From Dokdonia sp. (lineage in GTDB: Bacteria; Bacteroidota; Bacteroidia; Flavobacteriales; Flavobacteriaceae), in contig JAHDIF010000003.1 of assembly GCA_020630915.1 (NCBI GenBank), positions 248,001-312,000 on the forward strand: a stretch of DNA of 64,000 bases, written 5' to 3'. Positions 1-64,000 of the stretch are shown here, piece after piece. The translations under genes and the position numbers were made by a program. The stretch's first letter is position 1. Every line of letters begins with the position of its first letter. Under the pieces are notes generated by a model. The model searched no databases. It was not told where the DNA came from and saw only the letters and a list, made by a program, of their open reading frames with translations.

Positions 1-729
1 TCCATTTTCCATGACGATACTGGAAGGCTCAATATCAAGGATCCCGCTAGCTTCATTAAAGACAAGGTCTGTCTGAAGTTTAAAATGCTTTTTATGGATG
101 AATGTAGTATCTCCTTCTTTGATAACATTGAGTTCAAAACTGGTCTCTACGTGCCCTGCGATGAGATTGTCTTCTCTTTTAAAACCACCTGTGCCTTCGT
201 AAATAAACTTCTCTACGTCTGTGTTAGTCGCCTCATCAATAGTATGAATGTCTAAATTTTTAAATTTTATTTTTTTGAGATGAATATTAGTGGTAGGCGT
301 TTCTGTTTCAGAAGTGCTGGCTATGGCGTTTTGAATATTGGTGGTATTGTCTTCGTGAATAATAATATTAAAAATACCGTCTTCTAAAAGTACTGATTGG
401 ATGTCGTAGTTCTGGTTTACAATATCCCATAGGTTAAAACCTACATATAGATCTTGTACATCCATAATAATAGGCGCGCCAGATTCTTTTGATTCAAAAA
501 TTTGTACGTCTGCTACTTTAATTGAGATATAAGGGAAGTTGCTAAAAAGAGATAATTCACTTTTACCTACTTGGATACGACCTTGCGAATCTTTGTTGAG
601 CTTTGCAAGCTCTCCCTTAATAATATCGGTCTGATTGCTCTGTATGTAAAAAATAAGACCTGCGACTAACATTATGGGTACTACGATGAGTAGCAATGCA
701 AGTCGTTTCCATATTTTTTTAATTTTCAA
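1..729 (-). CDS. AsmA-like family protein, N-terminal part (cut by window edge)
   Basis: I read 243 codons without a stop from 729 down to base 1; the C-terminal part lies outside the window. The start is a TTG at 729-727: an in-frame TAA lies six codons upstream and no ATG precedes the membrane segment. The N-terminus is basic (KIKKIWKR) followed by a hydrophobic stretch (LALLLIVVPIMLVAGLIF), an uncleaved signal anchor. The following region (QGRIQVGKSELSLFSNFPYISIKVADV) has the look of AsmA/TamB-type envelope proteins, which are anchored in the inner membrane and span the periplasm. In Bacteroidota such proteins are linked to outer-membrane lipid homeostasis, but the exact role here is not known. 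Confidence 0.75.
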   Translation of the reverse strand, partial: MKIKKIWKRLALLLIVVPIMLVAGLIFYIQSNQTDIIKGELAKLNKDSQGRIQVGKSELSLFSNFPYISIKVADVQIFESKESGAPIIMDVQDLYVGFNLWDIVNQNYDIQSVLLEDGIFNIIIHEDNTTNIQNAIASTSETETPTTNIHLKKIKFKNLDIHTIDEATNTDVEKFIYEGTGGFKREDNLIAGHVETSFELNVIKEGDTTFIHKKHFKLQTDLVFNEASGILDIEPSSIVMENG

Positions 730-850
730 AATAGAAGCTATTTAAGTAAGCACAATGTGGCACTTTAAAAATAACGAATTAGGTTGGGAAATTGTTTTAA
801 GTTTGAGTTATAAATGTTTTTTTTGAAGCAAAACATACCGGTTTATATAA

Positions 851-883
851 TAAAAAAGGGCAAGTCAAAAAACTCACCCTTTG
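851..883 (-). terminator. Rho-independent terminator of clpB
   Basis: On the minus strand a 10-bp stem (AAAGGGTGAG with CTTGCCCTTT, two G-U pairs) closes an 8-nt loop and is followed by a T run. It lies 30 bp past the clpB stop codon. Confidence 0.8.
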
Positions 884-913
884 TATTTTTAATCTCCTTG
901 TTCGGACGTTTCT

Positions 914-3520
914 TTATTCTTCTTCACCTGTTCTCTCATCTTCATTTCTAAAGACCAACTGCCCATCGAAGGCGTCTAGTAAGATAATACTGTTTGCCGT
1001 CACGCGACCACTTAGGAGCTCCTTAGATAATTGATTTAAGACCTCACGCTGTATCGTTCTCTTAACAGGTCTTGCACCGTATTCTGGCTGAAACCCTTTT
1101 TGTGCTAAGAAGTCAATAGCTTGTTTTGTGGCGTCTAGCGTGATCTGTTGCTGAGACAACATCTTTTTGATTCCCTTAAACTGCAGTTTTACGATACTAC
1201 GAATATCTTTTCGCGTAAGCGGGCTAAACATCACAATATCATCTATACGATTTAAGAATTCTGGTCTAACTGTTTGTTTAAGTAGTCCCATCACATCTTC
1301 TCTTGCAGCGTCTGTCGCTTCTTGCATATCGTCTATTTGCTCAAAGCGCTCTTTAATCAAATGGCTTCCTATATTAGAGGTCATAATGATGATAGCGTTT
1401 CTAAAATCTGCTGTACGCCCTTTATTGTCTGTAAGACGTCCTTCGTCTAGTACTTGTAATAATACATTAAAGGTGTCCGGATGTGCCTTCTCAATCTCAT
1501 CTAGTAACACTACAGAATAGGGCTTACGACGTACAGCTTCTGTAAGCTGGCCGCCTTCATCATACCCCACATAACCTGGAGGTGCGCCTACCAAACGACT
1601 CACACTATGGCGTTCTTGATACTCACTCATATCTATGCGCGTCATCGCACTTTCATCATCAAATAAGTAGGAGGCAAGTGTCTTTGCTAGTTCTGTTTTA
1701 CCAACCCCTGTTGTACCTAAGAACAGGAAGGAACCAATAGGCTTTTTCTGATCTTGCAATCCTGCACGACTGCGTCGTACTGCATCACTTACGGCAATGA
1801 TGGCTTCTTCTTGTCCTACAACACGTTTATGGAGTTCTGTTTCTAGCTTTAAGAGTTTCTCACGCTCGCTTTCCAGCATTTTAGTCACAGGGATTCCTGT
1901 CCATTTTGCAACAACCTCTGCAATATCATCTCTTGTAACTTCTTCTTTAATTAAGGCAGTCTCTTGTTGTGCCAGGAGCTCTTTTTGCAATGCTTCTAGC
2001 TTTTCTTGCGCTTCTTTTATCTTCCCGTAGCGCAGCTCTGCAACGAGGCCATAATTGCCTTCACGTTCGGCTTTTTCGGCTTCTAGCTTAAAGTTTTCTA
2101 TATCTGATTTAGTGGCTTGTACACTTTCTACAACTTCTTTTTCTGATTGCCACTTTGCGTGTATATCATTACGTTGTTCTTTAATATCTGCAAGTTCTGA
2201 TCGTAATGATTTAAGCTTAGTCTCATCTTTCTCTCGTTTTATGGCTTCAATTTCTATTTCTAGTTGCATCACTTTTCGGTCCAATACATCTAGTTCTTCT
2301 GGCTTAGAGTTGATTTCCATGCGCAGCTTTGCTGCGGCTTCATCCATTAAATCTATGGCTTTGTCTGGAAGAAATCTGCTCGTGATATAGCGTTGTGATA
2401 ACTCTACAGAAGCAATAATAGCTTCGTCTTTAATACGCACTTTGTGATGTGTCTCGTATTTATCTTTAATACCACGCAATATAGAGATCGCACTTTCTGT
2501 ATCTGGCTCATCTACGAGTACTTTCTGGAAACGGCGCTCTAAGGCTTTGTCTTGCTCAAAGTACTTTTGATATTCGTCTAAGGTGGTAGCGCCTATAGCT
2601 CTTAATTCTCCTCTAGCAAGTGCAGGCTTGAGAATATTTGCAGCATCCATCGCTCCTTGACCGCCACCAGCGCCTACTAGTGTGTGAATTTCATCTATAA
2701 ACAGTACGATGTCTCCCGCACTTGTGGTGACTTCTTTAATAACCGCTTTGAGACGTTCTTCAAACTCTCCTTTAAATTTTGCTCCAGCAATAAGAGCACC
2801 CATGTCTAGGGCAAAAATCTGTTTGTTTTGCAGATTTTCTGGGATGTCACCATCTATAATACGATGAGCAAGTCCTTCTGCAATGGCGGTTTTTCCAGTG
2901 CCCGGTTCGCCTACAAGGATCGGGTTGTTCTTGGTACGGCGTGATAGAATTTGTAATATGCGACGTATCTCTTCATCACGACCAATCACTGGATCTAGCT
3001 TGCCATCACTAGCAAGTTGATTTAAGTTTTTTGCATACTTATTGAGGGCATTATAATTGTCTTCGGCGCTTTGTGAGGTCACGCTTTTTCCTTTGCGGAG
3101 TTCTTGAATAGCTGCAATAAGGTGTTTCTCTGTAACGCCTTGGTCTTTTAATATTTGTGCAATCTTACTTTTACTTTTAAAAATAGCAAGGAGTAGGTGC
3201 TCAATAGAGACGTACTCATCTTCCATTTTTTTTGCAACAATGGTGGCTTCGTTTACTGTTTTCATTGCCTCACGACTCAGCATAATGTCTGCTCCAGAAA
3301 CTTTAGGAAAGCTTTGCAGTGTGCTCTCGAGTATTTGCTGTAATAGTGGAAGATTTACATCTAATTTATGTAATAGAAAAGGTGTTACATTCTCATCTAC
3401 CTCTAGTATGGCCTTAAAAAGATGCTCATTTTCTATTTGTTGATGTCCTAATTCTTGCGCAAGTAATTGTGCACTCTGTAAGACTTCTTGAGATTTTATT
3501 GTATAGTTATTAAAATTCAT
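914..3520 (-). CDS. clpB: ATP-dependent disaggregase ClpB
   Basis: This is an 868-residue Hsp100 chaperone, full length for the family. It threads aggregated proteins through its hexameric pore together with DnaK in the cytoplasm. Visible in order: a Clp N-domain (first ~145 residues), AAA+ domain 1 with Walker A GEPGTGKT near residue 200 and Walker [10 protein letters not shown], a long charged coiled-coil middle domain (about 400-525), and AAA+ domain 2 with Walker A GTTGVGKT near 605 and the GYVGYDEGG pore loop. The middle domain separates ClpB from ClpA/ClpC. It is transcribed alone and ends at a clear terminator. I see no TAnnTTTG box upstream, so stress-specific control is possible but unproven. 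A T-variant of the window's palindrome lies inside it at 1209-1220. Confidence 0.97.
1209..1220. repeat. T-variant of the dispersed palindrome (TTTCGCGTAAGC)
   Basis: Twelve bases matching the palindrome except T for A right of centre; inside clpB, read as LTRK on the minus strand. One of four identical variants in the window. Confidence 0.6.
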
Positions 3521-3625
3521 AACATTTAGATTTTACATGTAGTAGTCAATAGTTATTCCGTTGTGTTTAAGAAGACAGAATGGCATCTAAACACCTATTT
3601 TCACTGACTTTTTGACGCTTTTTGT

Positions 3626-3639
3626 GCTTTCGCGAAAGC
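3626..3639. repeat. Dispersed palindrome GCTTTCGCGAAAGC, copy 1
   Basis: Perfect 14-bp palindrome, intergenic, flanked T/A so it extends to 16 bp. It ends 19 bp before the ytxJ -7 box. Confidence 0.95.
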
Positions 3640-3658
3640 ATACTCAAAAACATTCGAC

Positions 3659-3666
3659 TACCTTTG
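3659..3666 (+). promoter_or_regulatory. -7 promoter box (TACCTTTG) of ytxJ
   Basis: TACCTTTG matches the Bacteroidota -7 consensus TAnnTTTG, 15 bp before the ATG at 3681. No TTG is present about 20 bp upstream; the end of the palindrome lies there instead. Confidence 0.55.
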
Positions 3667-3680
3667 TAAAAAAGAACGCT

Positions 3681-4073
3681 ATGGGATTATTTGATAAGGT
3701 ATTTGGTAAAGGAACGCAAGAGCCCAAAGAAGCGCGTGTACTACCTTGGAAACATCTTACTTCATTAGATCAGTTGGATCAAATTACGAAGGATTCTAAG
3801 TCTAAGCCTGTCGCTATTTTTAAGCATAGTACAACTTGTGGAATCAGTAGGATGGTACTACGTGGGCTAGAAGCAGATTACAATATAGATACGTCTCAAT
3901 TAGATTTTTATTACCTAGATCTTAAAGCCTACCGAAACATCTCTAATGAGATTGCTGCACGTTTTCAAGTGTGGCATGAAAGTCCTCAAATGATTCTTAT
4001 TAAAAATGGGATGGCTGTGTATAATGCGAGCCACAGCGCTGTAAATGTATTGGGACTTAAAGAAAAAATCTAA
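3681..4073 (+). CDS. ytxJ: Bacillithiol-system redox protein of the YtxJ type
   Basis: A 130-residue thioredoxin-fold protein of the monothiol bacilliredoxin-like YtxJ family, expected to act on bacillithiol-mixed disulfides in the cytoplasm. The key segment is FKHSTTCGISRMVLRG, a beta strand followed by a CGIS (CxxS-type) active site with one thiol. The ESPQMILIKNG segment supplies the cis-Pro and edge strand. The open frame extends upstream to 3612 but would then run through the palindrome and the promoter, so I chose the ATG at 3681 (MGLFDKVFGKG). Bacillithiol is the usual low-molecular-weight thiol of many Bacteroidota. Its 3' end overlaps the convergent small gene by four bases. Confidence 0.85.
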   Translation: MGLFDKVFGKGTQEPKEARVLPWKHLTSLDQLDQITKDSKSKPVAIFKHSTTCGISRMVLRGLEADYNIDTSQLDFYYLDLKAYRNISNEIAARFQVWHESPQMILIKNGMAVYNASHSAVNVLGLKEKI

Positions 4074-4234
4074 GAGTTATTTGCATCACTCACCTTGCAG
4101 GTTACCCAATACCTGTAGGCAATAATAGCCAGCTGCCATTTTTTTGCTTTGCTTAGATCTAAACGTCTTTTACTAAAAGAGGGGAGTAGTATCTTATTTA
4201 ATCTGGCTAATGTCGTGAAAAGCAATCTTTGCAT
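4070..4234 (-). CDS. Short conserved protein (54 aa), function unknown
   Basis: Starting at the ATG at 4234, the product begins MQRLLFTTLARLNKILLPSF and continues with a basic segment, LDLSKAKKWQLAIIAYRYWVT. From memory, similar 45-60-residue proteins with an LNKxxLPS...KAxKxQLAIIxxRxxVT pattern occur widely in Flavobacteriaceae, often mislabelled SsrA-binding protein. I therefore think it is real despite its size. It is amphipathic and positively charged. A longer frame up to 4261 is possible. It ends in a four-base tail-to-tail overlap with ytxJ. No function can be assigned. Confidence 0.6.
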   Translation of the reverse strand: MQRLLFTTLARLNKILLPSFSKRRLDLSKAKKWQLAIIAYRYWVTCKVSDANNS

Positions 4235-4285
4235 ATAGCAAACATATAAAACCTTTGGCAATTATGACCAGTCTAAGTTTACCTC

Positions 4286-5470
4286 TTAGAGTTTTGAGTT
4301 GAGGATAATAGTTTTGAGTCTTTGCTTTAGGTCTTCTCCCACATCATATACCATCTGTTCATTGGTAGGGAAGGGGATCGCTCTATTACGAGTGTATCCT
4401 AATAAATCATCATCTAAAGCGCGTCTATCACCATCGTAAGTAGCATAATAATGTTCGAATACAAATTCACTAGCAAGTGGGAATGCCTTGATAAGTTGCC
4501 CTGTTTTTTTTGAGTTGTACCTAACTTGACCTATTATATTTACTGCTTTAGACTGTAAAGACTCAAAATACTGGCAGGTGACATCTATAAATTTGTCTAC
4601 TTCAATTTTTTCTCCATCTTCATCTAGAACGTACTCTCCTTCTTTGTCTTTCAGGTATTCGGTCCCGTCTTTGATACTCTTTTCTTTGATTAACTCTCTT
4701 TCATTAATGCGCTCTGGAGAAATATTTATTTCTCTTAATGACACATCCATCACATAGTCATAGTTTATTCCTTCTTGTGGAGTACTATGATAGACCTTCC
4801 AGAAGTCATTAAGACCGTATGTAGAGAAGTCTAACAAATCGTCTTGTAATGTTCTTGGAATAATCACATTTGAGTCATTATATAGTGCTACTTCTATAAA
4901 GTCTGTTCCTTTAAGATGTGTATTTTCAAGTAGTGCGGCTACCTCTTTATAATTAGGCGAGAGTGACTGTACACGTTCTAAATTTCTATAGATATCCCTA
5001 TACTCTTTTTTTGATTTAGCTACTTCTAGATTAGTTGTTGCCTCTGCATAAAGATGTTCTGTAAGTTGTTCTTTATATGAAATAAGCTCATCATCGTAGT
5101 TTTTAATATCGAATACGGCCTCTCTTGATGGATCGGTTAATCTTAACGGAAGTAGAGGTTTAATACTTTGCTGTCTCTTGTTAAGATCTTGATATAACCT
5201 ATAAATTTCATCTAGGCCGTTAGGATTTCCTTCTTTAGCTAAAAATTTAATTCTTTGAAGATCTCTTGTGGTAGCTTTCGCGAAAGCTTCTTCTAATAAT
5301 AAGATGTGTGATTGTCCTTTTTTCTTAGAAGGGTTTTTACGTAATTTATCTATAGAGGTATATATGGCATCGTCGTAGTTACCATTTAACAACGATGTAG
5401 TAGACTTTTTAACCGAAGAACAGCTTGTAAGACAAGCAATAACAAATAGTAAAGAATATAGATGCTTCAT
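4286..5470 (-). CDS. Predicted lipoprotein, 394 aa, function unknown
   Basis: The N-terminus MKHLYSLLFVIACLTSCSS is a lipoprotein signal with lipobox LTSC (Cys16). The mature part is mainly charged helix (residues ~30-180, helical repeats) followed by a mixed region with VMDVSLREINISPERINERE and a C-terminal segment around YYATYDGDRRALDDDLLGYTRN. I do not recognise the family. The palindrome at 5274-5287 encodes AFAKA at about residues 62-66, inside a helix. It stands alone between the small gene at 4070 and a long non-coding region, so context gives no clue. Confidence 0.85.
   Translation of the reverse strand: MKHLYSLLFVIACLTSCSSVKKSTTSLLNGNYDDAIYTSIDKLRKNPSKKKGQSHILLLEEAFAKATTRDLQRIKFLAKEGNPNGLDEIYRLYQDLNKRQQSIKPLLPLRLTDPSREAVFDIKNYDDELISYKEQLTEHLYAEATTNLEVAKSKKEYRDIYRNLERVQSLSPNYKEVAALLENTHLKGTDFIEVALYNDSNVIIPRTLQDDLLDFSTYGLNDFWKVYHSTPQEGINYDYVMDVSLREINISPERINERELIKEKSIKDGTEYLKDKEGEYVLDEDGEKIEVDKFIDVTCQYFESLQSKAVNIIGQVRYNSKKTGQLIKAFPLASEFVFEHYYATYDGDRRALDDDLLGYTRNRAIPFPTNEQMVYDVGEDLKQRLKTIILNSKL
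5274..5287. repeat. Dispersed palindrome, copy 2 (AFAKA frame)
   Basis: Perfect GCTTTCGCGAAAGC inside the lipoprotein gene; encodes AFAKA. Confidence 0.95.
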
Positions 5471-5567
5471 AATTTCTACCTTTTAATGGGTAATTTCAAT
5501 ATTAATGCCAAAATAATCTGGGTTTCATACTGCAATACTACTCTTTTGTATGATAAAGTTCAATAAA

Positions 5568-5602
5568 AAACCTCCCAAATCGATCAAGAGCTGGGAGGCA
5601 TA
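5568..5602 (-). terminator. Rho-independent terminator in the 5.5-6.3 kb intergenic region
   Basis: On the minus strand, GCCTCCCA pairs with TGGGAGG around a 14-nt loop and is followed by seven T residues. Confidence 0.85.
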
Positions 5603-5712
5603 AACTAATCTAGAAAACGCAAGTGATTAGTTTTTCTGTATACTCAGTCCATTATTGTTAACGGATGGCTATTTGAGCAACGACTGCGTTCGTCTAGTGA
5701 AAGGTCTGTTGT
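5568..5712 (-). ncRNA. Candidate structured small RNA
   Basis: The minus strand of this stretch has no convincing reading frame but several hairpins in a row. The best is an 8-bp perfect stem AACTAATC/GATTAGTT. It is followed by a strong terminator hairpin (CCTCCCA/TGGGAGG plus a T run, 5573-5599). A -7-like box TATCTTTG lies at 5726-5719, placing a start near 5712 and predicting a transcript of roughly 145 nt. It does not look like tmRNA, RNase P RNA or SRP RNA. Alternatively it is the long 3' leader of the 42-aa gene upstream on the same strand. Confidence 0.4.
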
Positions 5713-5823
5713 GTTATCCAAAGATAACTTCGAGGGCAGTAATTATTAATTGTACCATGTTAATTGAGATTTTGGTTGATTATTAATTGAGTTAATTGAA
5801 TGGTTTAAATAATGCTTGAATGG

Positions 5824-5952
5824 TTAATGGTTTATATGTTGTATCCAAGTAGACACTATATACGATATTGAAAGAGAAACCATAAATACTGTGTAGATTC
5901 CTAAAACTTTGTTTGTCTGTACGTTAACTGATGATGTTTCTTGCGTTTTCAT
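5824..5952 (-). CDS. Small single-span membrane protein, 42 aa
   Basis: ATG at 5952 to TAA at 5824. The product has a polar N-terminus (MKTQETSSVNVQTNK), then one hydrophobic segment of about 20 residues (VLGIYTVFMVSLSISYIVST), then a short tail ending NH. The layout and the LGIY motif closely resemble the 45-aa product at 60904-61041, suggesting a family of small membrane peptides. A signal and single-span anchor of this kind gives no function by itself. It stands alone with the candidate RNA and terminator downstream. Confidence 0.6.
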   Translation of the reverse strand: MKTQETSSVNVQTNKVLGIYTVFMVSLSISYIVSTWIQHINH

Positions 5953-6295
5953 AATTAAAATATTTAAAAATTAATACTGGTTGTTTGTTATTGATACAGC
6001 AAAGAAGTGGCGTTTTGATCTACCCACAAAATAATTTTAATTGAATCTGTGAATTTGAATTCAATATTGTAACTAAAAAAATGTATATGGTTTTAGCATA
6101 TACAATTAAGTCTACAATAAAGTTAACATATTTAACTATAAATATGTATTGGTGTTAATATATGTAATAATTGAAGGGGTGTTTTGAGTGTTTTTTTTAA
6201 ACTCTAGGGAAGTTTCATTGTGAAAATGGCGAAAATGAGCCTTTTTATCTTTTTGATGTGATTTTGTACAAGTGCTAGTTGTAAAAAATTGGTAT
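5953..6295. other. AT-rich intergenic stretch
   Basis: About 340 bases of AT-rich sequence between the 42-aa gene and the blaR1 terminator. It probably carries the promoter of the small gene. I see no gene, repeat or clear hairpin in it. Confidence 0.5.
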
Positions 6296-6333
6296 ATAAA
6301 AAGGTCGTTTTCTAGCACTAGAAACGACCTTTA
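6296..6333 (-). terminator. Rho-independent terminator of the blaI-blaR1 operon
   Basis: On the minus strand AAAGGTCGTTT pairs with AAAACGACCTTT around a short loop that is itself self-complementary, followed by TTTT. It lies just past the stop at 6350. Confidence 0.85.
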
Positions 6334-6349
6334 ATAAATTACAGAGTGT

Positions 6350-8632
6350 TTAATTTTTTAATTGGATGACTACAACACCGTTTTTACCTTCTTTACCATA
6401 ACCATCTAAAGCTGCTTTTCCTTTTAAAACGTTTACACTTTCAATTTCATCGGGAGTAAGATCTTTAATTTGATCCTTTGAGACTTTCTCGCCATTAAGA
6501 TAATATAGAGGCTCTTTATCATTGTTATCAGACCTAAAGTTAAAATGAGTTGTGTAACCATCTTTTTCTGAGTCTTTAAGTTTTTTCTTCATTTCCTTTC
6601 TCCTAGCTTTGAGTTCTTCTTTCATCTCTTTTCTTTTTTCATCCATTTGCTCACGCATTTCTTCACCACGACCTTTCCTTTGAGATTTCATTTCTTCCTT
6701 GAGGGCTTCTAGCTCTTCTCTTCTTTTGTCTCTTTCTACAGTGGCTTCTTCTCTTTGCTCATCTAATTCCTTGCGACGTTCTTGCATTCGCTTTTCTCGT
6801 ACTTTTTCCCACTCATCAATACCCATAGCAGCCTTCGCGCTATTACCTCCAACTTGTACTCCAAAAGCACCTTTACTAGTACGCGAAATAATAATTGTAC
6901 CTATAGGTGTATCACTAGCAATGCGATTATTTGCTGTATTACCAGTTACATTATCCACCGCTTTTATAGAGATACTTGTAATTTCTCCTGCATTGTTAAA
7001 GTTTATATTGCTATATGAAAAAGTCACATCGTACTCTTTTTTAAGTTGTACCACCAGGGCATCTAGTTGCTCTTTTGTATAATCTTTTGTGATTTTTACG
7101 CGGAAGGGATCACTGTCAACGTTTTGTGTAACCAGTTGTAATCCTCCTAGTAAAGAAGCGGGTTCCATCTCTAAGGCATCATCATTTATATATAGCCCTT
7201 TTGAAGAACTGCGCATTTCAAACCCTTTTGGACCTAATTCCTTTAATTGAATTACAGAACCTGGTAAATACTGAAATTGAATACCTTGAGAAACAGAATT
7301 TTTGTCATTAATCCCTAAAATTTGATGCCATTCGGGAGTATTCTTAAACTTTGTCTTTACTTGATACGACGTGATTTCTCCTTTGTTGTCTCGTTTTATG
7401 TCGTGAATATCAATTAAGGCATCTGGATGATTTTCTTTAAAGTAAATCTCTAAAGCCTCAATTTGAGTATCTGCTGTCGTATGATTGATCACAAAGACGG
7501 GATGCTGTGATTCTTGTGTTTTGCTTACGAGTACAGGGGTATTCCCTGTATTAGTATTATCGGAATCCTTGTCGATACTATTTGATTTAGCACTGTCGGG
7601 ATCTATTTCAGTTCTAGTAACAAGGGTTTTATCAGATGTATTTTCTTTTATAGGTTGGGAGTTTGAAACCTTAATTAAATTACTTTTAGAATTTAAGGTT
7701 CCTGAGTCTGCTTTCGCGAAAGCGGTTTCCTCAACTCCTGCTACTTCTTGATACTTTATGACTTCTTTTACATTAAAGCTATACATAAATAGCGCTAAAA
7801 GAGGAAGAATAGCTCCCAGTTTGAATAGGTTACGTCTACGTGACGTTTCTTTGTTTAACATAACGATTCGTTTTTTGATTAATGAATGATAAAATTGATT
7901 CGTAAGCGCTGGTCGTAACGCGGTTGTTGAGACCTTAACAAGCGTATATTGATATGCCTTAGAAGAATGAACAGCCTGTAATGCACCAGAGTCTGCAAGA
8001 AATTCTAAGTTTTGTTCTAAGCTTTTTTTGTAAAACCAAGCCAATGGATTTACCCATTGAAAGGCAAGTACTACCTGCGTAAGCAATACATCTATGGTGT
8101 GCAGTTGACTTGCGTGCACTTTTTCATGAGCTATAATCATTTGTAATTCTTCCTGCGTGTGAAGTGCCGGATTGTAGCATATGTATCTAAAAAAGGAAAA
8201 AGGAGTCATAGTATCTGCAATCTGTACATATGTAAATTTGCCTACGGTATTACTCGGATATTTAGTTAGTAATGAATAAAGTGAATATAATTGTACAAGC
8301 AATCGTCCTATCATAAAGCTTACGCCTACACCATAAATGACTAGCGCAACTTTCGCCCAATTGATCACAAACGCTTTTTCTTCTAAAGCTGTTTCTAGAA
8401 GTATAGGCACAAAATTATCTGTATCCATAACCGTATCAGAAATGACGGGTATATCTATGTAAATGGTTTTTGTAAACTCTATAAAAGGCAAAATGAGTGC
8501 AGCTATAATGCCTGCCAGTAAGTAATGTCTATTAGCAGCATAAAAAGTATCCTTTTGAAGTATAGCCTGATACAACACATAAAATAGCGAGAGTATCGCA
8601 GTACTTTTTACAAGGGTGATTAGGATGTCCAT
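6350..8632 (-). CDS. BlaR1-type M56 membrane metallopeptidase with TonB-plug-like tail
   Basis: A 760-residue membrane protein. The N-terminal ~300 residues hold four or five membrane segments and a zinc-protease site HEKVH at 169-173, with the third ligand in the EFLAD segment about 40 residues later, as in BlaR1/MecR1 sensors. Residues ~300-380 are Ser/Thr/Asp-rich linker. Residues ~600-690 are an extremely charged KR/E coiled coil (KEMKEELKARRKEMKKKL). The last 50 residues (YYLNGEKVSKDQIKDLTPDEIESVNVLKGKAALDGYG) copy the pattern of a TonB-receptor plug. There is no beta-lactam-sensing transpeptidase domain. It lies 55 bp after the BlaI-like repressor and presumably cleaves it or signals to it. 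The palindrome at 7710-7723 encodes AFAKA in the linker. Confidence 0.9.
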   Translation of the reverse strand: MDILITLVKSTAILSLFYVLYQAILQKDTFYAANRHYLLAGIIAALILPFIEFTKTIYIDIPVISDTVMDTDNFVPILLETALEEKAFVINWAKVALVIYGVGVSFMIGRLLVQLYSLYSLLTKYPSNTVGKFTYVQIADTMTPFSFFRYICYNPALHTQEELQMIIAHEKVHASQLHTIDVLLTQVVLAFQWVNPLAWFYKKSLEQNLEFLADSGALQAVHSSKAYQYTLVKVSTTALRPALTNQFYHSLIKKRIVMLNKETSRRRNLFKLGAILPLLALFMYSFNVKEVIKYQEVAGVEETAFAKADSGTLNSKSNLIKVSNSQPIKENTSDKTLVTRTEIDPDSAKSNSIDKDSDNTNTGNTPVLVSKTQESQHPVFVINHTTADTQIEALEIYFKENHPDALIDIHDIKRDNKGEITSYQVKTKFKNTPEWHQILGINDKNSVSQGIQFQYLPGSVIQLKELGPKGFEMRSSSKGLYINDDALEMEPASLLGGLQLVTQNVDSDPFRVKITKDYTKEQLDALVVQLKKEYDVTFSYSNINFNNAGEITSISIKAVDNVTGNTANNRIASDTPIGTIIISRTSKGAFGVQVGGNSAKAAMGIDEWEKVREKRMQERRKELDEQREEATVERDKRREELEALKEEMKSQRKGRGEEMREQMDEKRKEMKEELKARRKEMKKKLKDSEKDGYTTHFNFRSDNNDKEPLYYLNGEKVSKDQIKDLTPDEIESVNVLKGKAALDGYGKEGKNGVVVIQLKN
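7710..7723. repeat. Dispersed palindrome, copy 3 (AFAKA frame)
   Basis: Perfect GCTTTCGCGAAAGC in the periplasmic linker of the BlaR1-like gene. Confidence 0.95.
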
Positions 8633-8687
8633 AATGGTTTGCCCTAGTTAGGCGTTATTAAATGATACAATACGGGGGAGATGTGTT

Positions 8688-9041
8688 TTACTTGTTCTCT
8701 ATGATAGCAAGAATTTCTCGCAACTCGTCTGCACTTATTTTTTCCTCTTTGGCAAAAAAGGATACCATATTTTTATAGGAGCTATCAAAATAGCGTTGGG
8801 TAGCCGTTTGCATAAATTCCTTACTGTAAGCTTCTTTAGTCACTATAGGGAAGTACTGATGTGTCTTTCCAAATGCCTGATGAGAAACATATCCTTTGTC
8901 TTCTAGATTGCGCACAATGGTAGATATGGTATTGTAATGGTTTCCTTCCGGCAGTTGGGCAACCACTTCTTTTACAAAACCTTTCTCTAATGACCACAAT
9001 GCGTGTAGGACTTCTTCTTCTTTATTTGTTAATTTTTCCAT
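8688..9041 (-). CDS. BlaI/MecI/CopY-family transcriptional repressor
   Basis: A 117-residue protein of the usual family length. The winged-helix N-terminal domain contains LTNKEEEVLHALWSLEKGFVKEVV and the recognition helix region YNTISTIVRNLEDKGYV; the C-terminal half is the dimerisation region. The frame is open to 9239, but the family start fits MEKLTNKEEE at 9041, and the promoter and operator lie between 9136 and 9182. It is the first gene of an operon with the M56 protease. By analogy with BlaI/BlaR1 it represses its own operon until proteolysis relieves it. The inducing signal is unknown. The effector could also be a wall- or envelope-stress cue and not an antibiotic. Confidence 0.93.
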   Translation of the reverse strand: MEKLTNKEEEVLHALWSLEKGFVKEVVAQLPEGNHYNTISTIVRNLEDKGYVSHQAFGKTHQYFPIVTKEAYSKEFMQTATQRYFDSSYKNMVSFFAKEEKISADELREILAIIENK

Positions 9042-9135
9042 ATACTTAATTTCCGCGTAGGTGGAAATCTTATCCACCCAAGCGCTGTTTTTGTTATTCT
9101 TTAAATCTTTCAAGTAGGATGAATGATTTCTATAG

Positions 9136-9145
9136 TACAAATGTA
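9136..9145. promoter_or_regulatory. BlaI-type operator core (TACAAATGTA)
   Basis: TACAAATGTA has the TACAnnTGTA pattern of BlaI/MecI operators. It contains the minus-strand -7 box TACATTTG of the blaI promoter (9145-9138). A TTG at 9168-9166 stands exactly 20 bp upstream, so repressor binding would cover the promoter. Confidence 0.75.
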
Positions 9146-9146
9146 T

Positions 9147-9182
9147 AACTATTTTTATAGTTATACAACTATTTTTATAGTT
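9147..9182. repeat. Two 16-bp palindromes (AACTATTTTTATAGTT), 20-bp period
   Basis: Identical copies at 9147-9162 and 9167-9182, separated by ATAC so that they repeat every 20 bp, about two helical turns. They fill the spacer and upstream side of the blaI promoter. They are probable extra repressor or activator sites. Confidence 0.8.
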
Positions 9183-9243
9183 TAAGTGATACTTATTCTT
9201 GAGCTGTTGCATAGTTAGAAAGTGACATTTTATTCTCAAGAAG

Positions 9244-9274
9244 TTGTACTAAGCCTTTCATAAAAGTATCTTTG
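9244..9274 (+). promoter_or_regulatory. Promoter of the cysteine-synthase-like gene
   Basis: TTG at 9244-9246, 20-bp spacer, TATCTTTG at 9267-9274. Transcription should start a few bases later, leaving a leader of about 15 nt before the ATG at 9293. Confidence 0.7.
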
Positions 9275-9292
9275 CACCATCAAAATAAACAT

Positions 9293-10279
9293 ATGGATTA
9301 CGCCGAAAATATATTAGGAACCATAGGGAATACACCTATGGTTAAAATGAATGCCTTAGTAAAAGATGTACCTGCACTTGTACTTGCCAAGTACGAAACC
9401 TTTAACCCAGGCAACTCAGTAAAAGATCGTATGGCATTACAGATGATAGAAGATGCAGAAGCAGATGGTAGATTACAACCTGGCGGAACTATTATAGAAG
9501 GAACTTCTGGTAATACTGGAATGGGATTAGCACTGGCAGCTATTATTAAAGGATATAAAATGGTATGTGTAATCTCAGACAAACAGTCTAAGGAGAAGAT
9601 GGATATACTTCGAGCGGTAGGGAGTGAAGTAGTCGTATGCCCTACAGATGTTGAGCCAGATGATCCAAGATCATACTATTCTACCTCTAAAAGACTGGCA
9701 GAAGAAACTCCTAATAGCTGGTATGTAAATCAATATGACAATCCAAGTAATGCTAAGGCTCATTATCAAAGTACAGGGCCAGAAATTTGGAAACAAACAG
9801 AAGGCAAGGTCACTCACTTTATTGTAGGAGTTGGAACTGGAGGTACCATTTCTGGCGTTGGGAAGTACCTTAAGGAGCACAACCCAGATATAAAAATATG
9901 GGGAATCGACACCTACGGTTCTGTGTTTAAAAAATACCATGAGACAGGCATTTTTGATGAAAATGAGATCTACCCCTACATTACAGAAGGCATTGGAGAA
10001 GATATTCTTCCAGAAAATGTAGATTTTGACATCATTGATGGATTTACCAAGGTAACTGACAAGGACGCAGCTATTTATACTCGTCGCCTAGCCAAAGAAG
10101 AAGGGATGTTCTTGGGGAACTCTGCAGGCTCTGCCATAAAAGGCTTGTTGCAGCTTAATGAAGAAGGGAAGTTTGGTCCAGATGATGTGGTGGTTATCTT
10201 ATTTCATGATCATGGGAGTCGCTATGTGGGTAAGATGTTTAATGACGATTGGATGCGTGAAGTAGGTTTCTTAGAATAA
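9293..10279 (+). CDS. PLP-dependent cysteine/cystathionine beta-synthase family enzyme
   Basis: A 328-residue fold-type II PLP enzyme. The Schiff-base lysine lies in NPGNSVKDRMA, substrate binding in EGTSGNTG, and the phosphate loop in GVGTGGTISGVG. It should make cysteine from activated serine and sulfide, or cystathionine. The segment NQYDNPSNAKAHYQSTGPEIW resembles cystathionine beta-synthases more than CysK, but there is no C-terminal CBS regulatory pair, so the exact substrate is open. I start at the ATG at 9293 (MDYAENILG) because an upstream TTG would overlap the -7 box. It is divergent from blaI and followed 27 bp later by a DUF2851 gene. Confidence 0.9.
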   Translation: MDYAENILGTIGNTPMVKMNALVKDVPALVLAKYETFNPGNSVKDRMALQMIEDAEADGRLQPGGTIIEGTSGNTGMGLALAAIIKGYKMVCVISDKQSKEKMDILRAVGSEVVVCPTDVEPDDPRSYYSTSKRLAEETPNSWYVNQYDNPSNAKAHYQSTGPEIWKQTEGKVTHFIVGVGTGGTISGVGKYLKEHNPDIKIWGIDTYGSVFKKYHETGIFDENEIYPYITEGIGEDILPENVDFDIIDGFTKVTDKDAAIYTRRLAKEEGMFLGNSAGSAIKGLLQLNEEGKFGPDDVVVILFHDHGSRYVGKMFNDDWMREVGFLE

Positions 10280-10306
10280 GCAGTAGTAATTAATTATCTT
10301 CACATC

Positions 10307-11584
10307 ATGCGGGAAGATTTTTTACATTACGTCTGGAAATTTAAGAAGTTCGCTTTCGCGAAAGCGCACACAACCACAAATCAAGCGATCACCTTACATT
10401 CCGTTGGGCAGCACAATCACGGTGCAGGTCCAGATTTTTTTAATGCTAGATTGTCGCTTGATGATCAAGAATGGGCTGGGAATGTAGAGATACACTTAAA
10501 ATCTTCTGACTGGTATGTACATGGCCACGAGACCGATGAAGCCTATGATAATGTCATACTTCACGTGGTGTGGGATCACGATGTAGATATTTTTAGAGCA
10601 GATAATACGCCATTGCCCACATTAGCTCTTAAAGATTATGTTTCTCAAGAACAGTTAACCGGCTACAAAAACCTTTTTGCCCACCAAGACAGGCGATGGA
10701 TTCCCTGTCAAAATGAACTTCCAGAAGTGCCTTCTCATATATGGAATCACTGGCAAGAACGCTTATATTTAGAACGCCTGCAACATAAAACCCAACGCAT
10801 TAATATCTTGCTTGAGGAGTCCAACAACGATTGGGAGCACGTACTTTTTATAATGCTTGCGAGAAATTTTGGCACGAAAGTAAATGGCGCTTCATTTGAG
10901 AGTTTGGCAAAGGCTATTGATTTTAGTGTGATACGCAAGTGTGCCCAAGAACCTTTTAGGCTAGAGGCATTGTTATTAGGAGCTGGTGGATTGTTACCAG
11001 AGGAGAGCGTAGACAGTTATGCCTTACAACTAGAAGGTGAGTATGAGTTTGTGCAACATAAGTTTACGTTGAATAGGGATGGCGTATTACCCATTCAGTT
11101 TTTTAAGTTGCGGCCGGCTAATTTTCCTACCATACGGTTATCTCAACTAGCCATGTTGTATCACAGGGTCCCAGGTTTATTTCGGCGGTTGATGAAGGAA
11201 TCGTCACTGGAAGGTATGTATGAGATTCTTTTGGTACAGGCATCTGCCTATTGGGACACGCATTTTAACTTCGGTAAATCACAAACCAAACGTTCTAAAA
11301 AACTTACGAAAGCATTTATAGATTTACTGCTTATTAATACGGTTATTCCCCTCAAGTTTGCCTATAATCAACATCTTGGTAAAGATGATCACGAAGAGCT
11401 ATTACTACTCATCGAACACATCAAACCAGAGAAGAATACGATAGTTCAAAAGTATGATGATTTGAGGTCTAAGGCTACTTCGGCTATACAATCACAGGCG
11501 CTTATTCAATTAAAAAATGAATACTGTTCTAAACATCAATGTTTACAGTGCAGTGTGGGCAATTGGTTGATGGGGAAGGGTTGA
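10307..11584 (+). CDS. DUF2851 family protein
   Basis: A 425-residue cytoplasmic protein matching the DUF2851 pattern: MREDFLHYVWKFKKF at the start, HNHGAGPDFFNARL and WAGNVEIHLKSSDWYVHGH near residues 35-80, and a C-terminal pair CSKHQCLQC. The conserved acidic and histidine residues in the first 100 positions have the flavour of a nuclease core, but no activity is established. It probably shares the transcript of the upstream enzyme (27-bp gap, no terminator between). The palindrome encodes FAFAKAHT at residues 15-22, in place of a short variable link after the first helix. Confidence 0.9.
   Translation: MREDFLHYVWKFKKFAFAKAHTTTNQAITLHSVGQHNHGAGPDFFNARLSLDDQEWAGNVEIHLKSSDWYVHGHETDEAYDNVILHVVWDHDVDIFRADNTPLPTLALKDYVSQEQLTGYKNLFAHQDRRWIPCQNELPEVPSHIWNHWQERLYLERLQHKTQRINILLEESNNDWEHVLFIMLARNFGTKVNGASFESLAKAIDFSVIRKCAQEPFRLEALLLGAGGLLPEESVDSYALQLEGEYEFVQHKFTLNRDGVLPIQFFKLRPANFPTIRLSQLAMLYHRVPGLFRRLMKESSLEGMYEILLVQASAYWDTHFNFGKSQTKRSKKLTKAFIDLLLINTVIPLKFAYNQHLGKDDHEELLLLIEHIKPEKNTIVQKYDDLRSKATSAIQSQALIQLKNEYCSKHQCLQCSVGNWLMGKG
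10352..10365. repeat. Dispersed palindrome, copy 4 (AFAKA frame)
   Basis: Perfect GCTTTCGCGAAAGC near the start of the DUF2851 gene, flanked C/G so it extends to 16 bp. Confidence 0.95.
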
Positions 11585-11593
11585 GAGATGTTA

Positions 11594-12160
11594 TTATACC
11601 TTTTGAGAAGGCCATAAAAAGTATCCTAGCACAATTCCTGCGAGAAGAATAATCAGTTTAACGCCTACAGTAACGTCTTTTTTAAAGTGTACATTATCGT
11701 TGCATTGTAACTTCGAGCAATCACAGTTTTCATATTCCGTAAGGCCTTTAGTATAGTCTTGGCAGAGTACTCTAGTGAGATAGGGTGTTTCTGCTTTTGC
11801 GATTTCTGTATGAAAGTTTGTGCAATTGATATGTGCGGGTTGTTCTATTACAAATCCCGTTGTACCCAGCGCTAGAGAGATGAAAAGTAAGATAATAAAA
11901 TTTCGTTTAAAATTGATAGTAGTTGTTACTTCTCGCTGAAAAAATACGTTGGTCACAAACAACCCAAATAGAAATATCAAGATGATAAAGGTAGGAGAGG
12001 AATCATAAACTACTTGGCTTATTGTTGGATAGCCATTTGGGAATACAAATACAATATCTAAGGCAATGAGTCCTATAAATACAAATAGGATTATCATTTT
12101 AAAACGTTTAATCTTTTTGGTATCCAGCTGCTTTACTATTTTTTCGGTAAGTGCTTTCAT
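11594..12160 (-). CDS. Membrane protein with Cys-rich loop, function unknown
   Basis: A 188-residue protein from the ATG at 12160 (MKALTEKIVKQLD); a longer frame to 12193 would overlap its neighbour. Hydrophobic segments lie near residues 24-42, 55-75, 85-105 and at the C-terminus. Between the third and fourth is an extracytoplasmic loop with cysteines (NCTNFH, VLCQDY, ENCDCSKLQC). I do not recognise the family. It follows another four-span membrane gene by five bases on the same strand, so the two are surely one operon and may form a complex. Confidence 0.7.
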   Translation of the reverse strand: MKALTEKIVKQLDTKKIKRFKMIILFVFIGLIALDIVFVFPNGYPTISQVVYDSSPTFIILIFLFGLFVTNVFFQREVTTTINFKRNFIILLFISLALGTTGFVIEQPAHINCTNFHTEIAKAETPYLTRVLCQDYTKGLTEYENCDCSKLQCNDNVHFKKDVTVGVKLIILLAGIVLGYFLWPSQKV

Positions 12161-12165
12161 GTTTC

Positions 12166-12621
12166 TTATTTGACCAAATGATTCATAGACCATACGAAGT
12201 GTCCTACTAGCAATCCTGCTGTAAATAGGATCACTTGAAAGGTTTTATTAGTTCTCTTTTTTTGAAAAATTAGCCCTGTAGCGAGTAATATAAGACTGAG
12301 GCTAGCTACGATAATCACATCAAAAATGCCACACTCCATACTCATCCCAAGCTTTTTACAATCTACAAGTCTAGAGGTGCCACCTAAAAATAGATGTCCT
12401 GCAACCACCCCAAAAAAGAATGTGATAAAGTAAAACTTATGGTATGACCATTCTCTTATAATAACATTTACGTTATCGTTTGGGATATCATTAAGTTTTG
12501 CTGAGATTTCAAGAATGAATAACACGATCACCGCCAGAGCAATCACACCCATAACCGTATAGTATAAAGTGTCTAGTAAAGGAGCTTCCAGTCTAGTACA
12601 GAGTGCATAAATAAAATTCAC
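12166..12621 (-). CDS. Four-span membrane protein, function unknown
   Basis: 151 residues with four predicted membrane helices (about 18-38, 57-75, 95-115, 125-145) and a short loop CKKLGMSMECG containing two cysteines. No family recognised. The architecture (four spans, cysteines in the central loop, a closing GHFVW motif) resembles the gene directly downstream (GYFLW at its end), so they may be distant paralogues. First gene of a two-gene operon. Confidence 0.75.
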   Translation of the reverse strand: MNFIYALCTRLEAPLLDTLYYTVMGVIALAVIVLFILEISAKLNDIPNDNVNVIIREWSYHKFYFITFFFGVVAGHLFLGGTSRLVDCKKLGMSMECGIFDVIIVASLSLILLATGLIFQKKRTNKTFQVILFTAGLLVGHFVWSMNHLVK

Positions 12622-12726
12622 GTCGTAAATAAACTACCTTTTATTTATATGATCTAAGGGTAAATAGTGGTTTTAGTTCGGGGTAAATACCCTAAAAGTG
12701 TCAAGCAATAATAACCAAACTAGGTA

Positions 12727-13305
12727 TTAGACTTTATTTTGAAATCTTCTAATCGCCTCAAACATATGTCTACATCTAGCTTTATAAGCAGCACTTCCAG
12801 AGGCATAGCCATCTTCCATAATGCGTTGTAATTCAGGATGTACCCAATCTATCTCTGTGCCTAGCCAGAATAAAGAGGTCATTGTATAAGCTTTTACGGC
12901 TACTTTTTGCTCGGTAATCATCCAGTCAAAGCCTGCTTCTACGAGGCGTTCTTTGTGGGTAGGAGTGAGAAATTTTCGCGTAAGCGGGTCCTGTATTTTA
13001 TAATAAGATAGTGCGAGATATTCGGTGATTTTGGCTACGGGTCGCAAGGCCGAATCCTGATATACGGTATTCATTTTTTCTGTAAAAACATCCAGATAAG
13101 GCAGAAGGATAGACAAGTCTTGCTTGCACACAAACTCACATAACCAACCTGCACGATTGGAACGCTTATCATCTACCAGAAATAGGATGTCTAAAGCGTG
13201 AGGGAATAGGGCAGGATTGTCCAGTACGAGTTGGGCATAATACGCGCGTTTCTCACGACTATGATTTACATAGTTTAAATGCTCATAGAGTTCCCGTTGT
13301 GTCAC
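12727..13305 (-). CDS. Helical-repeat protein, 192 aa, function unknown
   Basis: An all-helical protein with HEAT/ARM-like spacing (LDNPALFPHALDILFLVDDKRSNRAGWLCEFVCK). It starts at a GTG (13305); the next Met is about 80 residues in, too late to be plausible. Similar proteins are often carried in flavobacterial genomes as hypothetical or mislabelled adenylosuccinate lyase, but no catalytic motif is visible. It contains a T-variant of the dispersed palindrome (12974-12985), read DPLTRKFL. Divergent from the haem-binding gene by 37 bp. Confidence 0.75.
   Translation of the reverse strand: MTQRELYEHLNYVNHSREKRAYYAQLVLDNPALFPHALDILFLVDDKRSNRAGWLCEFVCKQDLSILLPYLDVFTEKMNTVYQDSALRPVAKITEYLALSYYKIQDPLTRKFLTPTHKERLVEAGFDWMITEQKVAVKAYTMTSLFWLGTEIDWVHPELQRIMEDGYASGSAAYKARCRHMFEAIRRFQNKV
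12974..12985. repeat. T-variant of the dispersed palindrome
   Basis: TTTCGCGTAAGC, the same one-base variant as at 1209; read LTRK on the coding strand. Confidence 0.6.
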
Positions 13306-13342
13306 TTTATTTTTTACTTTTGAGTTCTTTAAAAATATAAAA

Positions 13343-13816
13343 ATGAAGTGGATTAAAAGGTTTTTGATGTTAGCTTTAGTAGCATTGGTAGTAATGCAGT
13401 TTATTCGTCCAGATAAGAATGAAGGTGGTTATGAATCGCTGGCAACTTTTCTTGCAGAGACAAAACCTACACCAGCAGTTGAGGCTACGCTGCAATCTGC
13501 CTGTTATGATTGCCATAGTAATCAAACCAACTATCCTTGGTATAATAATATTGCGCCTGTTTCTTACTGGTTAGACGAGCATATTATAGATGGGAAGAAG
13601 CACTTAAATTTTGCAGAGTGGGATACGTATTCTGTAAAGCGTAAAGACCATAAACTAGAAGAAGTAGCAGAAGAGGTAGAGAAAGGAGAGATGCCTCTTG
13701 ATGAGTATACATGGACACACGGTGATGCTAAGCTGAGCGATCAACAGGTGAAAGAACTTATCCAATGGGTGAGTGCTGCACGATTGCAGTACGGGCCTCA
13801 ATTACAGGCTCAATAG
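13343..13816 (+). CDS. Haem-binding domain protein (CxxCH)
   Basis: A 157-residue exported protein with an N-terminal membrane anchor or signal (MKWIKRFLMLALVALVVMQF). It carries one haem c attachment site, CYDCHS, at about residues 51-55, followed by NQTNYPWYNNIAPVSYWLDEHIIDGKKHLNFAEW. This is the signature of the Haem_bd domain found in many Bacteroidota envelope proteins. It is expected to face the periplasm and carry electrons or sense redox. Its last 15 bases overlap the convergent sirtuin gene. Confidence 0.9.
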   Translation: MKWIKRFLMLALVALVVMQFIRPDKNEGGYESLATFLAETKPTPAVEATLQSACYDCHSNQTNYPWYNNIAPVSYWLDEHIIDGKKHLNFAEWDTYSVKRKDHKLEEVAEEVEKGEMPLDEYTWTHGDAKLSDQQVKELIQWVSAARLQYGPQLQAQ

Positions 13817-14485
13817 TTTAGTGACCACTTTAGGAACACCAGTCGTCGCATTTTCGGCATAGATTTCTAGGTTTTTTCGTGGACTTACTGATGGACGTGG
13901 GTCTATAAAATGTATGCTAGCCTCTGGTTGAGCATAATCTATAAGCCCTGCTGCGGGATAGACCTGCATAGAGGTGCCAATGATAAGAATATAATCTGCC
14001 TGGCTTACCAAAGCAGCTGCAGGTTCTAAGAGCGGTACCATCTCACCAAACCATACAATATGCGGTCGCAACTGATATCCACCTTGCGACAGATCACCAG
14101 TTACCAGATTTTTAGTCCAATCCTGTACATCTGTCTCATTATGGGTACAGCGCACTTTGCATAACTCGCCGTGTAAATGCATAACATGCGAGCTTCCCGC
14201 ACGCTCGTGTAGGTTGTCTACATTTTGGGTAACGATATGAACGTTATATTTTGTTTCTAAGTCTACCAGTGCCTTATGAGCCTCGTTAGGAAGTACTTCT
14301 AGTAATTGCTTGCGTCGCTGGTTGTAAAATTCTAATACAAGCTCTTGATTTGCCTGCCATCCTTGAGGAGAGGCTACTTCCATCACATCGTGACCTTCCC
14401 AGAGACCGTTTGCATCTCTAAAAGTTTTTAAACCACTCTCTGCGCTTATGCCTGCTCCAGTGAGAACCACTACTTTTTGTTTCAT
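13802..14485 (-). CDS. cobB: Sir2-family NAD-dependent protein deacylase
   Basis: 227 residues, cytoplasmic. The NAD-binding motifs GAGISAESGLKTFRD (residues 10-24) and TQNVDNLHERAG, the catalytic His in HLHGE, and the GTSMQVYPAAGL segment are all present. FYNQRRKQL contains the Tyr-x-x-Arg pair that in CobB/SIRT5 favours succinyl- or malonyl-lysine. The first zinc pair is CKVRC. The usual second Cys pair before LRPHIVWFGE is absent, being replaced by VTGDLSQGGYQ, so the zinc site looks reduced or lost. The gene overlaps the haem-protein gene tail-to-tail by 15 bp. Confidence 0.93.
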   Translation of the reverse strand: MKQKVVVLTGAGISAESGLKTFRDANGLWEGHDVMEVASPQGWQANQELVLEFYNQRRKQLLEVLPNEAHKALVDLETKYNVHIVTQNVDNLHERAGSSHVMHLHGELCKVRCTHNETDVQDWTKNLVTGDLSQGGYQLRPHIVWFGEMVPLLEPAAALVSQADYILIIGTSMQVYPAAGLIDYAQPEASIHFIDPRPSVSPRKNLEIYAENATTGVPKVVTKLLSL

Positions 14486-14775
14486 AGGAATAAAAATACG
14501 AAGTAAAAGATAATAGGAATTAGGAAATAGGTGTTAGGGAGTAGGAGTGTTGAGAACAGAGAACAGTGAAAATAGAACATAAAGTAAAGTATAAATGGTC
14601 TAAACTATAATAACCCAACACCCAACACCCAACACCCAACACCCAACACCCAACAACCAACAACCAACAACCCATACCCAACTTTATTTTAAAAATCTCC
14701 AATCAACAATCGTTAATCTTCAATCAACAATCAACAATAGTTAATCTCCTTATCTTTACCCTCCAAGCAATACCT
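14486..14775. other. Low-complexity intergenic region
   Basis: 290 bases between the sirtuin and trmH genes made of simple-sequence tracts: GGAATTAGGAAATAGG-like runs, the heptamer array at 14613-14682, and CAATCAACAATC-type repeats just before trmH. No gene seen. Confidence 0.6.
14613..14682. repeat. Heptamer tandem repeat, CCCAACA then CCAACAA
   Basis: C-runs start at 14614, 14621, 14628, 14635, 14642 and 14649 (CCC), then 14657 and 14664 (CC) and 14671 (CCC), almost exactly every 7 bp. The minus strand reads GGGTGTT repeated, a sequence able to fold as a four-tier G-quadruplex. Such an array is slippage-prone. Confidence 0.9.
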
Positions 14776-15438
14776 ATGGATCACAAATTATTGGAGTATT
14801 TACAATCTTTTCTTACCGAGAGGCGTCGCAGCCTTTTTGATAAAGTTTTAGAAGGACGTACACGCCATATTACGGTGGCTGTAGAAGATGTGTACCAATT
14901 GCACAATACCAGTGCAGTGATACGCAGTTGTGAATCTTTTGGTGTCCAGGATTTGCACGTGATAGAAGAGGTAAATGCTAAGCGTATAGATCGTGAGATC
15001 GCTATGGGTGCTCAAAAATGGGTAGATGTGCACAGACATACTAATACAAAGGATTGCATAAGCACGCTTAAAGCGAAAGGCTACCGCATCATTGCCACCA
15101 CGCCACATAAGAAAGCACATACCTTACAAGAATTTGATGTTACAGAAAAAGCGGCTATTTTCTTTGGACGAGAGACAGAAGGTCTTAGCCAATCTGTTCT
15201 GGATGCGGCAGATGATTATATCTATATCCCAATGGTAGGATTTACAGAGAGTTTAAATATTTCAGTTTCTGCGGCAATAACCTTGCAACATCTAATGTCC
15301 AAAGTAAAATCGTCTGATATACAGTGGCAATTTACAGAAGAGGAACTCTTTGAAAAAAAGTTAGACTGGACACGTAAAATGATTAAAGATGTGGAGCGTA
15401 TAGAATCCCGCTTTACCGCTTCACAAATTAGGAAATAG
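14776..15438 (+). CDS. trmH: tRNA (guanosine-2'-O)-methyltransferase, TrmH/SpoU family
   Basis: 220 residues of a SPOUT-fold methyltransferase, probably modifying G18 in tRNA with S-adenosylmethionine. The three SpoU motifs are visible: NTSAVIRSCESFG (about residues 33-46), FFGRETEGLS (motif 2) and IPMVGFTESLNISVSAAI (motif 3, the trefoil knot). N- and C-terminal helical extensions (ERRRSLFDKVL; LDWTRKMIKDVERIESRF) are those of TrmH itself and not of the shorter TrmL. It is monocistronic, downstream of the simple-repeat region. Confidence 0.92.
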   Translation: MDHKLLEYLQSFLTERRRSLFDKVLEGRTRHITVAVEDVYQLHNTSAVIRSCESFGVQDLHVIEEVNAKRIDREIAMGAQKWVDVHRHTNTKDCISTLKAKGYRIIATTPHKKAHTLQEFDVTEKAAIFFGRETEGLSQSVLDAADDYIYIPMVGFTESLNISVSAAITLQHLMSKVKSSDIQWQFTEEELFEKKLDWTRKMIKDVERIESRFTASQIRK

Positions 15439-15517
15439 TGGTTTATAAGTACTTCTTTGTATTGCGCTCTCCCTGCGGTCGTATATCTGACTGATGGTAG
15501 GCAAGTCTCACAAGTTT

Positions 15518-15531
15518 GCTTTCGCGAAAGC
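15518..15531. repeat. Dispersed palindrome, copy 5 (intergenic)
   Basis: Perfect GCTTTCGCGAAAGC between trmH and the small gene at 15594; it lies about 40 bp upstream of that gene's promoter. Confidence 0.95.
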
Positions 15532-15554
15532 GAAGTAATTTAAAAAGACCTTAA

Positions 15555-15582
15555 TTGAATGACAATCAATGTGTTATTTTTG
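15555..15582 (+). promoter_or_regulatory. Promoter of the 44-aa gene
   Basis: TTG at 15555-15557, 17-bp spacer, TATTTTTG at 15575-15582, 12 bp before the ATG. Confidence 0.65.
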
Positions 15583-15593
15583 TATATTACCCT

Positions 15594-15728
15594 ATGAATA
15601 TTCCAAACGAAGCATACGAAATTCTAATTCTTGTAGGTATAGTAGCAGTGGCAATGGGCGTGGTGAGCTATGTAACCAAAAGTAGTAGTAACTTTAGAAG
15701 TAGAAGAAATAAAAGAGCAAGGAGATAG
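15594..15728 (+). CDS. Small membrane protein with basic tail, 44 aa
   Basis: The product starts MNIPNEAYEILILVGIVAVAMG, a short polar N-terminus and one membrane segment, and ends in a strongly basic Ser/Arg tail (SSNFRSRRNKRARR). A matching promoter lies directly upstream and a terminator hairpin downstream at 15753-15795, which argues that it is expressed as its own unit. The family is unknown to me. The positive-inside rule predicts the tail in the cytoplasm, where it could touch RNA, ribosomes or lipid. Confidence 0.6.
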   Translation: MNIPNEAYEILILVGIVAVAMGVVSYVTKSSSNFRSRRNKRARR

Positions 15729-15752
15729 TAGTGCCTGGTAAATTTCTTTAGT

Positions 15753-15795
15753 AAGATAGCGTAAGAGTTTAGTACTGCTCTATCTTCTTTTTCAG
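15753..15795 (+). terminator. Probable terminator after the 44-aa gene
   Basis: AAGATAG pairs with CTATCTT around a 20-nt loop, followed by CTTTTTC. Confidence 0.55.
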
Positions 15796-15870
15796 TTTTT
15801 AGTAAATAGCACCTACACGTAATTTTATTTTTTTCTTAATTTTAAGTATGCAACTAATTCTTTTTTTGCA

Positions 15871-16401
15871 ATGATGACTCTTATTTATAGTATAGCGGCT
15901 TTGATTGTAATAGTCATTATTCTTGCAGCAATAGCCCCAAAATCTTATAACGTACACCGTAGTATTCTTATTGATAAGCCTAAGGAAATGGTTTTTGCGC
16001 ATGTTAATATGGTTAGAAATCATAAAATATGGTCTCCTTGGAATCTTAAAGATCCTAATATGAAACTCACTTACCAAGGAACCGATGGTGAGGTAGGGTT
16101 TATCTCAAGATGGGATGGTAATAAAGAGGTAGGTGCGGGTTACCAAACAATTGTTAATGTAGTGCCTAACGAGCGTATGGATAATCATCTAGTATTTTTA
16201 CGTCCGTTTAAGTCAGAAAGTGAGGGGTATTATCTTTTTGAAGATGCTGCTCCAGGACAAACTAAAATTACATGGGGTTTTAAAGGAACTAACAAGTTTC
16301 CGGCTACTATATTTATGCTTATGTACAATATGGATAAAGTGGTGGGGAAGGAGTTTCTACAGGGCCTTACAAACTTAAAAACACATCTTGAAGAAGGATG
16401 A
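15871..16401 (+). CDS. SRPBCC-family (polyketide cyclase-like) protein
   Basis: 176 residues. An N-terminal membrane anchor (LIYSIAALIVIVIILAAIAP) is followed by a START/Bet v1-like domain: YNVHRSILIDKPKEMVFAHV, the NHKIWSPWNLKDPNMKLTYQG loop, ERMDNHLVFLRPFKSESEGYY and the C-terminal long helix KVVGKEFLQGLTNLKTHLEE. Such domains bind hydrophobic ligands in a cavity; the ligand is unknown. Start ambiguity is one residue (MM). It is convergent with the next gene with no gap. Confidence 0.85.
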   Translation: MMTLIYSIAALIVIVIILAAIAPKSYNVHRSILIDKPKEMVFAHVNMVRNHKIWSPWNLKDPNMKLTYQGTDGEVGFISRWDGNKEVGAGYQTIVNVVPNERMDNHLVFLRPFKSESEGYYLFEDAAPGQTKITWGFKGTNKFPATIFMLMYNMDKVVGKEFLQGLTNLKTHLEEG

Positions 16402-17205
16402 TTATTGTCGTTTTAACACACGATACTCCTCATAACACTCGCTTATAGCATCAAGAATCTGGAGATCATTGGCCGTATTGATAAAATTATCTGAGTAGTT
16501 ACAGTTATTTAAGATTGCGTCTATATCTAACCTACTTATTTGCAATAAGGCAGTAAGTGTTTCTCTATCGAACTTCTTTTCAAGTAAGGCTCTTACATTG
16601 TCATCTTCTTTCATCTTGCGCAACTTACTGAGCTGCTGTCCCTTTTTACTAAAAAGGTTGTACAAGAAGTCTGCAGGATTAAAAATAGCACTTAGTACTT
16701 TAGTCACTGCACCAGGCTGTGATTTGCCTGTCTCATATCCCGTATTCAATCCCGAAATACTGTAGCGAGAATTGTTGTAAATAGGAATACGTTTTGCATC
16801 AATCTCAAGATATCCTGTAAGTTGTATTTCTTGTACTAAAACTTCTTCTAAGGCAATACCAATCTCCGTCATTTTAATTTTTACACCACCAAACTTCACC
16901 CAGTCTGCACTCACACGTACTTGTAAAGACTTATACCCTAAATATGAGAAATAAAGTGTGTCATCTACTTTTGCTTCAACCTCAAAACGTCCTAGAGCGT
17001 CGGTGGTTGCTCCTTTTACATTATTGAGGTTCACAATATTTACATTTTGCAACGCAATGTCTGTAGATGAACTCAAAACAGTTCCTTGAATAATCCCTTC
17101 TTCAAGAGTTACGGGATCTGGAGGACTTTCAGCTATATCGCCTTCTTGTCCAAAAGCAATTAAGTGAAGACTACAAATTAAAATGATTAGTACTAGTTTT
17201 TTCAT
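16402..17205 (-). CDS. Secreted protein with carboxypeptidase-like regulatory domain
   Basis: 267 residues with a cleavable signal (MKKLVLIILICSLHLIAFGQ). Residues ~38-110 form a CarboxypepD_reg-like beta sandwich (IIQGTVLSSSTDIALQNVNIVNLNN, TDALGRFEVEAKVDDTLYFSYLGYK, ALEEVLVQEI), the domain that heads most TonB receptors of this phylum. There is no barrel afterwards; the C-terminal ~140 residues are helical with an unknown fold. It probably acts in the periplasm or at the outer membrane. It stands just downstream of the RNA helicase but is spaced by 75 bp. Confidence 0.85.
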   Translation of the reverse strand: MKKLVLIILICSLHLIAFGQEGDIAESPPDPVTLEEGIIQGTVLSSSTDIALQNVNIVNLNNVKGATTDALGRFEVEAKVDDTLYFSYLGYKSLQVRVSADWVKFGGVKIKMTEIGIALEEVLVQEIQLTGYLEIDAKRIPIYNNSRYSISGLNTGYETGKSQPGAVTKVLSAIFNPADFLYNLFSKKGQQLSKLRKMKEDDNVRALLEKKFDRETLTALLQISRLDIDAILNNCNYSDNFINTANDLQILDAISECYEEYRVLKRQ

Positions 17206-17280
17206 AGGGATTACAAGTTATGGAATCCGTCGTAAAAACTGTGCCAAAACAACAGTTTTAGAATAAAAATAACATTCTAC

Positions 17281-19203
17281 TTAGCTACGACGACGTCTTT
17301 TTCCCGAAAAAGGACTGTTTCCAGACTCTCCTGGACCTCTTTCTGCGCGAGTAGGCTTTCTATCTCCTCTAGATCTATCATTTCTATCTCTACGATCGCT
17401 TGATTCGTTGCGGTCACTGCGGCGATCAGACCTGTTATCACTTCTTCCACCTCTACGATCCGATCTATTGTCATTAGAACTACTTCTACGGTCACTGCGT
17501 CTATCAGAAGATCTTCGTTCGTCTCTACGACCTCCACCGCCGCCTCTGCGACCATCTCTGCCGCCACGGCTGTTTCTGTCTCGGCCACCGCCACCTCGTT
17601 TTCTATCTCGACCGCCGCCGCCTTGGGTTTCTTCTACACTTACTCTACGACCATCTAACTGATAGTCTTCAAAAAGGGCCAATACCTTTTCCTTATGCTC
17701 AGTATCTGTATTAAAGAATGAAAAGCTGTCTTTACAGTCTACACGATAAATACCGTCTTGACCTAATCCAGTCATTTCTTTCAAGAAGTCCTTGAGCTTC
17801 ATCCAGTCAAAATCATCCTTGCGACCCACATTAATGAAGAAACGAGTGGTATCACCAGATTCCTCTTTAGCCGCTGCGGTAGCATTTTGATTAAGATCCT
17901 TAGCTTTCTGGTAATAGTTAAAGAAACGCGTAAATTCTACAGAAAAAACCTTTTTAATAAGCTCTTCCTTTGTATTGTTTTCTAATACTTCTTCTATAGC
18001 GGGTAAATAAGCATCAATATCGTGATTGATCTCTGTATTATTTATACTATTTGCCAAGTGAAAAAGTTGTACCTGAGTTATTTCTTTCCCGTCAGGAATT
18101 GTCTTTTGCTCAAACTTCTTGCCTAGAATTTTTTCTAGCTGCTTGATTTTACGCATTTCACTTTTAGTAACAATGACCATGGAAGTACCAGATTTACCGG
18201 CACGACCTGTTCTTCCAGAACGGTGTGTATAGGTTTCTATCTCGTCTGGTAACTGGTAATTAATTACGTGTGTTATGTCGTCTACATCAATCCCGCGAGC
18301 AGCAACATCAGTAGCAACTAACATTTGAATTTGTCTTTTTCTAAAGCTCTTCATAACCAGGTCACGCTGATTCTGACTTAGATCACCGTGAAGTGAGTTT
18401 GCATTATATCCATCTTGGATAAGTTGTTCCGCAACTTTTTGAGTATCTCGCTTGGTACGACAGAAAATTACAGAGAATATGTCTGGATTTGCATCAGATA
18501 GTCTCTTAAGAGCTGCATAGCGGTCTCTTGTGTGTACTACGTAGTACTCGTGAGATACGTTTTTTGCTCCTTCATTTTTACTACCCACTGTTATTTCTAG
18601 AGGGTTGTGCATAAAGTCTTTTGCGATACGTGCTACTTCTTTGGGCATCGTAGCACTAAATAACCAGGTAAGTTTATCTTCGGGAGTGTCTGCAAGAATG
18701 GTAGTTATATCTTCATAAAAGCCCATATTAAGCATTTCATCTGCCTCGTCAAGTACACAATAGCTTAGCTTTGTAATATCTACTAAACGACGACGCATCA
18801 TATCTTGCATACGTCCAGGTGTAGCTACAATTATTTGAGCTCCTCTATCTATTTCGCGAGCTTGCTCATTAATGTTTGCTCCACCATAAACTGCTACGAC
18901 ACGTAATCCTTTTACGTGCTTTGCATATAGCTTCATTTCATTTGTAATCTGTAAACAAAGTTCACGAGTAGGAGCTATGATAAGACCTTGTGTAGTCTTA
19001 CTCTGAGCATCTACGTGTTGTAATAGAGGAAATCCAAAGGCTGCTGTTTTACCAGTTCCTGTTTGTGCTAATGCTACAAGATCTCTATCTTCTTCTAGTA
19101 ATGTAGGGATTGCTTTTTCTTGAATTGCACTAGGAGTTTCAAATCCCATATCTGCAATAGCTTGTAGTAAGGGCGCATTTAGGCCCAATTGATCAAATGT
19201 CAT
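17281..19203 (-). CDS. deaD: DEAD-box RNA helicase, DeaD/CsdA type
   Basis: 640 residues, cytoplasmic. All helicase motifs are visible: Q motif (PSAIQEKAIP), AQTGTGKTAA, PTRELC, TPGR, DEAD in VLDEADEML, SAT, and HRSGRTGRAG in the second RecA domain. Next comes a DbpA-type RNA-binding fold (FFINVGRKDDFDWMKLKDFL, residues ~475-550), then a ~90-residue tail of RGG, RRSDRRS and SDR repeats for non-specific RNA binding. This is the CsdA/DeaD layout used in ribosome assembly and cold adaptation. The leader holds two adjacent hairpins (19280-19315), which suggests autoregulation or temperature control. Confidence 0.95.
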   Translation of the reverse strand: MTFDQLGLNAPLLQAIADMGFETPSAIQEKAIPTLLEEDRDLVALAQTGTGKTAAFGFPLLQHVDAQSKTTQGLIIAPTRELCLQITNEMKLYAKHVKGLRVVAVYGGANINEQAREIDRGAQIIVATPGRMQDMMRRRLVDITKLSYCVLDEADEMLNMGFYEDITTILADTPEDKLTWLFSATMPKEVARIAKDFMHNPLEITVGSKNEGAKNVSHEYYVVHTRDRYAALKRLSDANPDIFSVIFCRTKRDTQKVAEQLIQDGYNANSLHGDLSQNQRDLVMKSFRKRQIQMLVATDVAARGIDVDDITHVINYQLPDEIETYTHRSGRTGRAGKSGTSMVIVTKSEMRKIKQLEKILGKKFEQKTIPDGKEITQVQLFHLANSINNTEINHDIDAYLPAIEEVLENNTKEELIKKVFSVEFTRFFNYYQKAKDLNQNATAAAKEESGDTTRFFINVGRKDDFDWMKLKDFLKEMTGLGQDGIYRVDCKDSFSFFNTDTEHKEKVLALFEDYQLDGRRVSVEETQGGGGRDRKRGGGGRDRNSRGGRDGRRGGGGGRRDERRSSDRRSDRRSSSNDNRSDRRGGRSDNRSDRRSDRNESSDRRDRNDRSRGDRKPTRAERGPGESGNSPFSGKRRRRS

Positions 19204-19279
19204 TGTATTCTATTTTATACGTTAGGTGCTGTAAGAAGCGCAACGACGTATAAAAAACCACTTGCTTCGATCAACACGG

Positions 19280-19315
19280 TCGCTAGTATTTCTAGCGAAA
19301 CCTCACCCTGAGGTT
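19280..19315 (-). promoter_or_regulatory. Two adjacent hairpins in the deaD leader
   Basis: Read on the minus strand, AACCTCA/TGAGGTT (7 bp, 3-nt loop) is followed without gap by TCGCTAG/CTAGCGA (7 bp, 5-nt loop). Both lie in the ~120-nt leader between the putative promoter and the ATG at 19203. Confidence 0.6.
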
Positions 19316-19324
19316 GTGAAGGTG

Positions 19325-19332
19325 CAAAAGTA
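19325..19332 (-). promoter_or_regulatory. -7 box (TACTTTTG) of deaD
   Basis: Minus-strand TACTTTTG fits TAnnTTTG and would give a leader of about 115 nt. No TTG at the usual distance is seen. Confidence 0.45.
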
Positions 19333-19375
19333 CTATTAATTAATGGATTGTAAATTTTTAAGACAATTATTCTTT

Positions 19376-19942
19376 TTATAAGGCATCTAAGAATACTTTC
19401 ATAGCCTTACCACGGTGACCTATTTTGTTCTTAAGAGGCAACGCCATTTGTGCAAAAGTGGCTTCATATCCTTCAGGTTGAAAGATAGGATCGTACCCAA
19501 ATCCTCCATCACCCATACGTTCTTTAGTAATCTTTCCTTTACAAATACCTTCAAAGGTTGTGATGGTATTTGCTTTCGCGAAAGCGATAACTGTTTTAAA
19601 CTGGGCGGTACGCTCAGATCGCGTTGCAAGTGCAATAAGAAGTTTGTTCATATTGTCTTGCGCATTCTTTTGTGGACCTGCATATCGAGCCGAATACACT
19701 CCGGGAGCACCATCAAGTGCTAACACTTCAAGTCCTGTGTCATCTGCAAAGCAATCATAGCCGAAATTCTCTTTTACATAGCGCGCTTTTAGAATAGCAT
19801 TACCCTCAATGGTAGGAGCATCTTCTACAATATCTTCTGTACAGCCTATATCTTTAAGTCCTTTAATCTTAATGTGATCAGGCACTAACGATTGTACTTC
19901 TTTAAGTTTGTTTGGGTTGTTGGTGGCAAATACGAGTGTCAT
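19376..19942 (-). CDS. rdgB: Non-canonical purine NTP pyrophosphatase RdgB/HAM1
   Basis: 188 residues. It hydrolyses ITP, dITP and XTP to monophosphates and so keeps them out of DNA and RNA. Family motifs: TNNPNKLKEVQ at the N-terminus, the DDTGLEVLALDGAPGVYSARYAG active-site region, and GDGGFGYDPIFQPEGY plus HRGKAM at the end. The palindrome at 19572-19585 encodes VIAFAKANTITT, the surface strand-turn before FEGICKG. It is the downstream partner of the VTT gene with no gap (19942/19943), probably one transcript. Confidence 0.95.
   Translation of the reverse strand: MTLVFATNNPNKLKEVQSLVPDHIKIKGLKDIGCTEDIVEDAPTIEGNAILKARYVKENFGYDCFADDTGLEVLALDGAPGVYSARYAGPQKNAQDNMNKLLIALATRSERTAQFKTVIAFAKANTITTFEGICKGKITKERMGDGGFGYDPIFQPEGYEATFAQMALPLKNKIGHRGKAMKVFLDAL
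19572..19585. repeat. Dispersed palindrome, copy 6 (AFAKA frame)
   Basis: Perfect GCTTTCGCGAAAGC inside rdgB. Confidence 0.95.
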
Positions 19943-20557
19943 CTATAGTATGCTAAAAATGGCTGCGCCATAGATAGCAAATCTAACAAAACGCAATAAA
20001 CCAAAGAGTAAATAATAACTGAAATTAAAGCGTATCATTCCTGCAGCAAGGCTGGATATAGCAAAAGGTATAGGAAGTAAAGCACCTACTACAATTAAAA
20101 AACCACCCCATTTTCGAGCGTTTTTAATGTGTTTTGCCATTTTTACTTCTAGGTATTGGTAAATGCGCTCTATTTTAAGAGCGGCTCTACCTGTAAAGTA
20201 TGACACTATGCCTCCGGCATAGGATAATACTGCAAGCAAACTTAGGTATAGTGTAGGACTGTCTGTCTTGCCACTCCAAGCGATAAATAACTCTGGCGGA
20301 ATAATACCAAGAATAGATTCTGAAAGGAAAAAGAGTCCAAGAATTAATGCCGATGAATAGTTCTCTATCACATACCCAAGTGCATCATTAATATCTATAA
20401 CAAAATAGTGTATGGCAAGTAAAATACTCACCACAAGAAGTATGGGCGGGACAGCCTTTTTTAATGCATCACCAAGAAACCTATAAAACCCTGTGTAAGA
20501 GTAATATTGATGCACGAGTTGTATGCGCGATTTTTTTCTTGTTTTTGTAATTGACAT
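19943..20557 (-). CDS. VTT-domain (DedA/SNARE-associated-like) membrane protein
   Basis: 204 residues with about five membrane helices. The VTT core is recognisable: FFLSESILGIIPPELFIAWSG, then LAVLSYAGGIVSYFTGRAA, then GGFLIVVGALLPIPFAISSLAAGMIRFN, with the Pro/Gly re-entrant hairpins of the fold. DedA-family members flip undecaprenyl phosphate or other lipids. This short variant belongs to a less-studied subgroup, so the cargo is an inference. Directly abuts rdgB downstream. Confidence 0.85.
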   Translation of the reverse strand: MSITKTRKKSRIQLVHQYYSYTGFYRFLGDALKKAVPPILLVVSILLAIHYFVIDINDALGYVIENYSSALILGLFFLSESILGIIPPELFIAWSGKTDSPTLYLSLLAVLSYAGGIVSYFTGRAALKIERIYQYLEVKMAKHIKNARKWGGFLIVVGALLPIPFAISSLAAGMIRFNFSYYLLFGLLRFVRFAIYGAAIFSIL

Positions 20558-20651
20558 TATCTAGTATACCTAATAGCATAATAGACGTAAAATTACGACG
20601 GTGGTTACAATTTTATAGCCAATTGTTTCTTAAAAGAAATCAAATCTATTT

Positions 20652-21125
20652 CTATCTATGATGATAAGGTTCTCCTTTTAGAATAGTAAAACCTCGATAT
20701 AGCTGTTCTGTTATAAAAAGGCGTATCATCTGGTGGCTAAAAGTCATTTGGGATAATGCGATTTTGCCTTGTGAAGAATTATAGACGGCATCAGAAAATC
20801 CGTAAGGACCTCCTATAACAAGCACCAAGGTTTTATAGCCTGCATTCATTTTTTTCTGAAGGAATTTAGAAAAGCCTACACTTGTAAATTCTTTTCCGTT
20901 TTCGTCTAATAAAACAAGGTGATCTTGAGAGCCTACTTTAGAAAGAATGAGTTCACCTTCCTTTTCTTTTTGTTGTGCTTCACTTAGGTTTTTTACCTTT
21001 TTGAGATCAGGAATAACTTCTATAGAAAATTTTATGTAATGGTTCAATCGCTTGCTATATTCTTCAACGAGTGCGAGCAGCTTTTTATCATCTGTTTTTC
21101 CTATGCAAAGGAGCTTTATATTCAT
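20652..21125 (-). CDS. rlmH: 23S rRNA (pseudouridine1915-N3)-methyltransferase RlmH
   Basis: 157 residues, the normal length when started at the ATG at 21125 (MNIKLLCIGKT); the upstream extension has no family counterpart. It is a SPOUT methyltransferase acting on helix 69 of 70S ribosomes. Motifs: IGKTDDKKL, LLDENGKEFTSVGFSKFL, the SAM loop LVIGGPYGFSDAVY, and the C-terminal LSQMTFSHQMIRLFITEQLYRGFTILKGEPYHHR. The gene is divergent from nadC, 69 bp apart. Confidence 0.97.
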   Translation of the reverse strand: MNIKLLCIGKTDDKKLLALVEEYSKRLNHYIKFSIEVIPDLKKVKNLSEAQQKEKEGELILSKVGSQDHLVLLDENGKEFTSVGFSKFLQKKMNAGYKTLVLVIGGPYGFSDAVYNSSQGKIALSQMTFSHQMIRLFITEQLYRGFTILKGEPYHHR

Positions 21126-21194
21126 ATACCAAAAGTACAAATAAGCGCTTTTATTTTTCCCAAGGTTGATGTGCATTTGTTATTTTTACAAAAA

Positions 21195-22064
21195 ATGATC
21201 TATATGATATCAAAAGAGCAATTTGATTTTGAAGTACAAGGCATCATACAAAATGCAATTAGAGAAGATGTAGGAGATGGAGATCATAGTAGTCTGGCCT
21301 GTATTCCAGAGACGGCAACGGGTAAAGCAAAACTACTTGTGAAAGATGAAGGGATTCTTGCTGGGGTTGCTTTCGCGAAAGCGGTATTTGCCTACGTAGA
21401 TCCTGCGCTAGAAATCGAAGTGCTTCTTGATGACGGCGCTTCAGTAAAGTACGGGGATATTGCTTTTTATGTATCTGGTTCTTCACAATCCATCTTAAAA
21501 GCCGAACGACTCGTTCTAAATGCGATGCAACGAATGAGTGCTATTGCAACAAAAACTGCTTTTTTTGTAAACTTACTAGAAGGAACAGGCACTAAAATAC
21601 TAGACACACGTAAGACCACTCCGGGATTAAGAGCCCTAGAAAAATGGGCGGTAAAAATAGGTGGCGGAGAGAACCATAGGTTTGCATTGTATGATATGAT
21701 AATGCTTAAGGATAATCATATTGATTTTGCAGGAGGTATTGCTCAAGCGATATCACAAACCGTTGCGTATCTCGATAGAACAGATCGTGACCTCAGAATT
21801 ATTGTAGAAGCTCGCGATCTTACAGAAATTAAAGAAATCCTGCAAAGTCACGAGCATGTATATCGTATTCTTATTGACAACTTTAATTATGAAGATACTC
21901 GCAAGGCTGTAGAGTTAATTGGTGACAAGTGCCTTACAGAGTCCTCTGGCGGTATAAATGAAGAAACGATAAGAGATTATGCACTATGTGGAGTAGACTA
22001 TATTTCTAGTGGCGCTCTCACACACTCTGTTTATAATTTAGATCTAAGTCTTAAAGCAGTTTAA
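21195..22064 (+). CDS. nadC: Quinolinate phosphoribosyltransferase (nicotinate-nucleotide pyrophosphorylase)
   Basis: 289 residues when started at the ATG at 21195; a second ATG nine bases on is equally plausible. The enzyme converts quinolinate and PRPP to nicotinate mononucleotide in de novo NAD synthesis. Motifs: REDVGDGDHSS, the TRKTTPGLRALEKWAVKIGGGENHRFALYDMIMLKDNHI block, ARDLTE, ESSGGI and GVDYISSGALTHS. The palindrome at 21369-21382 encodes GVAFAKAVFAYVDP, where other NadC proteins usually have a similar hydrophobic/Lys helix. Overlaps the next gene by one base (TAATG), so it is co-transcribed. Confidence 0.96.
   Translation: MIYMISKEQFDFEVQGIIQNAIREDVGDGDHSSLACIPETATGKAKLLVKDEGILAGVAFAKAVFAYVDPALEIEVLLDDGASVKYGDIAFYVSGSSQSILKAERLVLNAMQRMSAIATKTAFFVNLLEGTGTKILDTRKTTPGLRALEKWAVKIGGGENHRFALYDMIMLKDNHIDFAGGIAQAISQTVAYLDRTDRDLRIIVEARDLTEIKEILQSHEHVYRILIDNFNYEDTRKAVELIGDKCLTESSGGINEETIRDYALCGVDYISSGALTHSVYNLDLSLKAV
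21369..21382. repeat. Dispersed palindrome, copy 7 (AFAKA frame)
   Basis: Perfect GCTTTCGCGAAAGC inside nadC. Confidence 0.95.
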
Positions 22065-22990
22065 TGAAACAAACGCTGGAAGATAGATTAATGCGTTTTA
22101 AACCCTTTAGGTTTATCATTTCATTGTTACAGAAAGTAATTCTGCCAGGTTTTGAAGGATTATCGCTGTACGTTTTGCTTAAAATTTATCTTACAGGAAT
22201 TTTAGAAGGTGCGTTTTCTGCCAGAGCGGGGAGTGTAGCTTTTAGTTTTTTTATGGCTATTTTTCCAGCCTTACTATTCTTGTTAAACTTGATACCTTAC
22301 GTTCCTATAGATCAGTTTGACCAAAAATTTCTTACGTTTATTTATGATTTAATGCCTAGTCAGTCTGAAGTGTACTTTAGGCCTATTGTAAATGACATAT
22401 TTCATAATCAACGAGCGGGGCTGTTATCATTTACAGGTATTCTTACCTTGTTTTTAATGGCAAATGGTGTGAATGCAGCTTTTAGTGGATTTGAAAATTC
22501 TTTTCATATTACGATGAATAGAGGTTTTATACGTCAGTATATCATTGCCATAGGCGTATCTCTTATTCTGGCATTGTTATTGGTTACTACTATTGTAGTG
22601 ATTATTTATTTTGAATATTTACTCAATACACTAAGAGATAGAGATTTGATGAGTAACGATACAGACATTACGTTATTAGGCATAGGGAGTTATGTATTTT
22701 TTGTAGCGATGATTTATATAGTAGTGGCTACGCTCTATTTTTTTGGAACAAAATCTGGTAGAGAGAGTCGGTTTTTCTCCCCTGGAGCTTTTATGACGAC
22801 CCTATTAATTATGCTTACTACGTATCTCTTTGGGATATACATTGACAACTTTTCTAATTATAATGAACTATATGGCTCCATAGGAGCACTTTTAATAATG
22901 ATGTTATATATTTGGCTAAACTCTAATCTTTTATTACTAGGTTTTGAGCTTAATGCATCATTACATCAATTAAGACGGATAAAGAATTGA
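22064..22990 (+). CDS. YihY/BrkB-family inner-membrane protein
   Basis: 308 residues with about six membrane helices. The family block is seen in AFSARAGSVAFSFFMAIFPALLFLLNLIPYVP, in GILTLFLMANGVNAAFSGFENSF and in YGSIGALLIMMLYIWLNSNLLLLGFELNA. Once thought to be RNase BN, the family is now recognised only as a conserved membrane protein, in some reports an envelope lipid transporter. It is the second gene after nadC, with a one-base start-stop overlap. Confidence 0.9.
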   Translation: MKQTLEDRLMRFKPFRFIISLLQKVILPGFEGLSLYVLLKIYLTGILEGAFSARAGSVAFSFFMAIFPALLFLLNLIPYVPIDQFDQKFLTFIYDLMPSQSEVYFRPIVNDIFHNQRAGLLSFTGILTLFLMANGVNAAFSGFENSFHITMNRGFIRQYIIAIGVSLILALLLVTTIVVIIYFEYLLNTLRDRDLMSNDTDITLLGIGSYVFFVAMIYIVVATLYFFGTKSGRESRFFSPGAFMTTLLIMLTTYLFGIYIDNFSNYNELYGSIGALLIMMLYIWLNSNLLLLGFELNASLHQLRRIKN

Positions 22991-23024
22991 AAATTAATAC
23001 AAACCCTAATTAAATAAATAAACA

Positions 23025-23585
23025 ATGAAAAAATTAATTTTAGCAGTAATAGCAATAGCAAGTATTACATTAGGACAAGCACAGACAAAAGTAGGTGACG
23101 TAACAATGCCTAACACGATGACATTAGAAGGCGCAGAACTTGTATTAAATGGCGCAGGAATTAGAGAAAAAGTATTTATCGACTTATACGCTGTTGGACT
23201 ATATGTGCCTCAAAAAACTAAGAAAGCAAAAGATATTATTAATGCAGATGAGTCTATGGCGATGAAACTAGAGATCATCTCCTTTTTGATCTCAAGTGAT
23301 AAAATGATAAGTGCCATTAATGATGGATTTGATCTTTCTATGAGTTATGATACCTCTTCTTTAAAGAGTGAAATCGAGACTTTTAAAGGTTTTTTCTCTG
23401 AAAAAATAGTGCAAGGAAACGTTTTTGATATTATGTATGTAAAAGACAAAGGGACTGTAGTTTCTAAAAACGGAAATGAAGTAGGAGTGATCAAAGGATT
23501 AGAATTTAAGAAAGCTCTTTTTGGGATTTGGTTAGGTTCTCAGCCTGTTGATAAGGATCTTAAGAAAGGTTTGCTTAAGGCTTAA
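23025..23585 (+). CDS. Secreted chalcone-isomerase-like protein
   Basis: 186 residues with a signal peptide (MKKLILAVIAIASITLGQAQ). The chalcone-isomerase fold signature is LNGAGIREKVFIDLYAVGLYVPQKTKKAKDII followed by the FLISSDKMISAINDGFDLS helix and EVGVIKGLEFKKALFGIWLG. Bacterial members of this family do not make flavonoids; a fatty-acid-binding role is plausible. Expected location is the periplasm. Next to a DUF2147 gene 45 bp downstream. Confidence 0.88.
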   Translation: MKKLILAVIAIASITLGQAQTKVGDVTMPNTMTLEGAELVLNGAGIREKVFIDLYAVGLYVPQKTKKAKDIINADESMAMKLEIISFLISSDKMISAINDGFDLSMSYDTSSLKSEIETFKGFFSEKIVQGNVFDIMYVKDKGTVVSKNGNEVGVIKGLEFKKALFGIWLGSQPVDKDLKKGLLKA

Positions 23586-23630
23586 TAGAACTTCTAGCAT
23601 ACTTTCCTTTTAAAAGTATAAACTTTCGAT

Positions 23631-24065
23631 ATGAAGAAGTCCACCTTGCTTGTAGCACTAGTTTTTGTGACGCTACAGTCTTTCGGTCAAGGTCCCGCTT
23701 CTATTTTAGGTAAATGGAAGACTATAGACGATGAAACTGGTGAGGCAAAGTCTATCATTGAGATCTATGAAAAAGAAGGTTTGTTTTTTGGAAAAATCGA
23801 TCACATCATAAACCCAGCAGATAGGGACAAAACTTGTATTTACTGTGAGGGTAATGAAAAAGACCTTCCTCTTATAGGTTTAACTATTATTAAGAATCTT
23901 AAAGAAGAAGATGGAGAATATAGTGGCGGAACCATCTTTGATCCAGAAAAAGGAAAAAAGTATAAAGCAAAACTATGGGTAGATGAAGACAATAAAAGCC
24001 TACTCAATGTAAGAGGTTATATAGCCTTTTTGTTCAGAACGCAACAATGGGTTCGCGCCGAATAG
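23631..24065 (+). CDS. DUF2147 secreted protein
   Basis: 144 residues with a signal peptide (MKKSTLLVALVFVTLQSFGQ). The DUF2147 pattern is clear: ILGKWKTIDDETGEAKSIIEIYEKEGLFFGKID, then CIYCEGNEKDLPLIGLTIIKNLK, GGTIFDPEKGKKYKAKLWV and LNVRGYIAFLFRTQQWVR. The fold is a small beta barrel, lipocalin-like, and the ligand is unknown. A terminator follows immediately. Confidence 0.92.
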   Translation: MKKSTLLVALVFVTLQSFGQGPASILGKWKTIDDETGEAKSIIEIYEKEGLFFGKIDHIINPADRDKTCIYCEGNEKDLPLIGLTIIKNLKEEDGEYSGGTIFDPEKGKKYKAKLWVDEDNKSLLNVRGYIAFLFRTQQWVRAE

Positions 24066-24086
24066 CAAGGTATTTACGATAAACAA

Positions 24087-24120
24087 AAACCGTTCATAAA
24101 TTGAGCGGTTTTTTCTTTTT
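24087..24120 (+). terminator. Rho-independent terminator after the DUF2147 gene
   Basis: AAACCGTTCA pairs with TGAGCGGTTT (one G-U), followed by TTTTTCTTTTT. Confidence 0.85.
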
Positions 24121-24123
24121 AAC

Positions 24124-24137
24124 GCTTTCGCGAAAGC
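24124..24137. repeat. Dispersed palindrome, copy 8 (intergenic)
   Basis: Perfect GCTTTCGCGAAAGC, C/G-flanked, between the terminator and the priA -7 box, centred 18-19 bp before it. Confidence 0.95.
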
Positions 24138-24148
24138 GCACTAAATCC

Positions 24149-24156
24149 TACATTTG
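24149..24156 (+). promoter_or_regulatory. -7 box (TACATTTG) of priA
   Basis: TACATTTG ends six bases before the GTG start codon, so the transcript may have almost no leader. The -33 region is filled by the palindrome and has no TTG. Confidence 0.6.
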
Positions 24157-24161
24157 ATAAC

Positions 24162-26615
24162 GTGTTATATTTTATAGATGTCATACTGCCCATACCTGTA
24201 GAAAACGATTTTACGTACAGTATTTCTAAGCAAGAATTTGAGTTTATAAAACCAGGAATGCGTGTGGCTGTTCCTTTTGGAAAATCTAAAGTTTATGCAG
24301 CCATTGTTACAAGAATTCATAATGAGACGCCATTAATTTATGATGCAAAAGAGATAGAACATATCCTAGATGAGACTCCCATAGTTACCGAAATTCAGCT
24401 TAAATTTTGGTCCTGGATAGCGTCCTACTATATGTGTACAAAGGGAGAAGTAATGCGTGCTGCTTTGCCATCTGCTTTTTTGCTAGAAAGTGAGACTATT
24501 ATACAGCGTAAGGAAGATGTAATTGTAGATGAGGCAGATTTAAAAGATGATGAATTTCTAATTTATGAAGCTTTACAGCATCACTCATTGCTTAAAGTAC
24601 ACGAGGTAATGGACATTCTGGGTAAACGTAAGATTTTGCCTGTGATACAAAGACTTATTGATAAGGAAGTGCTTTTTATTAAAGAAGAAATTTATGAGCA
24701 GTACAAGCCTAAATTACTCAAGTTTGTGAAACTCAATGAGCAGTACAGAAATGAAGAGGATTTTAATGTACTTTTTGATCAATTAAAAAGAGCTCCAAAA
24801 CAACAGGCTATAATTCTTGCTTTTTTTTCGCTCGAATCCAAAAGTAAAAAGCCTATTCAAGCTGCGCAACTCCAGAAAAATGCCGGAGCCACCAGCACAC
24901 AAATGAAGGCTCTCTTAGAAAAGGGTGTTTTTGAGATATATGAAAAACGCGTAGATCGTGTTTCTTTTGACGGTACAACAGGTGATACGAAAAGATTAAA
25001 CTCACATCAAGAAGTTGCACTTAGTCAAATTGAACAAGTATTTGAAGAAAAGGAAGTTTGTTTACTTCACGGCGTTACGGCTTCTGGAAAAACAGAAATT
25101 TATGTTTCGTTGATAGAGGAGTTACTTAAAAACAATAAACAAACATTATATCTCCTTCCAGAAATTGCGCTTACTACGCAACTAATAGGAAGGTTACAGG
25201 CTTATTTTGGTGATAAGGTAGCTGTATTTCATTCCAAATACTCTATGCACGAGCGGGTAGAGGTGTGGAACAACGTTATTTTAAATTCAGGCAAGGCTCA
25301 AGTGGTTATAGGCGCCCGTAGCGCTTTATTATTACCTTTTAGAAATTTAGGGCTTATCGTTGTAGACGAAGAGCACGAGAGCTCTTTTAAACAATTTGAT
25401 CCGGCACCTAGATATCAAGCAAGAGATGCCGCTATAGTACTTGCCAGACTTTTTGATTCTAAAGTATTGCTAGGTTCTGCAACGCCCTCTTTAGAAAGCA
25501 TGTATAATTCTAAAACAGGAAAATACGGCCTTGTAAGTTTATCAAAGCGTCATGGAGATATCCTTATGCCACAAATAAATCTTGTAGATATTAAGGAAAA
25601 GCAACGTAAAAGGGAAATGACGGGCCATTTTAGCGATACGTTACTGCGAGCCATTACGGACGCATTATCAGAAGGAGAGCAGGTTATTCTATTTCAAAAT
25701 AGAAGAGGCTTTTCACCTATTTTAGAATGTAGAACTTGTGGTCATGCACCACAATGTCCCAATTGTGATGTAAGTCTTACGTATCATAAATACAGAAATC
25801 AATTGCGTTGTCATTACTGTAGTCATCATATTGCGATGCAGTTAAAGTGTATGGCTTGTGGTAGTCCAGAACTCACGACCAAAGGCTTTGGGACGGAGCA
25901 GATAGAAGCAGAGCTTAGAGAATTATACCCAGAGAGGAACATTGCTCGTATGGATTCTGATACGACTAAAGGAAAGCATAGCTTTGAAAAAATTATCACA
26001 GCTTTTGAACAAGAAGAGGTAGATATTCTTGTAGGTACACAAATGCTTACAAAAGGGTTAGATTTCAGAAATGTTACTCTTGTAGGGATACTTAACGCAG
26101 ATAGTATGCTGAATTTTCCAGACTTTAGAGCGCACGAACGGAGTTATCAATTAATAGCTCAAGTATCGGGTAGGGCAGGAAGAACAGAAAAGCAAGGGAA
26201 GGTTTTAGTCCAAACATATAATCCTTATCATCAAATTCTCCAGCAGGTATCGTCTAATAAATATGATGAAATGTTCCTAGAACAATTAGAAGAACGACAT
26301 AATTTTAAGTACGCCCCTCTCTATAGATTAATTAGAATTACACTAAGACATAGAGATTATCAAAAAATAGATGAATCAAGCGAGTGGCTAGCAAGAAGTC
26401 TTAGGCAAGGTTTATCTAATGAAAATGTTTTAGGACCAGAAACACCGTCTATAGCACGTATTAGAAATCAATATAGGAGAAATATAATGATTAAAGTTTC
26501 GCGTAAGCAATCATTACAAGAGGTGAAGTTATATATCGCAAGGGTAAAAACTACCTTTAAAGCAATTCCTCAATATAGAAGTATACGAATGATCATAGAT
26601 GTAGACTGCTACTAA
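24162..26615 (+). CDS. priA: Primosomal protein N' (PriA), replication-restart helicase
   Basis: 817 residues, complete. It reloads the replisome at stalled forks. The N-terminal 3'-end-binding domain (MLYFIDVILPIPVENDFTYSI) fixes the start at the GTG at 24162. Helicase motifs follow: LLHGVTASGKTEIY, LLPEIALT, DEEHESSFKQ (DEEH box), GSATPSLES, VSGRAGR. Between them are the eight zinc cysteines in two clusters (CRTCGHAPQCPNCD; CHYCSHHIAMQLKCMACG). The C-terminus ends YRSIRMIIDVDCY as in other PriA proteins. A T-variant palindrome lies at 26497-26508. The end is shared with a bidirectional terminator. Confidence 0.96.
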   Translation: MLYFIDVILPIPVENDFTYSISKQEFEFIKPGMRVAVPFGKSKVYAAIVTRIHNETPLIYDAKEIEHILDETPIVTEIQLKFWSWIASYYMCTKGEVMRAALPSAFLLESETIIQRKEDVIVDEADLKDDEFLIYEALQHHSLLKVHEVMDILGKRKILPVIQRLIDKEVLFIKEEIYEQYKPKLLKFVKLNEQYRNEEDFNVLFDQLKRAPKQQAIILAFFSLESKSKKPIQAAQLQKNAGATSTQMKALLEKGVFEIYEKRVDRVSFDGTTGDTKRLNSHQEVALSQIEQVFEEKEVCLLHGVTASGKTEIYVSLIEELLKNNKQTLYLLPEIALTTQLIGRLQAYFGDKVAVFHSKYSMHERVEVWNNVILNSGKAQVVIGARSALLLPFRNLGLIVVDEEHESSFKQFDPAPRYQARDAAIVLARLFDSKVLLGSATPSLESMYNSKTGKYGLVSLSKRHGDILMPQINLVDIKEKQRKREMTGHFSDTLLRAITDALSEGEQVILFQNRRGFSPILECRTCGHAPQCPNCDVSLTYHKYRNQLRCHYCSHHIAMQLKCMACGSPELTTKGFGTEQIEAELRELYPERNIARMDSDTTKGKHSFEKIITAFEQEEVDILVGTQMLTKGLDFRNVTLVGILNADSMLNFPDFRAHERSYQLIAQVSGRAGRTEKQGKVLVQTYNPYHQILQQVSSNKYDEMFLEQLEERHNFKYAPLYRLIRITLRHRDYQKIDESSEWLARSLRQGLSNENVLGPETPSIARIRNQYRRNIMIKVSRKQSLQEVKLYIARVKTTFKAIPQYRSIRMIIDVDCY
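26497..26508. repeat. T-variant of the dispersed palindrome
   Basis: TTTCGCGTAAGC within priA, read VSRKQS. Confidence 0.6.
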
Positions 26616-26654
26616 AAAAAAAGCGTCAGTTAAAGGAATAACTAACGCTTTTTT
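26616..26654. terminator. Bidirectional terminator between priA and the LytTR gene
   Basis: AAAAAAAGCGTCAGTTA pairs with TAACTAACGCTTTTTTT with one mismatch. A and T runs on both sides serve both convergent genes. Confidence 0.85.
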
Positions 26655-26673
26655 TGTAGGTGTTTAATTGATG

Positions 26674-27375
26674 TTATGCGCTAAGAGCTTCTATAAGTTC
26701 TGTTTTCTTATGGCGGCTAAGCGGTATCTTTTCTCCGTCTATTTCTATATTACGGCTATTGTACTTATCTACCTTGTCAATATTGATTATATAAGACTTG
26801 TGTATTCTCATAAATCTTTCTGGTGGAAGTTGTGCAACGAATGACTTCATAGTAGCTAGTACTACGATAGGATCATGAACTGTTACTAACTTCACATAAT
26901 CACCTAGAGCTGTAATATACTTAAGCTCATTGAGCATTACTTTCTTCTTTTTAAGATTACTCTTTACAAAAATGTAGTCATCATCATCAACAGAACCTTC
27001 TGTTTTTAATTTGTGAAGGCTAATTGCTTTGTACACTGCGTTTGCAAATCTATCTTTTGTAATAGGCTTACGTAAATAGTCTAAAGCATTGTAATTAAAA
27101 GCTTTGTATGCATATTTAGTCTTTCCAGTAACAAATATGACTTGAGGTTTATGAATTAGGTCGTCTAATAGATCGAAGCCCGATAGAATAGGCATTTCAA
27201 TATCTAAGAAGATTAGATCTACCTTAGTTTCAAGAAGTCCATTTTTAGTCTCAATAGCATTATTGTATTCTGCTACTAGTTTCAAGTTAGGATGATCGTT
27301 AATCATCTTCACGATTGCCAACCTTTGAAGACTTGAATCGTCTACAACGGCACACTCAAGTATAATTCCTTCCAC
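26674..27375 (-). CDS. LytTR-family response regulator
   Basis: 233 residues. Receiver domain: acidic pair DD near residues 12-13, phospho-acceptor Asp in LIFLDIEMPILSGFDLL (about 55), Thr and Lys in VTGKTKYAYKAF and LRKPITKDRF. C-terminal LytTR DNA-binding domain: YITALGDYVKLVT, PERFMRIHKSYIINIDKVDKY, IPLSRHKKTELIEAL. No histidine kinase is next to it, so its partner is elsewhere. The start is a GTG at 27375; the receiver needs residues close to it, leaving little freedom. It faces away from the ribosomal operon. Confidence 0.92.
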   Translation of the reverse strand: MEGIILECAVVDDSSLQRLAIVKMINDHPNLKLVAEYNNAIETKNGLLETKVDLIFLDIEMPILSGFDLLDDLIHKPQVIFVTGKTKYAYKAFNYNALDYLRKPITKDRFANAVYKAISLHKLKTEGSVDDDDYIFVKSNLKKKKVMLNELKYITALGDYVKLVTVHDPIVVLATMKSFVAQLPPERFMRIHKSYIINIDKVDKYNSRNIEIDGEKIPLSRHKKTELIEALSA

Positions 27376-27592
27376 AGTTATTTGGGTTTACTTGTGATTT
27401 ATAATAGGTTAAGACTTCAATATTAGTTAAAAAAAATGGTATAAACCAATAAAATTATGATTTTCATCGGTTTTTTATGTTTTTTATCGAGGTTTAAAAA
27501 GGTTTGTAATACTAAAGGTCTTAGATTTTAAGTGTGCCACAAGGGGATATTTTAGTGGATTTTAAGTAAAAATAAATTATAGTCTATTTCCT

Positions 27593-27623
27593 TTGTTATA
27601 AGAATGGATTATTAGTATTTTTG
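27593..27623 (+). promoter_or_regulatory. Promoter of rpsF-rpsR-rplI
   Basis: TTG at 27593-27595, 20-bp spacer, TATTTTTG at 27616-27623. About 25 nt of leader precede the rpsF ATG. Confidence 0.75.
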
Positions 27624-27652
27624 CAGCCAATTTTTAATTAAACTCATTTTAT

Positions 27653-27991
27653 ATGAATCACTATGAAACTGTTTTCATCTTGAATCCCGTTTTATCTGAT
27701 GAGCAGATAAAGGAAACAGTTCAGAAGTACGAAGATATTCTTACTTCTAAGGGTGCTAAGATGATTAGTAAGGAGAATTGGGGGCTTAAAAAACTAGCCT
27801 ATCCAATCCAACACAAAAAAAGTGGATTTTACCACCTTTTTGAATTTACTGTAGATGGCGATGCTATCAACGAGTATGAATTAGCTTTTCGAAGAGACGA
27901 GCGTATTATGCGATACTTAACGGTAAAATTAGACAAGCATGCAATTGCTTGGGCAGAGCGAAGAAGAACTAAACTCAAAAAAGAAGCGTAA
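27653..27991 (+). CDS. rpsF: Ribosomal protein bS6
   Basis: 112 residues, normal length. [29 protein letters not shown] and the [22 protein letters not shown] strand with the [18 protein letters not shown] end are typical of S6, which pairs with S18 on the 30S platform. First gene of the classical rpsF-rpsR-rplI operon; only one base separates its stop from the rpsR start. Often S6:S18 binds the operon leader in other bacteria, but I did not find that structure here. Confidence 0.98.
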
Positions 27992-27992
27992 C

Positions 27993-28292
27993 ATGGCATC
28001 ATCTATCGAACAACAAGCAAAAGGTAAGAAGGATGGAGATATCAGATATCTAACGCCTCTTAACATTGAAACAAGTAAGCAAAAGAAATATTGCCGTTTT
28101 AAAAAATCTGGAATTAAGTATATTGATTATAAAGATGCAGATTGGTTAGCTTCTTTTGTAAACGAGCAAGGTAAGTTGTTACCTCGTCGTCTTACAGGTA
28201 CTTCGTTGAAGTATCAACGTAAGGTAAGTGTTGCTGTAAAGCGAGCGCGTCACTTGGCACTAATGCCTTATGTAACGGATCTTTATAAATAA
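27993..28292 (+). CDS. rpsR: Ribosomal protein bS18
   Basis: 99 residues from the ATG at 27993 ([15 protein letters not shown]). The frame is open further upstream inside rpsF, but the family begins here. Motifs: [76 protein letters not shown]. It partners S6 in the 30S subunit. One free Cys remains in the N-terminal half. Gap to rplI is 13 bp. Confidence 0.98.
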
Positions 28293-28305
28293 AAACTAGA
28301 TAATA

Positions 28306-28758
28306 ATGGAACTTATATTAAAGAAGGACGTTGAGAATCTAGGATTTGCAGACGATATTGTAACTGTAAAAAATGGTTACGGAAGAAACTTTTTAATTCC
28401 TCAAGGAGCAGCTGTTTTAGCGACACCAAGTGCAAAAAAGGTACTTGCAGAGAATTTAAAACAACGTGCATTTAAGGAGCAAAAGTTAATTGATGATGCT
28501 CAAAAAGAAGCAAACAAGTTAACAGGTTTAGAAGTGAAAATTACTTCTAAAACTGGAGACGGTGACAAGCTTTTTGGATCTGTAAATAATTCAGATTTAG
28601 CAGCGGCTTTAGAAAAAGAAGGTATAGCTATTGAGAAGAAGTTTATCTCAATACCAGGAAACAACATTAAGAGAATAGGAAGTTATGAAGCTTCTATTCG
28701 TTTTCATAGAGATGTTGTAGTTGCTTTTGCTTTTGATGTAATTGCAGAGGCAAAGTAA
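28306..28758 (+). CDS. rplI: Ribosomal protein bL9
   Basis: 150 residues. N-terminal RNA-binding domain: MELILKKDVENLGFADDIVTVKNGYGRNFLIPQGAAVLAT. The long connecting helix (KKVLAENLKQRAFKEQKLIDDAQKEANKL) joins it to the C-terminal domain with GDKLFGSVNNSDLAAALE. It ends the operon at a strong hairpin terminator. Confidence 0.98.
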   Translation: MELILKKDVENLGFADDIVTVKNGYGRNFLIPQGAAVLATPSAKKVLAENLKQRAFKEQKLIDDAQKEANKLTGLEVKITSKTGDGDKLFGSVNNSDLAAALEKEGIAIEKKFISIPGNNIKRIGSYEASIRFHRDVVVAFAFDVIAEAK

Positions 28759-28779
28759 GAACACTTTATCATAAATAAC

Positions 28780-28815
28780 ATCCGCTTTCTACTGTAGAAA
28801 GCGGATTTTTTTTGT
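28780..28815 (+). terminator. Rho-independent terminator of the ribosomal operon
   Basis: A perfect 12-bp stem ATCCGCTTTCTA/TAGAAAGCGGAT with a 3-nt loop, then a T run. It contains the half-site GCTTTC but not the palindrome. Confidence 0.95.
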
Positions 28816-28824
28816 TATAAAAAT

Positions 28825-28838
28825 GCTTTCGCGAAAGC
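28825..28838. repeat. Dispersed palindrome, copy 9 (intergenic)
   Basis: Perfect GCTTTCGCGAAAGC in the 94-bp gap between rplI and the next gene, 14 bp before its ATG. Confidence 0.95.
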
Positions 28839-28852
28839 TATAATAAATACAT

Positions 28853-29332
28853 ATGCAATACGCCAGACTTACAAAAGAACAACTAGAAGAGTTGCACCAA
28901 GAATTTATTAATTTCTTAGCTACTCAATCCATAACTGCACAGGAGTGGAAAGAAATTAAAACAAACAAACCTCAAGTCGCAGAAGAAGAACTGGACATTT
29001 TCTCAGATATTGTTTGGGAGCGAGTACTTACAAATGCTTTGTATTTGGAGCACGTATCTCCTAATCAAATACATCTTTTTGAGTTAAAAAAACATAAAAT
29101 GCATCTTATTGCTATAAAAGTAGAGAAGGAGGATGTAGATATATCGACTAAAGAGGGTTATGCTTGGCTACAGGAAAATCTAGGCGATGAGCAGGTGGTA
29201 TTTTTTAGTGCTACAAAGGATTACTCAGATAAACCTAACTTGGATAAGTTTAAACTTATCCAACAGGGAGCCACAATTACAAAAGGAGCGTTATACAATT
29301 GGTTTAGTCGTTTTGTTGATGTAAAAGGATAA
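28853..29332 (+). CDS. Conserved protein (possibly DUF6495), 159 aa
   Basis: A soluble acidic protein: MQYARLTKEQLEELHQEFINFLATQSITAQEWKEIK, a central EEELDIFSDIVWERVLTNALYLEHVSPNQIHLFELKKHKMHLIAIKV, and a C-terminal NLDKFKLIQQGATITKGALYNWFSRFV. I recall similar proteins in many Bacteroidota as DUF6495, but this is memory, not a search. No catalytic motif is seen. It sits between the ribosomal operon and a convergent permease. Confidence 0.8.
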   Translation: MQYARLTKEQLEELHQEFINFLATQSITAQEWKEIKTNKPQVAEEELDIFSDIVWERVLTNALYLEHVSPNQIHLFELKKHKMHLIAIKVEKEDVDISTKEGYAWLQENLGDEQVVFFSATKDYSDKPNLDKFKLIQQGATITKGALYNWFSRFVDVKG

Positions 29333-29341
29333 TTTAATCTT

Positions 29342-30577
29342 TTACTCATACCTCAAACTCTCAACAGGATCTAGCTTCGCTGCTTTAAGTGCTGGGAATA
29401 AACCAGATATGATCGCTACACAGAAGGTAATGATAGTAGCGGCAATAATAGCAGTCCACGGTGTTGTAAATACAAAATTTGCAACGTTTGCGATTAGGAG
29501 CCCTATGAGTATACCTAAAATAATTCCTACTATTCCGCCAAGTTGCCCAACAATAATTGCTTCATACAAGAATTGAAATGCAATGGTAGATTTCTTTGCG
29601 CCTAATGCTTTGCGAACTCCTATTTCTCTTGTTCTTTCAGTGACTGACACTAGCATGATATTCATAAGTGCAATACAAGAACCAAAAATCGTAATAATAC
29701 TAATGACCCAGGCAGCTACACCAAGAGTTCCTGTAATTTGAGTAATTTGATTAATAAGATCATCGCTTCGTCCTATTCCAAAATTATTATCCTCTACGGG
29801 TGAAAGTCCACGTATATTTCTAAACAGTACAATGGCCTCTTCCTCAGCGGCATCCATATACTCGGCATCATCAACCATTACACTAACATTATAGTTTATA
29901 TTAGGTTGTGTAAACATAGTGCGTGCTACTTGAATAGGTATTAAAACTCTCAAATCTTGATTATTACCAAAGGTAGCTCCCTTTTCTTCTAAGATCGCAA
30001 TTACTTGAAATTTTGTACCACGTATACTTATGGTCTTCCCAACAGGATTATCATCTTTAAATAAGTTTTTAGTAAAATCACTTCCTAAAACACATACGCG
30101 TGTATTGTTGGTAATATCAAAAGATGTAAAGTTTCTTCCATTTTCAATTTTTAAACCAGAATTTTGTAAAAAATTTTCGTTTACACCAAGAACCGTAACT
30201 TCAGGATCTGTTTTCTCATTATCATATTTCACTTCGGCACCTCGTGTCCCCGTAAAAGATACTGCTGTTCTGGATGTTGGAAATTCGTAAGAATCATTAA
30301 ACTCTTTAACCTGTCTATATCCTATTACAGGATTGATAATCTTTCTTTCGCCACGTCGTTGTGTAGAAAATTCATACCGTTGTAGATTAAAAGTATTACT
30401 TCCCATAGAAGCAAAGTCACTGCTAATTGTGTTCTCGAGAGCCGTTACTAAACTTAATATCCCTACAAGAGCTGTAATACCGATAGCTATAATAAATACA
30501 GTGAGTATGGTGCGCAGTAGCTGACTTTTAATGCTGTCAAAAGCAATGCGAAGATTTTCTCTAAAGAGTGAAAACAT
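29342..30577 (-). CDS. MacB-like ABC transporter permease (FtsX fold)
   Basis: 411 residues. One membrane helix at the N-terminus (LLRTILTVFIIAIGITALVGILSLV), a large extracytoplasmic MacB-periplasmic-core domain (about 45-260) and three C-terminal helices with the FtsX motif (TERTREIGVRKALGAKKSTIAFQFLYEAIIVGQLGGIVGIILG). These pair with a LolD/MacB-like ATPase to move lipoproteins, peptides or drugs between membrane and periplasm. No ATPase gene lies nearby, so the partner is elsewhere. It precedes the TonB receptor operon but has its own gap of 84 bp. Confidence 0.92.
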   Translation of the reverse strand: MFSLFRENLRIAFDSIKSQLLRTILTVFIIAIGITALVGILSLVTALENTISSDFASMGSNTFNLQRYEFSTQRRGERKIINPVIGYRQVKEFNDSYEFPTSRTAVSFTGTRGAEVKYDNEKTDPEVTVLGVNENFLQNSGLKIENGRNFTSFDITNNTRVCVLGSDFTKNLFKDDNPVGKTISIRGTKFQVIAILEEKGATFGNNQDLRVLIPIQVARTMFTQPNINYNVSVMVDDAEYMDAAEEEAIVLFRNIRGLSPVEDNNFGIGRSDDLINQITQITGTLGVAAWVISIITIFGSCIALMNIMLVSVTERTREIGVRKALGAKKSTIAFQFLYEAIIVGQLGGIVGIILGILIGLLIANVANFVFTTPWTAIIAATIITFCVAIISGLFPALKAAKLDPVESLRYE

Positions 30578-30661
30578 AGGACTTCTATGAATTAGTTTAC
30601 AGTTAGACTACTAAGTTGGAATAAAGTTACCAAAGTTTTGTATAAATTACTCATTACCTAT

Positions 30662-33160
30662 TTAATCAAAAAATAATCGGACAACGAGATTCGATGTAAA
30701 CCCAAGAGATTCTCGATTAAACTCTTGTAGTTGTCTATTAGAATTAATACGATAATAGTTATTGATGGTGTTGGTTTGATTAGTGACATTCCATATTGAT
30801 GCTCCTATTTCTGAACGTAGTCTTGTACTCAATTTAAATTTATACACGCCAGATAGGTCTATTCTAAAATAGTCTTCGAGTCTTTGATCATTTGCCATCC
30901 CAAAGTTTATTTCTTGATTTATAATCTCATTTCCATCCTCTGGAATTGTAGTAGGAGCTCCTGATCGCCAGTTTAAGCCTGCGGAGACCTTATAATTTCT
31001 ACCAGTATAGGTACTTCCAAAACTTATCGAATGACTACTGTCAAAATTACTAGGGAATCTATAATCTTCTAATGAAATGAAGGTATAGTTGTTATCCATA
31101 TATGAGTAACTTAACCAGGTGTTTAACTTTCCTATTCTTTTTCGCGCAAGGAAATCTATTCCTACCACGTCATAGCTTCCTTGAGCTCTAGAAAATTCAT
31201 ATTTTGTAGTAAATCCTTGACTTTGGCTTGTGATGCCGTCAACTGTTTTATAATATCCTTCTAGATCTAGTAACCAGCCGTTTTTAGAATAACTAGTACC
31301 TAGAGAGACTTGTTTGCTTTTGAGAATAGGGATGCTGTCATTGTCTGTTAATTGCCATCTCCGTTTTTCTACACCTAGAAAATCGTTTTGAAAATTTATC
31401 ACTTGTGAGGTGGTTTGATGTTTAAACTCACCTTGAAACTCAATTTGGAGTTCCTTAGTTATTTTTTTTGAGGCGTGTAATCGAGGTTCTATAATGAACA
31501 CGCCGAATTTATCTACGTAATTTGCACGTAGTCCTGGGTTGAGTTGTAAAGATTTGTCACTGCTGTTATAGTATAATTGGCTATACAATGCATGAGTGCG
31601 CACAACATTAGAGCGTAGTTCTCTAAAACGTGGGATATCAATATCATTTAAGTTTGTAATTTCTGTCTCGATGCCTTGATATCCCTGAATCCATTCTAGA
31701 TTTTGATTTAGCTTAGTTGCGTTTTTTATACGAATTCCAGTCTCGGATACTTTGTTCTCTTGAAAAAATCGCTGTGAAGCGATTACATTCGCATTAATTG
31801 CATTAAGTGTATAGTCGGTATTATAAATTTGAATACTTGAATTCCAAATTTTACTCCAATTCTTCTTGTAGAAAAGACCACCAGATATACTTGCTTGAGT
31901 GAGCTTACTATTTCTGCTCTCTTGGATGTTGTTTACTATAGCATTCTCTGTAAAGGTGAGATCATTACTATTTGCAATAAAATTTACTCGCAATAGATCA
32001 CTATCGGAGATTTTGTATAAATACCTCAAGGAAGTATCGTAAAAATCAAAAGTTTGCATTGCATTGATCACATTTTCTTCATTTGTAGTAACCTCTGTAG
32101 ATTGGGTTATTCTATCAAAATAGCTGGTGTATGTGGGCGTTTCCAGTAGTTGGTTAATAGATTTCCGTACCGCGAGTTGTATTGAAGAGTTGTTACTTAC
32201 AGGAATGTCTGTAAAGGCATTTGCACTCAGAAAATTAAGGCTCATACTGGCTTTAAAATGTGGGTTAACCTCTTTTGCAGTTTGCATCGAGATCATTCCA
32301 GAAACACCATCGGAATATGATGCCATTGTACCATTCGTATTTAAAGTGGCGCTCTCCGTAATTTCTGGGTTAAAACTGGAAATTAGTCCAAAAAAATGGC
32401 CAGTTTGATACATTTTAATATCGTCCCAAAGCACAAGGTTTTGATCATTCGAGCCTCCTCGAATATTAATGTTTGATACGGTTTCATCTACACTAAAAAT
32501 ACCAGGTAGGGCTTGAGTACTGTATAGCACATCTGCCTCTACGAGTCCTGGTAATAGTGTGAATTTAGAAAAGTCAATAGAAGTACTACCATCACTTAAT
32601 TTATCAATTCCTTTTACTAAATAACTTGAAATAATTATGGAAGCTAGTTGTTCTTCTTTTGGATAAAGAACAATGTCTCTGCAAGATTCTTGACTAAAAA
32701 ATTGCGCTTTGCGTTCAATGGTTTTGTATCCTATAAAGCTTATGGTAATTTTTTCTTCAGTGCTGGGTACAGTAGTCTGGAAATATCCCGAAGAATCTAC
32801 TGTGGTATACTCTGAGTTGCTATAAATACTAGCGTTATTTAATATTTCTCCTGTTAGACCGTCCTTTATGATCCCGCAAATCTTTATAAGTTTAGTAATA
32901 CTTATGATACTTTCATTTACTTTAGAAAAACGAAGTAGGGATTGTTTTTCTATCTGTGAGAGAGATTGTTGTAGTGTTTGCTTTCGCGAAAGCGGACGTA
33001 TTTCTATATCCTCTAGTATAGAACTGGCATAGTTAAATTGTACTAGATGTTGTTTTTGCAAATTCTCCAAAATTTGCACTACAGGAATTGCCTCCTGCGC
33101 AATAGTGAGTCCGCAGAGAAGTATATTTAAAAGTAAAAAAGTAAAAAGTTTTCTACTCAT
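30662..33160 (-). CDS. TonB-dependent receptor with STN and carboxypeptidase-like domains
   Basis: 832 residues with a signal peptide (MSRKLFTFLLLNILLCGLTIAQ). Order: an STN signalling domain (IPVVQILENLQKQHLVQFNYASSILEDIEIRPLSRKQTLQQSLSQIEK, residues ~25-90), a CarboxypepD_reg-like domain (IKICGIIKDGLTGEILNNASIYSN), plug (VSNINIRGGSNDQNLVLWDD, GMISMQTAK), and a 22-strand barrel ending in an aromatic (RLFFD). STN domains talk to FecR anti-sigmas. The FecR gene overlaps it by 8 bp and the sigma precedes that. The palindrome (32980-32993) lies in the STN coding region and is read RPLSRKQ, not AFAKA. There is no SusD partner. Confidence 0.93.
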   Translation of the reverse strand: MSRKLFTFLLLNILLCGLTIAQEAIPVVQILENLQKQHLVQFNYASSILEDIEIRPLSRKQTLQQSLSQIEKQSLLRFSKVNESIISITKLIKICGIIKDGLTGEILNNASIYSNSEYTTVDSSGYFQTTVPSTEEKITISFIGYKTIERKAQFFSQESCRDIVLYPKEEQLASIIISSYLVKGIDKLSDGSTSIDFSKFTLLPGLVEADVLYSTQALPGIFSVDETVSNINIRGGSNDQNLVLWDDIKMYQTGHFFGLISSFNPEITESATLNTNGTMASYSDGVSGMISMQTAKEVNPHFKASMSLNFLSANAFTDIPVSNNSSIQLAVRKSINQLLETPTYTSYFDRITQSTEVTTNEENVINAMQTFDFYDTSLRYLYKISDSDLLRVNFIANSNDLTFTENAIVNNIQESRNSKLTQASISGGLFYKKNWSKIWNSSIQIYNTDYTLNAINANVIASQRFFQENKVSETGIRIKNATKLNQNLEWIQGYQGIETEITNLNDIDIPRFRELRSNVVRTHALYSQLYYNSSDKSLQLNPGLRANYVDKFGVFIIEPRLHASKKITKELQIEFQGEFKHQTTSQVINFQNDFLGVEKRRWQLTDNDSIPILKSKQVSLGTSYSKNGWLLDLEGYYKTVDGITSQSQGFTTKYEFSRAQGSYDVVGIDFLARKRIGKLNTWLSYSYMDNNYTFISLEDYRFPSNFDSSHSISFGSTYTGRNYKVSAGLNWRSGAPTTIPEDGNEIINQEINFGMANDQRLEDYFRIDLSGVYKFKLSTRLRSEIGASIWNVTNQTNTINNYYRINSNRQLQEFNRESLGFTSNLVVRLFFD
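32980..32993. repeat. Dispersed palindrome, copy 10 (LSRK frame)
   Basis: Perfect GCTTTCGCGAAAGC in the receptor gene; the only perfect copy read as LSRK. Confidence 0.95.
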
Positions 33161-34058
33161 TTATTTTCTTAATATGAACCTTATTGTTTTTAATAGTGTA
33201 GGCCAAATTAAGTGGTTCGCATATTGATTTTAGGGCATTATCTAAGTTATCATATTTAAAGACGCCAGTAAATAATAATGTCGTGTCTATATCCGATACT
33301 GACACTTTTGTTTTGTACTGCTGCTCAAGTTCTTTTATAACTTCTTGTATTGTAGTACGGTTGAAAACACTCATCTCTTGTGTCCATTGGGGCTGAGATA
33401 CTGGAATGTATAATCTATTTGCTACTGAATTTGATATTGCAACTCCTTCACTAGGAGAGAGCTTTATTTTATGGATTCCGCTGGTTACGAGAACGCTTCC
33501 TTCGTAGCAAATTACTTCAATGGTATTATCTCTTGCGTTTACATTAAATTCTGTCCCGAGCACTTGTACGGTACCTTGAGATGTAATTACATCAAACTTT
33601 TCTCCTTTTGCTACCTCAAAAAAAGCTTCGCCTATTAAAGTAACTTCTCTATTTTTCTCCCAGCGACTCACATTATATTTGAGTTGGGAATTTTCATTTA
33701 AAGTCACTTTAGAGTGGTCCGGAAGCAAGATATTTTCTTTCAAGGCAAGACTTGTATTAATAGTAGTTGCAGAATCTCGAAGGCTTACATACAAAATTCC
33801 ACATCCTACAATAAGAATAGCAGCAATGCGCAGCAGCGTTTTGCTAAGGGGGCTTGACTTTTTGATTTTTCTCTTATCTAATTTCTCTTTAAGTTCAGTA
33901 AATGGAAGCGCCTTGACCTTTTCTGGCTTCTTAAAACGTTGTGCTTCTTGAACTAATTCTGTATAAAATAAAGCATCAGGTAACTGGTTAAAAGCTTCTT
34001 GCTCTAACTCAGTTAACTCATGAGATAACCATTTTTCTATTAGGTACTCTTTTTCCAT
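33153..34058 (-). CDS. FecR-family anti-sigma factor
   Basis: 301 residues. The N-terminal ~75 residues are the cytoplasmic sigma-binding helix bundle (ELTELEQEAFNQLPDALFYTELVQEAQRF). A single membrane span follows (LLRIAAILIVGCGILYVSL), then the periplasmic FecR domain (LPDHSKVTLNENSQLKYNVSRWEKNREVTLIGEAFFEVAKG, TEFNVNARDNTIEVICYEGSVLV). At the end is a DUF4974-type domain (TTIQEVIKELEQQYKTKVSVSD) meeting the receptor's STN domain. It holds the ECF sigma until the receptor signals. Overlaps the receptor start by 8 bp and follows the sigma by 48 bp. Confidence 0.94.
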   Translation of the reverse strand: MEKEYLIEKWLSHELTELEQEAFNQLPDALFYTELVQEAQRFKKPEKVKALPFTELKEKLDKRKIKKSSPLSKTLLRIAAILIVGCGILYVSLRDSATTINTSLALKENILLPDHSKVTLNENSQLKYNVSRWEKNREVTLIGEAFFEVAKGEKFDVITSQGTVQVLGTEFNVNARDNTIEVICYEGSVLVTSGIHKIKLSPSEGVAISNSVANRLYIPVSQPQWTQEMSVFNRTTIQEVIKELEQQYKTKVSVSDIDTTLLFTGVFKYDNLDNALKSICEPLNLAYTIKNNKVHIKKINE

Positions 34059-34106
34059 GTCTTGTTATTCAACTATATAACAACCTTGTTTTTTAAAATC
34101 CTGAAA

Positions 34107-34631
34107 CTATTTTAATTTAAAACCGTCTAGCTGTGATTTAAGAATGTTAAAGGCGCTGTAAATTCTGTACTCGACAACTTTCTTTGTAACGCCTAGCATA
34201 TCGGCAATTTCACTATGTTTTTTTCCCTCGGCCTTATTTAGTAAAAATGCAGTGCGCTGCTCTACGGTAAGACGTGCAAGGGCTTGTTGATATTGCTTCA
34301 TAAATTCTTCTTTTCGAAGAATAAATTCAGGATCTTCATTTGTATAATCTATAGGATTAATACTTTTATATTTCAATATTACTTTTTGATGCTTTGTAGC
34401 ATTAAGCATCATGTTGTTTGCGGTTGTAAATAGATATGACTTAGCCTTATTAGGGGCTATTTTTTGACAGTTTTCCCAAAGTTTAATGAATGCATCTTGA
34501 GCTTTATCACTAGGATTTAAGATTTCTCCATATTGATAATAGAGAAAGTCAGTCAAGCTTTGTGCATATTTTTCATAAATTTTTGAAAAAAGTGTTTTGT
34601 TACAAATATCCGTATGTAATTCCTTATTCAC
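34107..34631 (-). CDS. ECF-type RNA polymerase sigma factor
   Basis: 174 residues. Region 2 (YAQSLTDFLYYQYGEILNPSDKAQDAFIKLWENCQKIAPNKAKSYLFTTANNMMLN) and region 4 (LTVEQRTAFLLNKAEGKKHSEIADMLGVTKKVVEYRIYSAFNILKSQL) are both complete. It starts at a GTG (34631). First gene of the sigma-FecR-receptor operon, so it probably drives its own operon and maybe the divergent acidic lipoproteins at 34788 onward; 156 bp separate the two starts. Confidence 0.95.
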   Translation of the reverse strand: MNKELHTDICNKTLFSKIYEKYAQSLTDFLYYQYGEILNPSDKAQDAFIKLWENCQKIAPNKAKSYLFTTANNMMLNATKHQKVILKYKSINPIDYTNEDPEFILRKEEFMKQYQQALARLTVEQRTAFLLNKAEGKKHSEIADMLGVTKKVVEYRIYSAFNILKSQLDGFKLK

Positions 34632-34787
34632 TAGGTTGTTTATTATGAGCCGAAAGTTAAAACAAACTTTTTTATTTTATTTTCAGGATTTTTCCAAATC
34701 AGTTTGTTGTATAGTTAAAAGCACTTAGAATGTACTAGTGATTCATATGTAAGCTTTGAAAATTATTAACTTTATAAAACTACCATT

Positions 34788-36203
34788 ATGAAAACTTTTA
34801 AATCAATTTTTGCTATAGCTTTATTGGCCTTAGTAGTTTTAAATTCCTGCCGAACAGAGGATGAGGAGCTTATTTTGCCTCCAGAAGAGCAAACCTTAGA
34901 TATTAATTCTAACGTGGCTGACTTAATAACTCGAACGGCATTAAATGACGGGTCGATAGACAATATTCTAGATAGTGCAAACTGTTTTACAGTAGTCTTA
35001 CCTGTAACGGTATTTATAGATGGTCTCGAAATAATAATAGATAGTGAAGAAGATTTTCAAACTATAGAAGACCTTTTTGACGAAGACGATACAGATATAG
35101 ATGAATTAGATTTTCAATATCCTATAACTATTGTTTTAAGTGACTTTACGGAAGTCGTGATAAATAATGATGAAGAACTAGCTACGTATGCAGCGCAGTG
35201 CCAAGGCGATAATGTTGATGATGATGATATTGAGTGTATTGATTTTCAATACCCAATAACTTTTTCTGTTTTTGATCAAAATAATGAACTTATTGATACG
35301 GTTACGATTAATAGCGATGTGGAGTTGTACTTATTTATTGATGGTTTGGATGACGATGATATTGTGAATCTCAATTTCCCAATAACATTAATACTTTTTG
35401 ATGGTAATACAATCACTGTAAATGATCTGGACGAATTAGAAGATGTTGTAGAAGAAGCTATAGATGCTTGTGATGAAGATGATGATAATGACTACGATGA
35501 TGATGATTGTGAAGAGTGCACCCTAGAATCGTTTGAAGAAGTATTAACAGATTGCTTATTCTGGACCGTAGATAAGCTTGAATTAGATGATGAGGATTTA
35601 GACGAGGTATATACTGGCTATCATTTTGTATTTAATGAAGACGGTACTGTTTTTGTCGAAAGTGATACCGAAACTTTTAATGGAACATGGGAAGCAGAAG
35701 GCGATGGAAATGATATCACCTTGACACTTAATATTCCGGGTCTTTCTGATGTAAATAATATTTGGGATTTATATGAAATTGAAAATGAAGATGGTGAACT
35801 CCAAATAGATTTAAGGGATGGTGAAGATAGATTACGTTTTGAATGTGGAGAAAATGATGATACTACCGATAGCGAGTTAACAACCATATTATTAGATGGT
35901 GAATGGGTGGTTGCCCTTTATGAAGAAGAAGGGGTTAATATGACTGCACAATATTCTGATTTTGTATTTGATTTTCAAGAGAATAATGAAGTGATTGTAG
36001 ACAACGGATCGATTATAGAAGGCACCTGGAATGCGTTTAACAACGATGAAGAAATGAGCCTGGACTTTGGGGTCATAAATAATCTGCTAGAAGAGTTGAA
36101 TAATACTGATTGGGAAGTTGTGCAGGTTGAAATAGATCGTGTAGAACTTATAGACGTTTCTGGAGGCGGAGGCGGTACAGATATACTCGTTTTTGAGAAA
36201 TAA
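34788..36203 (+). CDS. Very acidic lipoprotein with internal repeats, 471 aa
   Basis: Signal with lipobox MKTFKSIFAIALLALVVLNSC (Cys21). By eye about a third of residues are Asp or Glu, including runs such as DEDDDNDYDDDDCEEC. At least four units of roughly 40-60 residues share a pattern like PVTVFIDGLEIIIDSEEDF, PITIVLSDFTEVVINNDEEL, PITFSVFDQNNEL and PITLILFDGNTITVNDLDEL. The C-terminal half has two lipocalin-like blocks (TFNGTWEAEGDGNDITLTLN; GEWVVALYEEEG). It ends WEVVQVEIDRVELIDVSGG...DILVFEK, shared with the next gene. Surface location and cation binding (calcium, iron) are inferences. Divergent from the ECF sigma operon. Confidence 0.85.
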   Translation: MKTFKSIFAIALLALVVLNSCRTEDEELILPPEEQTLDINSNVADLITRTALNDGSIDNILDSANCFTVVLPVTVFIDGLEIIIDSEEDFQTIEDLFDEDDTDIDELDFQYPITIVLSDFTEVVINNDEELATYAAQCQGDNVDDDDIECIDFQYPITFSVFDQNNELIDTVTINSDVELYLFIDGLDDDDIVNLNFPITLILFDGNTITVNDLDELEDVVEEAIDACDEDDDNDYDDDDCEECTLESFEEVLTDCLFWTVDKLELDDEDLDEVYTGYHFVFNEDGTVFVESDTETFNGTWEAEGDGNDITLTLNIPGLSDVNNIWDLYEIENEDGELQIDLRDGEDRLRFECGENDDTTDSELTTILLDGEWVVALYEEEGVNMTAQYSDFVFDFQENNEVIVDNGSIIEGTWNAFNNDEEMSLDFGVINNLLEELNNTDWEVVQVEIDRVELIDVSGGGGGTDILVFEK

Positions 36204-36222
36204 TAAATTTAAAACAAGGAAT

Positions 36223-36699
36223 ATGAAATTTCAATTTGGAATAGTTTTGTTGGCATTTCTGTTGTGTGCAAACTGTACTACAGACGATGATAACAACAGC
36301 GATAGTATGCAAGAGCAAATAATGCAAGCGCAAAATGTTGCACAAACTGGATCTTGGAGAATTACTAATTTTAATGATTCTGGGCAGGATGAAACCTCAG
36401 ATTTTACTGGATATTCATTCGTGTTTGGTGACGACGGAGCTCTTACAGCGAGTAATCAAACGATAACTCAGGCAGGAACCTGGTCTATTACCGAAAGTAG
36501 TAGTAGCTCTTCTTCTGATAGTGATGATGATTTTGATGATGTAGATTTCAATATATTTTTTCAAGTTCCAGACAGTAGTGATTTTGAGGATCTCAATGAT
36601 GACTGGGATATTTTTTCACTAACAACCTCCAGAATAGAACTAAGAGATGTAAGTGGTGGAGATGGAAGTTTAGACATTTTAGTATTTGAGAAAATATAG
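36223..36699 (+). CDS. Small acidic lipoprotein, paralogue of the upstream C-terminus
   Basis: 158 residues from the ATG at 36223. A reading frame exists from 36193 but would lack a clean signal. Lipobox MKFQFGIVLLAFLLCANC (Cys18), then an acidic Ser/Asp stretch and a lipocalin-like block (GSWRITNFNDSGQDETSDFTGYSFVFGDDGAL; AGTWSITESS). The last 30 residues (IFSLTTSRIELRDVSGGDGSLDILVFEK) match the end of the 471-aa protein. 19 bp separate the genes, so they form an operon. It may be a smaller partner in the same surface complex. Confidence 0.85.
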   Translation: MKFQFGIVLLAFLLCANCTTDDDNNSDSMQEQIMQAQNVAQTGSWRITNFNDSGQDETSDFTGYSFVFGDDGALTASNQTITQAGTWSITESSSSSSSDSDDDFDDVDFNIFFQVPDSSDFEDLNDDWDIFSLTTSRIELRDVSGGDGSLDILVFEKI

Positions 36700-36731
36700 A
36701 TTGTAGGGTAACACTTTTTTTGCCTCCAGCG

Positions 36732-36760
36732 AAAAGCCGAGATATATTCTCGGCTTTTTT
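36732..36760 (+). terminator. Rho-independent terminator of the acidic lipoprotein operon
   Basis: AAAAGCCGAGA pairs with TCTCGGCTTTT (11 bp, 5-nt loop), then T residues. Confidence 0.9.
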
Positions 36761-36867
36761 AGTTAATAACCAAATAATAGGTTGGAACAACTACTATTGA
36801 TATTAGTTTGAATTAAGTTTTACTCTCGACCTCATTTTTAAGATATTTGCATGCATAAGAATTTACC

Positions 36868-38247
36868 ATGACTCAAAAACCTTCCATACCTAAAGGCACT
36901 CGCGATTTTCCTCCATTAGAGGTGGCAAAGCGCAAGTTTATTATGAATACCATACAATCGCAGTTTGAGCATTATGGTTTTCAGCCTATAGAGACGCCTA
37001 GCTTTGAGAATAGCAGTACCCTTATGGGGAAATATGGTGAAGAAGGAGATCGATTGATTTTTAAAATATTAAATAGTGGGGAATATCTTAAAAAGGTAGA
37101 TGAATCCGCTTTCGCGAAAGCAAACTACAAAGAAATCACACCTCGCATTTCCGAAAAAGCCCTGCGTTACGACTTGACCGTGCCTTTTGCACGTTATGTC
37201 GTACAACACCAAAACGATATTGAATTTCCTTTTAAACGCTATCAGATGCAACCTGTATGGCGTGCAGATAGACCGCAAAAAGGACGTTTTAGAGAATTTT
37301 ATCAGTGTGATGCAGATGTTGTAGGAAGTGATTCTTTATGGCAAGAAGTAGAGTTTGTGCAGTTATATGATGCAGTGTTTACCGCTTTAAAACTAGAAGG
37401 TGTAATCATCAAAATGAATAACCGCAAGATCCTTTCTGGCATCGCCGAAGTAATAGGAGCAAGCGATAAACTTATTGATTTTACGGTAGCTTTAGATAAG
37501 CTGGATAAAATAGGAGAAGACAAAGTAAAGCAGGAAATGCTAGACAAAGGCATCTCTCAAGAAGCGATAGATAGTGCTTCTATCTTGTTTTCGCTTTCCG
37601 GAAACTTTGCCAGCCAACTAGAGGCTCTTAAAGAACTTCTCTTTACTTCAGAAGTAGGAACAGAAGGAATAGAGGAAATGCTCTTTATAAACGATGCAAT
37701 ACAAACCTTAGGATTGTCTACTGCGAGGTTACAGCTCGATGTAACCTTGGCTCGTGGTCTTAATTACTATACGGGAGCTATTTTTGAAGTTTCAGCGCCA
37801 GAAGGTGTACAGATGGGAAGTATAGGAGGCGGTGGTCGCTATGCAGACTTAACCGGTATTTTTGGTTTAAAAGATGTAAGTGGTGTAGGGATTTCTTTTG
37901 GTCTGGATCGTATTTATCTTGTTTTGGAAGAGTTAGGCTTGTTCCCAGAAGAAGCCACACAAGGAGTGCAAGTGATCTTTATTAATTTCGGAGATAAGGA
38001 ATCATTATATGCTATGCAAGCAATTAAAGCATTGCGAGCTCAAAGCATTGCAGCCGAATTATATCCAGATACCGCCAAAATGAAAAAGCAAATGACACAC
38101 GCCAATCGTCGCTCTATACCTTTTGTAATTCTGGCTGGCGATCAAGAAGTCGCAGATAATACCTATACTTTAAAAGATATGGTTACGGGAACTCAAGATA
38201 CAGTAACGCTTGAAGAGCTGATAAAAAGGCTAACAGCAAACAGCTAA
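36868..38247 (+). CDS. hisS: Histidyl-tRNA synthetase
   Basis: 459 residues. Class II motifs: motif 1 GFQPIETPSFE, motif 2 QMQPVWRADRPQKGRFREFYQCDADVVG, the HisA loop ARGLNYYTGAIFEV, motif 3 GVGISFGLDRIY, and an anticodon-binding C-terminal domain. It charges tRNA-His. The palindrome (37108-37121) encodes ESAFAKANYKEI within the variable insertion just before ALRYDLTVPFARY. This is a typical permissive site. 13 bp upstream of the FAD-dependent oxidoreductase gene. Confidence 0.97.
   Translation: MTQKPSIPKGTRDFPPLEVAKRKFIMNTIQSQFEHYGFQPIETPSFENSSTLMGKYGEEGDRLIFKILNSGEYLKKVDESAFAKANYKEITPRISEKALRYDLTVPFARYVVQHQNDIEFPFKRYQMQPVWRADRPQKGRFREFYQCDADVVGSDSLWQEVEFVQLYDAVFTALKLEGVIIKMNNRKILSGIAEVIGASDKLIDFTVALDKLDKIGEDKVKQEMLDKGISQEAIDSASILFSLSGNFASQLEALKELLFTSEVGTEGIEEMLFINDAIQTLGLSTARLQLDVTLARGLNYYTGAIFEVSAPEGVQMGSIGGGGRYADLTGIFGLKDVSGVGISFGLDRIYLVLEELGLFPEEATQGVQVIFINFGDKESLYAMQAIKALRAQSIAAELYPDTAKMKKQMTHANRRSIPFVILAGDQEVADNTYTLKDMVTGTQDTVTLEELIKRLTANS
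37108..37121. repeat. Dispersed palindrome, copy 11 (AFAKA frame)
   Basis: Perfect GCTTTCGCGAAAGC inside hisS. Confidence 0.95.
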
Positions 38248-38260
38248 AAGTCAACAGCTC

Positions 38261-39826
38261 ATGAGCACCCTTGTCCAAATAAACGTTCTCCCGCATCAGG
38301 CAGAAGATGATGATTATATCGCTGAGAAAGCTTTCGCGAAAGCAAGACTACGCGCAGACGATGTACGAGAGTGGGACATTAGAAAACGCTCTATAGATGC
38401 TCGTAAATCGCCAGTAAAAATCTCACTACAGATTGAGTTTTGGAAAGTAGGAGAGGAGCGTAGCAGTTTACCACCTTTTACACCACAAAAAGTACACAAC
38501 GAACAAGAAATAGCAATTATAGGCGCAGGTCCAGCAGGATTATTCGCGGGTTTACGTGCTGTAGAAGCCGGTTTGAAACCTATTATTTTTGAGCGTGGTA
38601 AGGATGTGCGTGCACGCAGGCGTGATCTTGCGGCTATTAATAAAGAGCATATTGTAGATCCAGATTCTAATTACTGCTTTGGAGAAGGCGGTGCTGGTAC
38701 CTATTCTGATGGAAAGCTATACACGCGTTCCAAAAAACGAGGCAATGTGCTCAAGGCGATGGAATGGTTTGTTCATTTTGGTGCAGTAGAAGACATATTG
38801 GTAGATGCTCATCCGCATATTGGCACCAATAAATTGCCGAAGATTATCACTACGATGCGTGAAGCGATTATTGCCGCTGGCGGCGAAGTACGGTTTGGTG
38901 CTAAACTCACCGATATTAAAATAACGGAACAACAGATTCAGAAGATACAGATTAACGATACCGATTGGCTCGCTTTTGATAATGTAATTCTAGCGACAGG
39001 TCACAGTGCGCGCGATATATTTTATTTACTGCACAAACGCAAGGTAAAGATAGAGGCAAAGCCCTTTGCGATAGGCGTTCGTATCGAGCACCAGCAGGAT
39101 CTTATTGATCATATACAATATCACGGCGATAGTGATAATCCTAATTTGCCACCAGCTTCTTATAGTTTGGTGCAACAAGTAGATGGCTTAGGCGTTTATT
39201 CTTTTTGTATGTGTCCTGGCGGAATTATAGCGCCTTGTGCAACGGCTCAAGAAGAAGTAGTGACTAATGGTTGGAGTCCGTCTAAGCGGGATAATCCCTA
39301 TTCTAATTCAGGAATTGTAGTAAGCGTGACGCCACAGGATTTACCCAATTATAAAGAAGGAGATCCTTTTGTATGTCTTGATTTTCAGAAATCTGTAGAG
39401 CGGGCTTGTTGGGAAGCTGCGGGCAAAACACAAGCGGTGCCTGCGCAGCGTATGCAGGATTTTGTAAATGGCCGCGTGTCTAAAAACTTCCCTAAAACCT
39501 CCTATCAACCTGGAATTGTGTCTGTAGATCTTAATAATGTATTGCCACCGCTTATCGCGAAAAGGCTCAAGAAAGCCTTTATAAGTTTTGGTAGGAAGAT
39601 GAAAGGGTATCTCACTAATAATGCGGTTTTACACGCTCCAGAAAGTCGCACTTCTTCCCCAGTGTTGATTCCGCGAAATCCAGAAACATTAGAACATATC
39701 GAAATAAAAGGACTCTATCCTTGCGCCGAAGGAGCTGGCTATGCTGGCGGAATTATCTCCGCGGCTATAGATGGAATGAACTGCGTAGATAGGGTTGTGG
39801 AGAAGTATGCTTTCGCGCAAGCTTAA
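38261..39826 (+). CDS. FAD-dependent oxidoreductase (COG2509 type)
   Basis: 521 residues. The nucleotide-binding GxGxxG lies in IAIIGAGPAGLFAGLRAVEAGLKPIIFERG (about residues 86-115) after an unusual N-terminal ~80-residue domain. NYCFGEGGAGTYSDGKLYTRSKKRG, VILATGHSARDIFYLLHKR and YPCAEGAGYAGGIISAAIDGMNC are the COG2509 family blocks. Substrate unknown. A perfect palindrome near the 5' end encodes EKAFAKARL. The C-terminus ends YAFAQA*, a one-mismatch copy. Confidence 0.88.
   Translation: MSTLVQINVLPHQAEDDDYIAEKAFAKARLRADDVREWDIRKRSIDARKSPVKISLQIEFWKVGEERSSLPPFTPQKVHNEQEIAIIGAGPAGLFAGLRAVEAGLKPIIFERGKDVRARRRDLAAINKEHIVDPDSNYCFGEGGAGTYSDGKLYTRSKKRGNVLKAMEWFVHFGAVEDILVDAHPHIGTNKLPKIITTMREAIIAAGGEVRFGAKLTDIKITEQQIQKIQINDTDWLAFDNVILATGHSARDIFYLLHKRKVKIEAKPFAIGVRIEHQQDLIDHIQYHGDSDNPNLPPASYSLVQQVDGLGVYSFCMCPGGIIAPCATAQEEVVTNGWSPSKRDNPYSNSGIVVSVTPQDLPNYKEGDPFVCLDFQKSVERACWEAAGKTQAVPAQRMQDFVNGRVSKNFPKTSYQPGIVSVDLNNVLPPLIAKRLKKAFISFGRKMKGYLTNNAVLHAPESRTSSPVLIPRNPETLEHIEIKGLYPCAEGAGYAGGIISAAIDGMNCVDRVVEKYAFAQA
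38330..38343. repeat. Dispersed palindrome, copy 12 (AFAKA frame)
   Basis: Perfect GCTTTCGCGAAAGC near the start of the oxidoreductase gene, 1.2 kb after copy 11, the closest perfect pair. Confidence 0.95.
39809..39822. repeat. One-mismatch copy of the palindrome
   Basis: GCTTTCGCGCAAGC, one change (A to C) from the consensus, at the very end of the oxidoreductase gene (AFAQA, then stop). Confidence 0.7.
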
Positions 39827-39846
39827 TGAAGATTTTACCCTTGTCC

Positions 39847-39866
39847 GTTCGAGCGCAGTCGAGAAC
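39847..39866. repeat. Extragenic element with TCGACTGCGCTCGA core
   Basis: Plus strand GTTCGAGCGCAGTCGAGAAC, an interrupted inverted repeat. From memory, near-identical extragenic elements are common in Flavobacteriaceae. Only one copy is clear here; a weaker relative may lie at about 5680-5700. Confidence 0.45.
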
Positions 39867-39966
39867 TATTGTATAGAAACCCATCACACTTTAGTATAAG
39901 AAATATCGATACAATGATAATTTAATAATTGTTTTTGTATATGGTTAGCCCTATTTATGTATGTAA

Positions 39967-42216
<2,250 letters not shown>

Positions 42217-42240
42217 ACACAAATTTTTATAGACATTCTG

Positions 42241-42275
42241 AAAGAGCAGCCTTTTGTGGTTGCTCTTTTATTTTG
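42241..42275 (+). terminator. Rho-independent terminator of katG
   Basis: AAAGAGCAGCC pairs with GGTTGCTCTTT (one G-U), 6-nt loop, then T-rich tail. Confidence 0.88.
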
Positions 42276-42359
42276 TAAACAATCCAACATTTAGTGCTGA
42301 AAATAGTCTTAAAATTCTGTACCTTTACGCCCCGTAAACGTATCACAGATATCCCTTAA

Positions 42360-43982
<1,623 letters not shown>

Positions 43983-44059
43983 ATTATAAGTGCCAGTATG
44001 GCATACACTAAGATTTTGGATACACAATTGATATATCCCAATCATAATTAAATAATCCA

Positions 44060-45937
44060 ATGGCAGAACAAAAGAAATTTGATACTACATCTATAATAGG
44101 AATGCTTCTTATGGGAGGAATACTATTATGGATTATGTATTTTAATAAACCTACCGAAGAAGAAGTAAAAGTAAAAGAAGCTCAGCAAGAACAAGTACAA
44201 GAGACTAGTACGAAGTCAGATCCTGTGCTTACTGATCCTACAACGCAAGTGCCAGTGTCAGACTCTATAGCTTCGGCACAGCTACAAAATAAGTTAGGAG
44301 CCTTTGCATTTTCTGGTACTACAGACGGTATTACGACTATTGCAAATGATGTCTTACAGCTTAAGGTAAGTAACAGAGGCGGTCATATTGTAGAAGCGAT
44401 GCTACTGCAAGAAAAAACCTTTGACTCAATACCAGTATATCTTATTAAAGATGGCAATAGTGTATTTAATGTTTCTTTTAGTACTTCAGATAACAGAAAT
44501 TTAAACACAAAAGATTTATTTTTTGAACCATCTGTTACCCAAAATGGCGATAATCAAGTACTGTCTATGAAACTAAAAGTATCGCCTACACAGTTTCTAG
44601 AGTACCGTTATGAGTTAAAGCCTGGTGACTATATGTTAGACTTTGGGATGCGTTCTCAGGGATTGTCAAATGTATTTAACACTTCAAATCCTATGCGTTT
44701 ACAATGGGATTTTAAAGGAATTCGTCATGCAAAGAGTGCCGTTTATGAAAACAGGTACACAAGACTCACCTACGAATATGAAGGTGATAAGACAGATAAG
44801 CTTGCGCAGGCAGGACAAGATGATGAGACTGAGAAAGATGTAAGTTGGATGAATTATCGTCAGCATTTCTTTAGCTCGATGTTACTTTCAAATACACCTT
44901 TTAAAGAAGCAAGACTTTCTTCGTCAGACTTGCTACAGCAGGCAGATGAGGCAGATCAAGAGACTAATTTTACAAAAGAATATAAGGCAGATTTATTACT
45001 AACGCCTAATAATGGTGAATTAGGCTATGTTATGAATATGTATTACGGTCCTACAGATTATAACATTTTCAAATCATATGATCGTGGTCTTGATGAAGCA
45101 ATGCCGCTGGGTTGGGGTATTTTTGGGTTCTTAAATAAGTACCTAGTGATTCCTTTCTTTTCATTTTTATCTGGATTCTTACCGGCAGGTATTGCCATAG
45201 TAGTAATGACGATCTTAATAAAATTAATGCTTTCTCCTGTGCAATACAAACAATATGTATCACAGGCCAAAATGAAAGTTCTAAAACCAGAGATTGCTGC
45301 TATAGGAGAGAAGTATAAGAATAATGCAATGAAAAAGCAACAAGAGACGATGGCACTTTACAGTAAGGCAGGAGCCAGTCCCGCAGCCGGATGTTTACCT
45401 GCATTATTACAAATACCTGTCTTTTATGCGCTTTTCACATTTTTTCCGAGCGCCTTTGGATTAAGAGGAAAGAGCTTCTTATGGGCAGACGACTTATCCA
45501 GCTATGATGAGATTGCAAAGCTTCCTTTTGAGATTCCTTTTTATGGAGATCACGTAAGTTTATTCCCTATACTAGCGGCTGTAACGATTTTCTTTTCTAT
45601 GAGATTAACAACTAGCCAGCAAACAATGCAACAACCTACGCAAGAAGGGATGCCGGATATGGGTAAAATGATGAAGTATATGATGTACTTCTCACCACTT
45701 CTTATGTTGTTCTTCTTTAACAACTATGCGAGTGGTTTAAGTTTGTATTACTTTATTTCCAATCTTATTACAATAGGAATTATCCTTGTAATTAAAGGTT
45801 ATATTATTGATGAGAATAAGATTAGAGAGAAAATAGAAGTGAAAAAAGCGCGCCCTAAAAAGCAAGGTCGTTTCCAGAAGAAAATGGCAGAGATGATGGA
45901 ACAAGCAGAAAAGCAGCAAAAATCTAAGGGGAAATAA
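44060..45937 (+). CDS. yidC: Membrane protein insertase YidC
   Basis: 625 residues. An N-terminal anchor (SIIGMLLMGGILLWIMYF), a large periplasmic beta-supersandwich (about 60-350), and the conserved 60KD core of five membrane helices (SFLSGFLPAGIAIVVMTILIKLMLSPVQYKQYVSQAKMKVLKPEIAAIGEKYKNNAMKKQQETMALYSKAGASPAAGCLPALLQIPVFYALFTFFP). The hydrophilic-groove Arg and coiled loop are in place. A basic C-terminal tail (KKARPKKQGRFQKKMAEMMEQAEK) should contact the ribosome. It ends at a bidirectional terminator. Confidence 0.97.
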   Translation: MAEQKKFDTTSIIGMLLMGGILLWIMYFNKPTEEEVKVKEAQQEQVQETSTKSDPVLTDPTTQVPVSDSIASAQLQNKLGAFAFSGTTDGITTIANDVLQLKVSNRGGHIVEAMLLQEKTFDSIPVYLIKDGNSVFNVSFSTSDNRNLNTKDLFFEPSVTQNGDNQVLSMKLKVSPTQFLEYRYELKPGDYMLDFGMRSQGLSNVFNTSNPMRLQWDFKGIRHAKSAVYENRYTRLTYEYEGDKTDKLAQAGQDDETEKDVSWMNYRQHFFSSMLLSNTPFKEARLSSSDLLQQADEADQETNFTKEYKADLLLTPNNGELGYVMNMYYGPTDYNIFKSYDRGLDEAMPLGWGIFGFLNKYLVIPFFSFLSGFLPAGIAIVVMTILIKLMLSPVQYKQYVSQAKMKVLKPEIAAIGEKYKNNAMKKQQETMALYSKAGASPAAGCLPALLQIPVFYALFTFFPSAFGLRGKSFLWADDLSSYDEIAKLPFEIPFYGDHVSLFPILAAVTIFFSMRLTTSQQTMQQPTQEGMPDMGKMMKYMMYFSPLLMLFFFNNYASGLSLYYFISNLITIGIILVIKGYIIDENKIREKIEVKKARPKKQGRFQKKMAEMMEQAEKQQKSKGK

Positions 45938-45951
45938 TTATAATATCCTTA

Positions 45952-45991
45952 CAAAAAAAAGAGCCTAATCAGAATGATCAGGCTCTTTTTT
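45952..45991. terminator. Bidirectional terminator after yidC
   Basis: AAAAGAGCCT and AGGCTCTTTTTT form the main stem with an inner TCA/TGA pair; it is flanked by A and T runs and serves yidC and the convergent 46017 gene. Confidence 0.88.
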
Positions 45992-46016
45992 GTAGCATAA
46001 TCCTATAAGAAAAGAT

Positions 46017-46385
46017 TTAGTATTCGTTAAGTGCTTTTACGTATTCTCTAAGCTCTTCTTCATTAGCTTTCTTATCTACATCTCTGATAAGGCAGAAAAA
46101 GTAATGCAAACTATCTTTTGGTTCAAATTCTAGTTTTTCAACAACGTCGTCTTCATCTACTGGTTCATCTTGAGGAATTGGTATATCAAAATTTTCGTGA
46201 GCCTCAATATGCTCCGCGGCAAGCCTTGTAGCTTTAGCCAGTAAAGGCAACTCTTCTGATATTGTATGAGGCCTTAATGTTTTAAGATCTTCAACCACCG
46301 TATTGGTAATGATGCCATTTGTAGCTACATCATCAATAAGTTTATTGAGGAGTTTAACAGCTTTTGAATTTTGGAGTGTATTCAT
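46017..46385 (-). CDS. Conserved small acidic protein, 122 aa
   Basis: A soluble, helical protein: MNTLQNSKAVKLLNKLIDDVATNGIITNTVVEDLKTLRPHTISEELPLLAKATRLAAEHIEAHENFDIPIPQDEP, then an acidic C-terminal half. It seems typical of Flavobacteriaceae but I know no function. Single gene, convergent with yidC. Confidence 0.75.
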   Translation of the reverse strand: MNTLQNSKAVKLLNKLIDDVATNGIITNTVVEDLKTLRPHTISEELPLLAKATRLAAEHIEAHENFDIPIPQDEPVDEDDVVEKLEFEPKDSLHYFFCLIRDVDKKANEEELREYVKALNEY

Positions 46386-46486
46386 AATTGGTTCGAGAAT
46401 TTTCTTTCAAAGACAAAGTTAGTTTTTTGATTAACGAATTACCAGTATTTTTTACGTTAAATTAGTTTTTTTTAGATACCTATACT

Positions 46487-47002
46487 ATGAGTAAGAGAGC
46501 TCTCAAAAAATATCTTGCAGATCTTGAGAAAGAAGCACTAGAGGAGCAAATAATAGACCTTTACGAGCGTATACCGCAAGTAAAAGTTTTTTATGATTTT
46601 GTGTTTAATCCTAAAGAAGAAAAGCTAGTGGAAGACGCAAAAATTAAAATAAGCAATGAATATTTTCCTTTAAAACGAAAGCGCCCCAGAAAAAGACGCT
46701 CTGTTGCCCAAAATTACATCAAACAATTTAAAACGTTAGGAGTAGATCCTAAGCTAGTATCAGATGTCATGCTTTACAATATTGAAATTGCGCAAACATA
46801 CACGGCTTCTTATCCTATTAGACAAGAAGCTTTCTATAAAAGCATCTATAATTCTTTTCAAGATGCCCTTCAATTTATTACGTATCATCACCTTTTAGAG
46901 GAGTTATCTTCTCGTATTGAATCTATTCTTGATAATGTGCAAGCTCAAGATTGGATAAATGCGCATTACTTTGAAGAACTAATGGATCGATATGTTGATT
47001 AG
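46487..47002 (+). CDS. DUF6155 family protein
   Basis: 171 residues, cytoplasmic and strongly basic in the middle (KRKRPRKRRSVAQNYIKQF). The start MSKRALKKYLADLEKEALEEQIIDLYERIPQVKVFYDFVFNPKEEKLVEDAKIKI fits the DUF6155 pattern as I remember it. The rest is helical. Function unknown; the basic patch hints at nucleic acid binding, which is inference. Confidence 0.8.
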   Translation: MSKRALKKYLADLEKEALEEQIIDLYERIPQVKVFYDFVFNPKEEKLVEDAKIKISNEYFPLKRKRPRKRRSVAQNYIKQFKTLGVDPKLVSDVMLYNIEIAQTYTASYPIRQEAFYKSIYNSFQDALQFITYHHLLEELSSRIESILDNVQAQDWINAHYFEELMDRYVD

Positions 47003-47035
47003 TTGTTTATAGATCGGATAAGTTTTTTTAAGTAT

Positions 47036-47049
47036 GCTTTCGCGAAAGC
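47036..47049. repeat. Dispersed palindrome, copy 15 (intergenic)
   Basis: Perfect GCTTTCGCGAAAGC, T/A-flanked, ends 12 bp before the -7 box of the helicase gene. Confidence 0.95.
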
Positions 47050-47061
47050 ATAAAAATCTAT

Positions 47062-47069
47062 TAGTTTTG
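47062..47069 (+). promoter_or_regulatory. -7 box (TAGTTTTG) of the helicase gene
   Basis: TAGTTTTG fits TAnnTTTG. The palindrome occupies the -33 region, where no TTG is present. Confidence 0.55.
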
Positions 47070-47105
47070 TAAGATTCTCAAAAAAACTGCTTAAAACCCA
47101 ACAAT

Positions 47106-48629
47106 TTGACCCAAGTTACTGCTTCCAATCAAACCACAGAAAAAGAATTATACGATTATCAACTTAAAGATCTAGACGCTGTTTTTGAGTGTATGGATCG
47201 TGAGTCTGAGGATTATAACTTACTCTATCAACTACCTACTGGTGGTGGGAAAACGGTCATTTTCTCAGAGATAGTGCGCAGGTATATCGCAAAGAACACT
47301 AAAAAGGTAGTAATCCTAACCCACAGGATCGAACTTTCGGCACAAACATCAAGAATGCTGTCTGAGTTTAATGTGCCTAATATGATTATCTCTAGTGATG
47401 TAAAAAATCTAGATGATGCAGAAGATTTAATGTGTTATGTAGCGATGGTAGAAACCTTGACCAATAGGTTACAAGAAGAGCAAATTACTCTTGAGGATGT
47501 AGGTCTTGTGATTATTGATGAGGCTCATTATAATTCGTTTAGAAAGCTGTTCAGTTATTTTCATAAGTCTTTTATATTAGGAGTAACCGCCACACCGCTT
47601 AGTTCTAATATTAAGCTCCCTATGAAGGATCATTATCAAGAACTTTTAATAGGAGAGAGTATTCCAGCACTTATAGATAAAGGATTCTTAGCAAAAGCAC
47701 AGACTATTAGTTATAATGTAGGGTTGTCTTCTTTAAAATTGGGTATTAATGGTGATTATACAGTAAAATCATCAGATATTCTCTATACAGATGCAAGTAT
47801 GCAAGAAAAGCTTCTTGGAGCTTATGAAGAAGAATCTGAAGGCAAAAAAACCCTAATCTTTAATAATGGTATTAATACTTCTAGATACGTCCAGGAGACC
47901 TTTAGAGAAGCAGGATATGCCATTAGACATCTTGATAACACGAGTAGTGCGAAAGAACGTAAAGAGATTTTAGAATGGTTTAAACATACGCCTGATGCTA
48001 TATTAACATCTGTGAGTATTCTTACTACAGGTTTTGACGAGCCTACGGTGGATACTATTATACTTAACCGTGCTACAAAATCCTTAACCTTGTACTTTCA
48101 AATGATTGGTAGGGGATCAAGAATATTGCCTCATAAGAAAACATTTAAGGTATTGGATTTAGGAAACAATGCTGCCCGTTTTGGATTATGGGAAGCACCT
48201 ATAGATTGGAAAGAAATTTTTGCATATCCAGACTTTTATCTTGAAAACTTGATAGGTGACGAAGAGATAGAACGCAACTTTGCTTATGTAATGCCGCCAG
48301 ACTTACGTAAAGAATTTAGCAATACAGACAAAGTGTACTTTGATATTAAAAAGGAGTACAAAAGAGTTGTTGCTGCGGGACAAAAAGCTAAAACCGCCTT
48401 GGATAACGCCGTAGAGCAACACGCGCTTATGGTAGTAGATAATAGTGAAGATGTTTTTGATGCACGTATCTTGGCTCGTAAACTACGCGAAGATATTGCA
48501 TATCGAGTGCGACAGTACTCTTACAGTATTATGAATAATACACAAAATTATCGCGATTGGTTACAGGAAGACTACGAAAGAAAGCTGCGTCTTCGTATCA
48601 ATCAAATATGTACAGAAAGGGATATGTAA
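47106..48629 (+). CDS. DEAD/DEAH (SF2) helicase
   Basis: 507 residues. The start is a TTG at 47106 (MTQVTASNQTTEKELYDYQLKDLDAVFECM); the first internal ATG would cut away the Q-motif-like YDYQ region, and the promoter is 40 bp upstream. Motif I QLPTGGGKTVIF, motif II IIDEAHYNSF (DEAH), motif III GVTATPL, and the second RecA domain with RHLDNTSSAKERKEILEWF, TSVSILTTGFDEP, FQMIGRGSRILPHK. This is like the ComF/UvrB-type DNA/RNA helicases of the RAD25/SSL2 sort. Target unknown. Its stop abuts the dipeptidase stop. Confidence 0.92.
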   Translation: MTQVTASNQTTEKELYDYQLKDLDAVFECMDRESEDYNLLYQLPTGGGKTVIFSEIVRRYIAKNTKKVVILTHRIELSAQTSRMLSEFNVPNMIISSDVKNLDDAEDLMCYVAMVETLTNRLQEEQITLEDVGLVIIDEAHYNSFRKLFSYFHKSFILGVTATPLSSNIKLPMKDHYQELLIGESIPALIDKGFLAKAQTISYNVGLSSLKLGINGDYTVKSSDILYTDASMQEKLLGAYEEESEGKKTLIFNNGINTSRYVQETFREAGYAIRHLDNTSSAKERKEILEWFKHTPDAILTSVSILTTGFDEPTVDTIILNRATKSLTLYFQMIGRGSRILPHKKTFKVLDLGNNAARFGLWEAPIDWKEIFAYPDFYLENLIGDEEIERNFAYVMPPDLRKEFSNTDKVYFDIKKEYKRVVAAGQKAKTALDNAVEQHALMVVDNSEDVFDARILARKLREDIAYRVRQYSYSIMNNTQNYRDWLQEDYERKLRLRINQICTERDM

Positions 48630-49922
48630 TTATCCTTGTATTCCTTTAGCCACTGCTTGGACTTCATCTAAAACTCTGAGTAAATTACCACTCCATAGCT
48701 GTTCTATTTGTGTTTGGGTGTAGCCTCTTCGCACCAACTCTACAGTAACATTGAGTGTCTCTGAAGCATCACTCCACCCTTCAATACCTCCACCACCATC
48801 AAAGTCTGAACTAATGCCTACGTGGTCTAATCCAATTTTCTCGACCAAGTAATCTATATGATCTACAAAATCTGATACATCTACAGCAGGAGGGAGGTTA
48901 TCCACTGTTTTAATCTTAGCCTTGAGTAGAGGTTGCATTTTAAGGTAGTCTTCATAATAAGCCATGCGCTTATCAATTGGCAATGCCATTACTTCTTTAC
49001 GCTCTAAATAGGCAATACCCATAGAATCTGCCACTTCTTTTGCGATTTCTTTTTCTGCCGCATCTCGTGCTTCGTGTTTTTCTGTATTGAGATAGCTCTT
49101 AAAAGCAACCGTTTGCACAACACCTCCGTTTTCTTTCATCCAACCCAGCTGTTCATCATCTAAATTTCGGCTATGATCACATAAGGCTCTAGCAGAGGAG
49201 TGGGAAGCAATAATGGGTGCCTTGCTCAACTCAATCATTTGTCTCATCGCCTCTTTACTAGGGTGAGAAACGTCTATCATCATACCTAGGCGGTTCATCT
49301 CTGCGATGACCTCTTTGCCTAATTCGCTCAATCCATTGTGTAGCCATACATTATCTGCCTCACCTGTATTACTATCACTCAACTGGCTATGACCATTATG
49401 CGCTAGAGACATGTAACGACCTCCTAGGTTATAAAATTTCTCAACGTTCTTGATATCTTCTCCTATGGGGTATCCATTTTCAATCCCAATCATGGCCACT
49501 TTTTTCCCAGACTTCCAGATATCTCTAGCTTCTTGAGAAGTGGTGGCAAGTTGTATCTGTTCTGGCGCAATTTCTTCACACAACTTTCGGATGGCTGTAA
49601 ACTTAGACATTGCATTATCAAAAGCTTTTGCATAGCCTTTTGCATTTAAAGAATCTTGTCCTGTATAGACTATAAACCATGGCACATCTAAACCACCTTC
49701 TTGCATCTTAGGAAGATTTACCTGTGAAGTTAGTTTTTGAGTATAGTTAATGGAGTCCGTAAAGTTCTTGACATTAATATCGCAGTGCGTGTCTAGAGTC
49801 ATTACGTCCCAATGAATTATTTGGGCCTTTTCAAGTAATTGTTCTTCGGTCATAGGTGTTTCAGTTTGAGCGCAACTGGTTACTAATAGGATTCCTAAAA
49901 AAGTGTATGCTAGTAATTTCAT
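48630..49922 (-). CDS. Membrane dipeptidase (M19), lipoprotein
   Basis: 430 residues. Lipobox in MKLLAYTFLGILLVTSCAQTE (Cys17). The binuclear zinc site is visible: LDTHCDINVKN (His, Asp), GIENGYPIGED, IDVSHPSKEAM and ASHSSARALCDHSRNLDD, with the last Asp in GISSDFDGGGGIEG. Family members cleave dipeptides of L- and D-amino acids, some beta-lactams. It should sit in the periplasm on a lipid anchor. The stop codon touches that of the helicase. Confidence 0.93.
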   Translation of the reverse strand: MKLLAYTFLGILLVTSCAQTETPMTEEQLLEKAQIIHWDVMTLDTHCDINVKNFTDSINYTQKLTSQVNLPKMQEGGLDVPWFIVYTGQDSLNAKGYAKAFDNAMSKFTAIRKLCEEIAPEQIQLATTSQEARDIWKSGKKVAMIGIENGYPIGEDIKNVEKFYNLGGRYMSLAHNGHSQLSDSNTGEADNVWLHNGLSELGKEVIAEMNRLGMMIDVSHPSKEAMRQMIELSKAPIIASHSSARALCDHSRNLDDEQLGWMKENGGVVQTVAFKSYLNTEKHEARDAAEKEIAKEVADSMGIAYLERKEVMALPIDKRMAYYEDYLKMQPLLKAKIKTVDNLPPAVDVSDFVDHIDYLVEKIGLDHVGISSDFDGGGGIEGWSDASETLNVTVELVRRGYTQTQIEQLWSGNLLRVLDEVQAVAKGIQG

Positions 49923-49975
49923 AGTGTGGTCGAGTTAAGAAGCTCTAAGATAGGAAAATGAAATAGGTTAGGTGC

Positions 49976-49989
49976 GCTTTCGCGAAAGC
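49976..49989. repeat. Dispersed palindrome, copy 16 (intergenic)
   Basis: Perfect GCTTTCGCGAAAGC, C/G-right-flanked, 54 bp before the dipeptidase start and just past the terminator's T-run of the 50057 gene. Confidence 0.95.
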
Positions 49990-49992
49990 AAA

Positions 49993-50033
49993 AAAAGAAC
50001 CCCGCCCCAGTATGAAAACTGTGACGGGGTTAA
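49993..50033 (-). terminator. Rho-independent terminator of the arginine-rich protein gene
   Basis: On the minus strand AACCCCG pairs with CGGGGTT around a 19-nt loop, followed by CTTTTTT. Confidence 0.8.
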
Positions 50034-50056
50034 CTAACCAACCAAAAATCTAATTT

Positions 50057-51316
50057 TTATCCTCTTCTAGAACTTGATGTTCTGTTAGCAGATTTTGAAC
50101 TGCGGTTGCCGCCGCTTCTTGTCGCTTTATTAGTTCTAGTAGAACTACTTCTCTGTGTTGCTCTAGAAGGAGTACTTCTTTTAGTACCTCTAGTAGCTGT
50201 TGTACTACGCCTTTTGCTACTAGGGCGACTTTGAGCTTTATGATCATATCCTCTTGAAGGCTTAGAAGCTACAGCCTTTCTAGACGTTGACTTCTTACTT
50301 GCTACAGGTCTTGAAGGTCTACCTTTTGAGTTAGGGTTTGTTCTACTCGTTAGTGGTCTTCCTTTTGCTACAGTACCTCTTGAGGGTTTGTTATATGATC
50401 TTTCTTTACGATCTCTTTTTTGAGCAATACCTCTGTCATTTCTATTATTTGAGATATAGCCTCTATTTGTTTTGGGATCTTTACGACCATCTCTAGAAAC
50501 GTTGTTTCCCCTATTATTTGTTCTTGTTCTCTCGTTACTTGCAATAGCGCGACGTCCTCTATTATCTGTACGCTCTACGCTTCTAAAACGCGCATTGTTG
50601 CGATCTACATTATCACGACGACCGTTATTGTGAGCTACGCGCCCTGTTTCTGGACGTCTAAAGTCTCTTCTTGCATTACGGTATCCATTTACATATCCTC
50701 TGTAATAGTTGTTTCTATGGTATGCATAGTTGTAACGTACAGGAGTATAAAATCTTCTGTATGGTGTTGTCCATACAAGACATCTGTTAAAGACTGGTCT
50801 GTAAAAGAAGTTGTGATACGGGTGAAACACATAGTTTCTGTTATAAACATTCACAAATCCTGTATAGTGACTAAATACGCCAAAATTATTATAGTGTATA
50901 AAAAGACCACCTACGTTTACAATACGATTTCTTCTGTAATTGATACGTACATCTCCAGCCTGCACAAGTCGTCCATAGTTATCATAAAATAAAGGTGTGT
51001 CTTCTATTTGGATAACCGCACCATACTGGTCATACTGTACATAAGGATCATAATCATATCCCGTATTAAAGCTTATTCCTACTGGCCCAGCATTTACTCC
51101 TACACTTACCCCTTGTACATAATTAGGGATGTAGAAATCAAACTCTCCATCTGGAAATACGGAGAATTCAATACCGTTCTCAACAAAAATATATTTGCTA
51201 CCATCGTAAACGGCGTTGTAACGTGTTGCCGTACTTTCTACGCTTTCATTAGACATTGCTAATGTTGTGCTGCTTAGGGTGATGAGTCCTATAAGTAAGA
51301 ATGCGAGCTTTTTCAT
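50057..51316 (-). CDS. Secreted protein with arginine/serine-rich basic tail, 419 aa
   Basis: Signal peptide MKKLAFLLIGLITLSSTTLAM. Residues ~25-190 are rich in Tyr, Phe, Asn and Gly (YDYDPYVQYDQYGAVIQIEDTPLFYDNYGRLVQ; NNFFYRPVFNR), like an exported beta-structured domain. From ~225 the protein turns into a disordered, extremely basic tail of RNNxxR, SKGRPSRP, TSRKAVASKPSRGYD, SSRRG. No family recognised. Extracellular DNA, RNA, or sulfated polysaccharide binding is plausible but only inferred. Flanked by its own terminator. Confidence 0.75.
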   Translation of the reverse strand: MKKLAFLLIGLITLSSTTLAMSNESVESTATRYNAVYDGSKYIFVENGIEFSVFPDGEFDFYIPNYVQGVSVGVNAGPVGISFNTGYDYDPYVQYDQYGAVIQIEDTPLFYDNYGRLVQAGDVRINYRRNRIVNVGGLFIHYNNFGVFSHYTGFVNVYNRNYVFHPYHNFFYRPVFNRCLVWTTPYRRFYTPVRYNYAYHRNNYYRGYVNGYRNARRDFRRPETGRVAHNNGRRDNVDRNNARFRSVERTDNRGRRAIASNERTRTNNRGNNVSRDGRKDPKTNRGYISNNRNDRGIAQKRDRKERSYNKPSRGTVAKGRPLTSRTNPNSKGRPSRPVASKKSTSRKAVASKPSRGYDHKAQSRPSSKRRSTTATRGTKRSTPSRATQRSSSTRTNKATRSGGNRSSKSANRTSSSRRG

Positions 51317-51587
51317 AATACTTGAATTTAAATTATAACTATTGTCATTATTTTGATTGACATTGTATAGGAATCAACTAGCGTGCCAAATTATTTAAAA
51401 TACTGATTATCAATAATTTAATAAATATTTAAATTGAATAGGATCTCTTTTTTTAGATATTTTATACACGTTACTGAATTATATAATTCCTTTTTTTATC
51501 ATGAAACATCTATATGCCTATCTATAATTTATGTAACAAATCATAATTGTCTTACACCAATAACTTATAATCAAACAAAAAACAATA

Positions 51588-52388
51588 ATGGAAGCACACG
51601 AAATAGATTATGAGATCTTAGGGGAAGAAATGCAATATGTAGAAATAGAACTAGACCCGCAAGAAGGGGTTATTGCAGAGGCGGGAAGTTTTATGATGAT
51701 GGAAGAGGGTATACGTATGGATACAATTTTTGGCGACGGATCTCAAAAAGATAACTCGGTAATGGGTAAAATCTTTGGAGCAGGTAAACGATTACTTACG
51801 GGGGAAAGTTTATTTATGACTGCTTTTTATAATGATGTACAAGGAAAGAAAAAAGTAAGTTTTGCATCTCCTTATCCAGGAAAGATAATTCCGATTGATT
51901 TGGCTCAGAACGGAGGTAAATTCATTTGTCAGAAAGATGCGTTTCTTTGTGCTGCAAAGGGAGTATCCGTGGGTATAGAATTTTCGCGTAAGCTAGGCAG
52001 GGGGTTATTTGGTGGAGAAGGGTTTATTATGCAAAAACTAGAGGGAGATGGTGTTGCCTTTGTGCACGCAGGAGGAACAACTCTCAAAAAAGAGCTAGCT
52101 CCAGGTGAGCGCTTAAAAGTTGATACGGGTTGTATTATAGGTTTTGATCATACAGTAGATTATAACATAGAATTTGTCGGGGGAATCAAGAATACCATTT
52201 TTGGTGGTGAAGGATTGTTCTTTGCAACCTTGTCTGGTCCTGGTACTGTTTATATACAGTCGTTGCCTTTTAGTAGGCTGGCAAATAGAGTCCTTGCACT
52301 AGCTCCTAGAGGAGGTGGAAAATCTAAGGGTGAAGGCTCTATTCTAGGCGGGATAGGTGATTTATTAGATGGTGATAATGGATTTTAA
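51588..52388 (+). CDS. AIM24 / TIGR00266 family protein
   Basis: 266 residues. The TIGR00266 pattern: VEIELDPQEGVIAEAGSFMMMEEGIRMDTIFGDGS, GAGKRLLTGESLFMTAFYND, KVSFASPYPGKIIPIDLAQNGGKFICQKDAFLCAAKGVSVGIEFSRKLGRGLFGGEGFIMQKLEGDG, GLFFATLSGPGTVYIQSLPFSRLANRV. The fold is a Gly-rich beta roll related to the mitochondrial AIM24 protein; role unknown. A T-variant palindrome at 51982-51993 is read FSRKL. Usual length. Confidence 0.92.
   Translation: MEAHEIDYEILGEEMQYVEIELDPQEGVIAEAGSFMMMEEGIRMDTIFGDGSQKDNSVMGKIFGAGKRLLTGESLFMTAFYNDVQGKKKVSFASPYPGKIIPIDLAQNGGKFICQKDAFLCAAKGVSVGIEFSRKLGRGLFGGEGFIMQKLEGDGVAFVHAGGTTLKKELAPGERLKVDTGCIIGFDHTVDYNIEFVGGIKNTIFGGEGLFFATLSGPGTVYIQSLPFSRLANRVLALAPRGGGKSKGEGSILGGIGDLLDGDNGF
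51982..51993. repeat. T-variant of the dispersed palindrome
   Basis: TTTCGCGTAAGC inside the AIM24-type gene, read FSRK. Confidence 0.6.
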
Positions 52389-52395
52389 AAGTTAC

Positions 52396-52421
52396 TTGTT
52401 TAACTCTAGAGTGTTAAACAA
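52396..52421. repeat. Inverted repeat TTGTTTAAC / GTTAAACAA
   Basis: A 9-bp perfect stem with 8-nt loop, eight bases after the AIM24-type stop codon. No T run on the plus side, so it is a weak terminator or an operator. Confidence 0.5.
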
Positions 52422-52534
52422 AAGAAAAAAATGTAAAATGTATAAACAAAATGTTTATCTTTAAGAAGACTTAAAACTTAGAGCTTATAAAACAATTTTA
52501 CTTTTTAAAATTAACCTAAACCCTAGTTTCGAAT

Positions 52535-52729
52535 ATGGCGCGAGCAATGTTTGAATACACGAAGACTGTACTTAAAAAAGTAAGTTTTGACAGCGTATTG
52601 TTTTGTAAAGAATTACAAAAAGCTATTAAGCGGCTTCTTCCTTACGAAATTGAAGAACTGCGGATCTGGATAAATAATCTTATAGAAGAGAATCCAGATC
52701 TTAATCAATGTTTAATCTATTTAAAGTAA
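52535..52729 (+). CDS. Conserved small protein, 64 aa
   Basis: The frame codes MARAMFEYTKTVLKKVSFDSVLFCKELQKAIKRLLPYEIEELRIWINNLIEENP, a compact helical protein. Similar short proteins that begin MFEYTK are, from memory, widely conserved in Bacteroidota, so the true start could be the ATG at 52547. A strong terminator follows at once. Function unknown. Confidence 0.75.
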   Translation: MARAMFEYTKTVLKKVSFDSVLFCKELQKAIKRLLPYEIEELRIWINNLIEENPDLNQCLIYLK

Positions 52730-52758
52730 AAAAAGACTCCTTCTGGAGTCTTTTTTTA
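52728..52758. terminator. Bidirectional terminator between the 64-aa gene and oxyR
   Basis: AAAAAAGACTCC pairs with GGAGTCTTTTTT, 4-nt loop. It overlaps the oxyR stop codon. Confidence 0.9.
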
Positions 52759-53694
52759 CTTTTGTAAGGGGCTTATAATCTGCACATTTTGAAAGAGTAT
52801 GGCTCCCTTTATAATTCCAGCAATAGTTGCTCGTAAGGCTTCTATAATTTGCATTTTCAACTCGCTTTTTGGATAGATAATACTTACCTCTCTTGCGGGT
52901 GAAGGTTCTTTAAAAGACTTAATATATATTTTTTCTTTTTCTGGTAAGTCTAATGTATGTAAGTATGGTAGTAGGGTCATTCCTAAACCTTCATTTGCCA
53001 GTTTTACTAAAGTCTCAAAACTGCCGCTTTCTAGTGCAAATGAGTCCTCATCATAATCTCTGGGAGCTTTACAAAGATTAATCACTCCATCCCGAAAACA
53101 ATGCCCATCCTCTAGTAATAACATGTCTGACAAGTCCAAATCTGAAGTTTCAAGGTCCTTTGTATTGTATAACCTATGATTAGAAGGCACATATGCCATA
53201 AATGGTTCATAATACAGAGGTCTTTCCTTTATATTATCGTTTTGTAAAGGTGTTGCGGCAATTGCGGCATCTAAGTGACCTTCTTCTAGTCGTTCTATGA
53301 TGGTCTCGGTGTTTAACTCTTCTATTTTGAGTTTAACCTTTGGGTACTTAATTATAAAATTTCTCAAAAACATAGGTAAAAGTGTAGGCATAACAGTGGG
53401 GATAACACCTAATCTAAACTCACCGCCTATAAACCCTTTTTGCTGGTCTACAATATCGTTGATGCGATTTGCCTCATTCACAATATTTTTAGCTTGGGTC
53501 ACTATTTTCCTGCCTATCTCTGTGAGTTCAATGGGTTTTTTACTTCTATCAAAAATGAGAATGTCTAACTCATCCTCTAACTTCTGTATTTGCATACTAA
53601 GAGTGGGCTGAGTGACGAAAGTTTTATCGGCAGCTTTGGTGAAATTTTTATATTCTGCAACGGCAAGAACGTATTTTAATTGAGTAATTGTCAT
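52756..53694 (-). CDS. oxyR: Hydrogen-peroxide regulator OxyR (LysR family)
   Basis: 312 residues from the ATG at 53694 (MTITQLKYVLAVAEYKNFTKAAD); ten extra upstream residues are an unlikely extension. The winged-helix HTH is TKAADKTFVTQPTLSMQIQKLEDELDILIFDRS. The ligand domain holds the redox loop EDGHCFRDGVINLCKA, whose two cysteines match the Cys199/Cys208 pair that forms the disulfide in OxyR. It should activate catalase and peroxidase genes when oxidised; katG at 40009 is a likely target though not adjacent. Confidence 0.94.
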   Translation of the reverse strand: MTITQLKYVLAVAEYKNFTKAADKTFVTQPTLSMQIQKLEDELDILIFDRSKKPIELTEIGRKIVTQAKNIVNEANRINDIVDQQKGFIGGEFRLGVIPTVMPTLLPMFLRNFIIKYPKVKLKIEELNTETIIERLEEGHLDAAIAATPLQNDNIKERPLYYEPFMAYVPSNHRLYNTKDLETSDLDLSDMLLLEDGHCFRDGVINLCKAPRDYDEDSFALESGSFETLVKLANEGLGMTLLPYLHTLDLPEKEKIYIKSFKEPSPAREVSIIYPKSELKMQIIEALRATIAGIIKGAILFQNVQIISPLQK

Positions 53695-53776
53695 AAAATT
53701 GCTATTGGATGAACAAAAATACAATTATCAATTTAACTTATAGCTATGTCCATTAAGTTAAGCATTTCTTATACAA

Positions 53777-53806
53777 AGAAAAGCACGCTTATAAGCGTGC
53801 TTTTCT
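53777..53806. terminator. Perfect 30-bp palindromic terminator
   Basis: AGAAAAGCACGCTTA and its exact complement TAAGCGTGCTTTTCT. It serves the 53826 gene on the minus strand. Confidence 0.8.
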
Positions 53807-53825
53807 ATAATTTATAACTAATTAG

Positions 53826-54242
53826 TTACATTTTTATATGTAGTGTCAAATCTTCAGTTCCCACAGTAAACTTTGCATCTGCAAAGTTAGGAGGCCCCAT
53901 TGCAAGTACATTACCAGAAGTCCCATAGGGTTCTTTAGGCATACCTGTTGGTTCAAAATCCATACGACCATTTTCATTAAAGTCGTGTAAAGTGATGATG
54001 CCATATTCACCCGGTGTAACATCTTCAAGAATAAGGGTAAGGGTTTTATTTTCTGGTTTTCCTTCTACACTATCAAGAGGTGCTGCTTTCATAAAAGTAG
54101 CCTCATCGTATAATGCTGCAGATACTTTTCCTTGATCATTAAGTAAATTGTCAAAGACTACTGTAATTGTTACTCCTTGCTCTTCTTGAGCAAATGCAAA
54201 AGATGATATTAGAAGTACGAATAATGTGGTAAGAGTTTTCAT
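53826..54242 (-). CDS. DUF2141 secreted protein
   Basis: 138 residues with a signal peptide (MKTLTTLFVLLISSFAFAQ). DUF2141 pattern: VTITVVFDNLLNDQGKVSAALYDEATFMKAAPLDSVEG, TLILEDVTPGEYGIITLHDFNENGRMDFEPTGMPKEPYGTS. The DFNENGRMD loop looks like a calcium-binding turn. It is probably periplasmic or surface; function unknown. An upstream -7-like box (TACATTTA) at 54284-54277 lies seven bases from palindrome copy 17. Confidence 0.9.
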   Translation of the reverse strand: MKTLTTLFVLLISSFAFAQEEQGVTITVVFDNLLNDQGKVSAALYDEATFMKAAPLDSVEGKPENKTLTLILEDVTPGEYGIITLHDFNENGRMDFEPTGMPKEPYGTSGNVLAMGPPNFADAKFTVGTEDLTLHIKM

Positions 54243-54291
54243 AATAAATTATTTATGTTATACTTGATTGATGGTGTAAATGTATGTACAC

Positions 54292-54305
54292 GCTTTCGCG
54301 AAAGC
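54292..54305. repeat. Dispersed palindrome, copy 17 (intergenic)
   Basis: Perfect GCTTTCGCGAAAGC, C/G-flanked to 16 bp, upstream of the DUF2141 gene and next to the inverted repeat at 54308. Confidence 0.95.
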
Positions 54306-54307
54306 GA

Positions 54308-54347
54308 ACAATTCACACCCAACTGTCATTTTTTAAGTGTGAATTGT
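54308..54347. repeat. 11-bp inverted repeat ACAATTCACAC / GTGTGAATTGT
   Basis: Perfect arms at 54308-54318 and 54337-54347 with an 18-nt loop. An operator-like structure in the divergent gap between the DUF2141 and TPR genes. Confidence 0.7.
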
Positions 54348-54484
54348 ATGGTTGATGCATTTGGAACAACTTTTGGCTTGATTATTGGCTGTTCATTACT
54401 ATGTTGACAACTATTAACTTGGAAAAGGGGATGGGATGTAAACATTATTAAATTTATCAATAGCTAATTCTAAGTAAAACTTAT

Positions 54485-55873
54485 ATGGGATTTCACCCTG
54501 AAGGAGAAAATGTATCGATTAGTCGCTTTGAGTCTATGCTCAAGACCAATAACGTACTATTTTTTGATGCAGAAGAATTTGAGTCTATTGCAAATCATTA
54601 CATCGAGACAGGTAAAATAGCCTTAGGAAGAAAGGCGGTAAACCTAGGCCTTGATCAACATCCATCATCCTTTAACCTAAAGTTGTACAAAGCAGAGATA
54701 TTTATTTTTGAAAATAAGTTCGATCTCGCAAACGATCTATTGACAGAACTTTACGAAATGGATCCTCATAATGAGGAGATTTATATTCAAAAGGCTAACA
54801 TATATAGTAAGCAAGACAATCATAAAAAGGCAATTGAACTTTTAGAAAGTGCTATAGATCTTACCGAAGATCCAGCAGATGTCTATTCTCTAATAGGTAT
54901 GGAGTACCTATTCTTAGATGATTTTAAGAATGCCAAGTTTAACTTTATGAAGTGCCTTGAGGTAGATGATCAGGACTATAGTGCGCTGTATAATGTAATT
55001 TATTGTTTTGATTTTTTAGAGCAGCATAAAGAGGCAATAGATTATTTAAACATGTTTTTAAATAAAAACCCTTACAGTGAAGTGGCTTGGCATCAAGTAG
55101 GGAAACAATATTTTGACCTTAAGAAATATGATAAAGCGCTTTCTGCTTTCGATTTTGCTATTATAAGTGATGATCGCTTTGTGGGAGCTTACCTAGAAAA
55201 AGGGAAAGTACTCGAAAAATTAGGCAGATTTAATGAAGCTCTTGAAAATTATCAAATTACCCTAGAACTTGAAGATCCTACATCTTTTGCACTCTTACGA
55301 ATGGGAAAGTGTTATGATAAGTTAGGGAGCGACGAGCTAGCCATAAAATATTACAGCCGTTGTGTACACGAAGATCCTTTATTAGATAACGGTTGGATAG
55401 CTATTACAGATTTCTATGCTAAGAGATTGAATTACCAGAAGGCTCTTTACTATATAAATAAGGCCATTAATATAGATGGTGAGAATGTTTTATACTGGAA
55501 GAGATATGCAAAAATTAATAATCGTCTCAAGTTTTATGAAGAAGCAGAACGTGGATACAGCAAAACACTTGAGTTAGGTAATTATGAGTTGGATACTTGG
55601 ATTAATAGAGCAGATATTCTTCTACAATTGGGAGAACATGATGCGGCCATTATTAATCTCACTCAAGCGATGGAATTCTATCCTGAAAATGCAGAAGTTG
55701 CCTTCAGACTATCTGGTTTGCATTACCTCAAAGGAAACGATATTCAAGGTCGATATTTCTTAATAAATGGTCTGAAATTAGATCCGGATTATGTTATAAT
55801 TTTAGAAGAATTATTTCCGTATCCTTTTTCAAAAAAGGAAGTGGTCTCACTTATCACGAAATATTCGAATTGA
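54485..55873 (+). CDS. Tetratricopeptide-repeat protein
   Basis: 462 residues, cytoplasmic by absence of a signal. At least eight TPR units are visible (for example YSALYNVIYCFDFLEQHKEAIDYLN, AWHQVGKQYFDLKKYDKALSAFDFAI, ALLRMGKCYDKLGSDELAIKYY, WKRYAKINNRLKFYEEAERGYSKTLELG). It probably makes a scaffold for protein-protein contacts; partner unknown. It opens a run of co-directional genes that continues with the two DUF368 transporters and aroE. Confidence 0.92.
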   Translation: MGFHPEGENVSISRFESMLKTNNVLFFDAEEFESIANHYIETGKIALGRKAVNLGLDQHPSSFNLKLYKAEIFIFENKFDLANDLLTELYEMDPHNEEIYIQKANIYSKQDNHKKAIELLESAIDLTEDPADVYSLIGMEYLFLDDFKNAKFNFMKCLEVDDQDYSALYNVIYCFDFLEQHKEAIDYLNMFLNKNPYSEVAWHQVGKQYFDLKKYDKALSAFDFAIISDDRFVGAYLEKGKVLEKLGRFNEALENYQITLELEDPTSFALLRMGKCYDKLGSDELAIKYYSRCVHEDPLLDNGWIAITDFYAKRLNYQKALYYINKAINIDGENVLYWKRYAKINNRLKFYEEAERGYSKTLELGNYELDTWINRADILLQLGEHDAAIINLTQAMEFYPENAEVAFRLSGLHYLKGNDIQGRYFLINGLKLDPDYVIILEELFPYPFSKKEVVSLITKYSN

Positions 55874-55925
55874 GTTCGGACATTCTGACCAAAACAAGTT
55901 ATTTTCGTGAGTAGAATTTCTTGTT

Positions 55926-56906
55926 ATGTCTAGAAGCTTATTTTCTTATCTTATTATTTCCTTTAAAGGAATGGCTATGGGTGCGGCAGATGTTGTCCCA
56001 GGGGTTTCAGGTGGAACCGTTGCTTTTATATCTGGAATTTATGAAGAGTTGTTAACTACAATAGACAATTTGAATCTCGGTGTTTTAAAAAAAATGAAAC
56101 AAGATGGTTTTAAGGCTATGTGGTCTTCATATAATTTAGGATTTCTGTTTAGTCTTTTTCTGGGCGTATTAATCAGCATTTTTTCTTTAGCAAAGATTAT
56201 TTCCTATTTGCTTGAGACCTACCCCATAATGATATGGTCTTTTTTCTTTGGTTTAGTGGTAGCTAGTGTATTGTATATAGGTAAGCAAATTAATAGATGG
56301 AATATTTGGACTATCGCCGTCTTATTGATAGGGATTCTAATAGCTTATTATGTGACCATTGCGGTTCCTGCGCAGGCTCCTGATACTATTTATTTCTTCT
56401 TTATATCAGGATGTATAGCTATTATTGCGATGATATTACCAGGGATATCTGGATCATTTATTTTGGTTATTCTGGGCTCTTATGGACTAGTTTTAGGCTC
56501 CCTTACAGATTTTATTAATGGTGTATTACAAGGTGATTGGGACGCGGTTCGATCAAATTTTTTTAAGGTTTCGGTCTTTATCCTCGGATGTGTTGTAGGA
56601 CTGAAGGTATTTTCTAAGGCATTAAAATGGATGTTTGCACACCAGAAAAATCTTACCCTTGCAATATTAACAGGGTTTATGATAGGTTCTTTAAATAGAA
56701 TATGGCCTTGGCAGGAAGTAGTAAGTACAACATTAGATAGACATGGGGTTGAAGTTCCACTAAAACTTAATAGTGTGTTGCCAACTTCTTATAATAGTGA
56801 CCCTCAAATAGTTTTTGCTATTAGTTGCGCTATAATAGGTTTTGGACTCATTCTCCTTTTAGAACGTTTTGCAAACGGTAAAAAAAGTTATGCAGGCACA
56901 AACTAG
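55926..56906 (+). CDS. DUF368 family polyprenyl-phosphate transporter (first of two)
   Basis: 326 residues, about eight membrane helices. Signature GMAMGAADVVPGVSGGTVAFISGIYEELL, second half FISGCIAIIAMILPGISGSFILVILGSYG, and FMIGSLNRIWPW. DUF368 (PopT) proteins have been shown to recycle undecaprenyl phosphate across the inner membrane in other bacteria, so this role is an informed inference. Its end overlaps the second DUF368 gene by 17 bp. Confidence 0.92.
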   Translation: MSRSLFSYLIISFKGMAMGAADVVPGVSGGTVAFISGIYEELLTTIDNLNLGVLKKMKQDGFKAMWSSYNLGFLFSLFLGVLISIFSLAKIISYLLETYPIMIWSFFFGLVVASVLYIGKQINRWNIWTIAVLLIGILIAYYVTIAVPAQAPDTIYFFFISGCIAIIAMILPGISGSFILVILGSYGLVLGSLTDFINGVLQGDWDAVRSNFFKVSVFILGCVVGLKVFSKALKWMFAHQKNLTLAILTGFMIGSLNRIWPWQEVVSTTLDRHGVEVPLKLNSVLPTSYNSDPQIVFAISCAIIGFGLILLLERFANGKKSYAGTN

Positions 56907-57912
56907 AACAATTTCAGATAAGATATGGCTAGTTCTCAAAGGACTTGCAATGGGTGCTGCTAACAAGGTGCCTGGAGTCTCTGGTGGTGTGGTAGCGTTT
57001 GTAGCTGGTTTTTATGAAGAGTTTATATATTCTTTACAGAAAATAAACGGTAAAGCCTTTCGCCTTTTGATAAGTGGTCGTTTTAAGAGTTTCTGGACAT
57101 ATATAAATGGAAAATTTTTAGGGCTTCTAATTTTGGGAATGCTCATTAGTTATTTTAGCGTTTCTTTGGTATTAGATAGCGCTTTGGAGCATTATCCATT
57201 ACTAGTGTGGAGCTTGTTTTTTGGGATGATAATAGGGTCTATTTATTATATAGCCAAAGATTTTGGAGATTGGAATAGAAATAATGTACTGCTTCTTATG
57301 GCTGGGGTAGTACTAGGGATAAGCATTAGTTTATTGGAGCCTGCCCAAGAAAATGATCAGTTATTATTTGTGTTTTTCTGTGGTATTATAGGTGTTTCTG
57401 GAATGACGCTACCCGGCTTATCTGGGTCTTTTATTCTCATTTTATTAGGGAATTATGTTTTACTTCTTGTAGATTCAGTTAATGCTCTCTATGAAACGTT
57501 AATAGATATAGTCTCACTAGATTTTGGTTTTACGAATAATGCTGAGCAAATGAGACTTTTAAAAGTACTGTTTGTATTTGCAGCCGGTTCACTTACTGGA
57601 TTAGTCACCTTATCACATGTATTAGGATATCTACTCAAAAAATTTAGAAATAATACGAATGCCGTTATTATTGGGTTTATAACAGGTTCTCTTGGAGTGG
57701 TTTGGCCTTGGAAAAAGGAGATCTTTAAATATGATTCTAATGGTAATGCATTGTTAGATATAAATGGCGCTCAAATTCTTGACAATTACGATCGCTTTAT
57801 TCCTACCTCTATGAGTCTAGAAAATTTGCTTGCTTTACTCTTTATAATTTTTGGATTTATTGTAGTAGTAGCATTAGGAGCTTATGGAGAAAAAACAAGA
57901 ACGCGTGGATAA
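56890..57912 (+). CDS. DUF368 family polyprenyl-phosphate transporter (second of two)
   Basis: 340 residues from the ATG at 56890 (MQAQTRTISDKIWLVLKGLAMGAANKVPGVSGGVVAFVAGFYEEF); an ATG seven codons earlier is also possible. It repeats the first gene's motifs (KVPGVSGG, MTLPGLSGSFILILLGNYVL, GSLGVVWPW). It shares the pattern but has diverged, with a C-terminal insert. A tandem pair may form a heterodimer or handle two lipids. Its 3' end overlaps aroE by 29 bp. Confidence 0.9.
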   Translation: MQAQTRTISDKIWLVLKGLAMGAANKVPGVSGGVVAFVAGFYEEFIYSLQKINGKAFRLLISGRFKSFWTYINGKFLGLLILGMLISYFSVSLVLDSALEHYPLLVWSLFFGMIIGSIYYIAKDFGDWNRNNVLLLMAGVVLGISISLLEPAQENDQLLFVFFCGIIGVSGMTLPGLSGSFILILLGNYVLLLVDSVNALYETLIDIVSLDFGFTNNAEQMRLLKVLFVFAAGSLTGLVTLSHVLGYLLKKFRNNTNAVIIGFITGSLGVVWPWKKEIFKYDSNGNALLDINGAQILDNYDRFIPTSMSLENLLALLFIIFGFIVVVALGAYGEKTRTRG

Positions 57913-58669
57913 GTACGGATTGATAGGGAAAGATATTGGTTATTCCTTTTCTAGAAGTTTTTTTAAATCAAAATTTGAAAAAGAAAGGATTAATGCAAGC
58001 TATCAAAATTTTGATTGTGTTGATTATAATGAGATAAGGGAGGTGCTCAAAGACAAGAGAATAAAGGGTTTTAATGTTACTATACCATATAAGGAAAAAG
58101 TGATATCCTTAATTGATGAATTGGATATTGCTGCTCTTGAAATAGGTGCAGTCAATACGATTAAACGTTTGCCAGATGGGCGTTTAAAAGGATTTAATAC
58201 AGATTATATAGGTTTTACCGCCTCCCTTTTGGATAGTGAGGATGGGAATCTTTTTAAAAAGATTTTAGAGGGAGGCAGTATCAAACCCCAAGCCCTTATC
58301 CTTGGAACAGGAGGAGCTTCTAAGGCAGTGGTTTATGCTCTTGAGAAGATGGGAGTGAAGTGTCAATATATTTCGCGAAAGCGATCTAAAAGAGCTATTA
58401 CTTACAATGATATAGACGAAGAACTCATTAAAAATAATTGGCTTTTTGTAAACTGCACACCTTTAGGCACTTTTCCCGATGTTGACCTATTTCCAGATAT
58501 TCCTTATGAGTATTTAGATCTGTCACATATTGTATATGATCTTATCTATAACCCACCAGAAACTACTTTTTTGCGTAAGGCAAGAGCACAAGGCGCTTCG
58601 ACTTTTAATGGGTTAGCTATGCTGGAAGGGCAAGCCCTAGCTTCATGGGAAATTTGGCAGTCTTTATAA
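57884..58669 (+). CDS. aroE: Shikimate dehydrogenase
   Basis: 261 residues, normal. It reduces 3-dehydroshikimate with NADPH in aromatic amino acid synthesis. Motifs: YGLIGKDIGYSFSRSFF, GFNVTIPYKEKVI, EIGAVNTIKR, GFNTDYIGF, the dinucleotide site ALILGTGGASKAVVYALEKMG, the NPPETTFLRKARAQGASTFNGLAMLEGQA end. A near-palindrome (58371-58382) encodes ISRKR. The start at the ATG at 57884 overlaps the upstream gene; the GTG at 57905 is an alternative. Confidence 0.95.
   Translation: MEKKQERVDKYGLIGKDIGYSFSRSFFKSKFEKERINASYQNFDCVDYNEIREVLKDKRIKGFNVTIPYKEKVISLIDELDIAALEIGAVNTIKRLPDGRLKGFNTDYIGFTASLLDSEDGNLFKKILEGGSIKPQALILGTGGASKAVVYALEKMGVKCQYISRKRSKRAITYNDIDEELIKNNWLFVNCTPLGTFPDVDLFPDIPYEYLDLSHIVYDLIYNPPETTFLRKARAQGASTFNGLAMLEGQALASWEIWQSL
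58371..58382. repeat. Partial copy of the palindrome (TTTCGCGAAAGC)
   Basis: Twelve of 14 bases, the left GC replaced by TA, in aroE, read SRKR. It fills the large gap between copies 17 and 18. Confidence 0.65.
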
Positions 58670-58738
58670 TGTCTATTGTATTTGCATTAGTAGTTAGTAT
58701 CTTTAACCCATAAAATATGAACCTTAACATTGAAAGAA

Positions 58739-60727
58739 ATGTCCGAAGAGAATAGACCTAAAGAAGAAATAGCTACTACAAACAGTGAATCTCACGAAGA
58801 AGAGGTGTTACACACTTCTGAAAAGGGTCTCGCCGAAGAAATTGAAGCACTGTCGCAAGAGGCAGAGAGTGTTGCCTTACCCTCTGAAGAAGAAGTGGAG
58901 GCAGAGATCATATTAGAGACTGAGAGTACGACTAATTTTAATGAAGAAGAAAAGGACACTACTGCGATAGAAGATAATACACCAAAAGAAATTGAAAGAA
59001 AGGATTATCCATCTATGTCTATTGAAGAGTTAATTTCAGAGCTTGAGAATTTGGTGAAGAATGAGCGAGTTCAGGATATTAAAAAGCACGTAGATGAGAT
59101 TAAGACGGCTATTGACACAAAATTTGACGCAGAACAGGAAAAGGCAAAAGGAGAATTTCTTGAACAAGGAGGAAATGTAATTGATTTTAGATTTTTCTCA
59201 CCATTCAAAAAGTCTTTTAATGAAGTATACTACGAGTATAGAAATAAAAGATCAACATACTACCAAAATAAGCAGAAAGATCAAAAGGCCAATTTAGCTT
59301 TTAGACAAAATCTTATTGAAGAATTAAAAATTCTAAGAGAAGAGCTTGGTGGTGCTGAGAGTGTAAATAGTACATTTAATAAATTTAGAGAAATACAGGA
59401 GCGATGGAATAATGCGGGTAACATACCTAGAGATAGATATAACCTGGTGTGGAACAACTATTATCATCACGTAGATAGCTTTTATGAATTATTGCATTTA
59501 AACAGAGCATTTAGAGACAAACACTTTTCAGATAATCTTGCTCAGAAAATGCAACTCATAGAAAGAGCTGAAGAGCTTGATGATGAGCCTAATATTGGGA
59601 AGGCTTTTAAAGAGCTTCAATTACTGCATCGTATGTGGAAAGAGGAAATAGGACCTGTTTCTAAAGAGTACAGTGATGCTATTTGGGATCGGTTTGGACT
59701 TGCCACAAAGAAAATACACGATAAAAGAGATGCTCATTTTAAAGAAGTTGAGAAAGGATGGGATCAAAACCTTGTCGTAAAAAATGAGATTATACAAAAG
59801 ATCCAAGAAGTTGCAAATAGCACTATAGACTCTCATAAAGTAATACAACAAAAGATAAAGGAGGTAGAAAGCTTACGAGAAAGCTTTTTTAAGGCTGGTA
59901 AAGTGCCTAACGAGGTTAACGAAGCAACTTGGGCTTCCTTTAAAGATGCCGTAAGAAGCTTTAACCATAAGAAAAATGGTTTTTATAAATCACAAAAGCA
60001 AGAACAGTACGACAATCTAACTAAGAAAAAAGCGCTTATACAGATTGCAAACGAGCATAAGGATAGTGATGATCTTACAGGTACAATGGATGTCATGAAA
60101 AAAATCCAGGCAGATTGGAAGAAAATAGGCCACGTACCAAGAAAGGATAGTGATAAGATCTGGAAAGAGTTTAAAGACGCCTGTAATCATTTCTTTGATA
60201 GATTGCACGATTCAAAAAAACAATCAAATGCAGAGCAACAGGAAGCGTTAGTAAAAAAACAAGAACTTCTTGCTTCACTAGACTCTATTAAATTAGAAGG
60301 TGAGCATAGCGATAAGTTACAAATGATCACCTCTAAGATAAGTGAGTGGAAATCTATAGGAAAAGTACCCTACGCAAAGAAAAAGATTGATGAACGGTTT
60401 AATAAGGCACTAGATGGACTTTTTAAACAACTGGATATAGATAAGAAAGAGGTAGAAATGATTAAGTATGAGAACAGACTTGAGAGTATGGGAGGTTCTG
60501 ATACTCGAGATCTATCTAAAGAACAATTTTTTTTAACTAAGAAAGTACAAGAAGTAAAAGCCGAAATTAATCAGCTCGAAAATAACTTAGGTTTCTTCCA
60601 ACACGTAAAGGATGATAATCCTATGGTTGTAGATGTTAAGAAAAATATTGAAAAGCATAGAGGAGAACTAGAAGTATGGCAATCTAAATTAAGAAAGCTT
60701 AAAACTTTTATTAAAAATCAAGAATAA
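58739..60727 (+). CDS. DUF349 domain protein
   Basis: 662 residues from the ATG at 58739 (MSEENRPKEEIATT). After an acidic low-complexity N-terminus come several DUF349 units of about 75 residues with the pattern W(K/N)xxGxVPRxxxxxxWxxF (for example FNKFREIQERWNNAGNIPRDRYNLVWNNYYHHVD; MKKIQADWKKIGHVPRKDSDKIWKEF; KISEWKSIGKVPYAKKKIDERF). It ends in a coiled coil. All-helical; function unknown, possibly RNA or membrane-associated. Ends at a strong terminator. Confidence 0.92.
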   Translation: MSEENRPKEEIATTNSESHEEEVLHTSEKGLAEEIEALSQEAESVALPSEEEVEAEIILETESTTNFNEEEKDTTAIEDNTPKEIERKDYPSMSIEELISELENLVKNERVQDIKKHVDEIKTAIDTKFDAEQEKAKGEFLEQGGNVIDFRFFSPFKKSFNEVYYEYRNKRSTYYQNKQKDQKANLAFRQNLIEELKILREELGGAESVNSTFNKFREIQERWNNAGNIPRDRYNLVWNNYYHHVDSFYELLHLNRAFRDKHFSDNLAQKMQLIERAEELDDEPNIGKAFKELQLLHRMWKEEIGPVSKEYSDAIWDRFGLATKKIHDKRDAHFKEVEKGWDQNLVVKNEIIQKIQEVANSTIDSHKVIQQKIKEVESLRESFFKAGKVPNEVNEATWASFKDAVRSFNHKKNGFYKSQKQEQYDNLTKKKALIQIANEHKDSDDLTGTMDVMKKIQADWKKIGHVPRKDSDKIWKEFKDACNHFFDRLHDSKKQSNAEQQEALVKKQELLASLDSIKLEGEHSDKLQMITSKISEWKSIGKVPYAKKKIDERFNKALDGLFKQLDIDKKEVEMIKYENRLESMGGSDTRDLSKEQFFLTKKVQEVKAEINQLENNLGFFQHVKDDNPMVVDVKKNIEKHRGELEVWQSKLRKLKTFIKNQE

Positions 60728-60750
60728 ATAGAATTCAATCTCTATTTCTA

Positions 60751-60780
60751 AAAAACCAGCGGTAACACGCTGGTTTTTTT
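60751..60780 (+). terminator. Rho-independent terminator of the DUF349 gene
   Basis: AAAAACCAGCG pairs with CGCTGGTTTTT (11 bp), 6-nt loop, then T residues. Confidence 0.92.
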
Positions 60781-60903
60781 ATACCCTTATACCTACAATT
60801 GAGCCTAATAAAATGACATCTGAGGCTGTAAAATGTAAAAACTTGTAACAAATTAAAATGTGTAACGTCTTTTAAGTATCAATCAATAAATCAATCAAAT
60901 ATT

Positions 60904-61041
60904 ATGAAAAGTTCTAACGAAAATTACAGCTCAAACAATTACAAATCAAGGCGTAACGTAGCGCTTGGTATTTATGTAATACTTACAACTACTTTAATAA
61001 GTGCCTACACAATGGTTCAATTATTTCAAGTAGTACAATAA
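60904..61041 (+). CDS. Small single-span membrane protein, 45 aa
   Basis: ATG at 60904, stop at 61039-61041. The product has a polar N-terminus (MKSSNENYSSNNYKSRRN), one membrane segment (VALGIYVILTTTLISAYTMV) and a short tail. It resembles the 42-aa product at 5824-5952 in size, layout and the LGIY start of the membrane segment. It is followed after one base by an excellent terminator, so it is probably expressed alone. Confidence 0.65.
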   Translation: MKSSNENYSSNNYKSRRNVALGIYVILTTTLISAYTMVQLFQVVQ

Positions 61042-61042
61042 A

Positions 61043-61075
61043 AAAATCTGCGAGCGATCGCAGATTTTCTTTCTT
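61043..61075 (+). terminator. Terminator after the 45-aa gene
   Basis: AAAATCTGCGA pairs with TCGCAGATTTT (11 bp, tetraloop GCGA), then CTTTCTTC. Confidence 0.9.
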
Positions 61076-61179
61076 CTTCATAGCAGATTTTTAGCACTTT
61101 TGAGATAAAAGTTGAAGACTTATAAGCTGTAAGTCGGAACATATGTTTTCTCCTTACATTTGTTTTAAATTATTTTATT

Positions 61180-61692
61180 ATGAAGAATGCTCACAAAGGA
61201 GGTAAACTAATTTTTGTTGCGGTTTTATTTTTTTCGCTTTTCGCGAAAGCGCAACAAGAAACAACCACGTATTATTTTATAAGACACGCAGAGAAGGATA
61301 GAAGTGATAGCTCTAATAGAAATCCGCACTTAACGGAACAAGGTCTGAATAGAGCACAAGATTGGTCTACGATCTTGAGAGATGTGCAGCTAGAGGCCGT
61401 GTACAGTACGGATTATAACAGAACAAAAGAGACCGCTCAACCTACGGCCGAAAGTCATACACTTAATGTGCAAATGTACAATCCTAGAGAGCTTTATGAT
61501 GCTACTTTTGTCAAGGCTACTAATGGAAAAACTGTTCTAGTTGTTGGCCATAGTAATACCACTCCATCTTTTGTAAACAAGGTCTTAGGAGAGAAAAAAT
61601 ATGAAGCTATAGATGATTCTAACAATGGAAATTTATATATAGTAACCATTATTGGAGATAAAAAATCTGTACAATTGCTACACTTTAATTAG
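61180..61692 (+). CDS. Secreted histidine-phosphatase-family protein
   Basis: 170 residues with a signal peptide MKNAHKGGKLIFVAVLFFSLFAKAQ. Active site: FIRHAEKDRSD (RHG-type, here RHA), second His in VVGHSNTTPSF, catalytic Glu in LEAVYSTDYNRTKETAQPTAE. The phosphorylated substrate is unknown. The signal's cleavage site AKA|QQ is encoded by an off-register palindrome relative (61239-61248), a neat example of the DNA motif fitted into a functional peptide. Convergent 8-bp overlap with the next gene. Confidence 0.88.
   Translation: MKNAHKGGKLIFVAVLFFSLFAKAQQETTTYYFIRHAEKDRSDSSNRNPHLTEQGLNRAQDWSTILRDVQLEAVYSTDYNRTKETAQPTAESHTLNVQMYNPRELYDATFVKATNGKTVLVVGHSNTTPSFVNKVLGEKKYEAIDDSNNGNLYIVTIIGDKKSVQLLHFN
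61239..61248. repeat. Core of the palindrome (TTTCGCGAAA)
   Basis: The 10-bp core is intact, but an extra T shifts the left arm (GCTTTTCGCGAAAGC). It codes the end of a signal peptide. Confidence 0.65.
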
Positions 61693-62437
61693 TAGCAGCA
61701 GTTATTGTTACATTTTCTAAATCAATGGTAGACAGTAAGTTTAGTTCATTATTTTCAAATAATATATCTAGGCTATCCAGAGGTGGGTACTGGTTTTTGG
61801 GCTTGTAGTTTTTGTAATCTACAATTCGCACCCCATTTACAATGCGCTCATTGTAGGCCTCTCTAAAACGTGTACCACCTTCGGCAGTTTGATAATTGTA
61901 GGCAAGGTAGTCTACATTGTATGTTTCTTTATGAATCCAGTATAAGTATTCATCTTTAAAATCGTCGCCTCCACCTTCTTGTTTAAAAGTAACCTTAATA
62001 CGATAATACGGTTGATTTTTAACCGTAGTCTCATCTAAAAATGTCTTTTTTACCGCAGGATCATTCAATCCATAGGGTAGTACAGAAAAGTAATGTACGG
62101 AGTTGATACTATTCCCATAGCGGGTTTTCATACTATCTGGAACTGTAATGAGTTCGCTTTCGCGAAAGCGTATAAACTCCCCATTTTCATTTAGAACATC
62201 TTGTTGCACCTGACATTCTTTATCTGTACAGCGCTCTAGAGTTCGTAAGTTTTTAGTTCTTGTAGCTCTATAATAGTAATCTCTAAACTTAAAGTGTATG
62301 CTCGAGTTTGCAATGGTATTTCCTCCAGCCACAGCTATTGCTTGGTCCACAATTTCTTGGGCTGTGTGAACATCTTCATTTTTACAGGATACAGTTAAAA
62401 ATAAAGTAGATAAAATCAGCAATTTAAGCACACGCAT
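61685..62437 (-). CDS. DUF6503-like lipoprotein (first of a tandem pair)
   Basis: 250 residues. Lipobox MRVLKLLILSTLFLTVSC (Cys18). VHTAQEIVDQAIAVAGGNTIANSSIHFKFRDYYYRATRTKNLRTLERC, then LPYGLNDPAVKKTFLDE and a GGDDFKDEYLYWIHKETYNVDYLAYNYQT stretch. I link it to DUF6503 from memory. The fold looks like a LolA/outer-membrane lipoprotein-binding beta sheet. A perfect palindrome (62156-62169) is read RFRESE. Four bases separate it from the next gene. Confidence 0.75.
   Translation of the reverse strand: MRVLKLLILSTLFLTVSCKNEDVHTAQEIVDQAIAVAGGNTIANSSIHFKFRDYYYRATRTKNLRTLERCTDKECQVQQDVLNENGEFIRFRESELITVPDSMKTRYGNSINSVHYFSVLPYGLNDPAVKKTFLDETTVKNQPYYRIKVTFKQEGGGDDFKDEYLYWIHKETYNVDYLAYNYQTAEGGTRFREAYNERIVNGVRIVDYKNYKPKNQYPPLDSLDILFENNELNLLSTIDLENVTITAATN
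62156..62169. repeat. Dispersed palindrome, copy 18 (FRES frame)
   Basis: Perfect GCTTTCGCGAAAGC, C/G-flanked, the only perfect copy read as FRES. Confidence 0.95.
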
Positions 62438-62441
62438 AGAT

Positions 62442-63212
62442 CTAGTTTGGGATTAATTTTAAATTACTATACTGGACATGTTCAGTTTGCTTGATGGCAC
62501 CAGTGTTTACATAACTTACCATCTCTTTATGATTGTCTGTTCTTTTTAAGGGAATATAGGTTTTAGAATCTGCAATAATAACCCCATCTACATCATGTCT
62601 TTTAGTATTTTCTGTCCATAATAGTCTATTGTTATCTCCGTATGAATAGCAAATGTAGTCTGGAAGTAAACTTGATGGATTTATGTAAACTCTCACATTT
62701 CGCATTTGATCACTAGGTAATTGATCATTATAGTGAACTTGAAAAACACGATAATCGATATTCTTAACTTCAGTTTGTTCAATCAATTCTAAAGTAATAC
62801 TATTATCGTTTTGAAATATTCTTGGGATAGCTAATATATTATTATCAAAAATTAATTTTTGTTCTAATAAGGTATTTTGACTTCCATAAGAAACGGCTTC
62901 TCCATTTTCGGTGTAATCAAAAGTTCCGTTGCTTGCTACAGCTCGGTATGCAATATTTTTTTTTGTTCTCTTCATTACATACTCATATGTATAACCATCT
63001 CGTTTTGCACTATATTGAGTTTCTTTTTTTTCAAAATACAAAGTCGCATTATATAATTTTTCCAACCCAGCGGCTTTTACCGATAGATCGACAAGCTTTT
63101 CAGCGGTAATGGTCTGTTTAAATCCTGGCTCTGCTTGTTCTGGGTTTAAAACTTCAGTTTTTTTGCAGCTAGTGCATACTAGTATGACTAATAAAATGTA
63201 GATATTTCTCAT
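62442..63212 (-). CDS. DUF6503-like lipoprotein (second of a tandem pair)
   Basis: 256 residues, lipobox MRNIYILLVILVCTSC (Cys16). The same plan as its neighbour: EKLVDLSVKAAGLEKLYNATLYFEKKETQYSAKRDGYTYEYVMKRTKKN, IPRIFQNDNSITLELIEQTEVKNIDYRVFQVHYND, VRVYINPSSLLPDYICYSYGDNNRLLWTENTKRHDVDGVIIADSKTYIPLKR. So they are probably paralogues. Co-transcribed (4-bp gap). Function unknown; a periplasmic role in carrying a lipid or cleaving it is only a guess. Confidence 0.75.
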   Translation of the reverse strand: MRNIYILLVILVCTSCKKTEVLNPEQAEPGFKQTITAEKLVDLSVKAAGLEKLYNATLYFEKKETQYSAKRDGYTYEYVMKRTKKNIAYRAVASNGTFDYTENGEAVSYGSQNTLLEQKLIFDNNILAIPRIFQNDNSITLELIEQTEVKNIDYRVFQVHYNDQLPSDQMRNVRVYINPSSLLPDYICYSYGDNNRLLWTENTKRHDVDGVIIADSKTYIPLKRTDNHKEMVSYVNTGAIKQTEHVQYSNLKLIPN

Positions 63213-63271
63213 ACCCGTAAAAATAATAAAATGAATATAGTAAAATTGTTAATTTAGGTACATTTGTTAGT

Positions 63272-63733
63272 ATGAATAATCGAGTTAGCATTCTCAATAA
63301 AAAGGCCCGTTTCGAATATGAAATTTTAGATCGACTTACTGCTGGTATTAAGTTAGTAGGAACTGAGATTAAATCTATTCGAGAAGGGAAAGCTTCTATT
63401 GCAGAGAGTTTTTGTGAGTTTAATGATCGAACGGAGTTATTTGTTGTAAATATGACGATACAAGAATACTCCCACGCGACATACTTTAATCACATGCCCA
63501 AAAGCGTTCGTAAGCTACTGTTAAATAAAAGAGAACTGAATAAGTGGGAGCGAGAGGTTAAGAAATCTGGTCTTACGATTATTCCATTAAGGCTTTTTAC
63601 AAACGAGAAAGGTTTTGCAAAACTGGAAATAGCCTTATGCAAGGGTAAAAAGAATTATGACAAGCGCGAGGTCATAAAAGATCGCGACAACAAGCGTGAC
63701 TTGAGCCGAATTAAAAAGGCTTTTAATAACTAG
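63272..63733 (+). CDS. smpB: SsrA-binding protein SmpB
   Basis: 153 residues. SmpB carries tmRNA to stalled ribosomes. Motifs: ILNKKARFEYEILDRLTAGIKLVGTEIKSIREGKASIAESFCEF, LFVVNMTIQEYSHATYFNHMPKSVRKLLLNKREL, LTIIPLRLFTNEKGFAKLEIALCKGKKNYDKRE and a C-terminal RDNKRDLSRIKKAFNN helix that enters the mRNA channel. Single gene, complete. Confidence 0.97.
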   Translation: MNNRVSILNKKARFEYEILDRLTAGIKLVGTEIKSIREGKASIAESFCEFNDRTELFVVNMTIQEYSHATYFNHMPKSVRKLLLNKRELNKWEREVKKSGLTIIPLRLFTNEKGFAKLEIALCKGKKNYDKREVIKDRDNKRDLSRIKKAFNN

Positions 63734-63825
63734 TGTTCCTTAATGAATTCATAATTAATATGCCTTTAATAGTAGTTTATTAGAGAATGTTGTTTCTTTA
63801 AAACGACTAACTATTTACCTATTGT

Positions 63826-64000
63826 ATGCGTTTTTATATACTTTTCTTTCTATTTCCATTTGTAACATTTTCACAAGTTTCTGGAGTTGTTACAGATACA
63901 GACGGGAATAACCTACCTTTTGTAAATGTATATGTAGAAAACTCTACCGCCGGAACCACTACAAATGGCGAAGGTTTTTACGAATTGGAGCTTGACCAAA
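63826..64000 (+). CDS. Start of a carboxypeptidase-regulatory-domain protein (cut by window edge)
   Basis: ATG at 63826, open to the end of the window (58 codons). Signal peptide MRFYILFFLFPFVTFSQ, then VSGVVTDTDGNNLPFVNVYVENSTAGTTTNGEGFYELELDQ, a CarboxypepD_reg-like domain. Likely an outer-membrane protein of the DUF5686 or TonB-receptor kind; the class cannot be settled from this piece. Confidence 0.8.
   Translation, partial: MRFYILFFLFPFVTFSQVSGVVTDTDGNNLPFVNVYVENSTAGTTTNGEGFYELELDQ

Follow-up and report, generated by a model that had tools for sequence, protein, structure and literature searches.

The genome of the marine Dokdonia strain from which this DNA comes contains 685 exact copies of a 14-bp palindrome, one per 4.3 kb on average, and none of its backwards control. 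The palindrome was noticed in a window of 64 kb, which is the whole stretch first read. A sequence-only reading of the window had named a count near the Markov expectation, or confinement to these 64 kb, as outcomes that would speak against a special role; neither was found. The best reading is that the palindrome marks self-DNA, and the main rival is that it is a chromosome-organising site.

Copies in the window

An exact search of the window returned precisely the 18 starts listed in the sequence-only reading, together with one one-mismatch copy (39809..39822) and three two-mismatch copies; thus, 22 matches with at most two mismatches were present versus 0.23 expected from 100 shuffles. The GC content measured 36.5%, rather than the approximately 38% estimated earlier. 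No strand was assigned to the exact or the one-mismatch copies. Twelve of the 18 exact copies lay inside crudely called ORFs and six between ORFs. The sequence AFAKA was encoded by the copies at 5274..5287 (ORF 4286-5470, minus strand), 7710..7723 (BlaR1/M56-like ORF 6350-8632, minus) and 10352..10365 (ORF 10307-11584, plus), LSRK by that at 32980..32993 (CarboxypepD_reg/Plug ORF 30662-33160, minus) and RFRES by that at 62156..62169 (ORF 61685-62437, minus). Further copies within ORFs were found at 37108..37121 (histidyl-tRNA synthetase, 36868-38247, plus), 38330..38343 (38261-39826, plus), 41224..41237 (peroxidase family, 40009-42216, plus) and 43557..43570 (42360-43982, plus). The copy at 3626..3639 lay in a weak ORF with a TTG start (3612-4073) and hence is possibly intergenic. 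Intergenic copies occupied 15518..15531, 24124..24137 (24 bp upstream of the called start of the PriA ORF), 28825..28838, 47036..47049, 49976..49989 and 54292..54305.

Two copies within ORFs were followed in Dokdonia relatives. The copy at 19572..19585 (ORF 19376-19942, minus) was exact at the same place in six of the eight relatives with the gene at hand and carried one mismatch in the other two. The copy at 21369..21382 (ORF 21039-22064, plus) was exact in seven of eight and carried one mismatch in one; it had no counterpart at that place in G178, a genome of another genus, or in five motif-poor genomes.

Near-copies had been said to fill the wide gaps between exact copies. This was correct for the gap at 54-62 kb, which held the two-mismatch copies at 58369..58382 (minus), 59871..59884 (no strand assigned) and 61237..61250 (minus). 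The first and the last of these were half-degenerate, the first with one half intact and the other half without its outer two bases. The gap at 10.4-15.5 kb, in contrast, contained no copy with two or fewer mismatches, only a possible half-degenerate relative, GCTTACGCGAAA, at 12974..12985 (minus). The same possible relative occurred on the minus strand at 26497..26508, at 51982..51993 and, within the Clp ATPase ORF 914-3520, at 1209..1220. A sequence similar to the one in the Clp ATPase ORF was seen in stretch L057 of genome G001.

Abundance, purity and spread among genomes

In 464 kb of sequence from the source genome, we found 102 exact copies versus 0.003 predicted by a fourth-order Markov model, and only 14 one-mismatch copies. 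The excess over chance was approximately 30,000-fold for exact copies, 150-fold at one mismatch, 22-fold at two, 3-fold at three and 1.3-fold at four. The available text of PMC1939737 gives, for the Haemophilus and Neisseria sequences, drops in excess of 92- and 82-fold from zero to one mismatch and of 9- and 7-fold from one to two. Because the excess of the present motif falls with mismatch number as it does in uptake sequences, we counted it in favor of an uptake reading, and the earlier suggestion of a DNA uptake sequence survives in this uptake-sequence-like form.

The motif was abundant in all 18 Dokdonia genomes (369-905 copies each) and all 23 Nonlabens genomes (288-857 copies each) searched, and a third genus was represented by one genome, G178, with 408 copies. 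Among the sampled genomes of the family, 294 of 299 had 0-19 copies each. Within the samples covered, abundance was sharply restricted to these three genera. In 420 kb of DNA from other genomes of the family, only two copies with at most two mismatches were present, and therefore there was no sign of decayed remnants there. Nor was there a sign of other dialects: a 20-kb sample from each of 20 further genomes of the family, covering 18 genera, contained no 12-mer of at least three letters that recurred four times. The 14-mer and 12-mer strings did not occur in the open-licence literature searched, where the 10-mer occurs in 10 papers that look unrelated, judged by title, and where a search for over-represented or palindromic motifs in these groups found nothing on this motif.

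Like HIP1 (GCGATCGC) of cyanobacteria, the motif is a perfect palindrome iterated through the genome. The label HIP1-like therefore fits as a description and fails beyond that: the motif comprises 14 bp with arms and its inner hexamer is not the enriched unit, whereas HIP1 is a cyanobacterial octamer that carries a methylase-linked hypothesis (available text of PMC4390886). Outside exact 14-mers, TCGCGA was weakly enriched (46 versus 25.7 expected in 464 kb of the source genome; 32 versus 20.3 expected in 440 kb of G001), and near-copies can account for so small an excess; CGCG was not enriched. The selected unit is the entire 14-mer plus flanks. The earlier candidate of a methylase or repair target containing TCGCGA was thus unsupported. 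More generally, a target of restriction-modification, methylation or mismatch repair, as proposed for HIP1, is very improbable: the palindrome and the methylase-linked model for HIP1 agree with it, whereas the individual conservation of copies described below does not. Usual methylase sites are, moreover, far shorter than a strict 14-bp core with arms.

Architecture, conservation and spacing

The site is a two-fold symmetric element of roughly 50-60 bp around the 14-mer core, and the 5' arms on both sides are G/T-rich and C-poor. Initially, 33 half-degenerate rows with A at the fifth position (orthologues included) suggested that just one of the two sides has a C-poor arm. One-sided recognition was unsupported by a pooled test of half-degenerate copies (49 copies, P = 0.41), in which C at position -1 was the only one-sided feature (38/49 versus 10/49). 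These arms, together with a density similar to that of Chi in E. coli, raise the question of a Chi-like recombination hotspot, in which an AddAB-type helicase-nuclease, or a break at the palindrome, would use the core and G/T-rich 5' arms would favor loading of recombinase on the 3' tail. We consider this improbable. Chi signals are short and oriented, unlike a 14-bp palindrome whose half-degenerate copies favored neither strand (17 to 11 and 13 to 10). Further, the RecC family was missing from all 27 panel genomes, with the E. coli control detected; this rejects a Chi system of the RecBCD type.

The copies shared no flanking sequence besides composition and edge bases. Beyond position -4, arm-to-arm matches were no more frequent than after shuffling, apart from scattered z values of up to 2.3; at -1 to -3 they were slightly in excess in G001 (z 2.2-2.6). 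An RNA hairpin or cruciform was therefore rejected, there being no co-variation of the arms beyond position -4. Where flanks were 76% identical, 22 of 27 copies were exact, compared with a neutral expectation of 3%, and copies are thus kept one by one by selection. Differences between species were mostly single substitutions, with a few sites in stretches that do not align; these point changes and the unpaired arms led us to reject a mobile repeat.

Copies were concentrated outside ORFs, with 33 of 96 there in the source genome stretches (10.5% of bases) and 64 of 107 in G001 (12.7% of bases), and those within genes occupied all reading frames. In G000, G001 and G223, respectively, the number of sites per kb was 0.91, 1.10 and 0.26 in divergent gaps and 0.97, 1.87 and 1.50 in tandem gaps. 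A promoter or regulator site was rejected, since divergent (promoter-type) gaps were not enriched in any of the three. Convergent gaps were densest in G001 (2.31 per kb, 11 sites) and Nonlabens (1.68, 4 sites), but not in G000 (0.86). This placement, the third to 60% of copies outside ORFs and the palindrome itself would suit a repetitive mobile element, RNA hairpin or terminator; nevertheless, the flanks, unpaired arms, point changes and free reading frames have already largely refuted such an element, which is hardly credible.

Spacing was more regular than random, a stronger result than the even spread claimed at first, and pairs closer than 1 kb were almost absent. Gaps below 1 kb numbered 0 of 97 in the source genome stretches (20% expected) and 4 of 99 in G001 (23% expected). 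Around a single-contig genome, 20 stretches, all of them 20 kb long, held 1-7 copies apiece. Gaps of 15-20 kb were tolerated. The three largest gaps in 240 kb of contig C11 contained polysaccharide genes, a cluster of CHAT/TPR and T2SSF genes and an NB-ARC gene, as judged from 10 of their proteins scanned.

Regular spacing, symmetry with independent halves, a strict core and the lack of preference for promoter-type gaps are what would be expected if a homodimeric, non-ParB nucleoid or segregation protein bound every few kb to structure, anchor or move the chromosome, with long-resident DNA acquiring sites. Presence in integrase-bearing phages and an island, and absence from two phages without annotated integrase (see below), also agree with such an organising site, and the nucleoid-protein site suggested from the window survives. 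We nevertheless regard it as rather unlikely, because gaps of 15-20 kb are tolerated and the sequence-specific organisers known so far bind at tens of sites, often with a bias toward the origin or terminus. Noc-binding sites and parS are 14-16-bp palindromes bound by dimers and occur in tens of copies or fewer. Unlike carriers of ParB/Noc sites, all nine motif-rich genomes tested had a single ParB_N protein and no Noc-like paralogue, and a ParB/Noc paralogue was rejected as the reader. A canonical parS 14-mer still occurred in G000 and in two genomes of Nonlabens, but in none of the other 13 searched. An organising site of this kind would probably stand out for its density among sequence-specific marks on chromosomes.

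The site as a proposed mark of self-DNA

We tentatively favor, as a real possibility, a self-DNA mark used in preferential uptake and/or recombination during natural transformation, acting through the palindrome and independently of type IV pili. The 14-mer would be the core of a double-stranded site read by one conserved putative DNA-binding protein of Dokdonia, Nonlabens and the further genus, and the site would label DNA as self, its likeliest use being that DNA with the site is preferentially taken up and/or recombined. If one site suffices per fragment of a few kb, copies may arise by point mutation at permissive places and spread with the fragments bearing them, mutated copies may be restored or purged, and a second copy within 1 kb would bring no gain. 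We infer the dimeric reader, the self-mark role and the link to transformation. More tentatively still, the three genera may share a symmetric DNA receptor and one dialect of a pilus-independent palindromic mark in Bacteroidota, with copies at different places. A 60-bp bait from the site could fish out the reader protein.

Known uptake sequences, the DUS of Neisseriaceae and the USS of Pasteurellaceae, resemble the motif in having at least hundreds of copies, clade specificity, an excess falling steeply with mismatches, permissive positions, individual conservation and extended flanking preferences. The motif differs in its palindrome, symmetric footprint, near lack of close pairs, different phylum and presence in temperate phages; we know of no palindromic DUS or USS. 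Known systems use type IV pili, whereas 5 of 10 motif-rich panel genomes (three of these 5 being single-contig) lacked the pilus-platform family T2SSF, which was found in 5 of 17 motif-poor genomes. Spacing is approximately 4.3 kb for the motif and approximately 1 kb for USS (available text of PMC7811141). According to the available text of PMC2397512, DUS have permissive positions, are conserved while flanks diverge, and are absent from recently acquired genes. In contrast, the motif occurred at near-host density in temperate phages with integrase genes (L257, L335) and in a copper-resistance island. No exact copies occurred in two named phages of Nonlabens that lack an annotated integrase (35.7 kb each), and the largest gaps contained polysaccharide and defence-like genes; scarcity in acquired DNA was thus mixed. 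As a label, the motif would point to DNA with a probable past in these hosts, a use suggested by the copper-resistance islands of other genera.

Uptake may proceed through pilus-independent machinery such as that described in other Flavobacteriaceae, in which transformation involves ComEC, DprA, ComF and RecA, along with proteins that have no homologues in known machinery (available text of PMC8459023). Riemerella columbina prefers its own DNA, and the k-mers tabulated for Riemerella and F. johnsoniae in the available text of PMC7965970 are all A-rich words, which provides a precedent within the family without a known word. A search of the open-licence literature, made for Dokdonia, found no report of transformation in this genus, and as far as that literature shows, no uptake word is established in Bacteroidota. 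If the site is a mark for uptake or recombination, sequence-specific exchange of DNA would reach a further phylum, and with a different architecture.

ComEC was found in all 27 panel genomes and therefore fails to separate the motif-rich from the motif-poor group. Between the Dokdonia genomes G001 and G004, the values were 53% for ComEC, 92% for PriA and 94% for ParB; this strong divergence of ComEC, seen in a comparison within motif-rich Dokdonia, is only a lead toward the reader. The motif-rich genera were not cleanly grouped in the ComEC, ParB and PriA trees. The motif-rich clade of the ComEC tree also took in the motif-poor G142, and Nonlabens formed a long branch whose position shifted between the three trees.

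Abundance and taxonomic range of the palindrome

The 14-bp perfect palindrome GCTTTCGCGAAAGC was present in 18 exact copies in the window, at the starts that the sequence-only reading had listed. In the source Dokdonia genome, which comprises 2.97 Mb in 18 contigs and contains the window at C11:248001-312000, there were 685 exact copies, or one per 4.3 kb, and no match to a control pattern, GCTTTCGCGAAAGC read backwards; genome-wide numbers are pattern counts, and approximately 16% of this genome was read as sequence. All 18 Dokdonia genomes searched, including this one, carried 369-905 copies, all 23 Nonlabens genomes carried 288-857, and the single genome of a third genus (G178) carried 408.

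Across a family sample (299 genomes, 203 genera), hundreds of copies were found in five genomes (two Dokdonia, two Nonlabens and G178), 1-19 copies in 66 and none in 228. Several of the copies in genomes with few were clustered. Outside the family, the 15-mer CGCTTTCGCGAAAGC never matched more than once per strand in any genome of an order sample (296 genomes). Among the matches listed in a scan of named genomes (at least 107 stretches), most were in Dokdonia and Nonlabens, and scattered other taxa had single copies. Further, no similar motif with another spelling was seen in 20 other family genomes, each sampled over 20 kb.

Conservation and placement of copies

Between Dokdonia species, the core was 97-99% identical compared with 76-93% for the far flanks. 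The share of alignments with a retained exact copy was 28/32, 30/33, 41/52 and 22/27 for flank identities of 93%, 87%, 81% and 76% (neutral expectations 0.44, 0.18, 0.10 and 0.03, respectively), where overlapping genome pairs have sites in common and sites with a counterpart that was missing, truncated, short or less than 60% identical were dropped. Differing copies mostly carried one or a few substitutions, frequently C to T or G to A, and a minority lay in stretches without alignment. Mobile repeats were tested as an explanation and disfavoured, because the species differences were mostly substitutions.

Counted over places inside fetched stretches, with BBFL7 loci assigned to Nonlabens, other stretches of the same genus shared 12 of 24 sites of the source genome and 4 of 6 sites of a Nonlabens genome (G223). 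Between genera, by contrast, none of the sites that had an orthologous place, 13 from Nonlabens and three from G178, was within 40 bp of the Dokdonia place; three of the Nonlabens sites were within 300 bp. Thus, the same word seems to have been placed independently in each genus.

According to ORFs called crudely with a simple longest-ORF script, 33 of 96 copies in the source stretches and 64 of 107 in a second Dokdonia genome (G001) were outside ORFs, compared with 10.5% and 12.7% of bases, respectively. Copies within genes preferred frame 0, which encodes AFAKA (39/63 and 25/43). For one gene, the residues at the AFAKA position of Dokdonia differ in other genera, which suggests that the protein accommodates the DNA. 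Promoter-type gaps were not preferred; G001 and Nonlabens, unlike the source genome, had their highest copy density in convergent gaps. Copies were spaced more evenly than expected at random (CV 0.72 and 0.74; the lowest 0.1% of random values was about 0.745), and distances below 1 kb were nearly absent. Within the largest motif-free gap of the contig C11 stretches, a T2SSF pilus-platform gene was located close to CHAT/TPR and CHASE2 genes (L021 7244-14517, C11:107244-114517).

Anatomy of the site

The core was strict. Exact copies numbered 102 in the 464 kb of source sequence and 100 in the 400 kb of G001, and copies with one mismatch 14 and 8, respectively. Hexamer methylation was tested as an explanation and disfavoured. 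When the flanks were folded together, C was favoured at position -1 (52% in the source genome, 90% in G001) and T at -3 and -4. The outer flanks beyond -4 were rich in G and T and scarce in C (between -18 and -13, C made up 8% in each genome; background 18-19%), and the bias reached background past about -18 in the source genome and -24 to -30 in G001. Nonlabens and G178 (29 and 15 sites) had the same edge as Dokdonia; their C-poor arms were strong and weak, respectively. Beyond -4, left and right arms matched no more than shuffled arms, so the site is double-stranded, with halves that are independent of each other, and not a hairpin; RNA structure is disfavoured. In a minor class (28 in source stretches, 23 in G001 stretches), one half was intact and the outer GC of the other was lost (GCTTNCGCGAAA without GC after it); about 0.05 such 12-mers were expected.

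Two other repeats were observed. An inverted repeat around AGATTTCCGCCTTCGCGGAAATCTCA, with individual 12-mers reaching 12 occurrences in 464 kb, recurred in the window and in L016-L035 and looks like a separate REP-type hairpin. An ACCCAAC tandem array of ten 7-bp units (window 14613-14682) lay upstream of ORF 14776-15438.

Phages, islands and a putative self-DNA mark

The motif was found in at least 120 stretches of viral contigs, and 53 of 133 sites among the listed viral matches were in stretches below 45% GC. Sixteen chosen contigs had one copy per 3.8-11 kb of fetched stretches, a density biased upward because they were picked through the motif. Five contigs with tested proteins encoded capsid, portal, terminase, primase, protease or tail families, which mark them as phages; integrases mark two of the five as temperate. 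Two named Nonlabens phages (35.7 kb each) had no integrase annotation and no exact copies, compared with 7-8 expected if their host strain carries the motif at motif-rich density; we take both to be lytic. Flavobacterium phage 6H, related by its primase to one motif-bearing phage, also had none.

In G084, from a genus otherwise almost without the motif, 14 of 16 copies were inside one 62-kb segment of copper-resistance type (L346-L349, contig C3, about 32-95 kb) that encodes RND efflux pumps, a multicopper oxidase and a P-type ATPase, with palindrome density near the host level. Two copies exactly 933 bp apart lie in an ORF of 405 aa, which in G084 belongs to the outer-membrane efflux family; this pair was seen repeatedly, in at least six genera. 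The island and pair observations also involve L096, L098, L099 and L100. We read such clusters in motif-poor genera as islands formerly resident in a motif-rich host.

Presence in temperate phages also fits a chromosome-organising site, as do the symmetric footprint and regular spacing; we consider this reading rather unlikely. ParB paralogues and RecBCD-Chi were also tested and disfavoured, on hand-picked panels of 26 or 27 genomes that also served for T2SSF and ComEC. The motif may instead be a self-DNA mark functioning like an uptake sequence, a reading by analogy that we favour tentatively as the best available. Uptake sequences are characterised by copies that are conserved one by one, sit in permissive places, become less frequent as mismatches increase and are confined to particular clades (PMC2397512, PMC1939737), and the motif shows all of these features. 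Further, PMC8459023 describes transformation in this family through genes without homology to known machinery, and PMC7965970 describes self-preference in transformation of R. columbina. Known uptake systems of Neisseriaceae (DUS) and Pasteurellaceae (USS) have a pilus platform, whereas it was absent from five of ten motif-rich genomes, and T2SSF was patchy inside Dokdonia. Therefore, we do not class the motif as a DUS/USS, only as possibly working like one.

ComEC was 53% identical between the Dokdonia genomes G001 and G004, compared with 92% for PriA and 94% for ParB, and its N-terminal fifth was least conserved between close species (L355-L374). Window ORF 30662-33160 (minus strand) has a carboxypeptidase regulatory-like domain and a TonB-receptor plug, and superficially resembles the outer-membrane protein that Riemerella transformation requires (PMC8459023).
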